From: Polaromonas sp.
GTDB lineage: Bacteria > Pseudomonadota > Gammaproteobacteria > Burkholderiales > Burkholderiaceae_C
Direction of reading: 5' to 3'
DNA length: 64,000 nucleotides
NCBI RefSeq assembly: GCF_029945685.1
Contig: NZ_JAQSDA010000006.1
Location: 1 to 64,000 of the forward strand
Numbering within the stretch: the stretch's first letter is position 1; each line of letters opens with the position of its first letter. Below, piece by piece: positions 1-64,000 of this stretch. A program made the translations under genes and the position numbers. The notes under the pieces were generated by a model. That model ran no database searches, was not told the DNA's origin, and saw only the letters and a list, made by a program, of their open reading frames with translations.

Positions 1-1135
1 TCCACACCCCGGATTGGCAAGACAGTATCTGACCATTGGAATCCTTCGAAACTAAGCCATTTGGACTACAAACAGACCCGACAACCACGGTATCGCTGAG
101 CAAAACTTTGCCAGCAGTGGCAATTCCGGCGATGGTTATGTTCCCGCTGTCGTTCACGGCCAACGCCGACCAGGTTGTGCCGTTGCAGGTGTATGCCCGC
201 GGCCCCGTGCCGACTGTTGGTGTCTGAACGACCCTTGTCTGCCAAGCAGCAGCTGCGTTGCACGTTGGCAATGTGGCGAACGAGGCCACCGGATCCTCCC
301 AGAAGGCAGACCCCTGGGGTTTCCAGAGCCCGGCCTGGCATGACAGAACAGTTCCCGTGGAGCTACGCGCAATAGCACCAAGGGTCGAACAGGCGTCGTT
401 CGCAACCTGCACGGAATTCATCACAATGGGAGTGTTCATCGCGTTTAACTCCGGCCGCCCAGGCACGGCATCCCTGGCCAAGAAGGCGGATGAAGTGTCA
501 CCGTTCTCAAACCAGAGGGCCATCGCCGGGGTGCCAGCTGCAACTCGAACATTGCCCGTTGTCCCGTCACACCTGCGAGTGACGTTGTTGACCAGGTTGT
601 CAAAGGTCGCGGTGCTAATCGCCCAGCCACCAACGGCACCGCGAATCACGCTCGCGTCGGATGAGTATGTGCCGCCCCCGCTGCCCCCAATGATGGCAGC
701 CAGGCTCCCAAGTGAAAGATCGTCTACAGCGGTGCCGCCCTCAGCAACCACCATCGCCTGCAGGCGATTCGCAGTTGGTTCAAGCACAAGCGCACAAACG
801 CTCTGCCCATATGCGTTCGTTGACATGAACCCAGTAGTGAGATGACCAGACGCGATCAAAGTCGGAACATCGATCATCGCTGGCGCTGTCGGCGTGGCCA
901 CGGCCTGGATGGCAGCGTAGTTATCCTTGATGTAAGCCTTGGCGGCTTCACCGAAGGTGCGTGTTTGACTCGCCGCGATGGTCACCTTCGTGTCATCAGA
1001 ATACCTCGACGCGATCATGTTCATGCCAATCGTCGCGGTAGAAATGATTCCGAGCGCGACGATCACTTCGAGCAAGGTCAAACCGTGCTGGCTCTTGCTA
1101 CGTAAGGCTCGGAGCGGTGGTTTTGGGATCGACAT
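1..1135 (-). CDS. pilV: Type IVb pilus minor pilin/tip adhesin PilV (3' end outside window)
   Basis: The reading frame is open from an ATG at 1135 to the window edge, so the C-terminus is missing; about 378 residues are visible. The N-terminus has a basic leader, then a type IV prepilin motif (GLTLLEVIVALGII) with Glu at the +5 position of the mature protein, typical of minor pilins processed by a prepilin peptidase. The rest is Gly/Ala/Thr rich. Near the visible end two related Cys modules occur (around SSTGTVLSCQAGLWK and DSNGQILSCQSGVW), the kind of repeat seen in PilV tip domains and shufflon-encoded tails of R64-type pili. It is the last gene seen of the virB8-pil operon. In related systems PilV sits at the pilus tip and sets recipient recognition. 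No shufflon recombinase can be seen here. Confidence 0.85.
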   Translation of the reverse strand, partial: MSIPKPPLRALRSKSQHGLTLLEVIVALGIISTATIGMNMIASRYSDDTKVTIAASQTRTFGEAAKAYIKDNYAAIQAVATPTAPAMIDVPTLIASGHLTTGFMSTNAYGQSVCALVLEPTANRLQAMVVAEGGTAVDDLSLGSLAAIIGGSGGGTYSSDASVIRGAVGGWAISTATFDNLVNNVTRRCDGTTGNVRVAAGTPAMALWFENGDTSSAFLARDAVPGRPELNAMNTPIVMNSVQVANDACSTLGAIARSSTGTVLSCQAGLWKPQGSAFWEDPVASFATLPTCNAAAAWQTRVVQTPTVGTGPRAYTCNGTTWSALAVNDSGNITIAGIATAGKVLLSDTVVVGSVCSPNGLVSKDSNGQILSCQSGVW

Positions 1136-1162
1136 CTGAGTTGGCCCTTTAAAACTGTGGCG

Positions 1163-2287
1163 TCACGAACTGGTAATTTGCTTCAGCATTTCTTCCAACT
1201 TTTTACGCACGGCGCCCTGTCCTGCGACGCTGCGTAGCGCATCGCCTTTGGAGATTCTCTTGGCCGCCACATGGTCGTACAGGCTCTTCGTCATTGAACG
1301 AGAAATCTTGTCGGTCTGATTCTCGAGAGCCATGTTGACTTTTGCCGCATCGCCCAGCATGTCGGAGAACTGCTGATCGTGATTGAACATCAACTCAGTC
1401 GCTACGACGCCCTTCACCTTATCGACCGCCGGCACCATCGACTGGTAAATCACGCCAACCAAGGACGTTGCGAGTGCAGCGAACTTTGCCTCTTCATCGC
1501 CAGGGAAAAAGGAAACGAGCTTCTGCACTGCGCCGTATGCCGAGCTGGCGTGAATTGTCGCAATTACAAGATGGCCGGATTCACTCGCCAGAATTGCATT
1601 CTCGGCTGTATCGCGATCGCGGATTTCCCCGATGACAATGACGTCAGGGCGTTGCCGCATAGCTCCGCGGACTCCCTCATAAAAACTGGGGGTGTCCGCG
1701 CCAACTTCACGCTGGGAAAAGATTGAATTCTTGGCCTCGAAGACGTACTCGATCGGGTCCTCGATAGTCTCAATATGGCAGTTCCGGGTCGTGTTGATGG
1801 CATCGATAAGGGCCGCCATAGTGGTCGTCTTGCCGGCCCCGGTAGCACCGGATATCAAGATCAAGCCCTTGGGGTTCTCCACCATCAGGGAGATCTCCTT
1901 CGGCAGGCCGGTTTGGGCCAAAGACAGCGGCTCCACTGGCGTGCGGCGAATGGCCAGCATCTGTTTGCTCCCGCGCAAGGCGAGGTAGGCAGTCACGCGC
2001 AAGCGCCACTTTCCGACGAGAAAAGGCCGGCTAAAACCGCCAGCCACCAACAAGTTGGCGAAGGCCGGATCCATGGTCGACAAGATGTACTCAATATCCT
2101 CCGCAGTGTAGGGCTCCATTTTGTGTTCGACCCAGCCACTTGCGTTCCGGATCATCACAGGGTCGCCTGCGGATATCAGCATGTCGCTGAAAACCACGTC
2201 GCTTTCAACGACCCCCAGGATCGCCGCAATTGTGTGAGCTGCCTGAGCGTCGTTTGGTGCCGCGGTTGGTGTGGTGGTTTGTTCCAT
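1163..2287 (-). CDS. PilT/PilU-like type IV pilus retraction ATPase
   Basis: A 374-residue secretion-type ATPase. It has a Walker A (GATGAGKTTT, about residues 145-154), an Asp box (TIEDPIEYVF), a Walker B (VIVIGEIRDRDT) and a His box (ATIHASSA), all in PilT order. The length matches PilT/PilU rather than the longer PilB/PilQ type. It sits between pilM and pilV and is the second of two PilT-like ATPases in the operon. Its likely role is hexameric retraction or disassembly of the type IVb pilus at the inner membrane. R64-type operons do not normally carry a PilT retraction motor (their pilT is a lytic transglycosylase), so having two such ATPases is unusual. Family assignment is firm; the retraction role is inferred. 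Confidence 0.88.
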   Translation of the reverse strand: MEQTTTPTAAPNDAQAAHTIAAILGVVESDVVFSDMLISAGDPVMIRNASGWVEHKMEPYTAEDIEYILSTMDPAFANLLVAGGFSRPFLVGKWRLRVTAYLALRGSKQMLAIRRTPVEPLSLAQTGLPKEISLMVENPKGLILISGATGAGKTTTMAALIDAINTTRNCHIETIEDPIEYVFEAKNSIFSQREVGADTPSFYEGVRGAMRQRPDVIVIGEIRDRDTAENAILASESGHLVIATIHASSAYGAVQKLVSFFPGDEEAKFAALATSLVGVIYQSMVPAVDKVKGVVATELMFNHDQQFSDMLGDAAKVNMALENQTDKISRSMTKSLYDHVAAKRISKGDALRSVAGQGAVRKKLEEMLKQITSS

Positions 2288-2289
2288 TG

Positions 2290-2736
2290 CTATTTCCCTA
2301 CGATCAAGATTGCACCGTTTGGCACCGCGGCGGGTACAACCACCCCGGTGCCAAAACCCTTTGCGCTAACTAAAAAGCCGGCCACATTGCGGCCGACCAT
2401 GTATGAGTTCATTGTTTTTGCATAAAGCTCATCGAGCAAGCCTGGCGTGTTCGATGGTGAGGCTTCGTAAACATATAGGGCGCCACTACTCACCAGATTC
2501 GTCCAACGCGTATCGCGTACGTGGCCCCAAACAAATGTCAAACTGCCATCTGGCACCGTTCCTGAGAACCCTGGGTTGCCATTGAGATAATTGATCACTG
2601 ACTCGCGGTATGCCAATGCCGATGTGGTGCGAACATTCGCGACGGCCTTAACCATTTGGGCTTCCTGAGCAGGAACGTGCATGGCGGCAGCCAGTGACAC
2701 CATTGCAATGAAAAACAGGACCGCAACCAATGGCAT
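2290..2736 (-). CDS. pilM: PilM-like type IVb pilus assembly protein
   Basis: A 148-residue protein with an N-terminal membrane segment (about residues 2-20, PLVAVLFFIAMVSLAAAM) followed by a small soluble domain. The architecture, size and operon position match PilM of R64-type thin pili, which is distinct from the actin-like PilM of type IVa pili. The motifs TFVWGHVRDTRWTNLV and GRNVAGFLVSAKGFGTG support a structured periplasmic domain. It starts six bases past the stop of the upstream ATPase gene and ends just before the next PilT-like gene, so it is co-transcribed. Exact role in pilus assembly is not known for the family. Confidence 0.7.
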   Translation of the reverse strand: MPLVAVLFFIAMVSLAAAMHVPAQEAQMVKAVANVRTTSALAYRESVINYLNGNPGFSGTVPDGSLTFVWGHVRDTRWTNLVSSGALYVYEASPSNTPGLLDELYAKTMNSYMVGRNVAGFLVSAKGFGTGVVVPAAVPNGAILIVGK

Positions 2737-2742
2737 AGAAGA

Positions 2743-3699
2743 TCAGGCGCCAGCCCGCCTACCACCAGCCATGATCATCCGGCTTTTCTGGAGGTTGCTG
2801 AAATTCTTCAGCTGGTCAAACTTGCGCTGGCGCACCAGATTCCGCGCTGCGTGCTCGTCCTCGCCTGCAATGAACAGTGGTTCGAGCATTAATTGCCTGC
2901 GCGAGTCAGAACTTTCCAACTTCTGGTGGACGACCGCCGCCAATCCGGTAGCGAGCATGCTCAACACATCGTCAGGCGAGGAACCTTCCACACCGCATGC
3001 CAGTGCAAAAACACGCTCGATAGCCATGGAACAGTTGTCAGCGTGCGCTGTACAAATCACAAGTTTTCCGTTGATCGAAGCGCGAAGTGCCTCTATCGCC
3101 GTTTCAGCATCTCGGATCTCGCCGAGAAAAATGATCGAAGGGGCCCAGCGTGCCGCCTGGCGACAGGCGTGGCCGAAGCCGCCTTGCTGGACCCATGTTT
3201 GGTAGCAAACGCCTTCGCCATGCTTCCCATGCAGCGGGGCCTCCGGCGGCTCTTCAACCGTCACAGCCACACCGCCAAACTTGCTGATTCGAGCAGCCAC
3301 GAACGACGAGGCGGTGGTTGTCTTTCCTTGGCCGAATGTGCCACTCACAATGAAGAGCCCCGTCATGTTTGGCTTCATCATCATGTCCACAAAGACGGGC
3401 GGGATACCCAACTTGTCAATGGGTGTAATTGTTTCGCTCAAACGCCTCATGACGTAGATGACCTCATTGATGGTCTTCATCGTCGACACCCGATAGCTGG
3501 TGGACCCATGGCGGAGCGGAAAGTCCTCGCGTTCTGGGTTCGCTTTGGTGTATGCCTCGCATTCGGCCCGAAGCGCGAGAATTTCCGGCATGTCCTCTTT
3601 TGATGCCGCTACTGGATCGGAGGTGCCCGGAACACCTGAGATCCAGGCACCCCCCACATCCAGATAGATGTCGGTAAAAACGAGATCTTTAAGCGCCAT
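2743..3699 (-). CDS. PilT-like secretion ATPase (second copy, shorter)
   Basis: A 318-residue member of the GspE/PilT superfamily. It shows a Walker A variant (GTFGQGKTTT, about residues 123-132), an acidic box (VTVEEPPEAP), a Walker B (IIFLGEIRDAET) and a His-box region (ICTAHADN). It is only distantly similar to the ATPase gene two positions downstream. The N-terminal domain is short and has the bacterial retraction-ATPase pattern. It lies directly downstream of pilS in the pil operon, where R64 has a lytic transglycosylase. It may work with the other PilT-like ATPase as a PilT/PilU pair. Substrate direction (extension or retraction) cannot be told from sequence. Confidence 0.82.
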   Translation of the reverse strand: MALKDLVFTDIYLDVGGAWISGVPGTSDPVAASKEDMPEILALRAECEAYTKANPEREDFPLRHGSTSYRVSTMKTINEVIYVMRRLSETITPIDKLGIPPVFVDMMMKPNMTGLFIVSGTFGQGKTTTASSFVAARISKFGGVAVTVEEPPEAPLHGKHGEGVCYQTWVQQGGFGHACRQAARWAPSIIFLGEIRDAETAIEALRASINGKLVICTAHADNCSMAIERVFALACGVEGSSPDDVLSMLATGLAAVVHQKLESSDSRRQLMLEPLFIAGEDEHAARNLVRQRKFDQLKNFSNLQKSRMIMAGGRRAGA

Positions 3700-3716
3700 A
3701 GTGTTTTCTTAGCCAA

Positions 3717-4250
3717 TCAGGTCGACTGGAAAATGATGGTGTTGGTTGCTGCGGCGGAGCACTGTGTGGACGCCGTATCGGGGGTGATCGGGAATGCGGT
3801 GATAGCGGTGCCGGAACCGACCGTCACAGAATTCCAGCCGTTGGTTCCGGACAGGAGGTTCAAGCAAACATCAGTCGGGACCGCCGTCACGGTGATCGTG
3901 AAGTTTGTCGCCGCGCCGGTGGCTGTCACGGTTCCGTTAAGCCCGTGTGTGATGGTCGGTGGCGTACCGGCGGTCACAGACATGGTGGTTGGGACCTTCT
4001 TGCCGTTCACCAGGACAGCGTTCAGATTTGCTGTGCCGTAGCCGCCCTGGCCAAAGTAGAGGGATTTGACGGCCGAGCGAATCGCGCTCAGATCGGAGGT
4101 CATCTGCGTCGAGATCTGGCTTGAGGACGCACCGCCGAACAGTGCCAGCGCCCCACCGACGACGACCGCGAAGATTGCCAGCGCCGCCATCGATTCGATG
4201 AGGGTCAGGCCCGCCTGCTTTTTGGCTTTGGAAATGAATGAAACTTTCAT
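3717..4250 (-). CDS. pilS: Type IVb major pilin PilS
   Basis: A 177-residue type IVb prepilin. The leader is fairly long and basic (KVSFISKAKKQAG), followed by the methylated-residue/Glu5 motif GLTLIESMAALAIFAVVVGG. The single N-terminal hydrophobic helix (about residues 14-40) is followed by a globular domain with two Cys near the C-terminus (DVCLNLL and STQCSA), fitting the D-region disulfide of type IV pilins. It lies downstream of pilR. It should be cleaved by a prepilin peptidase, which is not in this window, and form the pilus shaft used for mating-pair contact. Confidence 0.88.
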   Translation of the reverse strand: MKVSFISKAKKQAGLTLIESMAALAIFAVVVGGALALFGGASSSQISTQMTSDLSAIRSAVKSLYFGQGGYGTANLNAVLVNGKKVPTTMSVTAGTPPTITHGLNGTVTATGAATNFTITVTAVPTDVCLNLLSGTNGWNSVTVGSGTAITAFPITPDTASTQCSAAATNTIIFQST

Positions 4251-4302
4251 GAAAACTCCTGGATAGAAAATATTGAAACAAACACCCTACTGAACTTCAC
4301 AC

Positions 4303-5376
4303 TCACCTCACGCCCTGCTGCAGCAGCTGGGTGAGCTGCAGCTGCATCGCGATCAGTCCGGAAACGGAGAACATGATCAGGCCCGCAACGGCCAAAATGC
4401 TCACACCGAAAATCATCCTCATCAGCCCCTGAATCTTCTCGACAGACTCGGAAATCCATTCATTACCGATAATCCGGATCGCTTCATCAAAGCCGGATTT
4501 CGTCGCGTATATACGGATGTCAGAAATGATCTCGGGATCGGGAAAGTTGTTGCCACTTCGCTCCAGCGCCTCCCCGAGATTCCGGCCGGCGCGCAGGCCT
4601 TTGAGAGCCGCCGCGAGACGTGTCGAGAGCCACGGGGAAGCCCCGTTCCCGAGTTGCTCAATGGCCGCAACAATGGGCATTCCCGCTTGAACAAGAGCCG
4701 ACACGGCGATCAGCCAGGAGGAACCTTGCATCACCCGGTAGATGCTGTACGGCGCGAACATGTCCAGCTTGGCGCGGAATGCCGACGTCCAGCGTGGTAA
4801 CGACACAAAGAACAAAATGGCCACCGTGATCGCAAGCAGCGCGAGCCAGTGAAGATAGTTCTGGACGAAGGAGGAGGCGTCAATCATCGTGCGTGCGAAG
4901 CCGACCCACGCGTCGCCGCGCGCGGCCTTAGTAAACGCCGGCACGATCTTGAAGCCGAAGAGGTACAGAATCCCGAACGACAAGAGCATCAGGAAGAACG
5001 GGTAGGCCAACCCGCCGAACACGGCTGAGTTGATGTCGGACTTCGCTTTGGAAACCTTTACTACTGAATTGAGCGCTTCGTCGAGGGTGCCGGACTCTTC
5101 TCCGGCCACAATCAGCATGTACTCCTCAGTGGTTACCCAAGGTCGGACCACTTCAGATAGCTTGCGACCATTGTTCATGCCGCGCGTCCACGCAGCGATC
5201 GCCACAGAAATCGGAGCCGTCGGCTTCTTCAGCCCGCGGATCTCGTTCAGCCCTGCGATGATGGGAATCCCGTCTCGCAGCAGTTTGCTGAGTTTCCTCC
5301 ACAGGCGCTGACGCGTTTTGGTATCGCTCTTGAACTGGAGCTTTGAGAACGCGAGGCTCAGTTCCGCCATGTTCAT
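4303..5376 (-). CDS. pilR: PilR, GspF-type inner-membrane platform protein
   Basis: A 357-residue GspF/PilC family protein. It has two GspF-type halves with three strong hydrophobic segments (about 135-160, 175-200 and 325-350; for example LAYPFFLMLLSFGILYLFGF). The conserved GspF phrase around AGEESGTLDEAL is present. It overlaps the start of pilQ's 3' end by four bases, implying translational coupling with the ATPase it works with. As in other type IV pili it should anchor the PilQ ATPase at the inner membrane and couple ATP hydrolysis to pilin insertion. Confidence 0.9.
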   Translation of the reverse strand: MNMAELSLAFSKLQFKSDTKTRQRLWRKLSKLLRDGIPIIAGLNEIRGLKKPTAPISVAIAAWTRGMNNGRKLSEVVRPWVTTEEYMLIVAGEESGTLDEALNSVVKVSKAKSDINSAVFGGLAYPFFLMLLSFGILYLFGFKIVPAFTKAARGDAWVGFARTMIDASSFVQNYLHWLALLAITVAILFFVSLPRWTSAFRAKLDMFAPYSIYRVMQGSSWLIAVSALVQAGMPIVAAIEQLGNGASPWLSTRLAAALKGLRAGRNLGEALERSGNNFPDPEIISDIRIYATKSGFDEAIRIIGNEWISESVEKIQGLMRMIFGVSILAVAGLIMFSVSGLIAMQLQLTQLLQQGVR

Positions 5377-6866
5377 GGTACGCCCCCAGCTGCAGCGTCC
5401 TGCAGGACAAAGTTCAACGGTCCCACCTCGTCCTCTGCCTGAAATGGGTCCACAAGCCCTGCATCGATCTTTGAGATTGCCAGGTCAAGCATCGTCCGCC
5501 CTCCCGACTCTCTCCAATACGCGATTGCCTTGTCACGATCGCCTTTGCGTACGTGGGCCATGAGAACTTGGTCCGGAACAACTATTTCGGCAACAACGGT
5601 TCTTCCCGCGATGCCGTTGTTCTGGCAATGGTTACAGCCGTCGCCGATTACATGGGCCGTCTCGACGTTGATCGTGGACATAATGCGATCGCGGTCGCCG
5701 GCGGTATACCGGTCAGCATGCGCAGCAAAGGGCTTCTTGCAATGAGGGCACAGCACCTTCAGCAAGCGCTGGCAGATCAACCCGGTGACTATGGAAGGGT
5801 CGGCCATCATGTTGAGCGGAATTCCCAGATCCACCATTCGGTCGATAACCGCGAATGCGCTATTTGCGTGGACAGTCGACCAAACCTGGTGACCCGTCAT
5901 AGCTGCTTGCACAGCAAGGCGGACCGACGGCGTGTCGCGCATCTCGCCGATCATGATGACGTTGGGGTCAAGACGCATAGTCGCTTTGATTGCGGCCTGG
6001 AACGCCGCTGAGCGCTCCTCTTCCGTCGTTGCGTCCGCCACCGGCGTCTGGACGATGCCCGGCATTGGATACTCTGGTGGATCCTCGACCGTAATGATGT
6101 GCTTGGTGCCGCGACACTCCTGATGGATTGACAACAATGTGCGCTGCAGCGTGGTCGACTTTCCCGAACCTGTCGGCCCTGCAATGATGTTGATGCCAGT
6201 AGGCCGGCGCTTCATCAGGGCGAATTCCTCCTTTTGGGCCTGGTCGTAGCCCAAAGAGCAGATATCCGTGGATTTGTCGGCGTCGTTATACAGAAGACGC
6301 AGGACCATTACAGTCCCGTCTACCTGTGGCGTCGTAGCAATTCGAATACCGTCCAGGCCGGGAACCAGATTCTTCTTTGCGGAAATTCGACCGTCCTGCC
6401 GCGCGTTCTCCTCGTAAGTTGCAGCAGAAATGTCCGACATCGCGGTATAGATGGCAGAACATAGCAACTTGCCCCAACTGTACGGGTGCTCGGCGATTTG
6501 CTCGAGGTCGTTATGGATCCGGAAAAGAATCCTTGTATCTCCCTTCGACGAAACTCGAATGTGAATGTCAGACGCCCTGCGCTTGAAGGCCTGCTTGAAA
6601 AGGTCCGATGCAGTCCGTTGCATCTCACTGGCTTCAATGACGTCGTTTCGGGTCTCCTTTACCTGGTTGGTACGAAGCGTCTGGATGACCTCCATCGCCA
6701 CGTTCTGAATATTGAGGTTGATCCCATCATTCCGGAGAAGGCTTGTATAGCTCCTGACATTCGGGTCGAATGCGTGGGTTTTCGACACGTACAGCGTCGC
6801 GCTGTCCTCGTCGAAGTAAGCCATCTTCTCCAGATCGCTTCCGGGCTTGACTGCGTGTACGGTCAT
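5373..6866 (-). CDS. pilQ: PilQ, GspE/PilB-type pilus extension ATPase
   Basis: The 497-residue reading from the ATG at 6866 is preferred. The frame stays open further upstream, but that part overlaps pilP and reads poorly. A GTG at 6917 that overlaps the pilP stop is the alternative start. Features of GspE ATPases appear in order: Walker A (GPTGSGKSTT), Asp box (ITVEDPPEYP), Walker B (VIMIGEMRDTPS), His box (WSTVHANSA) and a CxxC...CxxC metal site (CPHCKK and CNHC) near the C-terminus. It lies between pilP and pilR. The predicted role is powering pilin polymerisation. Function is firm; the start is uncertain. Confidence 0.88.
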   Translation of the reverse strand: MTVHAVKPGSDLEKMAYFDEDSATLYVSKTHAFDPNVRSYTSLLRNDGINLNIQNVAMEVIQTLRTNQVKETRNDVIEASEMQRTASDLFKQAFKRRASDIHIRVSSKGDTRILFRIHNDLEQIAEHPYSWGKLLCSAIYTAMSDISAATYEENARQDGRISAKKNLVPGLDGIRIATTPQVDGTVMVLRLLYNDADKSTDICSLGYDQAQKEEFALMKRRPTGINIIAGPTGSGKSTTLQRTLLSIHQECRGTKHIITVEDPPEYPMPGIVQTPVADATTEEERSAAFQAAIKATMRLDPNVIMIGEMRDTPSVRLAVQAAMTGHQVWSTVHANSAFAVIDRMVDLGIPLNMMADPSIVTGLICQRLLKVLCPHCKKPFAAHADRYTAGDRDRIMSTINVETAHVIGDGCNHCQNNGIAGRTVVAEIVVPDQVLMAHVRKGDRDKAIAYWRESGGRTMLDLAISKIDAGLVDPFQAEDEVGPLNFVLQDAAAGGVP

Positions 6867-6903
6867 CGTGCTATTGCTTCGGGGAACTATTAGCTCGGAA
6901 TGC

Positions 6904-7491
6904 TTAGCGAATTCCACTGCCGGCAGGGGCTGGCGCTGGATAGCTGATCTGCCCTGGCGCGCCAGCAGCGGCCGCGCCTGTGTCTCTGGCCACGGCCGAG
7001 CTGCCGAAGGCGAGGCGTCGTTCATTTTTCCCGTTGAGGTCGGTAAGGGCGACCTCATTGAGCGAGACCCTTGCGACTTTCCTGTCGCCGACGATGTCGC
7101 CAGGTTTGACTCGTTGAACAACACCGCCCGGAAATGCAAGAAGCGCTTCAACATGGCCTTTTAGTCCTTGTACGTAAATCACCGAAGGGTCTCCAAGCGA
7201 GCTGCCCAGCGCACTGAAGCTGGAGCCGCCCTGAACCCCGATCAGTTCTTTCTGCTTTGCGGCGATCTTTGCTTTGAGTTCCATTTCATTCAGCCTGGCC
7301 TGCAAGACAGTCATGTTCTCGTTGATGCCCTGGATCTCGGCTGCTGTCGCGGCCGACACGGGGGACGAGTGAATCTGAGGCTGCGGTGGCGCAGCAGGAG
7401 CGGCCGCGGGTGCGGCGGGGGTCTGCGCGCTCACAATTGCCGTAACCAGCACGAGCAAAAGGAATGGGGCTTTTTTTCTAAGGTTGGACAT
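6904..7491 (-). CDS. pilP: PilP type IVb pilus assembly lipo/periplasmic protein
   Basis: A 195-residue protein starting at ATG 7491, which overlaps the end of pilO. A signal-like N-terminus (KKAPFLLLVLVTAIVSAQ) is followed by a Pro/Ala linker, a short coiled coil (about residues 50-80) and a small beta domain with the pattern VQGLKGHVEALLAFPGGVVQRVKPGDIVG. This is the pattern of the R64-type PilP family, where the domain links inner-membrane components to the secretin. Gene order N-O-P-Q is conserved. No clear lipobox Cys is seen, so it is probably anchored or secreted by a signal peptide. Confidence 0.82.
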   Translation of the reverse strand: MSNLRKKAPFLLLVLVTAIVSAQTPAAPAAAPAAPPQPQIHSSPVSAATAAEIQGINENMTVLQARLNEMELKAKIAAKQKELIGVQGGSSFSALGSSLGDPSVIYVQGLKGHVEALLAFPGGVVQRVKPGDIVGDRKVARVSLNEVALTDLNGKNERRLAFGSSAVARDTGAAAAGAPGQISYPAPAPAGSGIR

Positions 7492-8770
7492 ACTGCACTC
7501 CGTATAGTTGGTATTGCATGGCGCCGGCGTCGTAGACATAGGAGATCTTTTTGAGCCTGAAGCCCGGCATGTTGAGTACTCCAGCGGCCTGGGCTGGATC
7601 GATGTTCGTGTTGACCACAACGTTCAACTCCGCCCACGAGGGCGGAATGACAGGGGCAGCGGTGCCTGCCGCTTGGCCAGGAAGCGTCGGTGGCGCGGAA
7701 GGCGCTGGTGCTGCGTCGATGCGGAGAGCCATTCCGTAGCGAGAAGCGAGATCGAGAAACCTCAATCGCGTACTGTGCTGCGGTGGGAGAACTTCCGCGA
7801 AATCGTTTGACGGCGGGGCATAGGCCGTCCCGGTCACGCTTGCGCCCTGGCCGTCAGCCGTGAAGGTCGCGTCAGGGCGAACGGCAGCAAGATGGCTGAT
7901 CCACGCGCGTTCGTTGGGTCTCTGCCAGGAGACCGTCAAGGTCCCACCTTCACAATTGATCGAAGAGCGAACCCAGTTCCCACCGCTTAGCCCTGCCCTT
8001 GTCAGCGCATCCTCACACGCGGTCGCGAACAGTACTGGGGCGGGCATCAGTGGCCATGGCTTGGGCGGTGCCGTGGGTGCAACGCGTTGCCCACGTGCAG
8101 CCTCTTCCTGTTGCAGGCGAAGGGCAGCGGCAGCAGCAGCCTTCTTCTGCGACCACGTCTTCCATCCGTAGGTCCCACCAAGTGCGACCGCAGCAATAAC
8201 GATTGCCGGTGCAACATACTTTCGCCAGGCGATCGTCGTTTCCCGTAGCGCCCACTTGCTCGGCGCCTTGAGGGTTTTCTCGTTGAAGAAATGGGAGAAT
8301 TCTTTGTCGTCAGAATTGGGGATCCCCCAGTCACCTGGGCAGATGATGACGCCCCACCCTCCGAAAGTCACGGCCTCGACGAAGCGTACCCGGATCTCGT
8401 CGCGTGAGCCAAGAACGTCGCCATCTGCGAGGATGACTCCACGCACGACGGACACGAACATGTAGGTGCCTGGATCGTCGGGCAGTTGCAGTGCGACCAG
8501 CATGTGCTGACCGGCGGAATCGTCGGAAAAAGCGTCTGCAATAACCGCTGCGGCCGCGATCTGGCCCGCTTTTGCGCCCTCGGACTTTTTGGCAAATCCT
8601 ATGTGGGGCGACTCCGTGCCACGCATAACCTTGAGGTCGCTCTCGGTCTGGGCCGCGTAGGCAAGTGCTTCCTTGGCCCGACCAGACCCGGCATCCTGCA
8701 GCAAATGCCAGACGAGCCCCGCAACGAGCTCGATCTTTTTCTTGCCGACGTTTAGCTCAATAATTCGCAT
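7478..8770 (-). CDS. pilO: PilO (PilO2-type) pilus accessory protein
   Basis: A 430-residue protein. The N-terminal part (about 1-185) is cytoplasmic, with a single membrane helix near residues 187-205 (PAIVIAAVALGGTYGWKTW) followed by a periplasmic region. This is the bitopic layout of R64-type PilO. It starts 21 bases past the pilN stop and overlaps pilP. The periplasmic part has a Pro-rich stretch (about 310-340) and two Cys (CEDAL, SINCEGG) that could pair. It should form the inner-membrane alignment complex with PilP and PilN. Assignment rests on architecture plus conserved gene order. Confidence 0.78.
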   Translation of the reverse strand: MRIIELNVGKKKIELVAGLVWHLLQDAGSGRAKEALAYAAQTESDLKVMRGTESPHIGFAKKSEGAKAGQIAAAAVIADAFSDDSAGQHMLVALQLPDDPGTYMFVSVVRGVILADGDVLGSRDEIRVRFVEAVTFGGWGVIICPGDWGIPNSDDKEFSHFFNEKTLKAPSKWALRETTIAWRKYVAPAIVIAAVALGGTYGWKTWSQKKAAAAAALRLQQEEAARGQRVAPTAPPKPWPLMPAPVLFATACEDALTRAGLSGGNWVRSSINCEGGTLTVSWQRPNERAWISHLAAVRPDATFTADGQGASVTGTAYAPPSNDFAEVLPPQHSTRLRFLDLASRYGMALRIDAAPAPSAPPTLPGQAAGTAAPVIPPSWAELNVVVNTNIDPAQAAGVLNMPGFRLKKISYVYDAGAMQYQLYGVQYVQP

Positions 8771-8791
8771 TTGTTGCTTTTTGCGCGCCGA

Positions 8792-10468
8792 TTAGAGGGC
8801 GATGTTGGGCTGAATCAGAACTACCAGCATGGTCCGCTTTCGAGTTCCGTTCCTGCTTCCAAGTGCCGCGTTCTCGGCAGATCCAATGCCGTTCGACACA
8901 GCGGACAAGTTGTCCTGGTCGAAGCCAGCCACGACAAGCGTCTCGCCTGACTGGATTCGAACCCTTTGGATGAAGTTGCTGGTCGAGATGTCAGGTGCTT
9001 GAATGGAGCTGGTACCCGACGTGATGGTGGAAAGACGGAGCAGCGAGGACAGGTCGAGGGAGTACTGGAGCAGCATCTCCTTGCCATCGATGATGTGCGG
9101 TACCAAGGTCATTGAGAATCCAGTTTGCACAGTCCCAGGCGTCAACGCAGTTGTCGCGCCTACGTTGGCGGTCTGGGTGGTGGAGCTAGAAGCCAGGTAC
9201 GAGACGCGTCGGCCTACATTTACGGGTGCCGGCTGGTTGTTCAGGGTAACCAGCGTCGATGATGTCAGTTCGCTCACGCGCCCCTGGGTTGACAGTGCCG
9301 AAATCATCGCGCTGGAACCTGCCCATCGACTTGCAGAGGTAGCAGGTGCTGAAATGATGATGTTGCCGGCACCACTTGCAACGGGGAACGCCGTCTTCAA
9401 AGCAACCGAAAACGGATTGCTTGCCGATGCCAGGTTCGAATACACGGCGTCCCAATTGATCCCGTAGTTGTCGCCGTCGGTCAACTCGACGGACAACACC
9501 CGGACGTTGACGGAAACCTGGCGGTTTAGCGCGCTGTTTTGTCCGTTGATGTATTCAGTCACCCTCGCCAATACGCTTGGCGTATCGGTAACGGTGATTG
9601 TTCCCGTGGCCGGCGACGCGATCACGCGGCCTCCTGTGCTCAGCATCTGTTTGATGCCGGACTCAAGCGCGGACCACACTGATAGACCAGAAAAGCCCAC
9701 ACCGGTCGAGTTGGTCGAAGTACCTGTCTGCGTCGCTCCGGATGATGCACCTGACCCAGTTCCGCCGGCGCTCGCGTTGGATGATGAGTCGACAGACGAG
9801 TTGAGCCGAGTGTCGCCAGGAAGTGCAGCGATGCGGTATGTCTTCGAATCCATGACAAAGAATCGCAGGCCTTGCGCCTCACCCTTCCAGTTCACGCCGT
9901 AGTAGGCGGAGACCAGATTCATCAACCCTGACAAGGAACCTGAATAGGTCGCCATAAAGGGCGAGTTGGCCGTTATTGGACCGGCCTGCGCAGCGGTCGG
10001 AATACCGCCAATTCCGGCAGGCATCGGCGTCGGCATGACGCCGCCAGGGGCACCCATCGGGAACGGCATCCCTGCAGGCATTGGCGCACCCGCGGCCGCC
10101 GCTCCTGCAGTGGCGGCCGTCGTCGTTGGAATGTCGGAACCGAGATACACGGGCAGGCCGGTGAGCGAAGAGATTACGCCGGCTACCTCGTTCAGGCTGG
10201 CGAACCGCTGGTTGATCTCGATCTGAATGGTGTCGGCCTTCGCGCTCGCTTCATCCCGGGCGAGGCGCTCAACTTTGCGCAGTGGGATCCAGCTCTGGTC
10301 GCTGTAGCTCACTGGGCTGGTTTCGACCGGTTCAACACGCCGCGTCAGCATTTGCTCCGCTTGTACCTTTGCCGTTGAAACTTCTTTCTCGATCGACTTC
10401 ACCTGCTGTGTCGGAGCGGTACAGCCAGCGAGCGTTGCGATTGCGAGCAGGGATGCAATAGTTTTCAT
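8792..10468 (-). CDS. pilN: PilN outer-membrane secretin (lipoprotein)
   Basis: A 558-residue secretin of the R64 PilN/BfpB type. It begins with a lipoprotein signal and lipobox (ATLAGC), so it is probably lipidated at Cys16. N-terminal ring domains come first, interrupted by a Gly/Pro/Met/Ala-rich insert (about 115-165). A C-terminal secretin core follows (about 340-558), with the typical VTDTPSVLARV, VQTGFSMTLVPHI and GETLVVAGFDQD segments. A Ser/Gly-rich spacer lies around residue 230. It forms the pore through which the pilus leaves the cell. The TcpQ/PilL gene two bases upstream probably stabilises it. Confidence 0.9.
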   Translation of the reverse strand: MKTIASLLAIATLAGCTAPTQQVKSIEKEVSTAKVQAEQMLTRRVEPVETSPVSYSDQSWIPLRKVERLARDEASAKADTIQIEINQRFASLNEVAGVISSLTGLPVYLGSDIPTTTAATAGAAAAGAPMPAGMPFPMGAPGGVMPTPMPAGIGGIPTAAQAGPITANSPFMATYSGSLSGLMNLVSAYYGVNWKGEAQGLRFFVMDSKTYRIAALPGDTRLNSSVDSSSNASAGGTGSGASSGATQTGTSTNSTGVGFSGLSVWSALESGIKQMLSTGGRVIASPATGTITVTDTPSVLARVTEYINGQNSALNRQVSVNVRVLSVELTDGDNYGINWDAVYSNLASASNPFSVALKTAFPVASGAGNIIISAPATSASRWAGSSAMISALSTQGRVSELTSSTLVTLNNQPAPVNVGRRVSYLASSSTTQTANVGATTALTPGTVQTGFSMTLVPHIIDGKEMLLQYSLDLSSLLRLSTITSGTSSIQAPDISTSNFIQRVRIQSGETLVVAGFDQDNLSAVSNGIGSAENAALGSRNGTRKRTMLVVLIQPNIAL

Positions 10469-10470
10469 AT

Positions 10471-10908
10471 TCAGAACTCCGTAACACGTACCGTTTTGTT
10501 GCCGCGATAAAAGACAGCACGAAGACGGGACCCTGCTTCGTTCGTACCCTTCAAGAAGAAGAGCACCGCGGTTTCGAACTCACCCTGGATGACCATGTTT
10601 TGATCAAGCACAAAGTCGGGGGCCTGCCAGATCAGGTCCCATCCGGACCGTTTGCCGAAGTCGCGAAGTTGCTCGTCGACGCGCTTGCCCCTCACCAACT
10701 CGAACGTCGGGATCGGCGCCTGTGGGACTGCAGTCGCGACTGGCGCCACTTTGCTAGCGGCGCCCGGCTGGTTGGGCGCTGCGAACGGAAGCACAGGCTT
10801 GTCCACAAACGGCTCATTGGAAACCTGAATGGTTTGGGCTCCGGCCATCAAGGTTGCGCATGATGCAACAGTGAGCAGCGCCACTTTTATAAAGGGGGTT
10901 CGTTTCAT
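10471..10908 (-). CDS. pilL: PilL/TcpQ-like secretin partner
   Basis: A 145-residue protein from ATG 10908; one base separates it from the stop of the previous gene. It has a signal peptide (KVALLTVASCATLMAGAQ) and a C-terminal TcpQ-type domain (about residues 65-145: LVRGKRVDEQLRDFGKRSGW...LIWQAPDFVLD...RVTEF). TcpQ domains bind and stabilise type IVb secretins. The domain is repeated, more distantly, at the C-terminus of the preceding gene product. This protein is much shorter than full R64 PilL, which also has an N-terminal extension. Confidence 0.75.
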   Translation of the reverse strand: MKRTPFIKVALLTVASCATLMAGAQTIQVSNEPFVDKPVLPFAAPNQPGAASKVAPVATAVPQAPIPTFELVRGKRVDEQLRDFGKRSGWDLIWQAPDFVLDQNMVIQGEFETAVLFFLKGTNEAGSRLRAVFYRGNKTVRVTEF

Positions 10909-10909
10909 G

Positions 10910-12184
10910 TCATTCGCCCGTGAGTACAAGAACTTGATTGCTGTACGCGGTTGCTTTAATCTGGTAGCCGACGGATCTCGCCTGGGTGACAACATAATCC
11001 GCAGCCTGAAGGAAACTTGGATGTGTCAACGGCCTGTCTGCGTCAGCCGTAATCTCCACGGTCGGGGCACCCTTCCAGATAACCCGCCATCCGGCATCCT
11101 TCCCCCACCGAGCGAGCATGCTTTCGATGGTCTGGTCCGCTTTACGGACCGACCAGGAAGAAACGGCTGGTGCGCTCGGAGCAGCCGCCGGGCCGGCTAT
11201 GGCTCGCGACGGCTGTGCACCCTTGAGTCGTTGCAAAGCCTCAGATGGACTGAGGCGGCCTGCCCGCATAGCTTCAATAATTGAAGAGTCAGAGTCGGGG
11301 TGGCCCCGGCCCGCCACAACAGGAGCTGGTGATCGGAGCGGGGTAGATTCCGACCAGCTGATCGTTGTTGGGTTCAGTAGCTTTTTCCCAGTGTTCTGCA
11401 ACTGCTCGTCAAAGAGAAAACCGACCTTTACGGAGATGACGGATGGCGCGACGCCGGCGGCGACAAGCGCATTGCGGACTACACGTGCGCGCTCTGTCCC
11501 GCCAACGTCTGCGGGATGGGTGTCGTCTGCTGCTGATATGACGACGCGCTGAGAGCCGGTCACGGACGACGCGATCTGCTTCAAGCGCCGCTCACCTTCC
11601 CGGTCGAGCTTCCCAGATCCGCGTTCAAACGCGACCACCTTGGAATGCTCGGTCTGGGCGGACGCCCAGGTCACATAGTCACCGCGCGCGGGCTGGGCGT
11701 AGGTGTTGTCCGTCCATTCATTGCGCTTGACATAGTTTTGGGCGAAACCTGAAGTTCCTGCTGTCGGCGAGAGCGAGGCCAGGGTCAATCGCTCAACGGG
11801 TGTCGCTCCAGGCGCTGCCCCCCGCTGCTGATACTGGGGAGCCGTGCTGAGAGCTGATGCGTGCGTAATCCTGGCGCTGGATGAGCCGAGCTGAGCGACG
11901 AAGTCGCGTGGAGTGCCGTTGATGACCGTGTATGGCCCCTCTTTGCGAGGGATCAGCAATTCGGAGGTACGGGTGGATATGAAAGCGGGAATGTCGTCAG
12001 TGGCGCGGTACTGAAGAAACGTCCGCTGTCCGTCGTCGAACACCTGCAGCGGCTTAGCCCTCGGATCCCCCTGAACTGAATAGTCAAAGCTGAACCGGTC
12101 CATGGCATTGACCGGGCCGGAGGCGGACATCCCATTTGCAGTTGCGAGCGCAAGGAGCGTTCCGATGAATGTGAGTTTGCTCAT
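10910..12184 (-). CDS. Three-domain envelope protein: VirB9-like + OmpA-like + TcpQ-like
   Basis: A 424-residue protein with an N-terminal signal sequence. Residues about 28-100 resemble the C-terminal domain of VirB9 from the same operon (shared pattern of a FDYSVQG/FNYSISG strand followed by VFDDG.RT). Residues about 180-256 look like an OmpA peptidoglycan-binding domain (FERGSGKLDREGERRLKQIA ... GTERARVVRNALVAAGV). Residues about 343-424 are a TcpQ-type domain (WSVRKADQTIESML...WKGAPTVEITAD). It sits between virB10 and the pilus genes. I infer that it physically links the T4SS core complex, the cell wall and the PilN secretin. No single named family is recognised for the full architecture. 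Confidence 0.75.
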   Translation of the reverse strand: MSKLTFIGTLLALATANGMSASGPVNAMDRFSFDYSVQGDPRAKPLQVFDDGQRTFLQYRATDDIPAFISTRTSELLIPRKEGPYTVINGTPRDFVAQLGSSSARITHASALSTAPQYQQRGAAPGATPVERLTLASLSPTAGTSGFAQNYVKRNEWTDNTYAQPARGDYVTWASAQTEHSKVVAFERGSGKLDREGERRLKQIASSVTGSQRVVISAADDTHPADVGGTERARVVRNALVAAGVAPSVISVKVGFLFDEQLQNTGKKLLNPTTISWSESTPLRSPAPVVAGRGHPDSDSSIIEAMRAGRLSPSEALQRLKGAQPSRAIAGPAAAPSAPAVSSWSVRKADQTIESMLARWGKDAGWRVIWKGAPTVEITADADRPLTHPSFLQAADYVVTQARSVGYQIKATAYSNQVLVLTGE

Positions 12185-12189
12185 TTGAA

Positions 12190-13458
12190 CTAGCCTCGAT
12201 AGGGAGAAGGAAACACCATGTCGCGCCTGACTTCAATAACGACCCTTGCACCAGACGGGATGCTGATCGTCGGAGCGACCTCGCGGTTGCGGTCAAGAAT
12301 TGACTTTGCGGTGTCAGTTAGGATTTGGCCCGTTGCCGAGAGGCCGCCCGCTTGACCGTTGGTGCCTTGGGGCACGGCTCTGGTCGAAACGACCCGGTCA
12401 GCCAGAAGGCCAATCATCAGACTGGTGCCGAAGAGTCGGAAGTAATGGTTGTCGACGTCGCCTTTCACACCAGCCCGTCCTGCCGCATCTCCGCCGTTGA
12501 ACGATCCAAGGTCGAACGACTGGCCGTCCGGAAGCACAAGTCGGGTGAATGCGAACAACAAGCGCTCTTGCCCCATCCGGACTTCGGAGGAGTATTCCCC
12601 GATCGCTAGCGTGCCCTTTGGCAAGATGAGATTGCGCTGGGTTGTTGAGTCGTAAATATCGCGCGTCGTGCGCGCTGTGATGACACCAGGTAGATCACTG
12701 TTGATCTCGCGCAGGGTAACTGCCTCAATCACGCTCCCCTGCGTCAGCATCAGTGGCGCCTCCGGCAATGAGGGGCGAAGACCGGGGTCCTTCCGCGTTG
12801 TTGAGAACTCCTTCAGCCACGATTTGTCGGCAGCTCGGCCCACTGCCGCCTGTTGCTGACGCTGTGCGTTAAGGATCCCCGCAAGTTGTGATGGATCCGT
12901 CGCCCTGGCCTGCGAGGCCTCCCTGCTTGCCTGGGCGCGCTTTTCTTGTTCGATGAGCTGCGAGATCGGATCCAGCTTTTCGGCAGGCGCCTGCGCTGGC
13001 GCCAGCGCCTGGTCAAAAACAACGGGTTTGGCATTGGAAATCTCTGTCTCGCGGACGGCCTCCAATGACGCCGCCGAGCCGGGCTTGGAATTCCCCGGCG
13101 CGCTTCCGAGTTCTACAGGGAACGGCTGCGGCCGAACCCCGGTTTCCGGTGGTAGTGCACTGGGGAGCGGTGCTTTTGCGTTCGGATCGCCTCGCAGCGC
13201 TGCGGGCACGCCGGCCTTGTCGGCGAACGCGGTTACATCCTTGGGATCGCCCTTCATGCCAACGTCCTTCGCGGCGGTCGCTTCCTCCAAGGTAGCCTTT
13301 TTGCTTCGTTCCTGTCCCGGATTCGGCGCTGAACTATCCTGGTACCAGGTGTAGCCACCAATGGCCAGCAGAATGCCGATGGCCAAAAACGCGAGGATGT
13401 TCTTTGGCGGTACTCCTGTCGGGGCAGGGGTTTTGGGTGACAGGAGGTTATCGGCCAT
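12190..13458 (-). CDS. virB10: VirB10/TrbI T4SS core channel protein
   Basis: A 422-residue protein with a short cytoplasmic N-terminus, one membrane helix (about residues 20-41, NILAFLAIGILLAIGGYTWY), a long Pro/Ala-rich periplasmic linker, and a C-terminal TrbI/VirB10 beta-barrel domain (about 210-420). The latter contains the pattern LTQGSVIEAVTLREINSDLPG...V, ARTTRDIYDSTTQRNLILPKG and GARVVIEVRRDMVF near the end. The start overlaps the virB9 end by 11 bases. It spans both membranes and transduces energy signals to the outer-membrane pore. Confidence 0.92.
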   Translation of the reverse strand: MADNLLSPKTPAPTGVPPKNILAFLAIGILLAIGGYTWYQDSSAPNPGQERSKKATLEEATAAKDVGMKGDPKDVTAFADKAGVPAALRGDPNAKAPLPSALPPETGVRPQPFPVELGSAPGNSKPGSAASLEAVRETEISNAKPVVFDQALAPAQAPAEKLDPISQLIEQEKRAQASREASQARATDPSQLAGILNAQRQQQAAVGRAADKSWLKEFSTTRKDPGLRPSLPEAPLMLTQGSVIEAVTLREINSDLPGVITARTTRDIYDSTTQRNLILPKGTLAIGEYSSEVRMGQERLLFAFTRLVLPDGQSFDLGSFNGGDAAGRAGVKGDVDNHYFRLFGTSLMIGLLADRVVSTRAVPQGTNGQAGGLSATGQILTDTAKSILDRNREVAPTISIPSGARVVIEVRRDMVFPSPYRG

Positions 13459-14251
13459 TCATCAGCCCCCCAAAGAAATTCCTGCGACCTTCCTTTTCGA
13501 CTCGCACTTCCAGCTTACCGAGCTTTAGCAGGAAGACCCCGCCAACACCCTGGGCGATCAGATACCCATCCTTGACCGAATAGTTGACCAGGGACGCCTC
13601 GTTGTCCTTGAGGGTGAAGAGCGCAGGCATCTCCTGCATGCCCTCGGGAATCCGAAAATAGGTGCGAACCCCGTCGTCAAACACCTGCGCCGGCCGGATC
13701 GACTCGCTGCCAGATATGGAGTAATTGAATTGGACCTTGTCGATGATGAGGTTCGAGTCACTGCCGCCGGCTACTCGGGCAGGTTGGTCAGGTGCCGCCG
13801 CTGCATCCCGCTGTGGCGTGCCGCGCGAGGAAGCCACCACATCCTGCAGCACCATGTCTGGGTTGTTCCAGGTCACCCGCTGGTGCCACTTCCCTGTTTC
13901 GTTGGCGCTGCGAAGGATGAGCTGGTAAGTTGTCTTGTTCGTGATCAAACTTGCGCTCGTGGTCAGACCTTCGAACTTGGGTTTGATGAAAATATGTTCA
14001 CGGCTCGCCGAGACCTGAAAAACGAAATTGACCGTATCGCCGGCGACAAGGGAAAGCACCTGTTCGCCTGGCGCAAGCATCAGGTTTGTGACTGACTTGG
14101 GTCGCGTAAGGATCAGATACGTGACGTCCGGATCGAAGTCAAACGTAACCAGGCGCGTGTCGCCGTTTACGGGCGTAGCGATCTGTTGAGCGTTGGCGGG
14201 TTGCCCGGCGAGAAGACAAAGACCCAGGGCAAGAGCAGAAAGAGATCTCAT
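13448..14251 (-). CDS. virB9: VirB9/TrbG T4SS outer-membrane complex protein
   Basis: A 267-residue protein with a cleavable signal peptide (SLSALALGLCLLAGQPANAQ). The N-terminal half has the VirB9 pattern (ATPVNGDTRLVTFDFDPDVTYLILTRPKSVTNL) and the C-terminal half has the VirB7/VirB10-contact domain (FNYSISGSESIRPAQVFDDG). It overlaps virB8 by four bases (ATGA) and virB10 by 11 bases, a tightly coupled virB8-9-10 set. No VirB7-like lipoprotein gene was found next to it. Confidence 0.9.
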   Translation of the reverse strand: MRSLSALALGLCLLAGQPANAQQIATPVNGDTRLVTFDFDPDVTYLILTRPKSVTNLMLAPGEQVLSLVAGDTVNFVFQVSASREHIFIKPKFEGLTTSASLITNKTTYQLILRSANETGKWHQRVTWNNPDMVLQDVVASSRGTPQRDAAAAPDQPARVAGGSDSNLIIDKVQFNYSISGSESIRPAQVFDDGVRTYFRIPEGMQEMPALFTLKDNEASLVNYSVKDGYLIAQGVGGVFLLKLGKLEVRVEKEGRRNFFGGLMNGR

Positions 14252-14928
14252 TTCACACCCTCTTTGAAGCGCTCGAAGTACGAGAACGTGATGCCCAGTG
14301 GGTTATCCATAAGTTGGGCCTCCGATTCCGGGGGGACGGTCTTGTAGTGGATGGTGAAGCGCCAGTTCTCAACAATGGGCGGGTTCTGGCTGATGCGCTC
14401 GTTGGTCGTCACGGTCGCGAAGATGAGCCCCGGTTGAGAGGTATCCACTGACGTAACGACCGCCTCCCGTACCAGGCCTGGCTGCTTGGCCAGGCGCTCG
14501 AACGGCTGATCGCTGGCGATGAGGTCCTTGACTTTGCCGATCGCCTTGTCACTGGAGCGCCGCATAGCGGTCTCGAACTGGCCCCGCGTGAGATAGGGGT
14601 CGATCGTCATGAGGTTGCGGACGTACGTCATGGCCTCGGCCTTGACAAAGCGAGCATCCGGCCGGAACTGCTCTGCCTTGAACGGCTGCGCCACAAGCAA
14701 TTTTTCCGAATTGGTCTCCACCAGGTAAACGGCGACCTGCTTGAGCGGAATCAGAAAAACGAGCGAGAACGACTGGAGGACGTTCAGCAGTAGCAGGAAC
14801 ACCGCTACCAGGAACCAGCGTGATCCATGCGTTGCTGCGTTTCCGTAAAGTTCCGAAAACTGCCGGGCGGCCTTTATCTCGGCGATCGGCGGCGTGTTTT
14901 GCAGTGAAGTGGGCTTTTTTCCGAACAT
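14248..14928 (-). CDS. virB8: VirB8/TrbF T4SS inner-membrane scaffold
   Basis: A 226-residue protein with a cytoplasmic N-terminus, one membrane helix (about 37-60, WFLVAVFLLLLNVLQSFSLVFLIPL) and a periplasmic VirB8/NTF2-like domain ending in HYKTVPPESEAQLMDNPLGITFSYF. That last stretch matches the conserved NPLGI.V motif of VirB8. It is the first gene of the virB8-9-10-pil operon. The ATG at 14928 has no Shine-Dalgarno and lies eight bases after a predicted -10 box, so the mRNA is probably leaderless. A terminator lies upstream at 15011-15044. Confidence 0.9.
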   Translation of the reverse strand: MFGKKPTSLQNTPPIAEIKAARQFSELYGNAATHGSRWFLVAVFLLLLNVLQSFSLVFLIPLKQVAVYLVETNSEKLLVAQPFKAEQFRPDARFVKAEAMTYVRNLMTIDPYLTRGQFETAMRRSSDKAIGKVKDLIASDQPFERLAKQPGLVREAVVTSVDTSQPGLIFATVTTNERISQNPPIVENWRFTIHYKTVPPESEAQLMDNPLGITFSYFERFKEGVK

Positions 14929-14936
14929 GCCACAAC

Positions 14937-14983
14937 TGTAGAAAGCAAAAGTGCGAAAAATTTCGGAGAAATAGGCCCCAATT
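14937..14983 (-). promoter_or_regulatory. Predicted activator-dependent promoter of virB8-pil operon
   Basis: On the minus strand: AATT (14980-14983), six bases, TATTTCT (14967-14973), 24 bases, TCTACA as -10 box (14937-14942), then eight bases to the virB8 ATG. The same layout with identical spacing occurs before virB11, the relaxase, the 32.8 kb gene and the 36.3 kb gene. No good -35 box is present, as expected for a class II-type activator site covering about -53 to -37. The candidate regulator is the plasmid's FlhDC-like pair; that link is inference. Confidence 0.65.
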
Positions 14984-15010
14984 CGCTGTTTTGTCCCTTT
15001 CTGGCGCCGA

Positions 15011-15044
15011 AAATAAAAAAGCCCACCCTGGTTAGGGGTGGGCT
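15011..15044 (-). terminator. Rho-independent terminator between the upstream transfer genes and virB8
   Basis: A nine-base-pair perfect stem (AGCCCACCC / GGGTGGGCT) with a seven-base loop is followed on the minus strand by a run of six T, then A and more T. It directly follows the stop of the 15061-15477 gene and precedes the virB8 promoter. It therefore separates two transcription units within the transfer region. Confidence 0.85.
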
Positions 15045-15060
15045 CTGGGGCAGTGGTGGC

Positions 15061-15477
15061 TTACGGTCTGTAGCCGCTTTCGAGCCGATCCTGCCAGGAC
15101 TGCTGAGATTCGGCGTCCGACGTTACAGCTTCGTTTTCAGACGCTGCCATCGCAGCCTCGTGCTGCGCTGCATTTTGAGCGAGCAGCTCAGCTTCTTCTC
15201 TCTCCTGGTCCAGCACGCGGGCCTGTTCCTCAAAAGCTGCAGCTTCCGCATGGCCATCCGCAGGTGCCATCTGAACGGCAACAGCCTCACCGTTTGCGCC
15301 CGCCTCATACCCAGTCGAGGGAGTTGAGACGAGAGGCGCCCGCCGCCGTGGCTTGAAAATCTGCCAATGCACGAAGGCAAGTACCAAAGCCCCAAGCAGG
15401 GGGTACATGACGGCGAGCTTGCCAGGCACCAAGAGAACAAGCGCGAAGAGTATTAACCAAATGAGGTTGGCTAGCAT
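15061..15477 (-). CDS. Small membrane protein with acidic/coiled-coil tail
   Basis: A 138-residue protein from ATG 15477, with a good ribosome site (AAGGAG, five bases before). Two hydrophobic segments fill residues 1-42 (LIWLILFALVLLVPGKLAVMYPLLGALVLAFVHW), followed by a basic stop-transfer patch (KPRRR) and a Glu/Ala-rich tail with helix-forming repeats (about 80-125). No family is recognised. It is the last gene of the upstream transfer operon and is followed by a terminator. A cytoplasmic tail on an inner-membrane anchor suggests a structural or adaptor role, but this is a guess. Confidence 0.6.
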   Translation of the reverse strand: MLANLIWLILFALVLLVPGKLAVMYPLLGALVLAFVHWQIFKPRRRAPLVSTPSTGYEAGANGEAVAVQMAPADGHAEAAAFEEQARVLDQEREEAELLAQNAAQHEAAMAASENEAVTSDAESQQSWQDRLESGYRP

Positions 15478-15479
15478 GG

Positions 15480-15812
15480 CTACTCCTTGGAATTTCTTGC
15501 CACGATGGTACGCCACGCAGCTTCCGCGGCGAATGCGTACATTCTCGCGGGCATTTCCAGGAGTTTCACCTTCACCACCTCGTAGATCGCGCATTTGACG
15601 GCGGCCGGGCAACCTCGGCCGACCTTCACCAAGCTTGAGTTCACGACGCGGTGCAGCGAAATCCTCGGCTTCCCGTCTTGCCACTTCCCGTCGACAACGA
15701 TGCTGCCATCTGGGAGATGCCCATCCTTGAGGCGGACGAATCCGCCGGGGACCACAGCGAAATGCATTTTTGTGGCACGAATGTGACCACGCGAAAAAAA
15801 GACCTTTTCCAT
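15480..15812 (-). CDS. Hypothetical small protein in transfer operon
   Basis: A 110-residue protein from an ATG preceded by GGAGTCC at a suitable distance. It is predicted soluble and basic, with strand-rich segments (FAVVPGGFVRLKDGHLPDGSIVV) and two Cys (GCPAAVKC). No known family is recognised. It overlaps nothing and ends two bases before the next gene's start, which suggests co-translation with the membrane protein that follows. Confidence 0.5.
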   Translation of the reverse strand: MEKVFFSRGHIRATKMHFAVVPGGFVRLKDGHLPDGSIVVDGKWQDGKPRISLHRVVNSSLVKVGRGCPAAVKCAIYEVVKVKLLEMPARMYAFAAEAAWRTIVARNSKE

Positions 15813-15977
15813 TTACGGACTCCATGAAATCCGGGACGGAATCCCACAGTGAGGAGACCCCCGGTGGGTTGAACGAGACTAGCTCGGAAGGCTTGAATTA
15901 GGCACAAGCTATGCCATCGAAAACAGTTCGACTATATCGCAAATTCTGGGCGGAGGAAACCGCGGACACTCTTGCTG

Positions 15978-16247
15978 CTATTTAAAGTCTTTAAATGCGT
16001 CAGCCTGGCCCTTCTTCACATTGGCGCTTTGCTCCAGACGAAATTTCATCTGCCCGCCGTGAGCGTTTGCGCAGTTTGCATCGCTCTTCATCGACGCAAC
16101 GCCCTTTTTTATACAAGAGTCAACCACCGCGTTAGCCTCTGCGATGTGGGCAAAGTAGTACTCGACTGTCTTGATATCAGTCTTTTGCTCGCATGCCGAC
16201 AAAAGCGCTAACAACATGCAGCCCAGAATCGAAGTTTTGATACTCAT
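15978..16247 (-). CDS. eexN: EexN-like entry-exclusion lipoprotein
   Basis: An 89-residue lipoprotein from the ATG at 16247, which has an AGGAATTCC ribosome site; an earlier in-frame ATG at 16259 lacks one. The signal sequence ends in a lipobox (LLSAC), so it is probably lipidated. The mature part follows the EexN pattern: a TVEYYFAHIAEANAVVDSC helix, then a Lys-rich segment and a second Cys in the NCANAH motif. EexN proteins of IncN-type plasmids exclude entry of related plasmids. It lies between the AAA+ ATPase and unknown genes, inside the T4SS region as expected. Confidence 0.78.
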   Translation of the reverse strand: MSIKTSILGCMLLALLSACEQKTDIKTVEYYFAHIAEANAVVDSCIKKGVASMKSDANCANAHGGQMKFRLEQSANVKKGQADAFKDFK

Positions 16248-16273
16248 GGAATTCCTCATAAAAGCCGTACTAC

Positions 16274-18202
16274 TCAGTTGATTTTAAGTTGACTTTTTGC
16301 AATTTCAAGTGACTCCCGTTTAACGGGGTTCCCGCGATCGACACCGCCTTTCGCAGTTAGCGTAAGGTTCCACGCTTGCATCAAGATTCCTTGCGCGTCT
16401 GCAATTGAAGAGCCAGTCAGGACATCCGCGACCTCCTCCCACGAAACGTCCATAACCGCGTTCCTTTTTGGGTCAAGGAAGAATGCCTTTGCCATCGCCA
16501 GCAGCGGAGCGTCGCCCGGCTTCTCAAAACGCACCTTCTCAGTGAAGCGGCCCGAGCGAACAACGGCCTCATCCGAGACTTCGGCGAAGTTTGTTGACGC
16601 GATCCACAACAAGTCGTTGATCTTTCCATTCGGACCATCCATCGCGGCAAGCAACTTGTTCGTTGCCGCCTTATACGGGTTAGATGAACGGTCGCCAAGC
16701 AAGTCATCAGCTTCGTCAATGAAGATAATTGCGGGCCTCGCGTTCTGCACCTTTTTTATCGTCTTATCGATAAGGTCCGGATCCCTGGCGAGATCTGATC
16801 CGTGAACAGCAAAGAATGCCCACTTTGTTTCCTTCGCAATCATTCGTGCGGTTTCGGTCTTCCCTGTTCCGGTTGGGCCGTAGAAAAGTACACCGGACGG
16901 CGCCTGGCCTCCAGACTCTTCCATCTCGAACGACCGCCGGACACGGGCGATAAGCCCTTGAATCGTTGCGGCCTGCTGAGGCGGGTAGCTCATTTCGGCA
17001 AATGACTTCGTCGACTCCGGCACGCGGTTGGCCATTCCCTGCTGGCGCCGCAGCATCTCCATAAAGTCGTCAAACGTGAGTTGGGTCCTTTGATGATCCT
17101 TCACGAACTGGGGGATTTGGGTAGGGACACTCAAGATGGTGGCGGAGTTGAACCCGTTCCAACGCTTGGCCAAGGAATCAACAACGCCGTCGGCAACTGA
17201 AACATTGGTCGAATTCTTTGCAATCGACGCGCGCAGCAAGCCCACGCGAGCTTCGAGATCCGGCTTTGGCACTTCGAATACATAGTCGAACCTGCCAGCA
17301 CGTTTCACAGCAGGGTCTATCGCGTCGATGAAGTTAGTCGCAGCGACAAACACGACGCCGCTTCGACGATAGTCGACAAGGTAGGTTAGAAGCCTGTTTA
17401 CCATCGAGTTGGTTTCGGTGAGGAGGGAACTGGAAGTTGCATCTCCCCTGCACGGGAATACGGAGTCGGCTTCGTCGAAGAAGATCAAGCAAGGGGTCCT
17501 AGCGATGGCCTCGTTAAGTTGATCAAAAAGGTTCTGCGGTGCGTCGCCAACCCATTTCGACATCTTCTTGTGAATCGGGATGAACTCAAGTCCCAAGTCG
17601 CCGGCAAGGGCTTTTGCGAGCGATGTCTTGCCGTCCCCCGGCTCGCCGTGGATAAGAATGCCGTTTCGGTCCTTCGTGCCAACGCTATCTAGTCCGGCTT
17701 GGCGAAGTTTCTTCTTGAACTCGGTCATTCCAACGATTGAGCGGAAATCGTTTTCCCATGATGGCGTGATGAACCGTGGAGCCGGCAGCCCAGCTTTGCG
17801 AGCGCGGTACCTTGCGGCAAGCACTTCCCCCGTTGTTGGCAGGGGAGGCTGAGTGGCCGACATATTTTTCCCGCTCAGGCCATGTGCAACCAAGGCTCGC
17901 CTCTTCAAGAACAGTGAGCCCACAGAAGCGACCATCAACGCCGTTCCCGCGGCCAGGAACAGAGCAGCCTCGGTAGAGGCCTTGTAGTGAAACCATGCCG
18001 ACGCGGCTGCAATGGTCATCAGAGCACCGATCGCCATGCTGGCTTGGCCAGCAGACAGGACAAATGCCGAAAGGACCGCCGCGACTAAAAGGATCACCCC
18101 AAAGGCCAACCACTTCATCCACCCGTCCATAGGCAGCGACAGAACAATCGCGCCGGCTACCACTGCGGCTATCGAAGCTGGATTAAAAAGACGATTCATC
18201 AT
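16274..18202 (-). CDS. Membrane-anchored tandem AAA+ ATPase (CDC48/SpoVK-like)
   Basis: A 642-residue protein. Residues 1-110 contain about four hydrophobic segments. Two AAA modules follow: D1 with Walker A GEPGDGKTS and Walker B LIFFDEADSVF (about residues 185-340), and D2 with Walker A GPTGTGKTE and Walker B IIFIDEADDLL (about 435-590). Both have sensor-like ATNF/STNF Asn residues and arginine-finger-like RAGR and RSGR, so both sites look active. No protease domain is fused. The first gene overlap (ATGA) couples it to the amber-split gene upstream. A membrane-bound unfoldase in a T4SS operon could remodel or unfold transferred protein or machine parts; this is inference. Confidence 0.8.
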   Translation of the reverse strand: MMNRLFNPASIAAVVAGAIVLSLPMDGWMKWLAFGVILLVAAVLSAFVLSAGQASMAIGALMTIAAASAWFHYKASTEAALFLAAGTALMVASVGSLFLKRRALVAHGLSGKNMSATQPPLPTTGEVLAARYRARKAGLPAPRFITPSWENDFRSIVGMTEFKKKLRQAGLDSVGTKDRNGILIHGEPGDGKTSLAKALAGDLGLEFIPIHKKMSKWVGDAPQNLFDQLNEAIARTPCLIFFDEADSVFPCRGDATSSSLLTETNSMVNRLLTYLVDYRRSGVVFVAATNFIDAIDPAVKRAGRFDYVFEVPKPDLEARVGLLRASIAKNSTNVSVADGVVDSLAKRWNGFNSATILSVPTQIPQFVKDHQRTQLTFDDFMEMLRRQQGMANRVPESTKSFAEMSYPPQQAATIQGLIARVRRSFEMEESGGQAPSGVLFYGPTGTGKTETARMIAKETKWAFFAVHGSDLARDPDLIDKTIKKVQNARPAIIFIDEADDLLGDRSSNPYKAATNKLLAAMDGPNGKINDLLWIASTNFAEVSDEAVVRSGRFTEKVRFEKPGDAPLLAMAKAFFLDPKRNAVMDVSWEEVADVLTGSSIADAQGILMQAWNLTLTAKGGVDRGNPVKRESLEIAKSQLKIN

Positions 18203-18603
18203 TTCGCAGTACCTCCAGCCGTCGCCGGACGGCCTTTATGACGTTGCTGATCCTTTTGCGCCGTGCGAGGCACAGCAACGACTTCGATCTTGGGAAAACG
18301 GACCAATGGTGTCGACGTGGTTTGCTCAATCCCATTGACCAGAACTGAAGCTTCCCGCAACTTGTGCTCATGCACCGACAGGTTCGTTGAACGCCAGATT
18401 GTTGGCATGCTGACGCATGCTTTGGACGCATTACACCAGACGGCAACCGCCTAGACCTCCGACATGCGGGTGCTTGCCGCCAGAGCTGCAGAGGTAATTA
18501 CTGCCACGCCGGCGGCGACACCAGCACAGATGGCGGCGCCGCGGAGGACGGAGTTGGCAAAGTGAAAGGGGGAAACACCTGTGTTCATGTCTAAATTAGA
18601 CAC
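18199..18603 (-). pseudogene. Small membrane/periplasmic protein gene split by an in-frame amber TAG
   Basis: Starting at GTG 18603 (AAGG six bases before; ATG at 18588 is an alternative), the frame encodes a hydrophobic N-terminal segment (VLRGAAICAGVAAGVAVITSAALAAS). It then meets TAG at 18451-18453. The same frame continues without another stop for 83 codons, with sensible content (KLREASVLVNGIEQTTSTPLV, FPKIEVVAVP), to a TGA that overlaps the AAA+ gene's ATG. The whole reading looks like one signal-anchored protein of about 134 residues. Options are a nonsense mutation, readthrough, or restart at ATG 18408. No family is recognised. Confidence 0.5.
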
Positions 18604-18638
18604 GAATCACCTTAGGAATCAAGGTTCGAGTGACAAGC

Positions 18639-18866
18639 TCAGAAGAAAAGACGTAACCCGATCAGCACAGCAATTAGGGGAAGAAGCGCCGGATGCGCCT
18701 TCTGGATATCAACAATTGAGTAAACGACGCTGGCAAGAACACTCCGCGCCCGAAACACAGCCTGGTCTGCGAGCGCGTCCTGCATCTCGTCTTCATTCGT
18801 TGCTTCAGACTTCCGCCGCTCATGCTGAATGAGTTCTACGAAAGCGTCGCGAATTCGGTTTTGCAT
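18639..18866 (-). CDS. Small C-tail-anchored membrane protein
   Basis: A 75-residue protein from ATG 18866 with a GGGGGAACG ribosome site, 14 bases after the trbL stop. The N-terminal half is a charged amphipathic helix (AFVELIQHERRKSEATNEDE), the middle is an Ala/Val-rich helix, and the C-terminus is hydrophobic (PALLPLIAVLIGLRLFF). Topology suggests a tail anchor with the charged part in the cytoplasm. It is co-transcribed with trbL and the AAA+ gene. The family is not recognised. Confidence 0.55.
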   Translation of the reverse strand: MQNRIRDAFVELIQHERRKSEATNEDEMQDALADQAVFRARSVLASVVYSIVDIQKAHPALLPLIAVLIGLRLFF

Positions 18867-18880
18867 CGTCGTTCCCCCGG

Positions 18881-20125
18881 CTAGCTGTTAGGGGGCGCGG
18901 GGGGCGCCCTTGTTGTCCCCTTAGCGCGCTCGAACGTCGCGCGGGCGAGAGTTGCATTACCGAAAGACCGCTGAACCATTTGCTGACCTGCGCTGGACAA
19001 AGTCTTCCCCTGGAGCGCCTTACCTGCGGCCTGGGCAGCACCCAGTTTCGCAGCTGAGCCGGCGAGCCCTGCCGAGCTCGCAGCGAGGCGCCCTGGAGTC
19101 GACGCGGCGCTGCCCTTCGCAACGGACGTGAGCTGACCAATGCCTGTTGCGCCACCGCTAATAATCCCTTCCCCAATATCCGCGGCTTTTAGCATCAAGT
19201 AGGTCAGGATGATCGCCATACCGCCCATAGCCAAATACGTGACAACCGCAGCCGAATCTGGCGGCACGTTCTCGATGAGATTCGCCATACCCTTGGATCC
19301 GGCAATCACAACAGAGCTAACGGCGAAAACGCCAACGATGCCGAAGCCCGCTTTCAGGAAGAAGTTCAACCAGCCGCTGAAAAGGAACTCTGTTGGCTTA
19401 AAAACTAGCCAGGGAATGAGTAGGGGTGCCAGCGCAATGGCTAGCGCCATTTGAAATTTGGCGACGAGGATGGCTGCAACAGCCAGTCCGGCGGCCACGA
19501 CAATCAGCAAGATGATTCCGATCCGCAGAAGGAGCATCGCAAACGCCGAAAGTGCGACGCCAAAGATACTACCCTCAGACTGTGAAGGCGAGCTGGCATT
19601 CCAAATCAACGTCGCCGATTTGAGCAAATTCGAAGCTATACCGATTTCCATGCCATCAGCCCCGCCTGCCCCGAAGATCCCTGAAATCGCCGCAATTGAA
19701 GAGTCCACAACTTCAGGCAGTTTTCCAATGCCCGCACCAATAACAAACGCGGCAATTACAAGGGGGAATACCAGATCTCCCACCAGTTGCGGAAGTGATT
19801 GTTTCAAGGCAATATTTTTGATGATGCCCCAGACGATCACGATACCGGTCAACATGATGGTCAGTCTCTCTCCATATGCCTTGACAGCCGTATTCCCCCT
19901 GATGCTGTTGATTGCGTTGTTTGCAAGTGTGACAACACTCTTAAATGCCTGTAGCGCCTGCGCACCGAATGACTTGGCCTGCTCCTCTGTTACTGGAGTC
20001 GTTGCGACAGATGTTGAGTACGCAGTGGCGTCAGGGACCTCGTTCGGCAACTGCGCGAACGCGAATGCACAAGCGAAGGATCCGAGTAGAACCAAGGCCT
20101 TCCAAGGAAATCCTAATCGCTTCAT
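18881..20125 (-). CDS. trbL: TrbL/VirB6 polytopic T4SS membrane protein
   Basis: A 414-residue protein with an N-terminal signal sequence, six or more strongly hydrophobic segments between residues 70 and 305 (for example LTIMLTGIVIVWGIIKNIAL, IGIILLIVVAAGLAVAAILVA and VVTYLAMGGMAIILTYLMLKAADIGEGIISGG), and an Ala/Gly-rich cytoplasmic tail. This topology and its location after trbJ match TrbL. It forms the inner-membrane channel portion of the mating-pair apparatus. It starts three bases after the trbJ stop. Confidence 0.88.
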   Translation of the reverse strand: MKRLGFPWKALVLLGSFACAFAFAQLPNEVPDATAYSTSVATTPVTEEQAKSFGAQALQAFKSVVTLANNAINSIRGNTAVKAYGERLTIMLTGIVIVWGIIKNIALKQSLPQLVGDLVFPLVIAAFVIGAGIGKLPEVVDSSIAAISGIFGAGGADGMEIGIASNLLKSATLIWNASSPSQSEGSIFGVALSAFAMLLLRIGIILLIVVAAGLAVAAILVAKFQMALAIALAPLLIPWLVFKPTEFLFSGWLNFFLKAGFGIVGVFAVSSVVIAGSKGMANLIENVPPDSAAVVTYLAMGGMAIILTYLMLKAADIGEGIISGGATGIGQLTSVAKGSAASTPGRLAASSAGLAGSAAKLGAAQAAGKALQGKTLSSAGQQMVQRSFGNATLARATFERAKGTTRAPPAPPNS

Positions 20126-20128
20126 GGA

Positions 20129-20995
20129 CTACTTCCAAACCTTGAACACTTCGCGATCTGCAGCCCTCTGAATCTCTGCATTTCGAATACGAGTACGTTG
20201 GTCGTCGGCAGCCCGCTGCTTCGCCTGCTCTTCAGCCATAACCTGTTCCGGCGATTTTCCGTTCATGGAAGAGATGAGACCTTTGTTCACCTCTGCCAGT
20301 TGCGTGACCACTCGATTCATCTGGGTATTCATGAGGGCCATCGATTGTTGGACGCCCTCAGCTTCTGGGATCTTTTGAGCCATTTCCTGAGCAAACTCAT
20401 AGTCGCGTTTCACGCGTTCGACCCGACTGATGTCCTCTTGGGCCCGGGCGGCGGCTGAAGCAACACGAGACCGAATCTGCAGATCCTCTTGGGCGGCATA
20501 CTGCTCCCATGTCAGGTTGAGCCTCCGAGCCTCCTCAAACCGCCTGGAATAGCTTTCCTGCATGCCCCCCATGCTCTGTTGCAGTGCGATCAACGAAGTC
20601 ACGCTGGCCTTTGCGTTAGAGATGGACCCGGAAACACGCCCAATCTCAGTGGAGATTGTTCCAATGTCGCGCAACTTCTCAAGCCTCCCCATGTTTTTCA
20701 CGAGCTCCGCCTGCCCCTGCGACAACGACCCAAGCGCGCCGCTAAGCGCGCCCTGGGGCAGCTGCTTCAGATTCACCAGCATCGTTTGGTATTGCTGAAG
20801 CTGCGTGACGTACTGCTGGGCGCGTTGGGCAGTCCCGGCGATCGACTCCGCAGCGGTAATAGCGTTCTGGATCCAACTCGTCGGATCGAACACAATCCAT
20901 TGGGCTACCGCGGGCCCCTGGAATACCGATCCCGAGATAAAGAGAGTGAAAACAGCGAAAAAGCGCGCGAATCGAGTGTGTACTTGCGTTTTCAT
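20129..20995 (-). CDS. trbJ: TrbJ/VirB5-like periplasmic pilus-tip protein
   Basis: A 288-residue protein from ATG 20995, chosen because GGGGAAAATC precedes it at the right distance; an ATG four codons earlier lacks a site. A signal peptide ends at PAVAQW. The mature part is almost entirely helical and coiled-coil-rich, with the TrbJ pattern VFDPTSWIQNAITAAESIA...QQYVTQLQQYQTMLVNLKQLP near the N-terminus. Its place between virB4 and trbL agrees. VirB5/TrbJ proteins localise to the pilus tip and help adhesion. Confidence 0.88.
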   Translation of the reverse strand: MKTQVHTRFARFFAVFTLFISGSVFQGPAVAQWIVFDPTSWIQNAITAAESIAGTAQRAQQYVTQLQQYQTMLVNLKQLPQGALSGALGSLSQGQAELVKNMGRLEKLRDIGTISTEIGRVSGSISNAKASVTSLIALQQSMGGMQESYSRRFEEARRLNLTWEQYAAQEDLQIRSRVASAAARAQEDISRVERVKRDYEFAQEMAQKIPEAEGVQQSMALMNTQMNRVVTQLAEVNKGLISSMNGKSPEQVMAEEQAKQRAADDQRTRIRNAEIQRAADREVFKVWK

Positions 20996-21007
20996 GATTT
21001 TCCCCAT

Positions 21008-23560
21008 TCAGTGGTTCAACAACGTCTTCACATAAGCCTCTGATAGCTCCGCCCCGACGAAGCCCTCTTCAAGGAGCTTCTTGAATACCAGCTTGGCGCG
21101 AGGGTCTGATCTCGTGTGGGCGAGAATTTCTGGAGGGAGCAGCACATCGATCAAACGTACCCGGCCGTTTTGCTCAATCAGGTAGTGCCTCTTTGGCGTC
21201 GCGTTGGCCAGCACGTCGACATCCTCTTCGCTCAGGCCTAGATAGTCGATATAGACACGAGCGGCGGACTTCGCCTTTGCGCTTGGGAGGTAGATTCGGG
21301 TTCTCACGTTGTCGTTGAACGCAGCCGACAACTTAACCTTTTCGATGTCGAAGACGGACTGAGTGGCCAGGCCAATGATTGCCCTGCGTTTACGCAACGT
21401 CCGCAGATAGTCCTCGTAGACACCCCGGAACCGCTCGTTCTGAAGCAGATACCAGCCCTCCTCCAGATAGATCATCGTGGGCGAGAGTCCGTCGATCATT
21501 TCGTCGATCGCCATAAAAAGGTACTCAATAACGCAAGGAGCGAGTTTTTCGTCCTTCAATAACGCATTGACATCAATACCGATGATGCCGCTCGAATCTG
21601 CAGCAAGCTGGGCTGCGAAGCCATCCTCATGCCCATCAAAAAGGTGGGCGTACTTCGAGCCAGACCCCTGTGCGTTTCCAGACCCAGCGGGGGACACAAA
21701 CGGCGCGAGCCTGGCCGCCAAGTCTTTGCTCAGTCCACTGAGTTGGTCGTAAAAGTTCCCCAGCGTGTGTCTGTGCGGCTCTAGAGACGACAGCTGGGCG
21801 ATTACCCTCGTAATCATCGTCGACTGCTGGGCGGTGATTGGCTCATTCCCATACACGGACATCGCGCCTTCGATCCAGGACGCCACCTTGGACCATGAAT
21901 TCGGGTTCTTGATCCACCGCAGTGGATTCATTTTCGCCTGCGCCTTCTCGGGATCGATGCTGATGTAGGAGCCGCCCATGGCGTTGATAGCGATAAAACA
22001 GCTCTCGTCCTTATCGATAACAATTGTCCGAGCGCCCCTGTACTTCTGCCACATCATGAGGAGCAGATTGAGCAGCGTCGTCTTGCCGGCGCCTGTCCCG
22101 CCGATGATGGCGAAATGCCCGACGTCACCAACGTGAAAGTTGAAGTACTCTGGGACACCACTTGTCGTCGGGAATAAGCATAGCGCTTCCTGGGGCGAAC
22201 CAAGCTGCTCCGTCAGGTACTCATTTTGTGGAGATCCTGACTTGATAGATCGAACGAGCGACATATCGGACAGGTTTCTCGTCGACACCATCGACGTTCG
22301 GACCGTCGAGTCGCCCCCACCGGGGATGGTGGCACAGAAAGCCCCGACCTGATTCACAACCTCCCGGACCACGCCATACCCCAAGTTCGAGTACAGGCCG
22401 GCAATCCCCTTAAGGGTGATGTCAAGGTCACGACGATCCCGGCCAATGGCCATGACGGCCATGGTGTGATACCCAAAGTTGACTCCATCGCCGGTCAGCT
22501 CCGCAAGTGCGGCAGACGAATCCTCGGCGAGCGCGAGCATACCCATGTCCATTGAGTCAGACTCGTTCCCGCTCAATCGCTCAAACGCCTGGGTCATCGG
22601 CGACTTGATCGAAGATCGGTAATGGTGCTCGCAGTCATTGATGTAGGCTTTGGCCTTTTCGCGATCAAGGAACCGGTACTGTTGCACGACGGAAAAGTCG
22701 CCCTGCAGCGAGAGCAGAGCCTCAACGTCAGCGTTGTTGATGACTTGCGGCAGCCCCTTGATGCTCAGCATCTGAACAAACTGGCTGCGAGTAGCGCCAA
22801 CAAACTCCAGAACGCCGCCATCCGCTCGCTTGAGGGTGTCAGTTACCAGCAATGTATTCAGGTAGTCGGGAAGGGGACCGCAGGCCACCCTGTTGCGGGG
22901 AGTAGCAAGGTTGACTCTGTCACTCAGACCGCAGAGAAGCTCTTCGTCAACAAGTCGGCGCGCGTTCAACGTTGTCAGTGTCCCGAGAAACGCGCCGATC
23001 TGAGATTCAAAGGCCGCAGTAGCGCCGACGATCTTTCCCTGCATCTTTTCGATGCCCTTCTCGCGCCGGAGCGTCGACGAGACAGTCTTCAGAATGGCTG
23101 CTGGGAGGCTATTGTGTTCGTCCATCATCGACGCAGAGATTTCGTCGAAGAATCCCATCGTCCCGCGGAACGGGCGAAATGCGATTGCGATGTAGTGGCG
23201 AATTTCCGAAAGCGATCCGTCGTCAACCGAGGCGCGCCAAGCATCGTCAACGGCTCGCGCGACAAGGTTCTCCCCGCCGGCCGGCCCCAGGAACGTGCGC
23301 CGGCGCTTGTCGACGTAAAACCACCCGATATTCCGGTCATCGAAGGCACGAAGCGCGATTTCCATCGAATTCGAAGCCTGGTCGTGCTGATCCCCGTCGG
23401 TGCTCTGAAGATCGATCCCGTCGTACTCAAACATGGCGAGCAATGAACCATCCATGCAGATCACCAGCCCAGGAGTGATCTGGCCGAACCATGGAACCAG
23501 CTCCGGGTACGACCCGACCTCTGTGTTGTAGTCGCGGATTAGCGATTTCAGGTTCAGCAT
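21008..23560 (-). CDS. virB4: VirB4/TrbE T4SS ATPase
   Basis: An 850-residue ATPase from ATG 23560, which overlaps the virB3 end by seven bases; the longer frame to 23617 lies inside virB3. The N-terminal VirB4 domain is followed by Walker A (IIGGTGAGKTTLLNLLL, about residues 450-465), Walker B (PTMIYLEEGWYLL) and the TrbE-type QSVFDIEKV region. The end shows RHYLIEQNGRVRLIDVLLPP. It energises pilus biogenesis and substrate passage. Length fits TrbE (about 850). Confidence 0.93.
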   Translation of the reverse strand: MLNLKSLIRDYNTEVGSYPELVPWFGQITPGLVICMDGSLLAMFEYDGIDLQSTDGDQHDQASNSMEIALRAFDDRNIGWFYVDKRRRTFLGPAGGENLVARAVDDAWRASVDDGSLSEIRHYIAIAFRPFRGTMGFFDEISASMMDEHNSLPAAILKTVSSTLRREKGIEKMQGKIVGATAAFESQIGAFLGTLTTLNARRLVDEELLCGLSDRVNLATPRNRVACGPLPDYLNTLLVTDTLKRADGGVLEFVGATRSQFVQMLSIKGLPQVINNADVEALLSLQGDFSVVQQYRFLDREKAKAYINDCEHHYRSSIKSPMTQAFERLSGNESDSMDMGMLALAEDSSAALAELTGDGVNFGYHTMAVMAIGRDRRDLDITLKGIAGLYSNLGYGVVREVVNQVGAFCATIPGGGDSTVRTSMVSTRNLSDMSLVRSIKSGSPQNEYLTEQLGSPQEALCLFPTTSGVPEYFNFHVGDVGHFAIIGGTGAGKTTLLNLLLMMWQKYRGARTIVIDKDESCFIAINAMGGSYISIDPEKAQAKMNPLRWIKNPNSWSKVASWIEGAMSVYGNEPITAQQSTMITRVIAQLSSLEPHRHTLGNFYDQLSGLSKDLAARLAPFVSPAGSGNAQGSGSKYAHLFDGHEDGFAAQLAADSSGIIGIDVNALLKDEKLAPCVIEYLFMAIDEMIDGLSPTMIYLEEGWYLLQNERFRGVYEDYLRTLRKRRAIIGLATQSVFDIEKVKLSAAFNDNVRTRIYLPSAKAKSAARVYIDYLGLSEEDVDVLANATPKRHYLIEQNGRVRLIDVLLPPEILAHTRSDPRAKLVFKKLLEEGFVGAELSEAYVKTLLNH

Positions 23561-23853
23561 TGAAGGTCTTTCCCGTATCCGGCCGGCCGCTTTGTGGTCG
23601 TCACGGGTCGATGCCAAGGGTCGTAGACATCCTGCTCCCGTGCATAGCTAAACATTGCCTGGAACGCACCATCGTCCCGGGCGTGCATCCAACGTGCCGC
23701 GAAGTGAATGGGGATCAGGATCAGGATGAACACGTATACGCCCCCACCCAGCATCAGCACAAGCAGCAGGGACTCGACCGCGAAGATAGCTATCGGGACT
23801 CCCATGATCGCCCTACGGCGATTTAGGCTGGAATGGATGAGGGAACTGCGCAT
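23554..23853 (-). CDS. virB3: VirB3/TrbD T4SS membrane protein
   Basis: A 99-residue protein with paired hydrophobic segments (about residues 17-48, IMGVPIAIFAVESLLLVLMLGGGVYVFILILIPIHF) and a short basic N-terminus (SSLNRRRA), the usual VirB3 layout. It lies between virB2 and virB4. It starts six bases after the virB2 stop and its end overlaps virB4, consistent with VirB3's role as a VirB4 partner. Confidence 0.88.
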   Translation of the reverse strand: MRSSLIHSSLNRRRAIMGVPIAIFAVESLLLVLMLGGGVYVFILILIPIHFAARWMHARDDGAFQAMFSYAREQDVYDPWHRPVTTTKRPAGYGKDLQC

Positions 23854-23859
23854 CGCGAG

Positions 23860-24228
23860 TTAGCGGATGGCTGCGCACTGGACGTCGAATGAACCCAGCG
23901 AGCTGAGCACCGAGCCGAGGCCCTGAGCGATGCCGATCAGGAGGGCGATGACGAACAACGTTCCCCAGACGCCTTTGTCCATCTTCAGGAGATACGCAAG
24001 GATGCCGACGATCGCGACAATAAGCGCGACATAAAAGAGAATCTTCTTGGCCAGGTAGGTATAGATGCCGCACAGTACGTTGTCCAGACCAGGCAACGAA
24101 AAGTTTGAGGTGGTCTGGGCGAACGCCTGGTCATTTGCCGAAAGCAGCAAGAAGCCAACGGCCAGAACGATGAAGATGCGAATGATCTGGTCGATAGAGT
24201 GCGCGGGTTTGACGGTGGTCGAAAACAT
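23860..24228 (-). CDS. virB2: VirB2/TrbC conjugative pilin
   Basis: A 122-residue pilin precursor with a long leader (about 1-38, ending NDQAFAQ) and two hydrophobic helices (about 53-80 and 88-112; IYTYLAKKILFYVALIVAIVGILAYL and TLFVIALLIGIAQGLGSVL) separated by a short basic loop (KMDKG). The GLDNVLC segment preceding helix 1 is typical for TrbC. A GGGAGC ribosome site precedes the ATG. Two Cys (GLDNVLCG and VQCAA) may pair. It forms the T4SS conjugative pilus, distinct from the PilS type IVb pilus. Confidence 0.88.
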   Translation of the reverse strand: MFSTTVKPAHSIDQIIRIFIVLAVGFLLLSANDQAFAQTTSNFSLPGLDNVLCGIYTYLAKKILFYVALIVAIVGILAYLLKMDKGVWGTLFVIALLIGIAQGLGSVLSSLGSFDVQCAAIR

Positions 24229-24245
24229 GGAAAGCTCCCTGGTGG

Positions 24246-25214
24246 TTAAAGATCGGATTGGTACTCAAAGATGAGTTTGGTTGTGTAGCTGCCGTTGGCA
24301 TCAAGGCCTGTCACTTCACGAAGCTCACAAAGGCGAAGCTCGTTTCCCTTCGGCGTCGTCACTTCGGACATGAAGCCGAGGACGTGGGCCGCCGATGCGA
24401 TTCGTTTGCGGTGTGATATGAGCGGGAGGTTTGGCTGGCCTTCGATGCACATGTCCTCCAGCTTTTCCAGAATGCTGGCGGCGTCGTCGGCATGCAGCGT
24501 CGCAACGGTGCCTGGGTGACCGGATTTCGCGGCATAGATGAGGTCATAAGCTTCGCCGCCGCGGACCTCGCCCACGATGATTCGATCGGGGAAGCCGCGC
24601 ATTGCGGACATGATCAGTCGCCGCACCGACACGCCTTGCTCGCTGTCGGCCTCAAAGTAGATGACATTCTCTTGCCGCAAATTCAGCTCGTGAATCGTCT
24701 CGATCACGATCATCCGCTGATCGTCGGGGATCACCGACAAGAGAGAGTTCGCCAAAGTGGTTTTTCCAGACCCTGTACCGCCCGCAAGGAATATGTTCTT
24801 CCTGTCGAGGACCGCGTTGGCGAGGTACTTTGCTACGTCTGGGGTCAACAGGCCCCGGCCGATTAGCTGGTCGAGCGTGAAGACGCTCGATCCAAGCTTT
24901 CGTATCGTGAGGCAAGAGCCCATCACCGCCACCGGCGAAAGCCAAGCTTCTATCCGGAACCCAGGAAGCTTCGCGCTGATGATCTTGTGCCCCTCCGACC
25001 CGCCTACCCCTACCTCCCTATAGCTAATGGAGGCGAGATTGGTGATCGCAGAGGAAATCTGCGCCTCGCTGATGCGGACCGGAACCCGTTGCTTTGGCGA
25101 GCCGTAGCGCTTGACGAAGACCTTGTCGACGCCGTTGACCATAACCTCAGTTAGGTCGGGCGCGCTGAGCAGCTCCATGACGGGAGCCAGGTAATCGAGT
25201 GCCAATGATTGCAT
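24246..25214 (-). CDS. virB11: VirB11/TrbB T4SS hexameric ATPase
   Basis: A 322-residue secretion ATPase. It has Walker A GGTGSGKTTL (about residues 142-151), Asp box (MIVIETIHELNL), Walker B (RIIVGEVRGGEAYDLI) and His box (ATLHADDA). Length and motifs fit TrbB, including the NTD phrase LTEVMVNG. The ATG at 25214 has no ribosome site and follows a predicted -10 box by eight bases, so the transcript is likely leaderless. It is the first gene of the trbB-C-D-E-J-L run. Confidence 0.92.
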   Translation of the reverse strand: MQSLALDYLAPVMELLSAPDLTEVMVNGVDKVFVKRYGSPKQRVPVRISEAQISSAITNLASISYREVGVGGSEGHKIISAKLPGFRIEAWLSPVAVMGSCLTIRKLGSSVFTLDQLIGRGLLTPDVAKYLANAVLDRKNIFLAGGTGSGKTTLANSLLSVIPDDQRMIVIETIHELNLRQENVIYFEADSEQGVSVRRLIMSAMRGFPDRIIVGEVRGGEAYDLIYAAKSGHPGTVATLHADDAASILEKLEDMCIEGQPNLPLISHRKRIASAAHVLGFMSEVTTPKGNELRLCELREVTGLDANGSYTTKLIFEYQSDL

Positions 25215-25222
25215 GGCACAAA

Positions 25223-25269
25223 TTTAGAGGCTGAAGGCCCTCGAAATTTTCTAGAAATACCCCTGAATT
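25223..25269 (-). promoter_or_regulatory. Predicted activator-dependent promoter of virB11-trb operon
   Basis: Minus strand: AATT (25266-25269), six bases (CAGGGG), TATTTCT (25253-25259), 24 bases, TCTAAA (25223-25228), then eight bases to ATG. Every spacing equals that of the virB8 promoter. Sequence similarity extends through GCGAATT and AAATTTCG around the core. Confidence 0.65.
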
Positions 25270-25303
25270 CGCCCTTTTCTCCTTTTTTTCAAAGAAGCGA
25301 GGT

Positions 25304-25948
25304 TCAGCGAGTGAAGATCGGCTGTGTGTGCCTTATGGCGAAACTGAAGGGCAGCGCAGTGGCGATGACCCAGAACGGCATGAACAGCGGAGTGACAACG
25401 TAAGTTGGGACGATGATGCTGAGAAGCGGCACAGCGCAGAGCAAGATCGTCACATGAAACCCGAGGCTAAATGCGGTGGGATTCTGGTGACCAAGGCTCG
25501 CAAACTTCACGTGGCGCATCTGAAAGCCGTCGAATACGACCGCAATCACAAAGGGCAGCAAGATGAGGAGCCAAGCCAGCAAAACGATAATGCGCAGGAT
25601 CACGCTGTAGAGTTGCACAGACAGTGCCCGGACTTTTGAATCGGCCTCGAACGCAAAGAAGGTGGCCACCGTGCTTCCGACCTGGTGAGCAAGGCGCATG
25701 TCGTCCTGGGAGTGCTGCAGGTCGTTCAGCCCGGCCTGCACACCTGTTACGCCGAAAACGAGAGAGTGGGCTACGTTCGCCGCTTTGATGATTTCTCCCG
25801 TGTAGTGGTCACCAAAAACCCGGGTAATTGACGCTTGCTCGCGCTTCAAGCTTGTCAGCAAGATCTCGGCCGGCACAAAAAACGGCACAACGAAGATGCC
25901 CACAAGGGCCAGCACAATCCAAAAGCCGATGTGTGACGTGCTTTTCAT
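25304..25948 (-). CDS. DUF4400-type integral membrane protein
   Basis: A 214-residue membrane protein with an N-terminal helix (IGFWIVLALVGIFVVPFFV), a soluble helical region (about 35-105) and three further hydrophobic segments (about 110-205). The pattern of a short N-anchor followed by VFGDHYTGEIIKAA... and a C-terminal membrane bundle matches DUF4400, which is found with MobH relaxases and TraD in SXT/IncC-type and TOL-like transfer regions. It overlaps the previous gene by four bases (ATGA). Role unknown. Confidence 0.72.
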   Translation of the reverse strand: MKSTSHIGFWIVLALVGIFVVPFFVPAEILLTSLKREQASITRVFGDHYTGEIIKAANVAHSLVFGVTGVQAGLNDLQHSQDDMRLAHQVGSTVATFFAFEADSKVRALSVQLYSVILRIIVLLAWLLILLPFVIAVVFDGFQMRHVKFASLGHQNPTAFSLGFHVTILLCAVPLLSIIVPTYVVTPLFMPFWVIATALPFSFAIRHTQPIFTR

Positions 25949-26538
25949 AGCGCGCCCATGCCCGAGTTTTGCGGCCGGAACAAGAGTCTGGCGGCTTCCG
26001 CCGGCGTCATAATCTGGGAAGCGATCAGGTACTTGCCCATTTGATACTCGCCCTCATCGGCTCGAATCGGGTAGCTGGTGATGGAATAGTCCTCGGGGAG
26101 CCGGTCGGCCCACTCCCCATAGGGGCCTATCGATGGATCCCAGACAAGAATGTCCGCCTTCGGGTTGGGCGAAGCAGCTTCAACCCTGTTCGTGACAACG
26201 ATCTCTCCACACTCAAGCAGGACCTCCAGATACCCTGAGGCGGCCCGATCCAGTGGAGCATTGATGCTTCGCTTGAGGCGAAAGGTTGCAATTGCCCGTT
26301 CGACCAGCTCGCCCACAATCGGCTGGTTGCTCGGCCCTTTGAGATCTGGCCCCATCAAGCGAGCGAGCTTCAGAGAGGCGTGCTTCAGTGGTGGCCAGAG
26401 ATCCCACGCCGCGCGGCGCCCGTCAAAGAGACCCTTGGCGTCAAGCCACGGGATTAGCCACCCTGCATGGTCTTTCTCAACCCGACGGACAGGGGCAGGT
26501 CCAGCTTTCGGAACAAGGCGAACGATTTTGGGTTCCAT
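25945..26538 (-). CDS. Conserved transfer-region protein of unknown function
   Basis: A 197-residue soluble protein, basic at the start (KIVRLVPKAGPAPVRRVEKDHAG), with a Trp-rich stretch (WLIPWLDAKGLF...AAWDLWPPLKHA). The C-terminal part (GEYQMGKYLIASQIMTPAEAARLLFR) looks like a small folded domain. No family recognised with confidence. It lies between traD and the DUF4400 gene with only six bases to traD, so it probably works with the coupling protein. I would treat it as a candidate TraD accessory. Confidence 0.6.
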   Translation of the reverse strand: MEPKIVRLVPKAGPAPVRRVEKDHAGWLIPWLDAKGLFDGRRAAWDLWPPLKHASLKLARLMGPDLKGPSNQPIVGELVERAIATFRLKRSINAPLDRAASGYLEVLLECGEIVVTNRVEAASPNPKADILVWDPSIGPYGEWADRLPEDYSITSYPIRADEGEYQMGKYLIASQIMTPAEAARLLFRPQNSGMGAL

Positions 26539-26544
26539 GAGTAT

Positions 26545-28455
26545 TTATTTTTGAAATTCGAGAATAGGAATCCGGCCCTTGAATATCTTGGCCCGATTGA
26601 CAACAGCGACATACTGGAGGTCCGGCATCGACATGAGTACGCTTCGCGGAATCATTACCCGATTCTTTTCGCTGAAACTAATGCTCTTTGTTGCTGAGTA
26701 CTCCAGTCCCACGTCTTCTGTCTTCTGGCCAGATCCCTGCGAACGATTAGCCGAGACAACATCGACCTCACCAAACTTGTCTGAGATCAGGTCAAGCGTG
26801 TCGGTGTCCTGGGTGGCCCCAACCAGCAGGTTGTTCATGTTCGCCATGAAACGCTTCGCCGCGTTGACGTCTCCGCCCATCTTCGTGACGATGTCGCTGA
26901 AAGCCTGAAAGGCGAGATACACATGAATGCCAGCGCCCCGACCCTTGTTGCAGATCTCGATAAGCGGCGCACATATTGCGTTCGATCCTTCATCAATCAG
27001 AAGGTGAACGCGCTTCTGACGCTTCTGGCTACTGTCGGAATAGTTGTAAAGAGATCCAGCCTCCGCTGCCAGGTCGGAGATGGCAAAGGCAGCGATGGCT
27101 GAGGCGACCGCAGGATCCGAAAGCGCGTCAGTACCCATGTAGAAAATCTTTCCCTCCTGGATGACCTTCCCCATGTCATAAATCGGGCGAAGATCTGCCG
27201 GATCGTCGTAATCGGGCGAGAGCATCCCCCGGAGGTCACCAGTCGAAAGCTTTGTCAGCGTTGGCGTGAGCGCAACAATCATCTTTCCGAACCACTCGCG
27301 ATTCGACTCAAGGTTTCCGATTAGGCTGTCGATCTCGGCCGGTTTGGGACCTTGATACTCTTTGAAAAAGGCGATGAGCGCCAGCAGCCGGGGTTCGGCC
27401 TTCTCTGCGAAAGTCGACTTGGCCCGACCGCCCTTTCCGTTCTGCGCCGACGTGATCGACTGGATTTTCTCGTTGATCTGCGCGGAGAAATTCTCGACAC
27501 GCGGAGTTAGCCACTGGACGAGAACGTCTTCGCACAATTTCTCAGAGTTGTCCAATGCTCGGATGTGGTCAAGGATCGATGCGATCGTCGGGCGGCGGCC
27601 GATGATCTTCATGCAGGCGACGATGCTTGTGATAACTTGCCAGCAAAAATCAATGAAGTTGTTGCCTTCTTCACCGGCACTGATGATCTGAGTGATGCGG
27701 GAGGCGACCTGCGACTCGCGCTCCCAGTTTTTCAGTCCGTCGAAGCGGACCCCTTGACTGGGAAACGCCGGATGGAAACTGATGAATCGCGATGGGTCCC
27801 CGCACGCGGCGGCTGCATCCTGTGCGATCTTGCGGAGATCTTTCTCCCCCTTCGGGTCAATGATGATCACGGTGTCGCCGGCGAGCGCGAATTGATAGAC
27901 CAATAGCTTGTACAAGCTCGTCTTGATTGCACCTGTCGTCGCGGCGATTGCCGTGTGGCCGGCCAGGCCAGTAAAGGGAACAATGACGTCTTTTTCTGTG
28001 CCGAGGCCGTGCACCCACTGCCGCCCCTTCATGGCCCGGGGGTCAAACTTCACACCGTTGAGTTTCAGGAACCAGTTTGGCGGATAGATTTCGGCTGAAT
28101 CACGTTTCAGAATGTCGTAGGCTTGCTGCGTATGGCTGGGTTGCCACTCCCAACCCCATCCGAGCCAGACGTTGTCCTGCAGCTCCTTCTGAATGCCGTC
28201 GATCTGCGCCGTGCTGACTTTGTCGATTGCGGCACCAGACAACCGTACTTTGTATCCCCACACCTGCGCGGCCTGGTAGTAGCGCAGAGCAGTCATGAAC
28301 ATGGCAAAGAACAGCATCATCGCCATTGCCGTGCCTGACAAGTTCGAAAATAGCGCCAATCCAACGATCCAGAGGACGGCGACGCTCCAGGCGAGCGCTG
28401 CCCTTCCCTCGAACACTGGTCGAAAAAGCGAATCAGCTTTCAACTCACGCATCAT
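26545..28455 (-). CDS. traD: TraD/VirD4-type coupling protein
   Basis: A 636-residue protein with two N-terminal membrane helices (about 22-60) and a TraD/TraG ATPase domain. The segments IIIDPKGEKDL, HLLIDEGSNAI (Walker B) and the C-terminal EYSATKSISFSEKNRVMIPRSVLMSMPDLQYVAVVNRAKIFKGRIP fit SXT/TOL-type TraD. The Walker A position reads ATTGAIKTS, keeping the Lys-Thr but lacking both glycines of the usual pattern (see findings). It starts at the relaxase stop (overlap), consistent with relaxosome docking. Confidence 0.88.
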   Translation of the reverse strand: MMRELKADSLFRPVFEGRAALAWSVAVLWIVGLALFSNLSGTAMAMMLFFAMFMTALRYYQAAQVWGYKVRLSGAAIDKVSTAQIDGIQKELQDNVWLGWGWEWQPSHTQQAYDILKRDSAEIYPPNWFLKLNGVKFDPRAMKGRQWVHGLGTEKDVIVPFTGLAGHTAIAATTGAIKTSLYKLLVYQFALAGDTVIIIDPKGEKDLRKIAQDAAAACGDPSRFISFHPAFPSQGVRFDGLKNWERESQVASRITQIISAGEEGNNFIDFCWQVITSIVACMKIIGRRPTIASILDHIRALDNSEKLCEDVLVQWLTPRVENFSAQINEKIQSITSAQNGKGGRAKSTFAEKAEPRLLALIAFFKEYQGPKPAEIDSLIGNLESNREWFGKMIVALTPTLTKLSTGDLRGMLSPDYDDPADLRPIYDMGKVIQEGKIFYMGTDALSDPAVASAIAAFAISDLAAEAGSLYNYSDSSQKRQKRVHLLIDEGSNAICAPLIEICNKGRGAGIHVYLAFQAFSDIVTKMGGDVNAAKRFMANMNNLLVGATQDTDTLDLISDKFGEVDVVSANRSQGSGQKTEDVGLEYSATKSISFSEKNRVMIPRSVLMSMPDLQYVAVVNRAKIFKGRIPILEFQK

Positions 28456-30290
28456 CAGACCTTTGCGTCCGTGGCCATTCCCACCTTCGCCGCGAAGTCA
28501 AGCTTGACCGCAAAAGCGAGGCGAGGCGTCGGCGAATCCGAGAACACCACCTTGGAGACAAGTGCCACACCCTTCTCGTTCGGGTTGCGTGCAATGACGC
28601 CTACCCGCTCAAGCGGGTTCAGGAGATCTGCGAGGTCATATCCTGCAGTGTTGTTCAGCCAGTTCACGCACACCGCTACGCCCCAGTCGAGCACCTTCAC
28701 CCGATCACCGCGATAGGCAAGGCTTTGCTCAATGATCAGCCCGAGGGCATTTGCAGTGTCGTCCGTGTCCTTGACCCTCAGTTTCGCGAGCCAGTCGGGT
28801 GGGACCCGCTTCCCTGGGTGAGGCTCAAACTCGGCGTCGGCAATGGCAGCTCCGGCCGGCTGCGACGCGGCCGCTGTCGACGGGGCACTTTCGGGATCCG
28901 GCACCACGACCTTCTCCGCCTTCGGCGGAGCAACCGTCCGAGGTTGTGGCCCGCCAACCAGGACCGCCCCGGGCTGCTGCTCCGCGGTTGGCGGAACTTG
29001 GCGCGGTGCGGAGGCAGTCTCGGTTGCCCGAGTTGCTGCCAGTGCCAGCTGTTCGGCTTGCGCCTCTGCCATAGCCTTGCCAAAAGGCGAAGTGATCGGT
29101 TCGACGCTTAGGTGTCCCAGAAGCACGGCGGGTTCCTTGAACCGCATGGCTGATACGACGCTCCTGTCTTCACCTACGACAATGTCATGCACCCACACGC
29201 CGGTGTCCTTCCCGATGATCACCCCGCTTTGACCAAGCATCTCTGCAAGTGTCACCGACGAGTGCGGCATCCCTTGGAGCTTCCTCTCACCGAAAACCTT
29301 GATGACGTCCTTCAGGCCACGCGGCCACGCGACGTACAACCCGTCGGACCCCCAAAACAGGCATCCCGCTGGGTCGTTGGTTTTCCACAGGCCTGACTCG
29401 ACGAGTTCCCGCATGGCGTTGAGGAAATGCACTTCGAATTGAGTGCCCACAGTGAGCCGCCCGAAGCGGGAGGCGTGCTGCAGCGCCTCAACTTCCTTCA
29501 CCCGGCCGATTACCCCCTTGAGAACTGCGCCAAGGATGCTGTCTGAAGAGAGCATTTCGCGGGTCGCTGCCACGTTCAGATCACGAATGATCTGCGGATC
29601 TGTCTGCGACAGCCAGTTCATGATCTCCGCGGGCACTATTGCGGAAAGGATTGAAGCGCCCTCGGCGCCAGTCACCCGTGCCTTCTCGTGCCAAATGACA
29701 AAGTAGCGATCAGCGCCTCGTTCGGTCAGCCAGGTCAGAAGGGGGACGCCATACTTTGGCCACTGCGTTCCTCCAGCGTCCGTCACAGTCATTTGCCCGA
29801 CTGGCAAATGAAGTTGGGAAAGCAATCCGGCCAGAAATGCTGAATAGCGCCACGCGCCAATCGTCCTGTGTCGCTCTTCGATTGACGATTCGGGCACGAA
29901 GATTTTCCCCTCTGCCGCCTGCCTGGCCATGATGGCGATATCCAGGCTCATGTTGAAGAGACCCCCTGGGCCACTGTAGTGCGTGGAGGATGACGCTGGA
30001 AGAAGGTGGATTTGGCTGGCAAGCAGCCGGATGGGGGTGAGGTAGAGCCGCTCGAACTCGCCCGATGTTCCACCAGCGATCTCGACCAGACGCTTCAACT
30101 TCCGTTCCGCGCCGTGCAGCAACTGCTCGGCCTCGACGACGGGTAGGCCAGTGTCGACTGGAGGGTAAATGGCCACGAGTTCGGCCTTCGACGCCTGCCA
30201 GCGCGCACTGTTAGCGAGCGTTGCGCGTTGCTCCACAACTGGAGTTGCTGGCGGCGCTGCCTTGCGGAAAATGAAATTGAGGAAGGACAT
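28455..30290 (-). CDS. MobH-family relaxase (TraI_2/HD type)
   Basis: A 611-residue protein from ATG 30290 (a TTG at 30299 is in frame). Residues about 20-310 form the TraI_2 domain with the HD-like histidine motif region STHYSGPGGLFNMSLDIAIMA, followed by WRYSAFLAGLLSQL. A central Pro/Ala/Gln-rich linker (about 400-490) leads to a C-terminal winged-helix-like domain (about 500-600). MobH relaxases nick oriT and pilot the strand in SXT, IncH and IncC-type elements. It is directly upstream of traD. The motif here reads HYSGPGG in place of the more usual HHHPGG-type sequence. Confidence 0.85.
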   Translation of the reverse strand: MSFLNFIFRKAAPPATPVVEQRATLANSARWQASKAELVAIYPPVDTGLPVVEAEQLLHGAERKLKRLVEIAGGTSGEFERLYLTPIRLLASQIHLLPASSSTHYSGPGGLFNMSLDIAIMARQAAEGKIFVPESSIEERHRTIGAWRYSAFLAGLLSQLHLPVGQMTVTDAGGTQWPKYGVPLLTWLTERGADRYFVIWHEKARVTGAEGASILSAIVPAEIMNWLSQTDPQIIRDLNVAATREMLSSDSILGAVLKGVIGRVKEVEALQHASRFGRLTVGTQFEVHFLNAMRELVESGLWKTNDPAGCLFWGSDGLYVAWPRGLKDVIKVFGERKLQGMPHSSVTLAEMLGQSGVIIGKDTGVWVHDIVVGEDRSVVSAMRFKEPAVLLGHLSVEPITSPFGKAMAEAQAEQLALAATRATETASAPRQVPPTAEQQPGAVLVGGPQPRTVAPPKAEKVVVPDPESAPSTAAASQPAGAAIADAEFEPHPGKRVPPDWLAKLRVKDTDDTANALGLIIEQSLAYRGDRVKVLDWGVAVCVNWLNNTAGYDLADLLNPLERVGVIARNPNEKGVALVSKVVFSDSPTPRLAFAVKLDFAAKVGMATDAKV

Positions 30291-30300
30291 GACACCCAAG

Positions 30301-30347
30301 TGTGATGTCCCGGGCCGACGATTCTGGGGACGAAATCACCCCGAATT
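30301..30347 (-). promoter_or_regulatory. Predicted activator-dependent promoter of relaxase-traD operon
   Basis: Minus strand: AATT (30344-30347), CGGGGT, GATTTCG (30331-30337), 24 bases, ATCACA (30301-30306) in the -10 position, ten bases to ATG 30290. The -10 is the weakest of the set. A related GGGTGAAATCG element lies just upstream, so two activator half-sites may be present. Confidence 0.5.
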
Positions 30348-30375
30348 GAGCGATTTCACCCGTTCTGCGAGATTT

Positions 30376-30969
30376 TTAAGCTGCTTTTGCGGGCCGAGGT
30401 GGCGCGGCATCAACTTTGGGCGCGGCCTTCCGGTTTGCCGTTGCCAGCAAATCGCAGAATACACAATCAATCGACGTTACAGAGATGTGCTTGGTCAGCA
30501 AGTTCCTGGATCCGCAGGAAGCGCACCTGTGCAAACGGCTCTCGCGGGTCTCAATTTCGAGTGCAACGACGTACCAGTGATCGAACGAAATCAGTTGTTT
30601 TTCATCGGTGCCGAACGCGGTCTTGCGCCGGTACAGGCGGTACACCACGACGAGAGCCGACTCAAAGGCGACCCCTGCACTTCGCAGATCGCTGAATTGG
30701 GTGTACAGCGAGTTCAGATTAGCGCGGTACGTAAGGCTGCGGTACATCAGCACGACCTGCTTGCATGAGGGTTGAGTTCCCCCCGGGGCGCGCAGGTCGC
30801 TCGTTTCGTACATGCGCCGTGCAGCAATTTCGGCGTATTGATGCGGTACAAGCTGCGCTATTGTTGCGGGGCGGGCTCTAAAGCTGACCAGTTCCCGAAT
30901 ACTGGTGATTTGCTCGGGCGGCAGCACGGCCACGAGCGTTTCTCGCTTCAGTCTACTTGCGGATTGCAT
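30376..30969 (-). CDS. FlhC-like transcription activator subunit
   Basis: A 197-residue protein with the FlhC layout: a helical N-terminal region (RPATIAQLVPHQYAEIAARRMYE) and a C-terminal zinc site. The four Cys (RCASCGS ... DCVFC) have CxxC-16-CxxC spacing, the same spacing as the four zinc ligands of E. coli FlhC. A Lys/Ala-rich tail follows. It starts three bases past the flhD-like stop, so the two are translated together. In SXT (SetCD) and IncC plasmids (AcaCD), FlhDC-type pairs are master activators of transfer genes. This pair heads the transfer region here and is the best candidate for binding the repeated promoter motif. Confidence 0.82.
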   Translation of the reverse strand: MQSASRLKRETLVAVLPPEQITSIRELVSFRARPATIAQLVPHQYAEIAARRMYETSDLRAPGGTQPSCKQVVLMYRSLTYRANLNSLYTQFSDLRSAGVAFESALVVVYRLYRRKTAFGTDEKQLISFDHWYVVALEIETRESRLHRCASCGSRNLLTKHISVTSIDCVFCDLLATANRKAAPKVDAAPPRPAKAA

Positions 30970-30972
30970 AGC

Positions 30973-31275
30973 CTAGCGCCCCGGTCCGTATTTCAAACGA
31001 GCAGCTGACCTTAGATGGGCCTGCCCCTGATCTACCGGCAGGATTGACGCATTGCGCAGGGTGTCGTGATCGATGACGGGCTGTAGCAGGAAAGTCCCAA
31101 GCCCTGCCACCTTCTCCAGCTCGGCCGAAGGGACCGCGAGTGTCTGAGCAAGGAACTGGCTGGAGATATTCAGTCGCAGGCACAAGGCGTCGCCCTGTGA
31201 ACTGTGGCGAGTGACAATGTTCAAAAACTGCCGGTTTAATGCGGCGATGTCTGCATCGAGAACTTCAGATGACAT
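30973..31275 (-). CDS. FlhD-like transcription activator subunit
   Basis: A 100-residue helical protein resembling FlhD: ALNRQFLNIVTRHSSQGDALCLRLNISSQFLAQTLAVPSAEL follows the FlhD dimerisation/DNA-contact pattern (YLLLAQRL...A...RLGI...A..LA.L). Length is close to FlhD (about 116). It is followed immediately by the flhC-like gene, the same order as flhDC. Flagellar genes are absent, so a transfer regulator role is much more likely than motility control. Identification rests on pattern and pairing, not on alignment. Confidence 0.72.
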   Translation of the reverse strand: MSSEVLDADIAALNRQFLNIVTRHSSQGDALCLRLNISSQFLAQTLAVPSAELEKVAGLGTFLLQPVIDHDTLRNASILPVDQGQAHLRSAARLKYGPGR

Positions 31276-31317
31276 GGATAGATCCTGGAAGGTAATGTGC
31301 CGAGTCGGCTATGACAT

Positions 31318-31695
31318 TCATTGCCCGGTACCGGTGCGGTCCAGAACCCAAATACTGTTTCCGATCCTCCGCGCGTCTTCGACCGTCTTTAGTTCAACGC
31401 GCTCTGCCTTTGCCTTTGCTTCCGTCTCTGCCTTTTTCAGCTCCTTCTCAAGGTCCAGTGAACGCTGAGTGACATCCAAGGGTTGAGTGACATCGTAGGA
31501 GGATTTGTAGGGTGAACTCGACGTTGTCGAAGCGACGCTAGCGTCATAGCCCCCGGAATCCGGAATGATGAGATTGCCCTTTTTCCCGCATTTCATCCAA
31601 GGCGGACAGCCTTGGGCGAACGAAAAGTCAGGTGTGACCAACGGTAGAACGGCGGCTATTGCCACGACAAATTTGAAGCTTGAAATCGCAAACAC
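31318..31695 (-). CDS. Small secreted protein preceding flhDC-like pair
   Basis: A 125-residue protein starting at GTG 31695 with an AAGGGGGT ribosome site. A signal peptide (FKFVVAIAAVLPLVTPDFSFAQ) is followed by a CPPWMKCGKKG motif and a C-terminal coiled-coil-like Glu/Lys/Ala segment (about 85-110). It is the first gene of the flhDC-like operon and is divergent from the repressor. No known family recognised. It could report envelope status or be a small structural component; function unknown. Confidence 0.6.
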   Translation of the reverse strand: MFAISSFKFVVAIAAVLPLVTPDFSFAQGCPPWMKCGKKGNLIIPDSGGYDASVASTTSSSPYKSSYDVTQPLDVTQRSLDLEKELKKAETEAKAKAERVELKTVEDARRIGNSIWVLDRTGTGQ

Positions 31696-32069
31696 AACAG
31701 ACCCCCTTTTTTTATCCTAGTTGAAGGCATTTAGTAAAGCAATGTAATTTCCAAAATATTAGAGTGACAAAACAATCTCGATTCTTAGCAAGCTAACCTA
31801 AACGGGTTCAGTTGCTTGTCACTGCGAGTGAGCGACATACGAAGAAACGTGTAGACAGTTGTCCAGTTTCTTTTTGCAAACATTCTTGGTGAAATATTCA
31901 CATCCGGAGTTGTCCCGTGCTCGCAACAGACAGCCCAGGGAGCTTCAGTGCATCGAGGCCTCGTTTATTTCGAAATACAACAAAGTCCGCGCACAATGCA
32001 TTCCGCGAAGCTCTGTATATGAAAAACTCTGCCACATCGAGCTTATCGTGACATAAACTTACAAAGTGA
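31696..32069. other. AT-rich divergent regulatory region (candidate operators, possible oriT)
   Basis: A 374-base AT-rich intergenic stretch between the flhDC-like operon and the CI-like repressor. It holds a perfect 13-base palindrome TCACTGCGAGTGA (31819-31831) and further AGTGAC/GTGAC half-sites at about 31763, 32048 and 32065. The last two lie at the repressor start, which would suit autoregulation. No gene is seen. In related elements oriT lies near the mobilisation regulators, but no nic-like feature can be defended from sequence alone. Confidence 0.5.
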
Positions 32070-32696
32070 GTGACAAAGAAAAAAATGTGGCATAAAAATC
32101 TCCTTGCAGTGCTGAGCCGTCACGGCTATGACCCCCATGCAGCCGAAACGCTCCAGGAACTTCACGCCAGGACCGGTGTATCTGCCGGGCGCCTTACCTT
32201 GCTTCTAACCGGCAGTGCTGAAGCAACCATTCACGACATAGAGTTGGTGGCAGCAGAACTGAATATTCCCCCAGGTGAGCTGTTGAACGCAGATCCAAGC
32301 TTTCTGCGTGTTTACTCGATCGATGGATCTAATCCGATCACCGTCGCACTTCCGCCCAATCTTCTGGCTTACATTGCTGCGGCTGCCGGGGGGGCGTTGA
32401 TGTATGCGGACTCCAATGATGCGAGCTACAGCGGTATCGAGGGTGACACTGTCACGATCTGCAGCAGGGGCCTGAAGGACCTTGTGTCGGGATCGCTGTA
32501 TCTGATGGAGACTGAATCGGCGCGCTTCATTCGTCGCTGCGTCGAAGCGAGGCCCAGTCGCAAGGAAGCGGTGTTCGCGAATGGCCCAGGTCCGGACGCC
32601 GAAAGACTGGTAGTGAACTGCGAACCGGTGCAGGTTGTATCGGCAACCTCTCCACTCATCATGGGCCAGGTCCTTTGGACAATCGACAGGGTCTAG
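32070..32696 (+). CDS. CI/LexA-like repressor, apparently non-cleavable
   Basis: A 208-residue protein. A GTG at 32070 or ATG at 32085 are both possible starts. Residues about 5-70 form an HTH domain of the CI type (LLAVLSRHGYDPHAAETLQELHARTGVSAGRLTLLLTG). The C-terminal part resembles a peptidase S24 fold (DSNDASYSGIEGDTVTI ... SLYLMETESARFIRRCVE). A Ser is available, but the Lys expected in the vKR-like strand is Arg, so self-cleavage seems unlikely. It is divergent from the flhDC-like operon, the same logic as SetR with SetCD in SXT. Confidence 0.7.
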   Translation: MTKKKMWHKNLLAVLSRHGYDPHAAETLQELHARTGVSAGRLTLLLTGSAEATIHDIELVAAELNIPPGELLNADPSFLRVYSIDGSNPITVALPPNLLAYIAAAAGGALMYADSNDASYSGIEGDTVTICSRGLKDLVSGSLYLMETESARFIRRCVEARPSRKEAVFANGPGPDAERLVVNCEPVQVVSATSPLIMGQVLWTIDRV

Positions 32697-32731
32697 CCTT
32701 CATCTGAGGGGTGAAACGGGGGAAATAGGCT

Positions 32732-32778
32732 AATTCGGGGCCATTTCCCAAATATTTTCTGGGTGTCTGCCTTCTAAA
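32732..32778 (+). promoter_or_regulatory. Predicted activator-dependent promoter of the 32.8 kb operon
   Basis: Plus strand: AATT (32732-32735), CGGGGC, CATTTCC (32742-32748), 24 bases, TCTAAA (32773-32778). The start codon follows 25 bases later with a TAGGAG ribosome site, so this transcript is not leaderless. It is the only member of the family on the plus strand, showing the motif tracks with promoters and not with one strand. Confidence 0.65.
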
Positions 32779-32803
32779 GTTAGCTGAACTTTAGGAGCGC
32801 TCT

Positions 32804-33625
32804 ATGGCACGAAAACAGGAAGTAAAACTCGTCCCCGCACAACGCAATGAGGACTCACTCAACGAGCTGAAATTCGGCGACGGATCCGTGATGTCATTGA
32901 AAGACCTGTTCGGCAAGAAGTTCGACGGCTCCGTCATCACGAGAGAGTTCGAGCTGATCAACAAGCCCGTGCAGAACTTCATCCGCCGCGACTTCATCTT
33001 CCTGTCGCGGTGCTTTTACCTCGGCACGGTGCTCGGGGAGAACAAGAACGTCGACGCCGGCCGGATGGCGTCCCTGGACACGGAGCTGTTCAATATTTTC
33101 ACCAGCGTGCAGGAACTTGTCCGCAAGCGCCTCAACGAGATCACGCGTCTCCTCCAGCTGCACGGTGCTGACAAGGAGGAAGTTCACACCGCCCGTCCGA
33201 TGCTCTACCGGGTACCAATCATTCACCCTCGAGCCTATGAATTTCTGAACCTCCTGCGTGAAGTGGATTCCCTACACTCTCTGCGCGAGCACGCATGGCT
33301 TCTCGGCCTCATCAACCCGCAACAGCGCGCCGACAACTTTCGTGAAACCATGAAGGCCGTCCGCCGTATCGGTTTTGTCACACGCATGAATCGCATCGCC
33401 ATGTGGAAAATGCTTCAGCGTGCGGCGGAAGAAACCGGCGGGCAAGAAGGTGAAGACCTCCGCCAACTCGCCACCGAGCAGGCCCAGACGCTTGCTGCCG
33501 AGCGCAAGGTGGATCCTGAGATCGCCGGCAGCGTCAGCAGCGAGGCAGGGCTTCCTTCTGAACCGAGCAGCGACGCGCTGCCAGGCGAAGCCCGCAGGCC
33601 CGAGGCTGTAGCTGCCGCAGAATAG
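32804..33625 (+). CDS. Conserved ICE/plasmid protein (possible AcaB/PFL_4669-like)
   Basis: A 273-residue soluble protein with a TAGGAG ribosome site. The central part (LSRCFYLGTVLGENKNVDAGRMASLDTEL ... MLYRVPIIHPRAYEFLNLLREVDSL) resembles the integrating-element family TIGR03761/AcaB only loosely. The tail (about 215-273) is Glu/Ala/Pro-rich and probably disordered. It is followed three bases later by the helicase gene. If AcaB-like it could be a regulatory DNA-binding protein; I regard this as tentative. Confidence 0.55.
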   Translation: MARKQEVKLVPAQRNEDSLNELKFGDGSVMSLKDLFGKKFDGSVITREFELINKPVQNFIRRDFIFLSRCFYLGTVLGENKNVDAGRMASLDTELFNIFTSVQELVRKRLNEITRLLQLHGADKEEVHTARPMLYRVPIIHPRAYEFLNLLREVDSLHSLREHAWLLGLINPQQRADNFRETMKAVRRIGFVTRMNRIAMWKMLQRAAEETGGQEGEDLRQLATEQAQTLAAERKVDPEIAGSVSSEAGLPSEPSSDALPGEARRPEAVAAAE

Positions 33626-33627
33626 CC

Positions 33628-35592
33628 TTGAGCTTCTCGGACCAACAAACGCAGCTGATCTGCGTCCAGGGGCATGCTGTTGCCTTGGCTGGTCCAGGGT
33701 CGGGAAAAACCTCCACAATCATTGAAAAGATTGCCCGGCTGCTGCAGCAACCGGGCAACTCCGTCGTGGCGTGCTCGTTTACACGGGAGGGTGCTGAGGA
33801 GATCAGGCGCCGGCTGACCAAGCGGATTGGGGACGCAGCAATGGCGAGCGCCGACATCCGTATCGGGACCTTCCACAGCGTCATAGCGGAGCATCGAAAG
33901 ACCTTTGGCCGTAGCCCCAAGATGATCTCTCCCGCGCACCAGATGAAGACTCTGGCGACCGTTGCGCGAGAACATGGCATGTCGCTGGGCGACGTGATCC
34001 CAGAATTTGAGGAAATCAAGCACCAGTTGTCGCCGCCTGACGCCAACTCGCTCCCAGCCTGGTTCACGGACTACGAAAGCCACCTGAAGACCCTGGGTGC
34101 GATAGACCTGCAGGATCTCATCCGAACTACGGTCCAGCAGATGGCGCTTTCCGCGAAACTTCCCGAGCCACCCGATTCGCCGCCTGACGACGAAGAACCA
34201 ATGCCCCTGCGCCTTGCGTTCGCAGCCGCGGCATATCGGGACGCTTTCAACAAGAAGCGGGAGGAACTGAGCCTACGAATCGAAGCTTGCCGGCGGAAAG
34301 GCAACACGCAGGAAGCAGTGCAGCTGCAGGCAGAACTGACCAGGACATCAAACGAGGGCGGGGCGCTGCCGCTACTGCCTGCGACGCACCTGGTGATCGA
34401 CGAATCGCAGGACAATGACGAACTCCAGTTCGCCCTTGCAACGCTGCACGCCCTGGCCGGCGTTACCACCACGCTGATCGGCGACGACGATCAGACGATC
34501 TATGAATGGCGAAGAGCCATGGGCTATCCAGGCTTGCTCTCGTTTGCCAACACTTTCAACGCGACCGTCATCACGCTGGGCGACAACTACCGGTCGCTCC
34601 GCACGATAGTCGAAGCCGCGGACCAGCTCATCCGCCACAACAACGGCCACCGCATCGAGAAAGTGTTCGTGGCCAAGCGCGGTCCTGGCGGGTCGGTGCT
34701 GGCCGAGCAGACCAACACCGAATGGGGCATGGTCGAGCTATCCGCGAAGATCATCCTTGAGCACACACAAGAATGCGCGGACCCTAGCGGCCGATTCAAA
34801 AGGCAGGTTGAGACAGGTCAGTTCGGGATACTTAGTCGCAACAATTTCATATTGGACGACATCGAGGCCGAGCTGATGCGAGAGGGAGTGCGGTACGTGC
34901 GGCAGGGGACTTCGATTCTCCAGAAGGAAGCTGCAAAGTACATCTATGAACTGCTCGGTGCCGTGTACGGGTTCGACATAAAGGGCATTAGCTTCCTCCT
35001 GCAGATCCATGGCGTGAGCGCCTCGATGACGAACAACGTATGCCGGGAGATCACTGGCCACGAGAAGGACTTTGTGAATGGAAGGCTGGGAAATTTCCAG
35101 CGATTCGGCGAGGGTTCCGACGCAATTGATCGGACGGTCGGATGGCTAGTTGCGCGACGAGCCGAGGTCGACGAGAAGACAAAGTCGAGGGAAGTCATCG
35201 GCAGCGTGTGCGCCGTTGTACGGGAGGTGCTCCATCCAGCGGGGCCATGGGACAGGAAGAACATCCAGAATCGAAAGTGCATTGCCGCCGTTCAACGGTG
35301 TTTGGAGCGGATGAACCAACCGGTGCTGACCCGTGTGGCAATGCTCCAGAATCGTGATTTCAAGGGCGCAGAGAGAAACGCCGTGAGCCTGATGACCTTC
35401 CACGGGAGTAAGGGCTTGGAGTTCAACAAGGTGATCCTGCTCGGAGCCGATGACGACGTATGCCCTGGCAAAGGTGAGTTCCAGTCCGAGCGACGCTTGT
35501 TCTACGTGGCTGTTACCCGGGCGAAGGACTCAATGCTGGCGCTCTACAGCGGGAAGCCTTCGCGGTACCTGGCCGAGATGGGTCTTACTTAA
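33628..35592 (+). CDS. UvrD/Rep-type superfamily 1 DNA helicase
   Basis: A 654-residue helicase starting at TTG 33628, two bases after the upstream stop. SF1 motifs appear in order: Q-motif (FSDQQTQLICVQG), Walker A (GPGSGKTSTI, about residues 21-30), motif II (HLVIDESQDND), motif III (IGDDDQTIYEWR), motif IV (LGDNYRSL), motif V (SLMTFHGSKGLEFNKVILLGAD) and motif VI (LFYVAVTRAK). Polarity should be 3'-5'. It may assist rolling-circle/leading-strand events in plasmid transfer or repair. A tail of extra domains seen in UvrD is absent. Confidence 0.9.
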   Translation: MSFSDQQTQLICVQGHAVALAGPGSGKTSTIIEKIARLLQQPGNSVVACSFTREGAEEIRRRLTKRIGDAAMASADIRIGTFHSVIAEHRKTFGRSPKMISPAHQMKTLATVAREHGMSLGDVIPEFEEIKHQLSPPDANSLPAWFTDYESHLKTLGAIDLQDLIRTTVQQMALSAKLPEPPDSPPDDEEPMPLRLAFAAAAYRDAFNKKREELSLRIEACRRKGNTQEAVQLQAELTRTSNEGGALPLLPATHLVIDESQDNDELQFALATLHALAGVTTTLIGDDDQTIYEWRRAMGYPGLLSFANTFNATVITLGDNYRSLRTIVEAADQLIRHNNGHRIEKVFVAKRGPGGSVLAEQTNTEWGMVELSAKIILEHTQECADPSGRFKRQVETGQFGILSRNNFILDDIEAELMREGVRYVRQGTSILQKEAAKYIYELLGAVYGFDIKGISFLLQIHGVSASMTNNVCREITGHEKDFVNGRLGNFQRFGEGSDAIDRTVGWLVARRAEVDEKTKSREVIGSVCAVVREVLHPAGPWDRKNIQNRKCIAAVQRCLERMNQPVLTRVAMLQNRDFKGAERNAVSLMTFHGSKGLEFNKVILLGADDDVCPGKGEFQSERRLFYVAVTRAKDSMLALYSGKPSRYLAEMGLT

Positions 35593-35670
35593 TCCCGAAG
35601 CGCAGGTGGCGCGGCGCACGGCCAGCTCCGCTGGCCCGGGCAGGTGACGGCTTTCCCGGCCGTGAGCGGA

Positions 35671-36237
35671 TCAAAGGCGTTCGGCGTAGGGAACCGCCCT
35701 GCCACTCAGCATGCCGCCCTCATACGCGCGTTGGCGCCCATACGCCACCGTTCCCTTGATGCTGCCGCTGGCAGCAAGGACGAGCAGACCCTTCGTCACG
35801 ATCGCGTCGCCGTCCTTCTCAGGGGCGGATACCTTGCCGGCAACGACCACGTACTCGTCAGACTCAATAGACCCCACGACCTCGCCACCTGGCTTCACGA
35901 TCACGGGAGCGGACCCGGCCATGATTCTGCCCTCGACAGTTCCGGAAATGACCACGGCGTTGCCGTTCGACACCAGGTCGGCCTTGATGACAACGCCGGC
36001 AGGAATCAGCAGGACTTTCTCCGCATCAATGCTTTTGATGAACTGCTCAACCTCGAGGCTCAGTGGCGCTTCCGGGGCGATGACGGTCTCTTCCCTTGTG
36101 TCGGCGCTGTGCACAACCGCCAGCGCTGGCGTTGTGCGGCTGCCGGACAGCTCCGCAGGCGCGCCGGACGAGCTGGCACCTGCGGAATCCGGTCCGGATT
36201 CAATGTGACCGGGGAATGAGGAAGTGGTTGCGTTCAT
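35671..36237 (-). CDS. Bactofilin-like polymer-forming protein
   Basis: A 188-residue protein with an AAAGGAG ribosome site. The N-terminal 60 residues are Ser/Ala-rich. Residues about 75-175 carry the bactofilin beta-helix pattern of short repeated strands (LIPAGVVIKADLVSNGNAVVISGTVEG, IVKPGGEVVGSIESDEYVVVAGKV, LAASGSIKG). Bactofilins assemble into filaments without nucleotide and often localise cell-wall or pilus machinery. A plasmid copy next to a membrane-anchored Pro-rich protein could serve as a scaffold for the transfer apparatus. Confidence 0.78.
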   Translation of the reverse strand: MNATTSSFPGHIESGPDSAGASSSGAPAELSGSRTTPALAVVHSADTREETVIAPEAPLSLEVEQFIKSIDAEKVLLIPAGVVIKADLVSNGNAVVISGTVEGRIMAGSAPVIVKPGGEVVGSIESDEYVVVAGKVSAPEKDGDAIVTKGLLVLAASGSIKGTVAYGRQRAYEGGMLSGRAVPYAERL

Positions 36238-36256
36238 GGGTTCTCCTTTGGGTGAA

Positions 36257-37312
36257 TTAATTGAGTACGAGCTGTTCGCCCTTGGACGTCACCGCCGTTG
36301 AGGCCGCCTTATCGACAGACTTCAGGGTTGAACCATCGGGAAGCTGTTGGCCAACCTTCACGATCATGGGTAGCCGCGTCGTAGGGTTTGTGACGACGAT
36401 GCTCGCGGGATCCTGAACGGCAAGCATGCGGACACTACTCTTTGCACCAGGTGCGGGCGTGCCGGCCTTCGCGGTCAGGACAACGGGCCCGGACGCGGCG
36501 GCGGGTGCCTGGACGACAGGCGCGGAAGTGTTGCCCTGAGCCGCAGTGGGTTTTGCGAGCTGCAATGCCGGCTCATTGAACACTGCAATTTTGCTGTCCT
36601 CGGGTGAAGCGGGAGCTTGTCCCTTCGGTTGCGCGACCGGTGCGGGCGCTTTACGTTCAGGGACGACCGCGGCAGCGACAGGACTTGGCATTGGGAGCGC
36701 CAGACGCGCTGGCAATGGCGCCGCGGGTTGGGACGGTGGTGGCGTGACTTTGCCGGAACTGACGTTCGACTGCGTGACCGGAGGTTTCGCTGCGGCCGCT
36801 GGCGCGGTGTTGGGTGCGGGGGCCAATGCCTTTTGGGCCGTCGCTGGTGCTTGCTGGGCTGGTGGTGGCGGCGACAGATCTGCGCGCTGAGCCGATGCGC
36901 CATCCTCCAGGGGTTTGGCGTCAGCCTCAACGATGGGCGGAGGCAATTTACTGAGGTCGATTGGCTCGGACCCGTATGAAGAGGGTGCAATGCTGATCGA
37001 TTGCGGATGGATCGGTTGGTTTGTAGAAGGTGGCGCGAACGGCAATCCGGCCGTGAATGGCGGAAGGCTTGTGAAACCAGTTGCGATGAGCGCCCCCGCG
37101 AGCAGCGCGGCCGAGACCTGGAAACTACCTCGTGTCCAGAACCGGCTTGCGATCAGCCGTGCCCACCGTGATGCGCGTTGCCCGGAGGACTCTATCTTCC
37201 AATTTCCGGTGCCTTCATCCTGCAGCAGGTATTGGCCGGGCTTGGCATTGTGCTCAAGAGCCATCCTTCCAAGGGGTAGCGAGATTTGTAGTTGGTGCAC
37301 GGTTGATTTCAT
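36257..37312 (-). CDS. Bitopic Pro/Ala-rich membrane protein with PilP/GspC-like C-terminus
   Basis: A 351-residue protein from ATG 37312; a GTG at 37339 is upstream in frame. A cytoplasmic basic N-terminus is followed by one membrane helix (about 64-82, FQVSAALLAGALIATGF), a very long Pro/Ala/Lys linker (about 90-300) and a small C-terminal beta domain (PASIVVTNPTTRLPMIVKVGQQLPDGSTLKSV...GEQLVLN). The last resembles the HR-type domain of PilP/GspC, which docks secretins. It is followed by the bactofilin gene and is preceded by the shared promoter motif. Role as an envelope-spanning linker is inferred. Confidence 0.6.
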   Translation of the reverse strand: MKSTVHQLQISLPLGRMALEHNAKPGQYLLQDEGTGNWKIESSGQRASRWARLIASRFWTRGSFQVSAALLAGALIATGFTSLPPFTAGLPFAPPSTNQPIHPQSISIAPSSYGSEPIDLSKLPPPIVEADAKPLEDGASAQRADLSPPPPAQQAPATAQKALAPAPNTAPAAAAKPPVTQSNVSSGKVTPPPSQPAAPLPARLALPMPSPVAAAVVPERKAPAPVAQPKGQAPASPEDSKIAVFNEPALQLAKPTAAQGNTSAPVVQAPAAASGPVVLTAKAGTPAPGAKSSVRMLAVQDPASIVVTNPTTRLPMIVKVGQQLPDGSTLKSVDKAASTAVTSKGEQLVLN

Positions 37313-37359
37313 GGTGAGTGTGGGGACGGATGCGCCCACACGGGCTGCTTTGAATTGAT

Positions 37360-37406
37360 TTTTGAGCGAAACCGCTCACGCAAATCCGGGGAAATGTGCC
37401 TGAATT
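37360..37406 (-). promoter_or_regulatory. Predicted activator-dependent promoter of the 36.3 kb gene
   Basis: Minus strand: AATT (37403-37406), CAGGCA, CATTTCC (37390-37396), 24 bases, TCAAAA (37360-37365). Predicted transcription start is about 30 bases before ATG 37312. An inverted repeat GAGCG/CGCTC lies in the spacer. Confidence 0.55.
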
Positions 37407-37451
37407 CGTTAATTTCCCCCCGGCGTGCACGGCTTAAAGAAAAGTCACTGC

Positions 37452-37480
37452 AAAAAAAAACGCCCCGATTGGGGCGTTTT
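37452..37480 (-). terminator. Rho-independent terminator after primase gene
   Basis: A perfect seven-base-pair stem (ACGCCCC / GGGGCGT) with GATT loop sits 18 bases past the primase stop. It is followed on the minus strand by nine T. Four T follow on the plus strand too. It isolates the primase operon from the 36.3 kb gene's promoter. Confidence 0.88.
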
Positions 37481-37497
37481 GTAGAGAATTTGGTCCG

Positions 37498-38613
37498 TCA
37501 CGCAGCAACCTCCTGAAGGAAGTTGACCATGTCCGTACCTTGAACCTCGGGTGTACGAATGACCACCTTGAGAGATCCATCGAGCAACCGTGCTTGCACG
37601 TCTGCTCGTTCGACCAGGCGGCGAGCCGCATCGAGGCCAGGGTTTCCGCCCCGCACCGTCAGATGATCGTTATCGGCGAAGATGACCAATGACGTTATTG
37701 CCGCAGGGACAAAGAAATTGGCCATGCCGGTATCTGCCACAACGGACCACGTAGGAACGCTGGAATAGACCATTGCAGCCAACGCAGTCTCAATGCCCTC
37801 ACCAATGCCCAGAACGCCGTCTACAGGCTTCGCGAGCCGTATCTGGTAGTGCCGGGCCCCAATCGAAGGCATGAGCTTCTTGGCAGGGAGATCCACCAAC
37901 TGAGTTGGATCGTCCGAGTCAGGTTCGCTAAGGGCGAGCTTCTTGCCGTTTGGCGTCAGAAACGTCCGGTGGATGTTGCATGCACGCCCGGTCTCGTCAA
38001 CTACCGCGGCAACCATGCATGGATGGAGGCCGTAGTTCTTGCCCAATTCACCGTTGCTCCCCGGCTGGCCGAAGAACGGGAGTCCTGGGTGATACCGCAG
38101 AGCAGCTGGAAACACCTCAAGCCCAGGGATGCGGCTGTGGAGATATTTGGCAACCGGATCGCCTTCGACGATCGGCCTGGCTTCTGACCAGATCTTCGCG
38201 TACTTCGCGCGGAGGCGCGCAATCGCTTCTTCTGGCTTGCCCTCAGGAGCTGGTGCCTTTTTCTTGACGAGCCCGGGCTTGCGCGACGACGGGGTGCCGC
38301 CAAAGTAGTCATAAATGACCCACTTCGCAGCTTCCACATAGGACTTGCCCGTTGCCTTCATGAGGAGCGACATGCCATCCCCATGACCGCACACCGCGCA
38401 ATGCCAGTTTCCGTTCCCGTCCTTGTTTTCAAACCGGAACTTGCCCTTAAGCCCTTCGTGCAAAGGGCACTGAACCTTCTTGTTCCGGAGACTCTCGGAG
38501 GGAATTCCGGCGCCGGCGAGGATGTCAGCCCATTTCCCGTCCGCGAGATCCTTCAGGCGTTCGGACAGGCGCTCTTCAAACTGCGGTGCCTGTTGAGTTG
38601 AGTTTGCTGGCAT
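37498..38613 (-). CDS. Plasmid/phage-type DNA primase (zinc finger + Toprim)
   Basis: A 371-residue primase. The N-terminus has a CHC2-like zinc motif (CPLHEGLKGKF ... WHCAVCGHGDGMSLL). The C-terminal half has Toprim hallmarks: GIGEGIETALAA (about residues 260-271) and SLVIFADND (about 308). The length is like P4/RSF1010-independent phage primases lacking a helicase domain. A GGAAGG ribosome site precedes the ATG. It starts two bases after the previous gene's stop. It could prime the lagging strand during plasmid replication or complementary strand synthesis in recipients. Confidence 0.85.
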   Translation of the reverse strand: MPANSTQQAPQFEERLSERLKDLADGKWADILAGAGIPSESLRNKKVQCPLHEGLKGKFRFENKDGNGNWHCAVCGHGDGMSLLMKATGKSYVEAAKWVIYDYFGGTPSSRKPGLVKKKAPAPEGKPEEAIARLRAKYAKIWSEARPIVEGDPVAKYLHSRIPGLEVFPAALRYHPGLPFFGQPGSNGELGKNYGLHPCMVAAVVDETGRACNIHRTFLTPNGKKLALSEPDSDDPTQLVDLPAKKLMPSIGARHYQIRLAKPVDGVLGIGEGIETALAAMVYSSVPTWSVVADTGMANFFVPAAITSLVIFADNDHLTVRGGNPGLDAARRLVERADVQARLLDGSLKVVIRTPEVQGTDMVNFLQEVAA

Positions 38614-38615
38614 TT

Positions 38616-39092
38616 CTACCTTCCGTAGCTAACTGTCGACGAAGCGAGGATGACCCGCGTTTCGCTCCCGCCCTGGAGTACGTAGACCTGAGAGCCGACG
38701 CGAATGTTCGGATCCTCCTGGGCCACGGCCAAGACGGAGCCCGACGACAGCTTCACGATGAGGATCGAAGCCTTCCGCGTCTCGGCGCCGAATACGGCAC
38801 CGGCTCGCTCGCCCATCAAGCCACAGAGGCCGACGACGGTTGTGCGCGATTGCCAGTCGGACATTTTCCGGGTGGCAGCGCCACAGGCCAGGCCTGCAGC
38901 TGCTGCGCCCACGACGCGCGATGTGCCTGTCGCTTGGACGGCGAGATCGGAACTGACCACGTCAATCACAACGGCCGTTTGCGCGGGCATCGCTCGCCGA
39001 ACGTCATTGGAGTTGTAGTCGGTACCCGAAAACTGGGCGTGGCCGAACGTGGTGAGTGTCAAGGCTGCAATAGCCAGAATAATCTTCTTCAT
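38616..39092 (-). CDS. Small envelope protein with glycine-zipper (SlyB-like)
   Basis: A 158-residue protein from ATG 39092 with an AAGGAAA ribosome site. A signal peptide ends in TTFGHAQ. The Ala/Gly-rich stretch VVGAAAAGLACGAATRK resembles a glycine-zipper region of SlyB/RcpA-like outer-membrane proteins, and the C-terminus has a small beta domain (VLAVAQEDPNIRVGSQVYVLQGG), common in that family. It is transcribed with the primase. There is no lipobox, so it is probably soluble in the periplasm or membrane-associated. Confidence 0.62.
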   Translation of the reverse strand: MKKIILAIAALTLTTFGHAQFSGTDYNSNDVRRAMPAQTAVVIDVVSSDLAVQATGTSRVVGAAAAGLACGAATRKMSDWQSRTTVVGLCGLMGERAGAVFGAETRKASILIVKLSSGSVLAVAQEDPNIRVGSQVYVLQGGSETRVILASSTVSYGR

Positions 39093-39244
39093 GTTGATTT
39101 CCTTGATGGAGAGCGCGTTCCCAAAGGAATGCACCCTTGGGGACGATAAAACAGCGACAAAGCACTGCACTGGCCTCACTGGGGGGAGGCGGCCCGGCAT
39201 GGTTTGCACCACGATTCCTTGATCTTACACTGCAGCCGTCTTTT

Positions 39245-39261
39245 TGAAAACACCCCGAATT
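39245..39261 (-). promoter_or_regulatory. Partial copy of the shared promoter motif before the 38.6 kb gene/primase operon
   Basis: AATT (39258-39261), CGGGGT, GTTTTCA (39245-39251) on the minus strand fits the motif with one change in ATTTC. The spacing to a possible -10 (TAAGAT at 39222-39227) is 17 instead of 24. It lies 153 bases or more from the start codon. Confidence 0.35.
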
Positions 39262-39272
39262 CATGGGTGCGC

Positions 39273-39305
39273 TCAAAAAGACGCTCTCACCCGTGAGGGT
39301 GAGAG
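39273..39305 (-). terminator. Rho-independent terminator after the VWA gene
   Basis: A nine-base-pair perfect stem (CTCTCACCC / GGGTGAGAG) with a GTGA loop sits 14 bases past the stop of the VWA gene and is followed on the minus strand by GCG and then five T. Confidence 0.75.
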
Positions 39306-39319
39306 GTCTGGAGAAAAGG

Positions 39320-41197
39320 CTATGCAGCCTTCGGCAGAAGAATTACCGACTGCATCATCGTTATCACCTGCCGTGGCAGGTCGGAAATCGAATCGACGAC
39401 ACACGAGTTCGGAACCAAGTGACTCACCTGGGTTTCAATCCCGATGGCCATGTGTTCGATCCCATCACCCTCCCCCATTTCGATCATGAGGCTGGCAGCA
39501 GTGAGGTCGTCAGGAGCACCGTCAGTGACGATGAGACAAACGTGCCGCGTCGCAGGAGACGAAAGCAAGACGGTATGCGCGTGGATTAGCGCGACATCCA
39601 TCGGAGTTGTGCCGTTTGGCGCCATCGCTCGGAAGCGATGAGCAACGTCACGGATTGACTCACCCGGGCGAACCAGCTCCGCAACGTCATAGCTTTGGAA
39701 CGGGAAAGCAGATACCGAATACGACACACCCAGGACCTCGTCCAGAGCCAGGCCCAAAGCCAGGGCAGCATCCAGCGCCACTGCACATCGGCCTTTTACC
39801 GACATCGAGTCACTGATGTCCAGCAGCAAGTGAACGGCAGTGTCCACTTTTTGAACCTCAGCCCGGCGCTGGAAAATCCGAGGATTCCCGAGCGCCATTT
39901 TCAGGCCTGCGTCGCGTGTGAGCCGTTTTCCGTACTCTCCACTTGTGTACCGCTTCCGGGTATGGGTCTGAAGAAACTCCTCGATCCCATACTGGAGCGC
40001 CGTCGAGGCAGCTCTAACCCGCTGTATCGCTTCGGCATCGCTCTTTGACCCTTGCACGCCGAACACCTCTGGGATGTTGAAGGTTGCGTCACGATTTGCG
40101 CGCGACTCAACCAGGCTCTGGGACATCTCCTCGCGGATCACGTCACCTCGATCCGCGCCCTCCTCAAGGCCTGGGGTGTCCAAGGCCTCCCGCAGAGACG
40201 CTGTGTAGGACGTCCGCGTACCAGGGAAGCCAGCGGATTGCTCCGGTGCACCGCTTGGGCCGCTTGACGCCGGCATTTGACCGTCGCTTTGCGACCCTGC
40301 GGCACTGGCACCACTCGTAGGTGCATCGGAGCCACCTGCGGTGCTTTCAGCGTTTTGACCGACCTGTCCGGTGCTGTCCTCAGACTGCTCCTCGGGGTCG
40401 CCTTCGCTACCGGGGTCCCCGGCAGCTGCTTCGTCAGGCTCTCCAGGCAAAGTGGCCTCATCGCCATCACCTCCGCCTGTCGATGGCGGCATGGACGGCG
40501 ATTCGGCACCACTGCCTTGCGATCCGTCGCCGGATTCCGCGTTGTCAGGCGCGGACTCCACTTCCGCGAGTTCCTGGCGCAAAAGCCCGACGATTTGGTC
40601 AGCGGCACCGACGACCGCGTGCGTCGACGACGACCAGGCGGCCTGCAGCGCAATCTTCTCGATCTCGTCAGCCAGCGGCTGGGAAACCGAGTTCCTCCAG
40701 ACGTCACGCTGCTGGACGCCGATGCCGGCGACCGCTTTGTAGTGGAGCACCGACTCGTAGAGCCAGTCCTGCAGGTAGCGGATCAGCTTGCGCGGAAGCT
40801 CAGCGTCTGGATCAACGACGCCCTGTCGACCGGTTTCGACAAACTTCAGCGTCAAAGCATCCAGCCAGTGGCGCGCCCCAGGGAACACGCCATTGATGAG
40901 ACGCTCGATGCGGATGTCTTCGAGGACATTCACCAGCATCCTGTGAAGCTCGTCCCCTGGCCTGGTGCCGGCAGCCGCGAAATCGGTGTGCCGAATGTGC
41001 CCGGACTCGTGAACGATGTAGCCGAGCGAATAGATTGCCAGCTCTCCACCGGTATACGGCAGCGGCGGAAGAATAACCACTCGCCCGTTCGTTGCCGCGG
41101 TTGTAGCCCGTGGGTCGGTCCTAAGATCGACTCCGGCACCGGCCGCCACAATGCTCAGCATGTATGGCAGCGACTTGAGCAAAACGGAATCACTCAT
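39320..41197 (-). CDS. CobT-like VWA protein with HExxH motif
   Basis: A 625-residue protein from ATG 41197, with an AAAGGATC ribosome site. The N-terminal region contains VHESGHIRHTD (about residues 73-83), an HExxH zinc-like motif followed by an acidic stretch. An acidic Ser/Gly/Glu/Asp linker (about 215-345) is CobT-like. The C-terminal VWA domain (about 440-620) has the MIDAS DxSxS motif (LLLDISDSMSVKGR) and the later TDG motif (VTDGAPDD). CobT-VWA proteins pair with CobS/MoxR AAA+ ATPases as chelatase-like machines. Such an ATPase is at 47177-48217. Function on plasmids is unknown. Confidence 0.78.
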   Translation of the reverse strand: MSDSVLLKSLPYMLSIVAAGAGVDLRTDPRATTAATNGRVVILPPLPYTGGELAIYSLGYIVHESGHIRHTDFAAAGTRPGDELHRMLVNVLEDIRIERLINGVFPGARHWLDALTLKFVETGRQGVVDPDAELPRKLIRYLQDWLYESVLHYKAVAGIGVQQRDVWRNSVSQPLADEIEKIALQAAWSSSTHAVVGAADQIVGLLRQELAEVESAPDNAESGDGSQGSGAESPSMPPSTGGGDGDEATLPGEPDEAAAGDPGSEGDPEEQSEDSTGQVGQNAESTAGGSDAPTSGASAAGSQSDGQMPASSGPSGAPEQSAGFPGTRTSYTASLREALDTPGLEEGADRGDVIREEMSQSLVESRANRDATFNIPEVFGVQGSKSDAEAIQRVRAASTALQYGIEEFLQTHTRKRYTSGEYGKRLTRDAGLKMALGNPRIFQRRAEVQKVDTAVHLLLDISDSMSVKGRCAVALDAALALGLALDEVLGVSYSVSAFPFQSYDVAELVRPGESIRDVAHRFRAMAPNGTTPMDVALIHAHTVLLSSPATRHVCLIVTDGAPDDLTAASLMIEMGEGDGIEHMAIGIETQVSHLVPNSCVVDSISDLPRQVITMMQSVILLPKAA

Positions 41198-41212
41198 AGG
41201 TGATCCTTTCTG

Positions 41213-41240
41213 AAAAGAGGAGCGGGCCTGAAGGCCCGCT
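41213..41240 (-). terminator. Terminator after DUF3150 gene
   Basis: A stem of GCGGGCC / GGCCCGC with a TGAA loop begins a few bases past the DUF3150 stop and is followed by CTCCTCTTTTC on the minus strand. The T-tract is interrupted, so partial readthrough into the VWA gene is likely. Confidence 0.6.
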
Positions 41241-41243
41241 TGC

Positions 41244-42299
41244 TCAAAAGTTGAAAAAATTCGCCGCTGGTGGCGGCGTGTAGGCGACCGGCTGGAATGC
41301 CGGTCCTCGCGGCTGTTGGGCACCTTGGGAGGTGTCGAACAAGCCTGGCACCTTGATCATCGGCTGCGCGGTCACAGGGACTGGCAACGCTTTAGGCGCA
41401 ACCGCCTTGTACGGCTGGCCGAACGCCTCGTCATAGACCATGGAGACGTCCGACTCGGTCACTTTCGTGCCGATCACAAGTGCCTGGTCCGGAGAACTAA
41501 GCATGGACGTGAGTCCATACAGGTTCCGGAGGTCAGCACCCTCGATGCGCCCCTCTGGCGGCATCACGGACAGAACATGGCGAATCATGCTTGCCAGCGC
41601 CCCGACCCGTGGATCAACGAAGTTGAAGCCGTCGAGCTTGTCAGCCATGGCCAACAGCGGCCGGAACGCCTTGCGCGTGACACCGTCGCGATTCTTCAGA
41701 CTCTCGTCCAGAAGCTTGCTCGATGCCTTGGCGATATCGTTCAGCAGGTTGCCGAGGAGGCCCCCTACTTTGCTTTCGAGACCCTTCGCCATCAAGCCAC
41801 CTTCGTCACCGGCGGAAATGCGGACACCATCCCAGTCGAACTGGATCTGGTCGTCAACGTAAGTAATGTCGAATGCATTGCCCCTGATGATTGCTTCCCA
41901 GCGCGGATTTTGCTTGGCAAATTTGTCAAAGATCAGCGGGTAGCGGGACATCAGGTCTGCCTTGAGGCTCAGTCCTTTTGTCACCAGGACGTTGAGCTCC
42001 TTGGCCAGGTCCTGCGCCTTGTGGTCCGGGATTGCGAAACCACCAAGGAACGGAGCGCCGATGGAGGAGCACGCCCGTTGCATTGCGCCTTTGACTGCAC
42101 TGAGCTTTGCGAGCTCGGCCTTGTCAAAGACGCGTTTGACGCCCAGCGCCATGACCTGCTTTGTTTTGTCGACGTCAATGGTGACATTGAGTGCCGACTG
42201 CAGGTCTGCTGAACTGAGCTTTCTGTTGCCGTGGAAGAGGCGACAGTTGAGAGTGAACAAGCAGATCTTGTCCAGTGTTTGCTTGGCAATTTGTGCCAT
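41244..42299 (-). CDS. DUF3150 family protein
   Basis: A 351-residue protein with a TAGGAG ribosome site. The start (LDKICLFTLNCRLFHGNRKLSSADLQ), the GGFAIPDHKAQDLAKELN segment and the RYPLIFDKFAKQNPRWEAII segment follow DUF3150. Those proteins are encoded with CobS-like AAA+ ATPases and VWA proteins on phages and plasmids. The C-terminus is Pro/Ala-rich. Its role is unknown. The VWA gene follows 46 bases downstream, so the two probably form a unit with the distant CobS-like gene. Confidence 0.75.
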   Translation of the reverse strand: MAQIAKQTLDKICLFTLNCRLFHGNRKLSSADLQSALNVTIDVDKTKQVMALGVKRVFDKAELAKLSAVKGAMQRACSSIGAPFLGGFAIPDHKAQDLAKELNVLVTKGLSLKADLMSRYPLIFDKFAKQNPRWEAIIRGNAFDITYVDDQIQFDWDGVRISAGDEGGLMAKGLESKVGGLLGNLLNDIAKASSKLLDESLKNRDGVTRKAFRPLLAMADKLDGFNFVDPRVGALASMIRHVLSVMPPEGRIEGADLRNLYGLTSMLSSPDQALVIGTKVTESDVSMVYDEAFGQPYKAVAPKALPVPVTAQPMIKVPGLFDTSQGAQQPRGPAFQPVAYTPPPAANFFNF

Positions 42300-42565
42300 T
42301 GCAGACTCCTAAAAATAGAAGGATGAGCCCGAAGGACTCAAGATCCTCGCGGGTTATGGCTGCTAGCGCAGCTGCTTGACGAGCATGTGCTCGATCAGAA
42401 ATTCACGCGACAGAGTGCGAATTTCTCATCGATCTCAAGGGGTGCTCATAAAAACTGATGACCGACTTTGGTCACTGGCTCCGTTAAAGGGGAGCTGCCT
42501 CGTTGAACGATTATGGCAGAGAATTCCCCGCAGGTACAGTGACAAATAGGTGCCGCTGGCCAGGG
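42300..42565. other. Intergenic region upstream of DUF3150 gene
   Basis: Between DUF3150 and the nrdJ terminator. It contains an inverted repeat (GAAATTC ... GAATTTC, near 42395-42425) and a GTGACAAAT site near 42538 of the kind seen near the CI-like repressor. No gene was recognised. The shared activator motif is absent. Confidence 0.4.
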
Positions 42566-42607
42566 GCAAAAAAATCCCCAGGGGCCTTTCGGCACACGGG
42601 GGATCTA
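42566..42607 (-). terminator. Terminator after nrdJ
   Basis: On the minus strand a stem of ATCCCC / GGGGAT encloses an inner GCC-GAAA-GGC hairpin and is followed by seven T. It lies about 60 bases past the nrdJ stop. Confidence 0.72.
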
Positions 42608-42667
42608 GGACTCACAGCTTGTCACTCGGCGCAAATTTGGCGATCTTTCTGACCGCCGCACCGCGAT

Positions 42668-45247
42668 TTAGCCGCATGCCCCTATCGACTGGCATGAAGT
42701 ACAGCGTTCGCAGCCGTCCGACCGTATTACGGCATAGGCTCCGCATTCACCACACTTCTTGCCCGGCGTGATCGCGTTGAACACCATTGCTGGTGCCGCG
42801 GCTTCGTCAGCGCTGGTCGCTGCAGCTACCTCTTCAACGGCCGGCGCAGCCAATTTCAGCAAATCCCGCAGAGGAACCTGGTTGCCATCAGCGTCCAGAA
42901 ATCCCCTATTGAAAAGGATCTGCTGTATCGCGTAAGCGAGGGCCCCGACCTCCGAGTCGTGGAACCGTGGGACTTTGCCACCGTCCGCCTTTTCGAAGAC
43001 CCCGTACCTCACCCGCCCGCGGTCCGATTTGACCTGGCGTGCGTCCTGCAGGGCTTTTCCCAGCTGGCCACTACGCGCATTCAGCGACAGCTGGCGCGCA
43101 AAGGATGAAATCCACTCCTGCGGCACGTCGCTCTGGCTGCTCGGGATAAAAATTTCCATGGGCCTTTCGACCAACACGTTCTTTCCATCCACCACGCCAG
43201 GTACCTTCGCGAAGGACACGGACAGGTACATCGACTTGGTGCCGGATTCGGTGATGTAGTGGATCCGGCTGTTCACCGCATCCAGGTCTCCGTCCGGGCG
43301 CCGTTCAAAGATCACCTTCAACGGGTCGACTTCTTTGACTTCTGCTGCCTTGGCCTCTGGCGCGGCCGCGCCGACGCTCAGAACTGCTCCCAGGGTCTTG
43401 TTGGGCCTGTACGTCGCCAGTCCCTTCAAGTTTGCTTTCCAAGCCTGCATGTACAGGTTCTTGAAATCGTCGTACGGATAGTCCTCCGGCACGTTTACCG
43501 TCTTGGAGATCGCCGTATCGATGAATGGCTGCACTGCCGCCATAACAGCCAAATGTTCCGCTGCCGTCATCTCCTGCGCCGTCACGATCGACGGCGGGAT
43601 GCAATCCTTCACGAGGTAAGTTCTCCCGGCCACTTCGAAGCTCGGCTGATAGCCGCTAACAGCATCCAGCAAAGGCGCACGAAGCTCCGGGCTACACACG
43701 GTCTCGAGGAAAACCCGAAACGCATGATCCACGACGCTGTAGTTGACGTGACCGTCTCCAACGCGTTTCTTGCGCGTGTAGGCAAGCGCAAAAGGAGGCT
43801 CAATGCCATTGGAGGCATTGTCCGCAAACGCAAGGCTCACGGTACCGGTGGGCGCGATCGACAGCAAGTGGCTGTTCCGAATGCCGTGGCGATGGATCCT
43901 GCCCTTGAGCGCCTTTGGCAGCCTCGACGCGAACGTTCCCTCTTTCAGGTACTTCTCCGCATCAAACAAGGGGAATGGCCCCTTTTCAATCGCCAGGTCA
44001 ACGGACGCCTCGTAGGCAGCATCGCGCATCATGATGGCAATGTGCCTGGAGAACTCGACTCCTTCCGTCGAGTTGTAGCGAATCCCGAGCATTGCGAGCA
44101 TGTCGCCCAGACCAGTGAACCCCACGCCGATGCGGCGTTTGGCTTCCGACTCTTTGCGCTGCTGCTCGAGCGGCCAATGAGTGACGCTGAGCACGTTGTC
44201 CAGCAGCCTCACTTGCACCTTCACCGCAACCTTGAAGCCTTCGTCGTCGAATGCTGCCTTCGCAGTAAATGCATCGCTGACGAACTTGGGCAAGATGATC
44301 GGTCCCAGGTCACAGCAACCGTACGGAGGCAACGGCTGTTCCGCGCAAGGATTCGTAGCCTCGATGGTCTCGGCGTAGCCCAAGTTGTTATCGAGGTTCA
44401 TAAGGTCCAGAAAAACAATTCCTGGTTCCGCGAAGTCGTAGCACGACTTCATCACAGCGTCCCAGATCTCGACAGCTGGAATTTCACGATAGACCCAAAG
44501 TCCATCGGACTCGCGCAAATAGGCGCCGGCACGCTGCTGTTCAGCAGATGGCTCTGCCTTGTGAACCAAGGGCCACATTTCGTTGGCTTCGACGGCGGCC
44601 ATGAAGCCACCGACGATACCTACGGAAACGTTGAAGTTGTTCCAACGACCGACTTCGCGCTTTGCGGTGATGAACTCCAGAATGTCCGGGTGGCTGATCT
44701 TCATCACACCCATCTGAGCACCACGTCGCGCCCCCGCGCTCTCCACGGTTTTGCATGACGCATCGAACACGTCGATGTACGAGCATGGACCAGACGCGGA
44801 ACTGGCTGTTCCCTTGACCACCGATCCGCGCGGGCGGATTCTGGAAAAGTCGTAGCCAACACCGCCACCGCGACGCATCGTCTCGGCCGCTTCACGAAGG
44901 GCCTCATAAATGCCAGGGTATCCCTCTGCGTCAACACCTTGAATCGCGTCACCTACAGGCTGCACAAAACAATTCGCCAGGGTCGCTTTTATGCCGGTAC
45001 CGGCCGCAGACATGATCCGTCCAGCGCCAATGGCGCCGCGCATCATGTTCTCGAAGAACACGCGCTCAAACTTCTCGCGCAACTCCGGTTGCTCGGCCTG
45101 GGCAACACCCTTGGCCACGCGCGCGAAGATCTCTGTCTCAGTGGACTCATCGCCCTTCGCGTATTTCTCCAGCAGGACGTCAATCGACACTTGCTGTGGC
45201 GCCATGGCGGCGACCTGCAGAACTCTCATAGAAGGCTCTGACTTCAT
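42668..45247 (-). CDS. nrdJ: Adenosylcobalamin-dependent ribonucleotide reductase (class II)
   Basis: An 859-residue NrdJ from ATG 45247, chosen because AAAGGAGATA precedes it; the frame extends upstream without a ribosome site. Features include the first catalytic Cys region (LANCFVQPVGD), the loop NPCAEQPLPPYGCCDLG, the radical-site region GIRNSHLLSIAPTGTVSLAFADNASNGIEPPF, and a C-terminal Cys cluster (CGECGAYAVIRSDGCERC) likely for redox transfer. It converts ribonucleotides to deoxyribonucleotides using B12, without oxygen dependence. On a plasmid it may supply dNTPs during replication after transfer. It is flanked by its own terminator and an upstream hairpin, so it is likely monocistronic. 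Confidence 0.93.
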   Translation of the reverse strand: MKSEPSMRVLQVAAMAPQQVSIDVLLEKYAKGDESTETEIFARVAKGVAQAEQPELREKFERVFFENMMRGAIGAGRIMSAAGTGIKATLANCFVQPVGDAIQGVDAEGYPGIYEALREAAETMRRGGGVGYDFSRIRPRGSVVKGTASSASGPCSYIDVFDASCKTVESAGARRGAQMGVMKISHPDILEFITAKREVGRWNNFNVSVGIVGGFMAAVEANEMWPLVHKAEPSAEQQRAGAYLRESDGLWVYREIPAVEIWDAVMKSCYDFAEPGIVFLDLMNLDNNLGYAETIEATNPCAEQPLPPYGCCDLGPIILPKFVSDAFTAKAAFDDEGFKVAVKVQVRLLDNVLSVTHWPLEQQRKESEAKRRIGVGFTGLGDMLAMLGIRYNSTEGVEFSRHIAIMMRDAAYEASVDLAIEKGPFPLFDAEKYLKEGTFASRLPKALKGRIHRHGIRNSHLLSIAPTGTVSLAFADNASNGIEPPFALAYTRKKRVGDGHVNYSVVDHAFRVFLETVCSPELRAPLLDAVSGYQPSFEVAGRTYLVKDCIPPSIVTAQEMTAAEHLAVMAAVQPFIDTAISKTVNVPEDYPYDDFKNLYMQAWKANLKGLATYRPNKTLGAVLSVGAAAPEAKAAEVKEVDPLKVIFERRPDGDLDAVNSRIHYITESGTKSMYLSVSFAKVPGVVDGKNVLVERPMEIFIPSSQSDVPQEWISSFARQLSLNARSGQLGKALQDARQVKSDRGRVRYGVFEKADGGKVPRFHDSEVGALAYAIQQILFNRGFLDADGNQVPLRDLLKLAAPAVEEVAAATSADEAAAPAMVFNAITPGKKCGECGAYAVIRSDGCERCTSCQSIGACG

Positions 45248-45557
45248 AACTATCTCCTTTGAAAAATGTGGTGGAACACTGAACTTCGCCGCAGCGAACT
45301 CAGTTGTCCCGAGGACGCTCTGGTGAAACCATTGCGTTTGGCTGAAAACATCAGCTTTGGAGTGCATGACTGCACAACACTCAGCGAGAAGCGCTCGGCG
45401 AACGTCTCTTGATGAGTGGGCTGTGTGGTTTTCGGATACGAGAGCGCAGGGGCGCTAAAGGGCAGTCTTTCGACTTGGCTACACACGTTGGTGGCAGCTG
45501 CATGAATTTTAGTCAATCTGGCAAGGCTTTGCAACCATGCCGGTTTTCGGTGAAATT
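45248..45557. other. nrdJ leader region
   Basis: This 310-base region precedes nrdJ on the minus strand. I looked for a cobalamin riboswitch (B12-box) and saw no convincing one. A promoter is expected here, since the hairpin at 45558-45594 separates it from the upstream genes. No gene recognised. Confidence 0.4.
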
Positions 45558-45594
45558 CCTTTCCTCTGGACTCGTTTTAAGTCCAGAGGAAAGG
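45558..45594 (-). terminator. Strong hairpin between KTSC remnant and nrdJ (probable terminator)
   Basis: A perfect 15-base-pair stem (CCTTTCCTCTGGACT and its complement) with a seven-base CGTTTTA loop. Only a short AATTT follows on the minus strand, so classic termination is not assured; the stem strength still suggests termination or RNA stabilisation. It follows the end of the shifted KTSC frame by 20 bases. Confidence 0.6.
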
Positions 45595-45613
45595 GGTTAC
45601 CCCCTCCCCTCCG

Positions 45614-45923
45614 TTACCGCGGAAAAACCGGGATGCTCCCATCGCCAGCGACGAGAGCCCAATTGATAGCCACAACATTGACGGTGCGGCTTAGTCGATC
45701 AAATTCTTCCTTGAAAAATGACTCGGTGATGGTCTGCACCTCAAAAGTGCCCTTGACCGCCCGATTGAGGTAGCTGCCGGCGGCAGCCTGCAGCTACCAA
45801 GGACCTCGCGACGCCAATTGGCACTTTGAGGTATTTATAACAAGCCTTGCTGTTGAACTTCACCAGCAGGCACCGTGCAAGGCTGTCATAAACCACCGAA
45901 TGGAGGTTCGACGAGTCAACCAT
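45614..45923 (-). pseudogene. KTSC-domain protein gene with frame break
   Basis: From ATG 45923 the frame encodes the start of a KTSC domain (DSSNLHSVVYDSLARCLLVKFN...CYKYLKVPIGVARSLVAAG). It then runs into an apparent ten-base insertion near 45780-45790 and ends at 45741. In the +1 frame the expected continuation GSYLNRAVKGTFEVQTIT is present and runs on to a TAA at 45614. So the intact protein would have about 100 residues. The break lies in an inverted repeat (GGTAGCTGC...GCAGCTACC). KTSC domains are small folds of unknown role often found with DNA-processing genes. It is downstream of the SSB-like gene. Confidence 0.65.
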
Positions 45924-45945
45924 GGTGGAAAACGAACCGCCCATG

Positions 45946-46257
45946 CTATGGACGCTTCACTTGGCCGAAGCTGATGTCCTGCACCAGAATCTTGACCACC
46001 GCCAGTTGCTGCTCGCCAGACATGACGATTTCCTGCACGAGAGTCCCCTTCACGGTGACCCGTTGCGTCTTCGCGCCGCGCTCTGCAACCGACTCGGCAA
46101 GAGCGCCCTCGGCGCGGCAGCGCCACATGGAGCGGCCAGGCTCATCGCCTGACAACACACTGTGTGCGATGTTGAACTCGCACACGACACCCTTCTTGCC
46201 TTCAAGAAGAACCGGCTTTTCAGTCAGTTCCCCTTCCATGACGAGAACGTTGATCAT
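45946..46257 (-). CDS. SSB/PriB-like single-stranded DNA-binding protein
   Basis: A 103-residue protein from ATG 46257 that overlaps the upstream stop (ATGA). The OB-fold pattern MINVLVMEGELTEKPVLLEGKKGVVCEFNIAHSV and KGTLVQEIVMSGEQQLAVVKILVQDISF resembles SSB and other small OB-fold proteins. The acidic C-terminal tip of true SSB (DDDIPF) is missing, so it cannot recruit partners that way. A longer frame to 46404 lies in the upstream gene. It probably coats plasmid ssDNA during or after transfer. Confidence 0.7.
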   Translation of the reverse strand: MINVLVMEGELTEKPVLLEGKKGVVCEFNIAHSVLSGDEPGRSMWRCRAEGALAESVAERGAKTQRVTVKGTLVQEIVMSGEQQLAVVKILVQDISFGQVKRP

Positions 46258-47180
46258 GGCAGCACCAGAATGGTGAAGCAGTTCTTCTGCGAACGACCGC
46301 CAGTCGGGTTGCTTGTCGGAAGGCTTCCGTGACTTTGAATAGCCAACTTGTCGCCAATTCGGCACATCGATTCCACGATCCCCCGCTCGAGGTCGGTGCC
46401 CCACACACGGTGAGGCTTTCCTTCGTTCGGCTTGTCAATCAACTCGAGGTCGACGCAATACTGATCGAAGGTCCGATCGCCGATCGTTCGCGGCTCCATC
46501 CCGTATTTCACGAGGATTCCACGCACCTCTTCTTCGACGACCGGCCGCGGCCGGGGCGTTTTAGGAGCAGCGGGCGCTGCAGGTTTGACGGCCGGTACCG
46601 CCTGCTGGGCAGCTTGGGCAGGTTTCGGCGTCTCCGGGGCCTTTGGAGGGGCCACGGTTGCCACCGGGGGCATCGTCGAGACCACCTTGGGGGCGGCAGG
46701 CTTTGAAGCCGCGCTGCGCGCCGCCTGAATTCCGAATTGCGTGCCAGCGGTGCGGTTGCGCAGCCAGGACTCAAAGTCCCGGACGCTGACTTCCATCATC
46801 GTGGCCGGTGTGTCGCCTGATCCCATTTTCAGGGGAGCGAACGGGACTCGGCTCAAGCCGACAGATGTCCGCAGGAGCGGGTTCAAAAAGGTGACCTCGC
46901 GATAGACCATCCTGGTGTCCAGGTACAGCCACAGTTTGATCTGGGCCAACACGCGCCCTCGACTGTCCACGATGGGACGCGAGGTGATATCGGCCTCCCG
47001 ATACGCCGAGAAGTCTGTGTACGCCTTTGACGGGCTAGCGGACCGAAGGATCAGCTTGCGCTCATTCACTTTCGTGATGTGAGCGATAACCGGGCCCACC
47101 GCAAATGCGGCGACCCGGAACAGCATTTCGAAGAATGCTGACGTGGTCGTAAGACCAATCGAAAGTGACTTTGTGGTCAT
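46254..47180 (-). CDS. Membrane-associated plasmid protein with relaxase/primase-accessory-like C-terminus
   Basis: A 308-residue protein. The N-terminal part has a hydrophobic segment (FFEMLFRVAAFAVGPVIAHI), the middle (about 160-225) is a Pro/Ala-rich linker and the C-terminal part (about 235-300) has DQYCVDLELIDKPNEGKPHRVWGTDLERGIVESMCRIGDKLAI. The WGxDLE...GDK pattern resembles a small domain found in relaxase/primase proteins such as TraC. It overlaps the CobS-like stop (ATGA) and the SSB start, so the three are coupled. Possibly a DNA-processing accessory. Confidence 0.55.
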   Translation of the reverse strand: MTTKSLSIGLTTTSAFFEMLFRVAAFAVGPVIAHITKVNERKLILRSASPSKAYTDFSAYREADITSRPIVDSRGRVLAQIKLWLYLDTRMVYREVTFLNPLLRTSVGLSRVPFAPLKMGSGDTPATMMEVSVRDFESWLRNRTAGTQFGIQAARSAASKPAAPKVVSTMPPVATVAPPKAPETPKPAQAAQQAVPAVKPAAPAAPKTPRPRPVVEEEVRGILVKYGMEPRTIGDRTFDQYCVDLELIDKPNEGKPHRVWGTDLERGIVESMCRIGDKLAIQSHGSLPTSNPTGGRSQKNCFTILVLP

Positions 47181-48217
47181 GGTTGCGTGTTTTCAGGTGT
47201 GATGCCCGTAGCCAGCCGGAACGCCTCGTGGAGGGCCGACCGTACCTCGGGGCGTTGGCGGTTCGCGAGAACCGTGTCCAGCGCCATGTACAGCGGCTGC
47301 AGCGGGGCGTTGCCCTGCTGATAGGCGCGTGCGTACAAGACGGTCCATTTCGCCATCCGAGCGGAACACCGCACGGACATCGTGCACGGGAGTGCGCCCG
47401 CGTTGTCGTTTTCGCCCATGTAGGCTTTACGAACCGCGGCAGCTCCCTGCGCTACGGCAATGGCGATATTCTCGATCTCGCCGGCGTTGAGGTTGGGCGC
47501 GGCCAAAGACTTTTTGATGACGTCCACTTCCACATCCTGGTCAGGATACTTTGTGAGGACATCGACAAATCGGTCGTCGTTGGCCAGATCCTGGTTCTGC
47601 CGTCCGTTATAGCCGGCGGTCTTCGGATTGATGGTCACAAACACCCGAAACCCGGGCGCTGGGACAATCGTCTCGCCTGTCTCGGGAATGGTGTACTGAC
47701 GCCCCTCGAGGAAGGCGTTCAACCCGGTCGCTTCCCCAGGGTCGAGGACGTTGTACTCGTCGACGAGCACTGACATTCCATTTCGTGCGGCCATGGTGAC
47801 AGGGCCATCACGCCAATAGACGCCGTTCGGACCGGGGAAGAATCCCCCGATAACGTCACGGCTGCTCAACTGTGGGTTTGCACCCAAGGTGATGAGCGGC
47901 AAGTTGAGTGCCGCGTGGAAACTGAACACCGCCTCGGTCTTGCCGGTGCCGGTATGGCCAATCAGCTTCAGGCAGGTGTCGCCCGAGAACCAAAACAGCA
48001 CCATCGTTTTGATGAGCTCCGGATCCCAAACATAGTTTTTGTCACCCCGAGGTGTCTTGATGGTGGGCGTATCCCACGGCTTGTCAAAACCTGTGATCGG
48101 GTGCCCGAAGGGGACCGGAAAGACGTCCGACGCCTTGTAGGTCATGAAGGCCGGTTGCGCGACCTGTTGTTCCGCAGCCGGAGTTTCCTCTGGAGCGATC
48201 ATTGTTTCAGCACTCAT
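47177..48217 (-). CDS. CobS/MoxR-like AAA+ ATPase
   Basis: A 346-residue AAA+ protein with Walker A GHTGTGKTEAV (about residues 83-93), Walker B region (MSVLVDEYNVLDPG) and sensor-like FVTINPKT. The layout matches MoxR/CobS AAA_5 ATPases (YxxGPNGVYWRDGP loop). It pairs conceptually with the CobT-like VWA protein at 39320 and the DUF3150 protein. It overlaps the neighbours at both ends (11 bases and 4 bases). The substrate is unknown; MoxR-VWA pairs typically remodel or insert metal into partner proteins. Confidence 0.8.
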   Translation of the reverse strand: MSAETMIAPEETPAAEQQVAQPAFMTYKASDVFPVPFGHPITGFDKPWDTPTIKTPRGDKNYVWDPELIKTMVLFWFSGDTCLKLIGHTGTGKTEAVFSFHAALNLPLITLGANPQLSSRDVIGGFFPGPNGVYWRDGPVTMAARNGMSVLVDEYNVLDPGEATGLNAFLEGRQYTIPETGETIVPAPGFRVFVTINPKTAGYNGRQNQDLANDDRFVDVLTKYPDQDVEVDVIKKSLAAPNLNAGEIENIAIAVAQGAAAVRKAYMGENDNAGALPCTMSVRCSARMAKWTVLYARAYQQGNAPLQPLYMALDTVLANRQRPEVRSALHEAFRLATGITPENTQP

Positions 48218-48881
48218 TGGTGCTCCTTTTGTTGGCGCAATCGACAGCCGAGGCTATCGCGTTGCGACGGAAAGATTGGTATTCCCCTGACTTGATCTTG
48301 GCTTCGGTTTCGCGAAGGAGTGTCGTCAGGGAGGCATTCACGCCGGCACGCAGTTCATCTGGGTCGTAACCCAAAATCTTGCAGCACCAGGTGAACGGGA
48401 ATGAGGTCTGCTTAACGCCGGAGATCATGTCCTTCGTAGGCGGTGGCCAGGCGTAGAGACTTCGATCTTCGAGAAACATCCATTCGAGTGTGTCGATCTT
48501 TTCATCGACCCCACCCACGTCAGCAAGGCATTCAAGTACCGTTTCAAAGAAACAGGCAACGAATTTGAAAGGGTTGACGATCAACGCTTCGATGTCCGCC
48601 GCTTTGTCATTCAAACTCGGTTCGTTGGTGACAACGAACTCGATTTCGACTTGTGCGGTTTTCTGTTCCTCGATCTCCCTGAGCAGCTTTTCACCCTTTG
48701 GGGTGAAGATTGGCCGTTTGAGAATTTCGAGGTGAAGCGGTTTGAGGTTTGTGTGGTCGAGAACATACGCGAGTCTTCGTCGCTGTTGCTCTTCGATTAC
48801 GTTTAGCACCTCTTCGTCATCCGCGTGGAATGAGAATGCTTGCTGAGTGAGCGAGGCCGGCAATAGTTGCGGCTTCGTCAC
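48207..48881 (-). CDS. Conserved plasmid protein of unknown function
   Basis: A 224-residue soluble protein. Notable segments are NVIEEQQRRRLAYVLDHTNLKPLH (helical N-terminus), FVACFFETVLECLADVG and a Trp/Tyr-rich part (WMFLEDRSLYAWPPPTKD). The C-terminal helix includes RRNAIASAVDCANKR. Its end overlaps the CobS-like start, so it is co-translated with that ATPase and may be its partner or regulator. No known family is recognised. Confidence 0.55.
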   Translation of the reverse strand: MTKPQLLPASLTQQAFSFHADDEEVLNVIEEQQRRRLAYVLDHTNLKPLHLEILKRPIFTPKGEKLLREIEEQKTAQVEIEFVVTNEPSLNDKAADIEALIVNPFKFVACFFETVLECLADVGGVDEKIDTLEWMFLEDRSLYAWPPPTKDMISGVKQTSFPFTWCCKILGYDPDELRAGVNASLTTLLRETEAKIKSGEYQSFRRNAIASAVDCANKRSTNEC

Positions 48882-49021
48882 GGGTACTCCTACGAGTAGT
48901 AGGTCAGGCTGGACTTCAAAATCGGGTGGCGCCAGCTATGCCATCTTCCCGAATTCTTGTATCGAATACTTTTGGATGAAAACATCGTGTTCATCAAGAA
49001 ATACTCATCGCGCAAAGAGGC

Positions 49022-49049
49022 TTGTTCAAGCGCCGAAGCGCTTGAACAA
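49022..49049 (-). terminator. Perfect hairpin after the 49.1 kb gene
   Basis: A 12-base-pair stem (TTGTTCAAGCGC with its complement), which on the minus strand has the stable TTCG loop. It is 13 bases after the stop codon. The following T-tract is short (CTCTTT), so intrinsic termination is moderately supported. Confidence 0.55.
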
Positions 49050-49062
49050 TTCCAGACCATCG

Positions 49063-49368
49063 TCAAATGATGACGGTCTCGCCTTCTGCCACAGCAGCAA
49101 GCACCTCGCGGTAGTCTTTGCTGATGGCACGATTCTCAGAGAGGTCGCGGACGACTTCGCTGAAACCTGCTTCGCAGAGTTCTTCTGCAACCTGGGCCAC
49201 TTGCCCCAAAGGGAGCTCGTGGATCCAGCGCGGCTGGGCTGCGTACATCCCTGCCACAAGGCCCGGCGTTTTGCGGGCGGCTTTCTCGATTGCCGTTGCA
49301 CGAATTTTGTGCTGGGCAGTTGCTTGAAAGTGGCTGGTGAGAGCCAGTTGGTTGAAATCGATGTTCAT
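49063..49368 (-). CDS. Small hypothetical protein
   Basis: A 101-residue soluble, mainly helical protein (ALTSHFQATAQHKIRATAIEKAARKTPG ... GQVAQVAEELCEAGFSEVVRDLSENR). It has its own downstream hairpin, so it is probably a single unit. The fold might be a small DNA- or protein-binding helical bundle, but no family is recognised. Confidence 0.5.
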   Translation of the reverse strand: MNIDFNQLALTSHFQATAQHKIRATAIEKAARKTPGLVAGMYAAQPRWIHELPLGQVAQVAEELCEAGFSEVVRDLSENRAISKDYREVLAAVAEGETVII

Positions 49369-49482
49369 GATGCTTCCGATCTTTGGGGGAAAAAAGGGGC
49401 ACCACTCCAGAAGGGAGGATGACTCCCAGCGGGGTTGAAAAAATTGGCGAGGTAAGCCGTGAGGCCTATTCGACAGTGACGC

Positions 49483-49617
49483 TTACTTTGCTTGTTCCAG
49501 AGCAGCTTCAATGTTCGCGGCGCGGGAACTGTGGCTGTTAGCCGAAGAAACCGAAACGCTTTTGAAAGCCGAAACCGAAACGAACGCGATCAGGGCCAAC
49601 ACGATGATAGTTTTCAT
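49483..49617 (-). CDS. Tiny secreted or membrane peptide
   Basis: A 44-residue protein too short for usual gene calling. ATG 49617 follows an AGGAG site at seven bases. The N-terminus is a signal/anchor (KTIIVLALIAFVSVSAF) and the remainder is Ser/Ala-rich, ending in IEAALEQAK. It lies alone, upstream of the 49.1 kb gene. The ribosome site and signal-like sequence support expression. Function unknown. Confidence 0.5.
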   Translation of the reverse strand: MKTIIVLALIAFVSVSAFKSVSVSSANSHSSRAANIEAALEQAK

Positions 49618-49923
49618 CAAAATACTCCTAGAGCTACCAACAATGTTGGTGAAAAACTCATCGCTTTCACGACGAGGATTAAAAGCAAACGCTGTTTAGG
49701 CATCTGCACAGGCTGTTCACGCACAGCTATCGTCACCGGCTTTCGCTGGAGAGAAAATTTAGCATTGGGTCCTATTGCAAGACACAAGGCGAATTTCACT
49801 CAGGCAGGGGAAACTGGAACGGAGGGTATCAATGGCAGAGCGCCGTTGAATCAGGGCGGGACTATTGACGAGTGGCGCCGCACACGACCGCTTTCGCGAT
49901 GAAGTGGAATTTACCACGTTTCC
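49618..49923. other. Intergenic region upstream of the tiny peptide gene
   Basis: Lies between the PRTRC terminator and the 44-residue peptide gene. It should contain that gene's minus-strand promoter. No repeat or conserved element of note and no gene with a ribosome site were seen. Confidence 0.4.
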
Positions 49924-49969
49924 AAGAAAAGGGGGAGGTGCATTACGCACCTCCCCCAATCTTTTTTTT
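49924..49969. terminator. Bidirectional Rho-independent terminator after PRTRC operon
   Basis: A perfect 11-base-pair stem (GGGGGAGGTGC and complement) with ATTAC loop. The plus-strand side is followed by eight T; the minus side by TTTTCTT. On the minus strand it directly follows the thiF stop. Confidence 0.88.
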
Positions 49970-50810
49970 AAGCTCTTGTCACTCGCTTGGAATTACGTCC
50001 CTGCGGTGCCGGCTTGTTAGCGCGCAGCCGGATATGCTTCTTCGCATCGCCATACCCGAACCGCGCCCATGCTTTCTCGCACACCGGCAGCGAGGTGCAG
50101 CGACCAGTCTCGAGATTTACGAACACCCCGTGGAAGCTGATCTTGTGGTGCCGCAGCAAGTCCCACAGCATGGCCATCCCGTGGCTTACCAGCGTCCTGT
50201 TGATGAACAGGCTCTGGCGGGCCAGGGCCTCTGCAAGGGAGCAGCTAGGCCCCTCATCGGGATCGACCACCTGCGGATCCATCACCTCGGGGAAAAGCTC
50301 CCCGACGTGGGGTAACGTACCCCCATTGGTCTTCCGGTTGCCGCCGACGACTTGGCCAAGGATGGCCTGGCCGTCTTTCGCCCTGTTTCCGAAGTCCAGG
50401 TAGTAGGACCCGCTCGGGCCCCGCTCCATGGCCCGCATGATGCTCAGCCGGGCCTTTCTGGTATCGACCGCGCCGATCACGATGTCAAAGGCCAGCGTAT
50501 CTGACATGGCCACCTTGTCCGGACACGAGGTCCAGTCGGTACCCATCGTCATGTTCACTCTTTGGACGAGAACATCAGACTTGAATTGACCTAGATCCGC
50601 CGGGAAGAACCACTGGCGACCTATGTTCGACTCGCTCACTCGATCATCGTCGTAGACAGTGACGCTGAGTCCGCCGGGGTGGCCAAGCTTGACCAACGCA
50701 TAGTGCATTTGCGCCAAGGCCGTAACGACCTGAGAGCCTGTTCCACCGGCCCCAACGAGAGCGACCGAGATCGTCTTCTGCAGGAGGCGTGGATTGATGA
50801 CATGTTCCAT
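49968..50810 (-). CDS. PRTRC system ThiF-family (E1-like) adenylating enzyme
   Basis: A 280-residue E1-like protein from ATG 50810, which has an ideal GGAGGTGATT ribosome site inside the end of the previous gene. The Rossmann ATP site reads VALVGAGGTGSQ (about residues 16-27). The DDDRVSESNIGRQWF segment includes the conserved Asp and Arg, and QFKSDVL the Lys. A Cys in DEGPSCSLAEALARQSLFIN is the likely thioester Cys. In PRTRC cassettes this enzyme is expected to activate the ubiquitin-like protein C. It is the last gene of the B-A-ThiF operon. Confidence 0.9.
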   Translation of the reverse strand: MEHVINPRLLQKTISVALVGAGGTGSQVVTALAQMHYALVKLGHPGGLSVTVYDDDRVSESNIGRQWFFPADLGQFKSDVLVQRVNMTMGTDWTSCPDKVAMSDTLAFDIVIGAVDTRKARLSIMRAMERGPSGSYYLDFGNRAKDGQAILGQVVGGNRKTNGGTLPHVGELFPEVMDPQVVDPDEGPSCSLAEALARQSLFINRTLVSHGMAMLWDLLRHHKISFHGVFVNLETGRCTSLPVCEKAWARFGYGDAKKHIRLRANKPAPQGRNSKRVTRA

Positions 50811-51403
50811 CAAATCACCTCCACCAGGTTAACCGCGATGCCCAGCATTGACAGCCGACTCACAAACTGCGGCGTCGCTTCCGAAACACGCCCCAGCACG
50901 GCTGATAGGCACAGCTGGTCTGCATCGTCTGCATCGTCCTGCGGCGAGAAAAAGGCCCCAAGCTCTCCATGCGAGTGGATGTCCATCACAAGGTGAACAC
51001 CATCGGGCAGCGGTGGCCTTTCAAATTTGACGTGCCCAGCCGACACCGAAATGTTGGCCAGCGGAAGGTACTGGAATTCCCTTGCCTCTGCGTCCCACAC
51101 GATCCACGCCGCTGTTTCCATCGGAGTGGCCGCCCGGGCTTGCTGAACAAACCGGTCCAACATGGCTTTCGGTACTGGACCGCAGCGCAGGTTGATCCCG
51201 GGCTTCGGGCCTTCACCGTATGGTGTGGGCCGTGCAAAGAGTGCAGAGATCGGCTGGACAGCGTGCAGCCAAGGCCGCGAAACTTCCATGAGAACCCGGT
51301 TCGCCGTGAGGATGAACCGGTCTCCCGTCCCCTCCATCGGACCCAGCGCCGCGAAGCGCGGGGCAAGTACCGTAGGGAACTGGCTCTGGATGATTGCGTC
51401 CAT
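50810..51403 (-). CDS. PRTRC system protein A (JAB/JAMM isopeptidase-like)
   Basis: A 197-residue protein whose C-terminal part has the complete JAMM zinc motif: Glu in METAAWIVWD and H-S-H...S...D in DIHSHGELGAFFSPQDDADD (H-x-H-x7-S-x2-D spacing is exact). JAMM peptidases remove or mature ubiquitin-like tags. The stop (TGA) overlaps the thiF ATG region. The N-terminal half (about 1-90) is a separate domain common to PRTRC-A. Its gene starts at the previous gene's stop, implying coupling. Confidence 0.88.
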   Translation of the reverse strand: MDAIIQSQFPTVLAPRFAALGPMEGTGDRFILTANRVLMEVSRPWLHAVQPISALFARPTPYGEGPKPGINLRCGPVPKAMLDRFVQQARAATPMETAAWIVWDAEAREFQYLPLANISVSAGHVKFERPPLPDGVHLVMDIHSHGELGAFFSPQDDADDADQLCLSAVLGRVSEATPQFVSRLSMLGIAVNLVEVI

Positions 51404-52170
51404 CAGTTTTCTCCCAGGGCGCTCAAGGTCACTCCAAGCGACTTTTTCATCGGCTTGAGCGATTTAACCGGAAACGTCTTCGCTCCGGCTTCGACCAAGT
51501 CAGCGATAAACGCGTAGGGATCCTTGCCAACAATTGGGACGGAGCCGTTGTAATGGGTGAAGACGCTGCTGAAAAACAGAGCCTGCCAGGCAGGAATGTC
51601 TTTCACAGTCTTGCCGGATGGCTTGACCCCGTCTCCCCAGCAAACATCGCCGTTCTCTCCCACGTTCAGCAGTGGCGCGCGAAACAGCAATGTCTCAGTC
51701 GTTGGGCGCTGGTTTTTCTCCAACGCATACACATAGAGGCCCTGGAACGCCCCTCCAGTGGCACGGTTGCGCCGGATTGCAAACACAAGCGCCGGCGTCG
51801 GGACCTTTCCGGTCAGACCCTGAAGCCGCGATTTGCCGGGAGTGTTGTGCATGCTCACGTCGAAGCTCATGAGTTGAACACCTTCAGGCATCCACCAGGC
51901 AAGCAGTGAGTCGTTTGCAACCAGCACGTTGGCCGGAATCACCTCGAAGTCCTGCTTCAGCCCCTGGTGGGCCTGCTGGGCGAGCAACTTGAGGTTTTTG
52001 GAAGTCAGAGTGACGCCTGGCGCCAGCTTAAATCCCGAGTCGATCTTGCGAACGACATGGTGTGTTGCAAAGGTGGTCGCTTCTTCTTGACCATCGGTTC
52101 CATAGAACACGATTGCACTGCGCGGAACGTGGTTCTGCGTACTGGCAATGCCACTAATTGAATTTTGCAT
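51403..52170 (-). CDS. PRTRC system protein B (E2-like)
   Basis: A 255-residue protein matching PRTRC-B/prokaryotic E2 family D. The likely active Cys is in NVGENGDVCWGDG (about residue 195), in the pattern N-V-x3-G-x-V-C-x-G. The N-terminal region reads AIVFYGTDGQEEATTFATHHVV, and LVFAIRRNRATGGAFQGLYVYAL forms the core strands. It is first in the B-A-ThiF operon, which starts past the terminator at 52284. It probably carries the ubiquitin-like thioester from the E1-like enzyme. Confidence 0.85.
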   Translation of the reverse strand: MQNSISGIASTQNHVPRSAIVFYGTDGQEEATTFATHHVVRKIDSGFKLAPGVTLTSKNLKLLAQQAHQGLKQDFEVIPANVLVANDSLLAWWMPEGVQLMSFDVSMHNTPGKSRLQGLTGKVPTPALVFAIRRNRATGGAFQGLYVYALEKNQRPTTETLLFRAPLLNVGENGDVCWGDGVKPSGKTVKDIPAWQALFFSSVFTHYNGSVPIVGKDPYAFIADLVEAGAKTFPVKSLKPMKKSLGVTLSALGEN

Positions 52171-52283
52171 AGTAATAGCGCCGGTGTGCGGCGAATGAAT
52201 GCCTTTCGGCGTAGTCTGAAAATCCGTCAGCTCGGACCCATAAGGTGCTTGAATTATTGCACACGAGATGCCAGTCGTTCAAG

Positions 52284-52318
52284 CAAAAAAAAATCCACCC
52301 GGTTTTACGCGGGTGGAT
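52284..52318 (-). terminator. Rho-independent terminator after PRTRC F gene
   Basis: A nine-base-pair perfect stem (ATCCACCCG / CGGGTGGAT) with an eight-base loop, followed on the minus strand by nine T, 14 bases beyond the F stop. It separates the C-F and B-A-ThiF transcripts. Confidence 0.88.
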
Positions 52319-52331
52319 CTGGGTATGGATT

Positions 52332-53243
52332 TCAAGTGACAAACTTGCTCATTGCTTCGTAGAGCCTCCCCACGGCAACTTGCGTCGCCAACAGGTGCTC
52401 CACGGCTCGAACATCATCCTCCACTTGCTGCGGTTCTGAATCTGCCCGCACTGCAACCTGTAGCACTGACTCGCGGCCCTCGCCGGAGTTGTAGCGATCT
52501 TCCACAACCTCGTCGAGTGCGTGCCGGAGCTGCGCGCTTTCCTCATCCCAAAGGAAAATAAAGCAAGCCTCAACACATGAGTACCGCTCTTCGTCGGAAC
52601 TCTTGACGTGACCGCGCTCTATGACCTGACGGACTTCGAGTATCGCCTTGGCAAGTTCCGCTTCAAGTGGTGACCGGTGTTTGATCGAGTCGCGGAGTTT
52701 CCGCTTCGAGATTACCGGCTTCCTCCCCAGTGGCTTGTAGCCCAGCTCGCTCATGTTGGCATCCCACGCGGAAGGAAGCACACCTGGAAAGTCTGAGGGT
52801 TTGAACGAGGCTTCAGCCTCATCCTCGTCGCCGTCCCAAGAATTCAACTTGAATTCCTCCAGCACATCTGCATCCGTGTCGCAGCAGTACCAGTTCATGT
52901 ATCCATACATGTCACGGATCACTTCGGGCGTCCAGATCTCCAGGCCAAGGTAGGCGACCTGATAAATCGCTTTGGCCGCGTCGTGGGCAAGCGCCTTGTC
53001 GGTGCATCGCTCCATGAATTCCTTCATGTAGATCAGCTTTGGGCAGTCCATGAACAGCTGCACCATAAGCATGTCGCCTCCAAACTCAGGCGAGTTTCCC
53101 GAACGGGAGCTGTATCCAGTCACTTCCGGGTGGATGGATAACTTGTCCTGGGGAAGGTAACTCTTGAGAGTCCCCTGCCAGCGGTCCACGATTTCCACAC
53201 AGGATTTTGCAAGGTCGATATCCGATAGATCCATTGAGTCCAA
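52332..53243 (-). CDS. PRTRC system protein F
   Basis: A 303-residue protein at the position of PRTRC F, with start TTG 53243 or ATG 53234. It has the helical, acidic makeup of that family, including YMKEFMERCTDKALAHDAAKAIYQVAYLG and ECRFIFL-like segments (SCVEACFIFLWDEESAQ). Function is not known for the family. The frame is open for some 70 codons further upstream with plausible content but no start codon, overlapping the 3' part of gene C (see findings), so the annotated N-terminus may be short. Confidence 0.7.
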   Translation of the reverse strand: MDSMDLSDIDLAKSCVEIVDRWQGTLKSYLPQDKLSIHPEVTGYSSRSGNSPEFGGDMLMVQLFMDCPKLIYMKEFMERCTDKALAHDAAKAIYQVAYLGLEIWTPEVIRDMYGYMNWYCCDTDADVLEEFKLNSWDGDEDEAEASFKPSDFPGVLPSAWDANMSELGYKPLGRKPVISKRKLRDSIKHRSPLEAELAKAILEVRQVIERGHVKSSDEERYSCVEACFIFLWDEESAQLRHALDEVVEDRYNSGEGRESVLQVAVRADSEPQQVEDDVRAVEHLLATQVAVGRLYEAMSKFVT

Positions 53244-53347
53244 TATTTCCGGATGAACCCTGCAAAGCGCAGCTGCCAGCCTGGCCAGCCCAGGGTTGAG
53301 TGGAAGCTTGACGGTAAGCTGCTGCAGGTGAGGCGCTTTAATTGGCG

Positions 53348-53770
53348 CTACAACAGCAGAGGACAGCTGAACGAAGACAACGTCATTGCCGTGCCGCCCA
53401 CCTGCGGGTGCAGAATGCGCTTCAAGTCCGCGAGCGACGGTTGGCCGCCAGGTTTGCTGCGGGACTTGCTTGCCTCGGGCGCAGCGGCTTCGAGGCAGCG
53501 GAGAAAAGACGCAACATGCGCCGGCAGCTTTGCCCGGACTTTTTGTGTCGAGCCCTTCGCGGCGGCGCCTTTTGTGCCAGTGGTGCGGTGGAAGGTATAG
53601 GTGAGTTCACCATCCTTGTTCACTGGACCTTGTACTTCGGCGTTCAACAGCTCAGGGTACATGGCCGCCCAGAAGTCCTTGACGGCAGCCGGGCTCAGTG
53701 AGGGATCAGGGTCCGTCAGCGGGTTTCCATTCGACATGAAGACCCGTTTCAATACGGTAGCAGAGACCAA
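53348..53770 (-). CDS. PRTRC system protein C (ubiquitin-like) with C-terminal extension
   Basis: A 140-residue protein from TTG 53770, chosen because AAGGAG lies six bases before it; an ATG at 53788 lies within that site. The first 70 residues follow PRTRC-C/Prok_Ub: LKRVFMSNGNPLTDPDPSLSPAAVKDFWAAMYPELLNAEVQGP..., then YTFHRTTGTKG. Family members usually end soon after the GTKG motif, but here a 70-residue tail rich in Lys, Ala and Leu follows. If protein C is a ubiquitin-like substrate, the JAB protein could trim the tail after glycine. Confidence 0.82.
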   Translation of the reverse strand: MVSATVLKRVFMSNGNPLTDPDPSLSPAAVKDFWAAMYPELLNAEVQGPVNKDGELTYTFHRTTGTKGAAAKGSTQKVRAKLPAHVASFLRCLEAAAPEASKSRSKPGGQPSLADLKRILHPQVGGTAMTLSSFSCPLLL

Positions 53771-54091
53771 AATAAACTCCTTGCGCATAGCGCTATAACA
53801 CGCTCCCGCGGACCCGCACGATGGGGGACTTCACAGGAGGCGCTTGGGATAAATCCACCAGAGAGGTGGAACGAAAGTCAGCGAGCTGACCAGGCGAAAT
53901 AAGGCATCGCGGGCACTACTAAACGCCTCGACTGTAGCAGACTATTTCATAGCCCTCAAGCGCGAGGCAGGCCACCCCTCCCCTATTGGCGGCTCGAGAA
54001 CCGTGTGATACATTGCGGGCAGGTCATACCTCGCCAGCTGGCGCGCAGCCAGCCAATTCCTCGCTCACGCGAGTATTTTCAAAAGGACTTT
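53771..54091. other. Divergent promoter region between PRTRC C and the 54.1 kb gene
   Basis: A 321-base region. It holds an inverted repeat (CCACCAGAGAGGTGG, 53858-53872) and the plus-strand ribosome site AAAGGAC. No gene recognised. Confidence 0.45.
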
Positions 54092-54877
54092 ATGTCACTC
54101 ACTTATCACATCGATAGGAAGGCGCTTGTCTATTGCATCGCGAATGGCCGGGAAACGCGGGTGTTGGATTTCTCCACAGTTCGTGAGGAAGCAAATGCCA
54201 TTGCCGGCATGCTCGGCAAGGTCGACCTGCTCATATCCCCGTCCGAGGATGGCACCATGAACGCATTGGCGAAATATCGGCGGCTGAAGCTGCTGTGCAG
54301 CCGTGAAGGGCGTCGGAGCTTGTGGTTTGATCCACGCGTCAAGCAAAGCGTACGGCACGCTCTACTGACGGCGACGGCGACCCGGCGACCCATCAGGCTG
54401 ATCTACGGCGACCCGGCCAGCGGCAGGGCTTACCTGGAGCACGCCGGTGTGCACGGCTGGATTGCTGCTGGTCAAGATGATGGCGTTATGAGGCCGACTT
54501 TGAGCGAGACCCAAAATCTCGAAACGTCATGCGCAGTTCACGAACTGGACATCGTGCGGGTCATAGATACCAGTTCAACCCTCGACACTTATGTGCACCC
54601 GGAATTCCACATGCCGGACATGGAAGTAGTCGAGAGAAGCGAACGCGGCTTTGAGCTGCACGTGGATGGAAGCCCGATGCTTGTGGCTGAGCACAAGGTG
54701 ACCTTAACGAAGTGGGCCCGGTTCTTTGCGGGATCGAGCCACGACAGTCCGCAGGTGGTGCCGGTGTTTCACCCGGAGTCGGCGGTGATTGAAAAATGGG
54801 CCTGGTCTTTGACGACCGGGCCCATTGTTCCCACTGCACGACCTAAACCTATGGCCTCGCCCCTCAGGGTTTGCTGA
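54092..54877 (+). CDS. Hypothetical protein convergent with rep
   Basis: A 261-residue protein from ATG 54092 with AAAGGAC ribosome site; a longer frame upstream lacks one. The N-terminal half (HIDRKALVYCIANGRETRVLDFSTVREEANAIAG) is followed by a beta-rich part (TRRPIRLIYGDPASGRAYLEHAGVHGWIAAG) and a Trp-containing tail. Similar proteins are found on plasmids, but I cannot name a family. Its end overlaps the rep stop by 14 bases, and a 13-base-pair hairpin occurs within its 3' end (about 54795-54826). Confidence 0.6.
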   Translation: MSLTYHIDRKALVYCIANGRETRVLDFSTVREEANAIAGMLGKVDLLISPSEDGTMNALAKYRRLKLLCSREGRRSLWFDPRVKQSVRHALLTATATRRPIRLIYGDPASGRAYLEHAGVHGWIAAGQDDGVMRPTLSETQNLETSCAVHELDIVRVIDTSSTLDTYVHPEFHMPDMEVVERSERGFELHVDGSPMLVAEHKVTLTKWARFFAGSSHDSPQVVPVFHPESAVIEKWAWSLTTGPIVPTARPKPMASPLRVC

Positions 54878-56159
54878 GCAAGGTTTGCGCAAACTCAAGC
54901 AAGGTATCCGGCGATGGGTCTCCCCAGATATCTCGCATCAACCACTGATAAAACGCTGTCTGTGCAGCCTTTGTAGACTTCGATTTGAGAACCAGGCTCT
55001 TCAGCTCCTGTTGCTCGTTGTAGCGATTCACCAGCGCGGTCTGGTCATCAGCATCAAGCTCCTTGAAATAGTTCTCTGCCTCCACGAGCTGCTGGGCGCG
55101 GTATAGCGCGGCGATGTCAGGCTTAGTGTTCGGTGCCAGCGCTACAGCTTTCGGCTCGACGTCAGTCACTTCTGTGTTGCTTCCCCACTTCTTCTGCAAT
55201 GCCATCCGAAAATACGCCGCGGCGTTCTCGAGCTTGTCGACCTTCTTATTGTTTTTTCGCTCGTTGGTGTAGTTGATCGCACCGCGAACATCCGCCGCGG
55301 AATACTCCTTTACGAGCTTCCTCGCTTCGGAGCTCAGTACGCCAAGCTTGATCATTTGCCCAACCAGGGCAAGTTCGTTTTCATCGAGTGGGTTAACCAC
55401 GGTAGATGTTCTACCTGGTGTAACCTTGAAGAAGACCCCTTCAACCGTCTTGCCGACTTTAGTTTCCCGGAGCTCCACGCTAATCGCTCCCTCGGCGTTA
55501 ACTTCCGCGATAGACGGGTTGAGGACCTTTGCCTTGAATACCTTGTATTGCTCGTACGTTTTGCGGCCTGCGGATTTGCCCAAAATCATGTCGCGGAATA
55601 TTGGCCAGGGCACAATCGCGGTGGTACCCAACTTTTGGAATCGAACACAGTGTTCATAAATTCCGATTGAGCCTACTCGGCGATACTTCCTTACCACCGC
55701 CTCATCAACGAGCGCGTAGATCTCTGGGTTAACCACATGCGGTTTAACTTCTGCGCTGATGCGGAAGCGAATGGTGGAACTGGTTATCTCGACGTCAGGA
55801 AACGGTACCGAAGACTTCCACTTTGATCGCTTCGCTTCCGGTGTGATTACGTCCCAGGCGAAGATCACTCGCTGCAGTGCAGTCGCTGATTCTTTAAGGA
55901 ATTTTCGGTTTTTCGAGTTGAAGTCGATCGCAACCATCATCTCGTCGATCCGCACCGTCCAGAATCCATCTGCGTCCGGTTCGGATGAGTTGGCTTTTTT
56001 CAGCCAGTGGTTGAACATCTTCTTCTGCGTTGCTGTCAGTTCCACCTGAGGCATCGCATGAACGATCTGAACGGGTTTTCTAAAGGGGTCTGGTACTTCC
56101 TTGCCTGGTGGGACAAAGAGAGCGATTTGCTTCTGCGGAGAAGTTGACACCTTGGTCAT
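54864..56159 (-). CDS. rep: Rep_3-family plasmid replication initiator
   Basis: A 431-residue initiator. It has two winged-helix-type halves typical of Rep_3: TATQKKMFNHWLKKAN ... VRIDEMMVAIDFNSKNRKFLKESATALQRVIFAWDVI and IYALVDEAVVRKYRRVGSIGIYEHCVRF...VPWPIFRDMILG, followed by a long C-terminal extension (about 290-431). A large iteron array lies upstream on the minus strand. Two GGTACC elements near the ATG may be Rep binding sites for autoregulation. The extension is longer than in RepA-like proteins and may bind DnaA or DnaB. Confidence 0.88.
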   Translation of the reverse strand: MTKVSTSPQKQIALFVPPGKEVPDPFRKPVQIVHAMPQVELTATQKKMFNHWLKKANSSEPDADGFWTVRIDEMMVAIDFNSKNRKFLKESATALQRVIFAWDVITPEAKRSKWKSSVPFPDVEITSSTIRFRISAEVKPHVVNPEIYALVDEAVVRKYRRVGSIGIYEHCVRFQKLGTTAIVPWPIFRDMILGKSAGRKTYEQYKVFKAKVLNPSIAEVNAEGAISVELRETKVGKTVEGVFFKVTPGRTSTVVNPLDENELALVGQMIKLGVLSSEARKLVKEYSAADVRGAINYTNERKNNKKVDKLENAAAYFRMALQKKWGSNTEVTDVEPKAVALAPNTKPDIAALYRAQQLVEAENYFKELDADDQTALVNRYNEQQELKSLVLKSKSTKAAQTAFYQWLMRDIWGDPSPDTLLEFAQTLLSKP

Positions 56160-56355
56160 GCAGGGTACCGGTTCGGAGGAGTTGCTCGGATGGTACCTAT
56201 GGAACCTTTTTAGCGCAATCCTTTTTTTCTCCCCTCTTCGATTTCAAAATGGTCGGACGCCAGCTGTTGTGTATTCTTTTAAGAGAACACTTTAAAACCT
56301 TTAATACATTTAGGAGGCCTGAAACGTAGTATCCATGCGGGTTCCAAGAGGGTGT

Positions 56356-57097
56356 GGTACCCGGCACTGGGTGAATGGGGACCCGAAGATGGGGCGGAAG
56401 GTAGACGCCAATGGGGACTTGGTAACCGGCATTGGGTTTGAAGGTATGTGGATATGGGCTTGAAGGTACCCGTTGATGGGGTTTAAGTTAGGTACCGATT
56501 AGTGGGTGATTGTGAAGGTACCTGAAGGTGGGCGGGAAATTGGTATACGTTTGTGGGGTAGACGTGAAGGCTCACGACATTTGATGGTGCATCTTGCGTT
56601 GAAGATCTGCAGCATGAAGTGGTGTCTCACCCTCAAAGGTATACATTTTTGGGGCACCAGCGGTGGTACCCATTTGTGGGGTTGAGTGTAGGTACCCAAG
56701 AGTGGGTTTTCATCTGTTGCCCGGTACGCGACCCCGTCGCGACGGATTGATGGATTGCTCTCGGTCGCAGTCATCTTTCAGGTACCGTCTTTTGGGTATT
56801 TTGGTAGGTATCCGTTTATGGGGGCAGTTCAGGCGGGATTGCAGCTTGTGGCAGGGCGCCTTTGGTTGGCAAACTTGTCTCTCACATCTCCGGCAGCCAG
56901 TAGGTATCCACAAATGGGGCGGCGTGAAGGTATCCGTTTATGGGATAGCCAGAGGTACCCGTCTATGGGGCGCTATGGCTCGAAACGCTGCGTAGGCCCA
57001 TGTCAGGTGGGCGAATTTGGCAGTTAGGTACCCGAACATGGGGCAAAAATAGGCTTGTTTGCGCCCTTGGAAAGATGAAACCCCATGGCCGGGTACC
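56356..57097. repeat. Origin iteron array (18 direct copies + 1 inverted)
   Basis: Eighteen direct copies of a 17-base element with consensus GGTACCCGTNNATGGGG begin at 56356, 56378, 56400, 56421, 56443, 56465, 56491, 56517, 56542, 56638, 56665, 56691, 56781, 56807, 56903, 56929, 56954 and 57027. One inverted copy is at 57081-57097. Spacing is 21-22 bases in the first six, then 25-27 in the others, i.e. about two helical turns and slightly more. An element at 56903 overlaps a DnaA-box-like TATCCACA. This is the likely replication origin and incompatibility locus. Confidence 0.9.
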
Positions 57098-57217
57098 TAA
57101 TAGTAGAAAAACGCTTATTTTCAGCTTGGCAAATCCGGCAAATGCGCAATTTTGGGGCGTGAAATAGGGATTGCAGGGAGAGTGACTGCTCACAGCCTTT
57201 GCTCTCCCCGTAATTCT

Positions 57218-58348
57218 CTAAGACGCGGGCCCCAACTCGTATTGGCCCGAGCAGGCCTTTTCAATCAGGCTTTTGAGTTCCTCACACGCAGCCGGCGTGA
57301 GACCTTTCATGCTCAAGTCGAGCTGGCCCCTGGAGGGGAAAACTTTGATGACCCCTTTCGCACCGGAGTAGCTAATGTTGCTCGACTCGGCCCGTTGCCG
57401 TGTCTTTGGACCTTCGAGCTTGGACTTTATGAGCGATTGGACCTGCGTTTTGCTCAGATCCTTCGTCTGGATCTCGTCAATGATCTCGCTGGCCAAGAGT
57501 TCATATTCGACTTCCTTCTCGGCGAAGTCTGGTTGCACAAAAATGCCACTGATCTCGTAGGCAATGGTGAAGGCGCTGGTTTGCTCGTGGTCGGCCATCT
57601 TCCTCATCAGCCGCTCCGGGATCTTGCCGATGCGGAAAAGCATGTTCACCTGAGACTTGGTCATTGGTGAGCCGTCGCGCTGCGTCAGATCCTTGCCGGC
57701 CTCTTCTTGCGTGGCGTACACGCCGTCATTGATGAGACAAGTGATACGGTAAGCGGTGTCGAGAGCTGTGTGGTCGCTTCGTTCGTCGTTGAGCCTGGCT
57801 GACTCTTTGTAGAGCTCTCGACGGTTCGCAGGTTCTGCCACGATCCGCACGAGCAGCACAGGCCGGCCCCCGCTTCGCGCGGCGCGCAGCCGCGTTCCGC
57901 CGTTGATGAGAATGACGCGGCCGTTTTTGACGAAACCGTTTGCGGGGTCGTCCTGGTCGTTTTTCTGCAGCGACTCTGAGATCCGGTCGACGTCTGCGGC
58001 ACGGTAAAAGTGGCGTGCGCCGTCTGGATTGGGGTCGACAAGACCGAGAGGAATTGAATAGACCATTCCGACCTGACAGGTCGACGGATCGAACACCGTG
58101 CCGGGGGGCGCGGAAAGGCTTCTAGGTGCGCTTGCGCCTTCGCCCGGGACCGCTGCGACATCGCGCTGCGAAGGCCGCGCAAGCCCGTGTGGCAGCTCGC
58201 TGGTGATACCGCGCGCCACTGCGAATCGGTTCTCAGCTTTTTCGGCTGAATGTGCCGCCATCTCGGACATGGCGGAATCCAAATTCAAGGAAACCTTTGG
58301 AACGCTGGGCCGTTTTGCTGCCGGCGTTTGGCTTTTCGATTTGCTCAT
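57218..58348 (-). CDS. parB: ParB-like partition protein
   Basis: A 376-residue ParB. The N-terminal region is basic and variable. It has the ParB pattern IPLGLVDPNPDGARHFYRAADVDRISESLQKNDQDDPANGFVKNGRVILINGGTRLRAARSGG (about 100-160), followed by an HTH region (TKSQVNMLFRIGKIPERLMRKMADHEQ) and a C-terminal dimer domain. It overlaps parA by four bases (ATGA). It should bind the palindromic sites at 59.3-59.7 kb. Confidence 0.9.
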   Translation of the reverse strand: MSKSKSQTPAAKRPSVPKVSLNLDSAMSEMAAHSAEKAENRFAVARGITSELPHGLARPSQRDVAAVPGEGASAPRSLSAPPGTVFDPSTCQVGMVYSIPLGLVDPNPDGARHFYRAADVDRISESLQKNDQDDPANGFVKNGRVILINGGTRLRAARSGGRPVLLVRIVAEPANRRELYKESARLNDERSDHTALDTAYRITCLINDGVYATQEEAGKDLTQRDGSPMTKSQVNMLFRIGKIPERLMRKMADHEQTSAFTIAYEISGIFVQPDFAEKEVEYELLASEIIDEIQTKDLSKTQVQSLIKSKLEGPKTRQRAESSNISYSGAKGVIKVFPSRGQLDLSMKGLTPAACEELKSLIEKACSGQYELGPAS

Positions 58349-59079
58349 GACTGTCCTTCCGTTGCGGCGGCCGTGTCGGGCAAGCCAAGGATGTTCAAGA
58401 TTGCGTCGACCATTTCTTCGATCTCTCGGACCGAATCCTCACTCCCACGGAGCGAATGGGCTGTGGCGCCGATGAGCATGGAGCGCGTGTAGGCTTTCCT
58501 GTCGCCGAGCGACACGACTTCTCTGTTCTTGCGATCGCCGCGCTGCGTCAGCACTGGGAATGCCGTATCAGCTAATAGGTCGCCGACGGCCTTTCGATCG
58601 TCTGTCATGTGCATGCGTGCGGCTACCGGCACCACCCTAGCGGGAATCTTTCGGCCGCTCATTTCAATTGCCTTTTTCACCAGCAGCTTGGCCGCATGAA
58701 GTGCAGCGATGTCCGGGGGATTCAATTTCGTCGGGATGATGACGAGATCACTCACCAGGAGCGCCTGCCACGTTGCAGGCTGCTCGACTGATGGGGCGCA
58801 GTCGAGGACGATGATTTCGTGTTTTGTGGATTGAGTTTCGAGCTGCGCATTGAGGTTTTCGCCATAGCGGTGACCGGTCCAACTCGTTGCTTTGAAATTC
58901 ACTCCGCCGCGTTGCGCCAGCCACTTGGCACTAGATTCCTGCGGGTCGAGGTCAGCGACAAGCACGTCGTAGCCGCGGATTCCCAACGTCCCGGCGAGTT
59001 GGCATGTCGTAGTCGTTTTACCGCTGCCGCCCTTTTCGTTGAATACGGTGATTATTTTTGCTTGCGGGTTATTTGACAC
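58345..59079 (-). CDS. parA: ParA-family partition ATPase
   Basis: A 244-residue Walker-type ATPase with deviant Walker A KGGSGKTTTT (about residues 16-25), the A' motif (VLVADLDPQESSAKWL) and Walker B (IIVLDCAPS). It lacks an N-terminal HTH, so it is a type Ib-like short ParA. It is upstream of parB and downstream of the palindrome cluster, the usual parA-parB-parS layout. Confidence 0.93.
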   Translation of the reverse strand: MSNNPQAKIITVFNEKGGSGKTTTTCQLAGTLGIRGYDVLVADLDPQESSAKWLAQRGGVNFKATSWTGHRYGENLNAQLETQSTKHEIIVLDCAPSVEQPATWQALLVSDLVIIPTKLNPPDIAALHAAKLLVKKAIEMSGRKIPARVVPVAARMHMTDDRKAVGDLLADTAFPVLTQRGDRKNREVVSLGDRKAYTRSMLIGATAHSLRGSEDSVREIEEMVDAILNILGLPDTAAATEGQS

Positions 59080-59285
59080 TGTCGAATCCTTCTTAATATC
59101 GAATTAAAATGATAATCCGGCTTGTGAGAACTTAGCCCACGACTGCTGGATTGTAGGCGCGAGTATCAGATATGTCGAGCAATCACTTGCCACTATTTGT
59201 GATCTGAGTGTTTATATTGCCAAAGTCACTCTAATGTTCAAGATAACGACGCCCAAATCTCAGGCGCTGAAAGGTCTACCTGAAA

Positions 59286-59721
59286 GTTCAACCAGTTGAA
59301 CTTCGGCCTGCTCGGTTGGTTCAAGACCCAATACGGATCTTGACTATCTGACTCGCGTGGCTGCTGACGCTGCACTCTCCAGTTCAACCGGTTGAACCGC
59401 AAAGGCAAATGGGAAGTGGTCGACCCCATCAAACAGAGCGGTAGGAAGTTCAACCGGTTGAACCTGTCGCGCCACTCGAACACTGACGGCAGCTGGATCT
59501 GTGCGCAAGTGCCGGCAAAGCAGTTGCGTGATCCGATCGCGCCGCCGCATCGGAGCGAGCAAGCGTAGGTGGCATGTGATTTTTTCTGCCAATCCATTTG
59601 ACTGCTAACCTCCCCGCTGTAGTCCGGAGTTCAACCGGTTGAACCCTTTTGGAGTGGGGCAACCAGGCTAGGGGAGTGCGGCAAATTGAAGGCTCGCGGT
59701 GCAAGGTTCAACCGGTTGAAC
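59286..59721. repeat. Centromere-like palindrome cluster (five copies)
   Basis: Five copies of the perfect 16-base palindrome GTTCAACCGGTTGAAC occur at 59382-59397, 59448-59463, 59629-59644 and 59706-59721, plus a one-mismatch copy at 59286-59301 (C-to-A at base 9). Distances between starts are 96, 66, 181 and 77 bases. They lie between the parA promoter and the recombinase gene. The most likely role is a ParB-binding centromere (parS). Confidence 0.88.
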
Positions 59722-59804
59722 TCCCTGTTGACGCGCGGGGTTCCATCGAATGGCTGCATGAGCTGCGGCGGCTTGTTCCGTGTGTCCGGCAGTCGGTGAG
59801 AGCT

Positions 59805-61760
59805 TCAGTCGCGTGGTGAGGCTGCAGCACCGCCAAATGCCTTTGCAATCTCGTCGGCCAAGCGTTCCTCTGGAGCCGTTCCATAGGTGTCGTGCGTCGT
59901 CTTTATGCTCGCGTGGCCCATCTGGCCTTGGATGACGTCAGAGGGTACGCCTCTGGCCATTGAGTGATTGCCGAAGGTGTGACGGAGCCAATGGGTGGAG
60001 GCTCCCGCCAGCAGTTGAGCCTGTCGCGCGTTGACGCCGGGCGAATCGAGTGATGCTTTGAACCAGCTTTTGACATGCGCATAAAGGGTGGGGTAGGCAA
60101 TCGGGCGCATTGAATCTCGATTGCTCGCAACCAGCGGAGTTTCCCCGTCGGCATCCTCTGCTCGAGGAAGTGTTCGGTATGCCAGATATTCCTGAAGGGC
60201 GTCCATTCCCTGCTTTGCGATAGATACGTCCCGAGCTTTCGACCCCTTACCAACGACAGCTAAGAACCACCTGTTTTCTCGATAAGAAAGGTCTTTAACC
60301 TTCGCCGCGATTAGTTCGGACGAGCGTAGCCCAACCGACTCCAGGAAAAGAAAAATAAAGCGGATCCTCGCACGGTCCATGGACGGTGGCCGGCTCTCAA
60401 TAAAATCCAGAAGCACTTTGAACAAGTCCTCGCCTACCGCTTTGGACGTGGCCCGTTTAGTTGCTCGCTTGGTAACGACGTTTTTGTTGATGATTGCCCA
60501 AGGATTACGTGGGAGGTACGCGGCGGCCGCTAGCCAGGTGTACATAGCTGCGACGATAACGATCGATTGTTGGCGGCTTGACGCATCTAGCTGGCCGCGG
60601 AAGGGCCTCCATGCCGCCTCTCCGGGCTTCGCCCGAGAGGTAGATGCACTAATGTAATCCGAAGGAATTTGCCCGAGGAAATCAATGTAAGCGTTGCAGT
60701 CGATCACTTTGATATCAGCCAGGCAATCCAGCCCGCGTTCAAAGTACAACCACAGCAAAAACCGCCGCGCCTCGCGCAGGTAAGTTTTCGCGGTCTCGGT
60801 CGACCCCACGACCACTTTGACCCATTCGTAGATCGCGCCAACATCATCGGTGGCATCAAGAAACGAATCCGGCGGCACCGAGTAGGCCCGATAAGAAGGC
60901 GTTTCCAGGAAACAACGCGTAAGTGGGTCCGGAAAGGCGAGGGGTCGAGGCCGTGGTTGTCTGACGCCTCCGGCGGCCGTAAGCGCCACAGGGCGTTCCT
61001 CAACCGCAGTGCTTGTTCCAAGGACTGCCGGCACTGCAAACGCAGGCGCACCCGGGAGGAGGGGAGGGCGTGTCATAACCGCGCCCGGGAGATGAGTGGC
61101 GGGGGGCGCGGGTTCTCCGTACCGTTTTGGGAGCAAGGGGATCAGTGCGCCAAGGTGATGCTCAATCCGTTCGGCCTTGACCGATCCAATAGCCTTTGCG
61201 GCCGCGTGCCACTGCGGGTCGCTTGCAATCCTCGCGTTGAGGTCGGCGAGCGTGCCAAGGCCGATCGCAGCAAGGCGGTCGGCCGTGTCCTGGTCATACC
61301 AGCCTGCCAGCGCATCGGTGGCCTGAGGAGGCACCACAACGAGTTTCTCGATCCGTGACAGGGTGGCAAGAAGATTTTCACGGAGTCGCAGCCGGCGGGC
61401 TGGCTTTCGACCGGTGGGATAACGTTCCTGGTAGGCCTCCAACAGTTCAGCTTCGCTGAAATCAGATGCCCACGGCGTCGTTTCGGCGAACTCGGCGAGA
61501 GTCGGCTGCGAGGTCTGTTCGCTCACTGGGATGGCCAGGCCGACGAGGCGCCAGGAAGTTTCGCGGTGCCGGCGCGCCACTGCGCGAACCGCGTCGACGG
61601 TTTCTCGGTGCGCCGTCACAGCCTGGTTGCCATGGTAGATGGCCAGGTACCGAAGCGCGGACTCTGTGACCGGCAAGCCCTCTGCAACGGCACGAAGGTG
61701 TGCGAAGTGGTGTTTGCCTAGGCGGTGGACAAAAACCGGCTCTGTCGCGGTTGCGGTCAT
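59805..61760 (-). CDS. Tyrosine recombinase/integrase (DUF3701-type N-terminus)
   Basis: A 651-residue protein. Residues about 1-230 are a DUF3701-like N-terminal extension. The core-binding domain is about 290-420 and the catalytic domain about 440-640. The conserved residues are Arg in SVGLRSSELIA, the HWLRHTF box, GHASIKTTHDTYGT with the nucleophile Tyr. All expected residues are present, so it should be active. Placed beside parAB, it most likely resolves plasmid multimers, or it may be an element integrase. Confidence 0.88.
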   Translation of the reverse strand: MTATATEPVFVHRLGKHHFAHLRAVAEGLPVTESALRYLAIYHGNQAVTAHRETVDAVRAVARRHRETSWRLVGLAIPVSEQTSQPTLAEFAETTPWASDFSEAELLEAYQERYPTGRKPARRLRLRENLLATLSRIEKLVVVPPQATDALAGWYDQDTADRLAAIGLGTLADLNARIASDPQWHAAAKAIGSVKAERIEHHLGALIPLLPKRYGEPAPPATHLPGAVMTRPPLLPGAPAFAVPAVLGTSTAVEERPVALTAAGGVRQPRPRPLAFPDPLTRCFLETPSYRAYSVPPDSFLDATDDVGAIYEWVKVVVGSTETAKTYLREARRFLLWLYFERGLDCLADIKVIDCNAYIDFLGQIPSDYISASTSRAKPGEAAWRPFRGQLDASSRQQSIVIVAAMYTWLAAAAYLPRNPWAIINKNVVTKRATKRATSKAVGEDLFKVLLDFIESRPPSMDRARIRFIFLFLESVGLRSSELIAAKVKDLSYRENRWFLAVVGKGSKARDVSIAKQGMDALQEYLAYRTLPRAEDADGETPLVASNRDSMRPIAYPTLYAHVKSWFKASLDSPGVNARQAQLLAGASTHWLRHTFGNHSMARGVPSDVIQGQMGHASIKTTHDTYGTAPEERLADEIAKAFGGAAASPRD

Positions 61761-62102
61761 TGGGGTAAGTTCAGAGTTAAGTGAAGAAACAGGACGCCAG
61801 CGACGAAAATTCTTTTTAAATCAATGAGTTAGGTGCAGTCACACACAGGTACGTGGAAACGACAGCAGTTTCTGATGTATAGATTATAGACTTAATCTCT
61901 CGTTCGATCACCACTCCCAACGGAGGAGGGGCGTGGCAGTACTTTGCGGCGCCCAAGATCTCCAGCGTTATCTCGGTACCCTCGGTCGCGAAGCTCCTGC
62001 CGCCCCTCATCAAGTGTCTGTAAATGTCCGAAGAACAACGAGTGAACGAAATCAGGCGTGCATCAACGCTAAGCCACAATACAGGCAACAGTAGGGTTTC
62101 CA
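61761..62102. other. Divergent intergenic region upstream of recombinase
   Basis: A 342-base stretch between the recombinase and the 62.1 kb gene. A minus-strand frame of about 64 codons from 62010 down to 61816 is open, but it has no clear ribosome site and no recognised domain; I do not call it. Promoters for both flanking genes should lie here. Confidence 0.4.
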
Positions 62103-62642
62103 GTGAGCGATTTCGCCAATAAAACATTCGAAGGTCAGGTTTACACCTTCCCCCACCTCGCACAGATGACGCTCTCCGTTGACCTCGTTGTCCAGCTGCA
62201 GCCGATCAGCATCCCGGTCCGAGTCACATTCGGGTGCCACTGCTTTACGGAGGATTTCGATCCAATTAAGCACGGTGGCCACCACCGGTACACGCATCTC
62301 GGCGAAGAGCGGGCTTTCGACGTGGAGCGCTATCAATGCTCCCTCCAGTTACCGCAGGTCATGAATTCCATGTTGAGCGGGACAATCTACCGTGCCGACA
62401 GGAGCTACACCTATGTTGCACAGATCGTTCTGCCGCCTGGCACTGGCCTGGCGCCGTATTCGATCTTTTTTAGCTTGGAGAAGACCCGTAAGTCGGCTGT
62501 CCCGGCTGTTGAAATGTTCATCAAGAGTGCATATCTGAGCCCTCTTAAGCACAGTCCGAACGCGCAGAGTTGGCGTTTCAAGGCGCTGGTTGGAGAAAAG
62601 GCGGATGTATTTCCCGCCAAATCGCCCAAAGGGCGCCGTTAG
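62103..62642 (+). CDS. Conserved accessory protein of unknown function
   Basis: A 179-residue protein starting at GTG 62103. It contains the pattern F.GQVYTFPHLAQ ... IPVRVTFGCHCFTEDFD, HRYTHLGEERAFDVERYQCSLQLP and YSIFFSLEKTRK ... MFIKSAYL that I recognise from uncharacterised proteins found on plasmids and genomic islands of Gammaproteobacteria and Betaproteobacteria. Two Cys/His-rich spots (CHCF and HHRYTH) could bind a metal. The function is not known. Confidence 0.55.
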   Translation: MSDFANKTFEGQVYTFPHLAQMTLSVDLVVQLQPISIPVRVTFGCHCFTEDFDPIKHGGHHRYTHLGEERAFDVERYQCSLQLPQVMNSMLSGTIYRADRSYTYVAQIVLPPGTGLAPYSIFFSLEKTRKSAVPAVEMFIKSAYLSPLKHSPNAQSWRFKALVGEKADVFPAKSPKGRR

Positions 62643-62654
62643 TCCGGGTCGGTA

Positions 62655-62671
62655 CCCCATTTGACGGTACC
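62655..62671 (-). repeat. Isolated iteron-like element
   Basis: The minus strand here reads GGTACCGTCAAATGGGG, a full match to the 17-base origin iteron pattern, in inverted orientation and about 5.6 kb from the origin. Partial GGTACC sites flank it. It is just past the stop of the 62.1 kb gene. Confidence 0.7.
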
Positions 62672-62812
62672 GTGAACTGCTGGTACCATAGATGTACAAA
62701 GACAGTTCGAGAGCGAGTGCGTATACGAACTAGCTGCCTGGAGTAATCTAGGTCCTGCACACCAGCAGGGGTAACAGAGCCTCGCAGCGATATCCCGAAA
62801 TGGATATCAAGG
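62672..62812 (+). ncRNA. Possible structured small RNA
   Basis: Between the 62.1 kb gene and a good terminator there are 141 bases with no coding frame. A hairpin GATATCC-CGAAAT-GGATATC (about 62789-62808) precedes the terminator directly. This could be the 3' end of a small RNA or simply an mRNA trailer; no known family was recognised. Confidence 0.3.
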
Positions 62813-62838
62813 AAAGGACCTTCGGGTCCTTTTTCTTT
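62813..62838 (+). terminator. Rho-independent terminator
   Basis: A seven-base-pair stem (AAGGACC / GGTCCTT) with the stable TTCG loop, followed by TTTCTTT on the plus strand. Confidence 0.88.
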
Positions 62839-62899
62839 GCCTGAACACTTTGCGAACTTAATCATCCGGCGGACCTTGAGGGTGAGTATTTCCGTCTAG

Positions 62900-63390
62900 T
62901 GTTGAGTTCCGTCGAAATCTGACCCACCGGGGATGCGGACAAAAACTTGGACTACCAGGAGGTAGTTCATGTATTCATACGAAGACAGAATTCGAGCGGT
63001 CGAGCTCTACATCAAGCTCGGCAAACGCGTGAGACCAACCATCCGTCAGCTGGGTTACCCAACCAAAATGTCTTGAAGGGCTGGTACCGGGAATATGAGC
63101 AACGGCTCGATTTACCGGTGGGCTATGCGGGCCGGGAGCCCAAGTACTCCCAGGCGCAGAAGGAGGCAGCTGTTGAGCACTACCTCACTCACGATCGATG
63201 CATTGCCGCCACCATGAGGGCGCTGGGCTACCCCGGTCGTGAGACATTGACCGCCTGGGTCCGCGAGGCGCTTCCAGAGAGTAGGAAAGCCATGGTTGGC
63301 AGCGTTGGACGCCCAAGGTATCCCGAGTCGATGAAGCAGGCCGGTGTCATCGGGCACCCCCCTCGGGTCAGACTTCAGCGGAATTCAACA
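62900..63390 (+). mobile_element. Degenerate, internally deleted IS3-type element (about 490 bp)
   Basis: Imperfect terminal inverted repeats of about 26 bases (starting TGTTGAGTTCCG and ending CGGAATTCAACA) bound the element. It contains the orfA start (ATG 62969, AGGAGG ribosome site: MYSYEDRIRAVELYIKLGK...). This is broken by a missing base near 63065-63068 (a four-A run) and then continues in the next frame with NVLKGWYREYEQRLDLPVGYAGREPKYSQAQKEAAVEHYL. The rest of orfA's end and all of orfB are gone. No target duplication is clear. It is a non-autonomous remnant. Confidence 0.75.
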
Positions 63391-63435
63391 CTGACAGGCT
63401 ACAACTCAAAGCAGGTCAGTCAAGTATTGGACCGG

Positions 63436-63813
63436 ATGCCAGAACTGCACTCTCGTGAACGTGAATTTTCCCCCGCTGTTCAAAGCTGCCTGCTGAGGGC
63501 CGAGGAGGACACTAAGGCCAGAGCCACAGCCATTAAGGGGGTGGCGGGCTCGACTTTTGCCTTGGCTCTTTTATTGGGACAAAAAGGGGTCGACCTAAAA
63601 GACGGCAATATCTTGGCCTACGCCCTGATGCCGCTAGTTGCCGCACTAACCGTTGCCGGATTCATTGCCGTTCATGCGCGCGGAACAGTTGCCGTTTATG
63701 GGCTGGCGCATGCCGTCATCTATAAGCTTGAAGCGCAAGCCCTTTCTCGTCAGCAAAGCCAGGCGTTGCGGAAACGCCGTAGAACAGGCGCGCCTGAAGC
63801 TAATCGCGCATGA
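63436..63813 (+). CDS. Small integral membrane protein paired with the next gene
   Basis: A 125-residue protein; the ATG at 63436 is chosen because the frame continues upstream only into the IS remnant. Two hydrophobic helices (GSTFALALLLGQKG and YALMPLVAALTVAGFIAVHA) follow a charged N-terminus (RAEEDTKARATAIKG), and the C-terminus is basic with KRRRTG. It overlaps the next gene by four bases (ATGA), so the two are translationally coupled. Function unknown; it could be a membrane effector or anchor of a two-gene module. Confidence 0.55.
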   Translation: MPELHSREREFSPAVQSCLLRAEEDTKARATAIKGVAGSTFALALLLGQKGVDLKDGNILAYALMPLVAALTVAGFIAVHARGTVAVYGLAHAVIYKLEAQALSRQQSQALRKRRRTGAPEANRA

Positions 63814-64000
63814 ATAACAAAACGCCGCGGATCGCCTGCCTTGGCTGGGGATCATTGATCTGGAAGCCTGGGGAGCTGCCGATTTTTGATGGGTGGAAAA
63901 CCGATGGTCCTATGCTACCGGTCGAATTCGCACGCGAATCAGGTGGCCAGCGCATCACGCTTGTAATCTGCGACAACGTGGACCCCGTAAGAACATGCTG
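63810..64000 (+). CDS. Conserved SLIW-type hypothetical protein (5' part; runs off window)
   Basis: The first 63 residues are visible: RIACLGWGSLIWKPGELPIFDGWKTDGPMLPVEFARESGGQRITLVI. The GWGSLIW start and the GP...VEF.R.S..GRITLV pattern match a widespread uncharacterised family that resembles gamma-glutamylcyclotransferase-fold proteins. It is coupled to the membrane-protein gene by an ATGA overlap. The 3' end is beyond the window. Confidence 0.7.
   Translation, partial: MNNKTPRIACLGWGSLIWKPGELPIFDGWKTDGPMLPVEFARESGGQRITLVICDNVDPVRTC

Follow-up and report, generated by a model that had tools for sequence, protein, structure and literature searches.

In the window, which is the whole stretch of 64,000 nucleotides that was analyzed and comes from a large environmental Polaromonas plasmid, five operons start behind a copy of the same short sequence, and most of them encode parts of a conjugation machinery (Table 1). 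The virB11 operon includes virB2, virB3 and virB4, based on synteny with NC_007950, which is plasmid 2 of Polaromonas JS666 and the sister of the plasmid studied here. In both plasmids mobH-traD is immediately preceded by an flhDC-like gene pair. The window further shows that the gene of an HTH protein is divergent from this pair, and by analogy with SetR and Acr the protein may be a repressor. The AcaB-like gene has an ortholog in NC_007950 that carries the annotation AcaB family. In the 360-aa protein, the likeness to the sister protein starts near codon 13.

Table 1. Genes, putative operators and predicted -10 elements in the window (positions count from its first letter).
Feature	Position	Strand	Remarks
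virB8-virB9-virB10/pil operon operator, GGACAAAACAGCGAATTGGGGCCTATTTC	14968..14996	-	-68 to -40 of virB8 ATG
Predicted -10 TACAGT, virB8	14935..14940	-	predicted +1 = 14928 = A of virB8 ATG
virB11 operon operator	25254..25282	-	-68 to -40 of virB11 ATG
Predicted -10 TAAATT, virB11	25221..25226	-	predicted +1 = 25214 = A of virB11 ATG
mobH-traD-DUF4400 operon operator	30332..30360	-	left half AACGGGTGAAATCGCT, 12/14 vs E. coli FlhDC half-box
Predicted -10 CACACT, mobH; poorest of five	30299..30304	-	mobH ATG at 30290; predicted +1 at about 30292
acaB-like/uvrD operon operator	32719..32747	+	left half AACGGGGGAAATAGGC, 12/14 vs E. coli FlhDC half-box
Predicted -10 TAAAGT, acaB-like/uvrD operon; predicted +1 = 32787	32775..32780	+	
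360-aa gene/bactofilin operon operator	37391..37419	-	GGGGAAAT-N16-ATTTCCCC; nearest to a perfect dyad among the five
Predicted -10 AAAAAT, 360-aa gene/bactofilin operon; predicted +1 at about 37351	37358..37363	-	
virB8	14248..14928	-	
virB11-like ATPase gene	24246..25214	-	
traD coupling protein gene	26545..28455	-	
mobH relaxase gene	28455..30290	-	Pfam TraI_2; NCBIfam MobH above cut-off
FlhC-like gene, 197 aa, candidate activator subunit	30376..30969	-	weak Pfam/NCBIfam and PDB profile matches
FlhD-like gene, 100 aa, candidate activator subunit	30973..31275	-	structure model
HTH regulator gene, possible repressor	32070..32696	+	Pfam HTH_26 E 6.7e-4, 20.3 bits, below cut-off 22
AcaB-like regulator gene	32804..33625	+	Pfam AcaB E 9e-5, 22.8 bits, below cut-off 27
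UvrD-type helicase gene, directly after acaB-like	33628..35592	+	
Bactofilin gene, directly after 360-aa gene	35671..36237	-	Pfam Bactofilin E 4.9e-12
360-aa gene, downstream of fifth site	36257..37339	-	GTG start uncertain

The FlhC-like protein is matched by the FlhC models of Pfam (E 3.9e-5, 23.9 bits, cut-off 27) and NCBIfam (E 1.2e-5, 25.2 bits, cut-off 216), below the curated cut-off in both cases, and by the PDB profiles 2avu_E (E 0.0026) and 8j56_C (E 0.018). Four Cys are invariant in an alignment of 8 sequences. The Pfam FlhC and FlhD models were judged unsuitable for SetC and AcaC in PMC4542580. For the FlhD-like protein, FlhD chains head both the VIA and the Foldseek lists that were obtained with its structure model, and based on this model the 100-aa protein has an FlhD-like fold; that other families are missing from the lists does not count as evidence against them. 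The two genes are adjacent on the element, FlhC being recognized weakly by sequence and FlhD by its model only.

The initial annotation described five motif stretches, and all of them were found again at the positions and on the strands that it gave. AATT-N7-ATTTC occurs exactly five times in the 64 kb, with no further copies, compared with a mean of 0.45 and a maximum of 2 in 150 first-order Markov sets of 64 kb; for AATTSRGG-N3-ATTTC such sets gave a mean of 0.007 and a maximum of 1. The simulated counts are far below five exact copies, in agreement with the earlier view that a chance origin is unlikely. The whole assembly (4.74 Mb) contains 25 exact copies of AATT-N7-ATTTC, the window accounting for 5, and the strict operator pattern, described below, is restricted in the assembly to the five plasmid sites. 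All five are intergenic relative to the genes assigned in this analysis. A mechanical ORF (30169-30768, plus strand) that carries no assignment overlaps the mobH site. With matrices from which one operon was left out, the omitted site ranked next after the four training sites in 5/5 trials over 320 kb, with scores of 20.8-31.9 against 12.5-15.2 for the top non-site. Gibbs sampling of the 130 nt upstream of the five genes, which were picked because of their sites, recovers precisely the five sites, with z values of 11.5 at width 16 and 15.3 at width 26 (20 shuffles each). A looser sixth copy that had been proposed at 39245-39261 was rejected: it is without the GGNGAAAW left arm, nothing in the sister plasmid's loose list corresponds to it and it falls outside the top 12 matches of the sister-derived matrix.

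The motif unit as first described is too short, half of the site with its left arm having been overlooked. The complete operator is a 29-nt inverted repeat, GGNGAAAW-N16-ATTTC, in which the left arm lies 16 nt ahead of ATTTC. At this register, which was first spotted by eye, the dyad matches sum to 32/40, compared with 10.5 +/- 4.7 across 74 offsets; a general self-dyad permutation test is weak (p 0.105). The promoters do have a predicted -10, as was claimed before, yet it fits better 2 nt downstream of the earlier register, with 19/30 TATAAT matches versus 15/30. In the new register the -10, which is TANANT-like and weak, lies 27 nt after ATTTC at a fixed spacing. A -35 hexamer is absent, the top TTGACA sum being 14/30 over the five promoters. 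Because of the corrected -10 and the predicted +1, the operator comes to lie at about -68 to -40 and not at -53 to -37 as previously proposed, whilst the class II layout with a weak -10 and no -35 hexamer is retained. Judged from sequence, we favour the reading that all five are activator-dependent class II promoters without a -35 box.

All five sites are also found at the orthologous operon starts of NC_007950. In ungapped comparison of the two plasmids the operator core is identical at 80/80 positions over the five sites, the left arm at 34/40 and the -10 stretch at 39/40; the values are 31/60 for offsets 26-37 and 119/225 for far upstream DNA. The operator and the -10 stretch are thus conserved between the sisters but the DNA that separates them is not. 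Each copy is kept with its own ortholog, and the flanks differ among the five.

The left arms resemble the E. coli FlhDC half-box AAYGSSNNAAATAGCG, scoring 54/70 across the five sites with the consensus of PMC9962212. Random samples of the contig's DNA outside ORFs score 35.0 +/- 2.5 with a maximum of 47, and 0/20000 draws reach 54; composition shuffles score 38.0 +/- 2.3, again with 0/20000 reaching 54, and the reversed-consensus control scores 45. Taken singly, 3/5 window sites score at least 11/14. The flagellar FlhD4C2 box is given as AAYGSSNNAAATAGCG-N10-12-CGCTATTTNNSSCRTT (PMC9962212); it is likewise an inverted repeat with AAAT/ATTT cores, and its half-box is matched by the plasmid left half-site. 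In contrast, the AAAW-N16-ATTT spacing of the plasmid operator is 2-4 nt shorter, and neither its right half nor its central AATTSRGG is shared with the flagellar box. No second inverted half-site was found at N10-12; the right half reaches 7-9/14 in the window sites.

In the AcaCD regulon of IncC/IncA plasmids an FlhDC-family pair is also the master activator of transfer, the site has a class II position (PMC4207636) and a common motif precedes the relaxase, mating-pore and acaB genes (PMC4207636, PMC11493245). In IncC, AcaCD targets acaB and switches it on (PMC11493245), and the AcaB protein activates transfer (PMC10954446); in the window, too, the acaB-like gene stands under the shared operator (32719-32747), a site conserved in NC_007950. 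The AcaCD site is different, being based on GCCC-NAAAN-GGGC (PMC4207636). Homology of the two motifs, for which there is a by-eye resemblance, was rejected after comparison with the 8 sites in Table 1 of PMC4207636 (matrix p 0.13 with 2000 column permutations, 0.25 in the forward orientation only). The window also differs in its VirB/type IVb-pilus system, in being from a betaproteobacterial plasmid and in the position of its pair directly before mobH, not near traG, lysozyme-like, srpRM and mobI genes.

The SetCD regulon of SXT/R391 ICEs shares an FlhDC-like activator and a repressor gene, SetR, within the circuit, but it belongs to an ICE with int/xis; like AcaCD promoters, its promoters have a class II position, a weak -10 and no conserved -35 (PMC4542580). 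The SetCD motif is described there as unlike the AcaCD and FlhCD motifs. As in both regulons, a single operator stands ahead of several transfer operons of the window. AqaCD, AsaCD and SgaCD are further FlhCD-like pairs on mobile elements, but of Enterobacteriaceae/Vibrionaceae and near traG, lysozyme-like, srpRM and mobI genes, and among the pairs of this type in the parts of PMC4542580 drawn on here none is betaproteobacterial. The best explanation is that a betaproteobacterial MobH plasmid carries a regulon of the AcaCD/SetCD kind whose operator is distinct.

Among 399 family genomes the operator pattern matches 2, the own genome with its five sites and a second genome (G782), where the match falls in coding-like DNA, at the margin of mechanical ORFs. 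A match akin to the latter is present in NZ_CP022992. In viral_contigs, 64 contigs have one match apiece, which we take as chance. No mobilisable island with the motif was thus found in the DNA searched. Relatives of the FlhC-like protein were absent from genome_contigs and viral_contigs, and among 399 genomes of the order, a draw from a larger group, there were the own genome and one weak match with 27% identity. There are also FlhC relatives at 57-61%.

Besides the sister, 8 of 1122 MobH-matching plasmid records were examined, with the genes whose starts entered the motif search picked from annotations. Of the 8, four from three lineages have a motif of their own before operons of the same type: Azonexus, Azospira and Sulfuricystis give a convincing one, Hydrogenophaga BPS33 does so at width 26 only. 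No convincing common motif was found in Rhodoferax, Paraburkholderia, JS666 plasmid 1 and Hydrogenophaga PBL-H3. In the Azospira and Sulfuricystis plasmids an FlhC-like gene precedes mobH and CGGCGGCATTTC has three exact copies per plasmid, one at each of three transfer operon starts; in Azospira, the one of the two in which this was examined, the top -10 likewise lies 27 nt after ATTTC. Neither whole record has an AcaB match at E 0.01. AcaB was detected in 3/9 records, and elsewhere it may have diverged beyond detection. The "acaB" genes of Azonexus and Rhodoferax, which have no AcaB match, were named from their position beside the helicase, and the FlhC-like gene of BPS33 was called by position only.

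The explanation that fits these data best, and that we consider likely, is that the five sites are the operators of a class II transfer regulon which the plasmid's FlhD/FlhC-like pair activates. This pair, which was already named as the likely activator in the initial annotation, is probably the right one, favoured by the FlhD-like fold and FlhC-like sequence, the orthologous conservation, the FlhDC-type left half-site and the AcaB-like target. In the mechanism that we infer, the two proteins would form a complex that binds the 29-nt operator, which lies immediately ahead of the -35 region and extends towards it, and brings sigma-70 RNA polymerase to the weak -10 located 27 nt past ATTTC. The relaxase/coupling-protein operon, the two VirB/pilus operons, the 360-aa/bactofilin operon and the acaB-like/helicase operon would be activated jointly; since five operons have a common 29-base control sequence, the whole mating machinery could switch on together. 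By analogy with IncC, the AcaB-like protein may feed back on the flhDC-like genes, whilst the divergent HTH protein may keep the circuit off.

One other option is that the flagellar FlhDC of the host chromosome drives the promoters and so links transfer to motility. On contig C16 the assembly does encode an FlhC and an FlhD with full scores (293.7 and 131.8 bits), and the left arm is akin to the flagellar half-box, but the strict pattern does not occur in the assembly outside the five plasmid sites and a diverged pair is encoded by the plasmid itself, immediately upstream of mobH. E. coli-type boxes are no more frequent in the assembly than reversed controls (11 vs 10 per strand at N10, 9 vs 9 at N11), a count to be read with the possibility that the host's own site differs from the E. 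coli consensus. We regard this option as unlikely, and give the same low weight to binding by another plasmid regulator, either the AcaB-like or the HTH protein. The genes of both adjoin one of the sites, and AcaB activates transfer in IncC (PMC10954446). Yet the Azospira and Sulfuricystis plasmids keep ATTTC sites at three transfer operon starts without an AcaB match, IncC acaB is itself a target of AcaCD, the role proposed for it here, and such a regulator would leave the FlhDC-type left half-site unaccounted for.

HTH repressors commonly use inverted-repeat operators, and the dyad could accordingly be a repressor operator that silences the transfer operons of the resident plasmid. This is very improbable, as a repeat 27 nt upstream of the -10, at a fixed spacing and with no -35 hexamer, has the layout of an activator site, and conservation of the operator and -10 stretch without the intervening DNA also speaks against it. 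Chance, or five recent duplicates of one stretch, found no support and has a negligible probability: the simulated counts and the leave-one-out ranks contradict it, and duplication does not fit copies that are conserved with their own orthologs in differing flanks.

The plasmid-encoded activator can be placed in a wider frame. In the literature consulted here, the experimentally known operators of FlhDC-like transfer activators are those of AcaCD (whose promoters are also used by SgaDC) and SetCD, and further pairs are expected to recognize unrelated motifs, whose discovery would expose new hitchhiking genomic islands (PMC4542580). The present analysis adds concrete candidate operators from a single group of betaproteobacterial plasmids and evidence for own motifs in three further lineages, and the motif can serve as a tag for islands mobilised by such plasmids. 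Tentatively, and with somewhat less than even confidence, we suggest that betaproteobacterial MobH megaplasmids have a family of FlhDC-like activators whose operators diverged by lineage whilst geometry and targets stayed largely fixed, with several operons leaderless. If this is true, the operators are lineage-specific and thus each lineage has a private on-signal for mating. The resemblance between the plasmid operator and the flagellar FlhDC box bears on the origin of a mating regulator from a motility regulator; if true, the FlhDC-type half-site that the operator retains might connect the master activators of flagella with those of conjugation, and the motility of the host might influence plasmid transfer.

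All five AATT-N7-ATTTC stretches listed in the initial annotation were found as exact matches at the coordinates given there, with no further ones within the window, which makes up the first 64 kb of contig C6. In the whole contig (320 kb) there is one additional exact match, at 205288, without the G-rich core, and the whole assembly of 4.74 Mb has 25. It was argued that such identical spacing is hard to explain by chance, and this is borne out by 150 simulated windows, which give a mean of 0.45 and a maximum of 2 against the five observed. Among AATT-to-ATTTC spacings of N0–N30 in the window, N7 occurs five times, N5 four times and every other at most twice. Three of the four N5 matches are N7 sites again, seen from the opposite strand, which indicates a second arm. 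When matrices were built from four operons, the fifth site came right after the four used for training over the 320 kb (5/5 trials), and the leave-one-operon-out matrices show a wide score gap between sites and non-sites there.

Candidate operator sites and other features in the window
Feature	Position	Strand	Remark
Sites 1–5		four minus, one plus	
Site 1, virB8 operon	14928 (gene start)		
Site 2, virB11 operon	25214 (gene start)		
Site 3, mobH operon	30290 (gene start)		
Site 4, AcaB-like gene operon	32804 (gene start)		
Site 5, 360-aa gene operon	37339 (gene start)		start uncertain
Terminator-like hairpin	15018-15046	minus	just upstream of the virB8 operator
HTH gene	32070-32696		divergent from the flhDC-like genes
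Bactofilin gene	35671-36237	minus	behind the fifth operator
Inverted repeat (CGTCTTTTTGA...TCAAAAAGACG)	39237-39283		seen by eye; holds the looser sixth copy of the motif
PRTRC-type cluster	49968-53788		ubiquitin-like, E2-like, JAB and ThiF proteins

A GGNNAAAW arm is present in all five window sites, ending 5 nt before AATT, and a G precedes its AAA in 4/5. GGNGAAAW and ATTTCNNN are the two arms of an inverted repeat and stand 16 nt apart; with this left arm added, the repeat unit is longer than initially described. Dyad matches at this register amount to 32/40 in the window (vs 10.5 ± 4.7 over 74 offsets) and 28/40 in the sister plasmid NC_007950 (vs 10.0 ± 4.3 over 74 offsets). The -10 boxes first proposed are present, but a register 2 bases downstream fits better in both plasmids (TATAAT sum 19/30 vs 15/30), giving the hexamers TACAGT, TAAATT, CACACT, TAAAGT and AAAAAT. 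As had been claimed, no -35 box stands out, the best TTGACA sum being 14/30 in the window and 15 in the sister. Setting the predicted +1 seven bases past the corrected -10 places the operator at roughly -68 to -40. No operator copy precedes the flhD-like gene in the contig-wide motif listing and matrix scan. The hairpin near virB8 is likely to mark an operon boundary. A cytoskeletal protein, bactofilin, is unexpected within a transfer regulon.

Counted from the ATG of virB8 and of virB11, the operator occupies precisely -68 to -40, and under the corrected -10 the predicted +1 is the A of the ATG. In both genes, and likewise in several related plasmids, the -10 stands a few bases before the ATG without a Shine-Dalgarno sequence. 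We scored 26 starts, those of mobH, virB8 and virB11 (or the gene in the position of virB11). Excluded were the sister's virB8, the PBL-H3 mobH, which begins with TTG, the traW starts and every start of acaB or the 360-aa gene. A -10-like hexamer 5–9 nt before the ATG without Shine-Dalgarno was found in 13/26, vs 23/300 mechanical control ORFs, a control that includes spurious ORFs. The window mobH falls outside this class, since its poor -10 box matches TATAAT at only 3/6. This pattern suggests that the transfer mRNAs may be leaderless.

Megablast against the plasmid collection returned a single record, Polaromonas sp. JS666 plasmid 2 (NC_007950), in which 49% of the 17-kb query aligned at 79.3% identity. 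The check on relatives came out in favor of the motif: NC_007950 has counterparts of all five sites in orthologous positions, with no difference between partners in any 16-nt core, and the operator pattern matches exactly five times in the whole record. In an ungapped comparison the core is identical at 80/80 positions, the left arm at 34/40, the -10 stretch (offsets 40–47) at 39/40, offsets 26–37 at 31/60 (sum of the per-position list) and the far upstream at 119/225, the last figure being depressed by indels. In the NC_007950 annotation virB8 and the 360-aa gene start upstream of the site, which puts two of the five sites inside annotated CDS. These starts are taken as probably misplaced: the promoter-like -10 is kept in both plasmids, and in the window the two frames offer no start codon before 14928 or 37339. 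The pattern AAAWN5AATTSRGGN3ATTTC, built after the ten sites had been seen, occurs in 2/399 family genomes, five times in the host assembly and once in G782, another genome of the family, in coding-like DNA. Among the records examined, exactly this operator is in one other plasmid alone. The PRTRC-type cluster on the plasmid backbone recurs in the sister plasmid, which also has iscB genes in the region (stretches L013, 13335-14771, and L016, 48715-49653), one of which separates tcpQ from pilN in the transfer/pilus operon.

A MobH protein search matched 1122 plasmid records, of which the sister and eight of the best non-IncC ones were examined. A gene annotated as FlhC family lies directly before mobH in 6/8; in the Rhodoferax plasmid a gene annotated FlhD stands there, followed by one without a name, and Hydrogenophaga BPS33 has two unnamed genes in this position. 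At E 0.01, Pfam FlhC had matches in 7/9 whole records, the sister included. Paraburkholderia plasmid NZ_CP022992 has a second, full-scoring FlhC (292.4 bits; 269264-269776) in addition to the diverged FlhC before mobH. A Gibbs search (3–4 operon starts per plasmid, 20 shuffles each, widths 16 and 26) gave plasmid-specific motifs in Azonexus (z 8.4 and 6.0), Azospira (9.4 and 13.1), Sulfuricystis (8.2 and 16.0) and Hydrogenophaga BPS33 (2.9 and 8.3), and nothing convincing in the remaining four (z 0.3–2.4). The Azonexus, Azospira, Hydrogenophaga BPS33 and Sulfuricystis plasmids (L022, L023, L024, L025) thus each share a motif of their own at transfer operon starts. In Azospira and Sulfuricystis its promoter-proximal half is CGGCGGCATTTC; each whole record has exactly three copies, which lie where the mobH, transglycosylase and traW operons begin. 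For the Azospira plasmid, the best -10 (12/18) again follows ATTTC by 27 nt. By eye, this half looks similar to CGGGGCCATTTC in the acaB site of the window. AcaB at E 0.01 is found in just 3/9 records and in neither the Azospira nor the Sulfuricystis one.

The predicted regulon is not an AcaCD regulon, since comparison of its motif with eight published sites gave p 0.13 and the gene context differs from the traG/lysozyme/mobI context that PMC4542580 describes for the known pairs. AcaCD and SetCD motifs are stated, in PMC4207636 and PMC4605294, to be unrelated to the flagellar motif, which makes the FlhDC-like left arm notable. Among the titles listed by a literature search, with subscription papers mostly outside its scope, none dealt with FlhDC-like control of transfer in betaproteobacterial plasmids; one listed paper, PMC2907700, names both FlhDC and Polaromonas. 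Two FlhDC-type systems coexist in the host, the plasmid pair and a full flagellar FlhDC on chromosomal contig C16 (full-scoring FlhC and FlhD at 107824-108693). Since this flagellar FlhDC is present and the assembly searches identified no box for it, cross-talk between host flagellar FlhDC and the plasmid promoters is possible. The HTH gene might encode a repressor. AcaCD and SetCD promoters are described in PMC4542580 as class II with a weak -10 and no conserved -35, and, judged from its sequence, the predicted five-site regulon works like the AcaCD and SetCD regulons.
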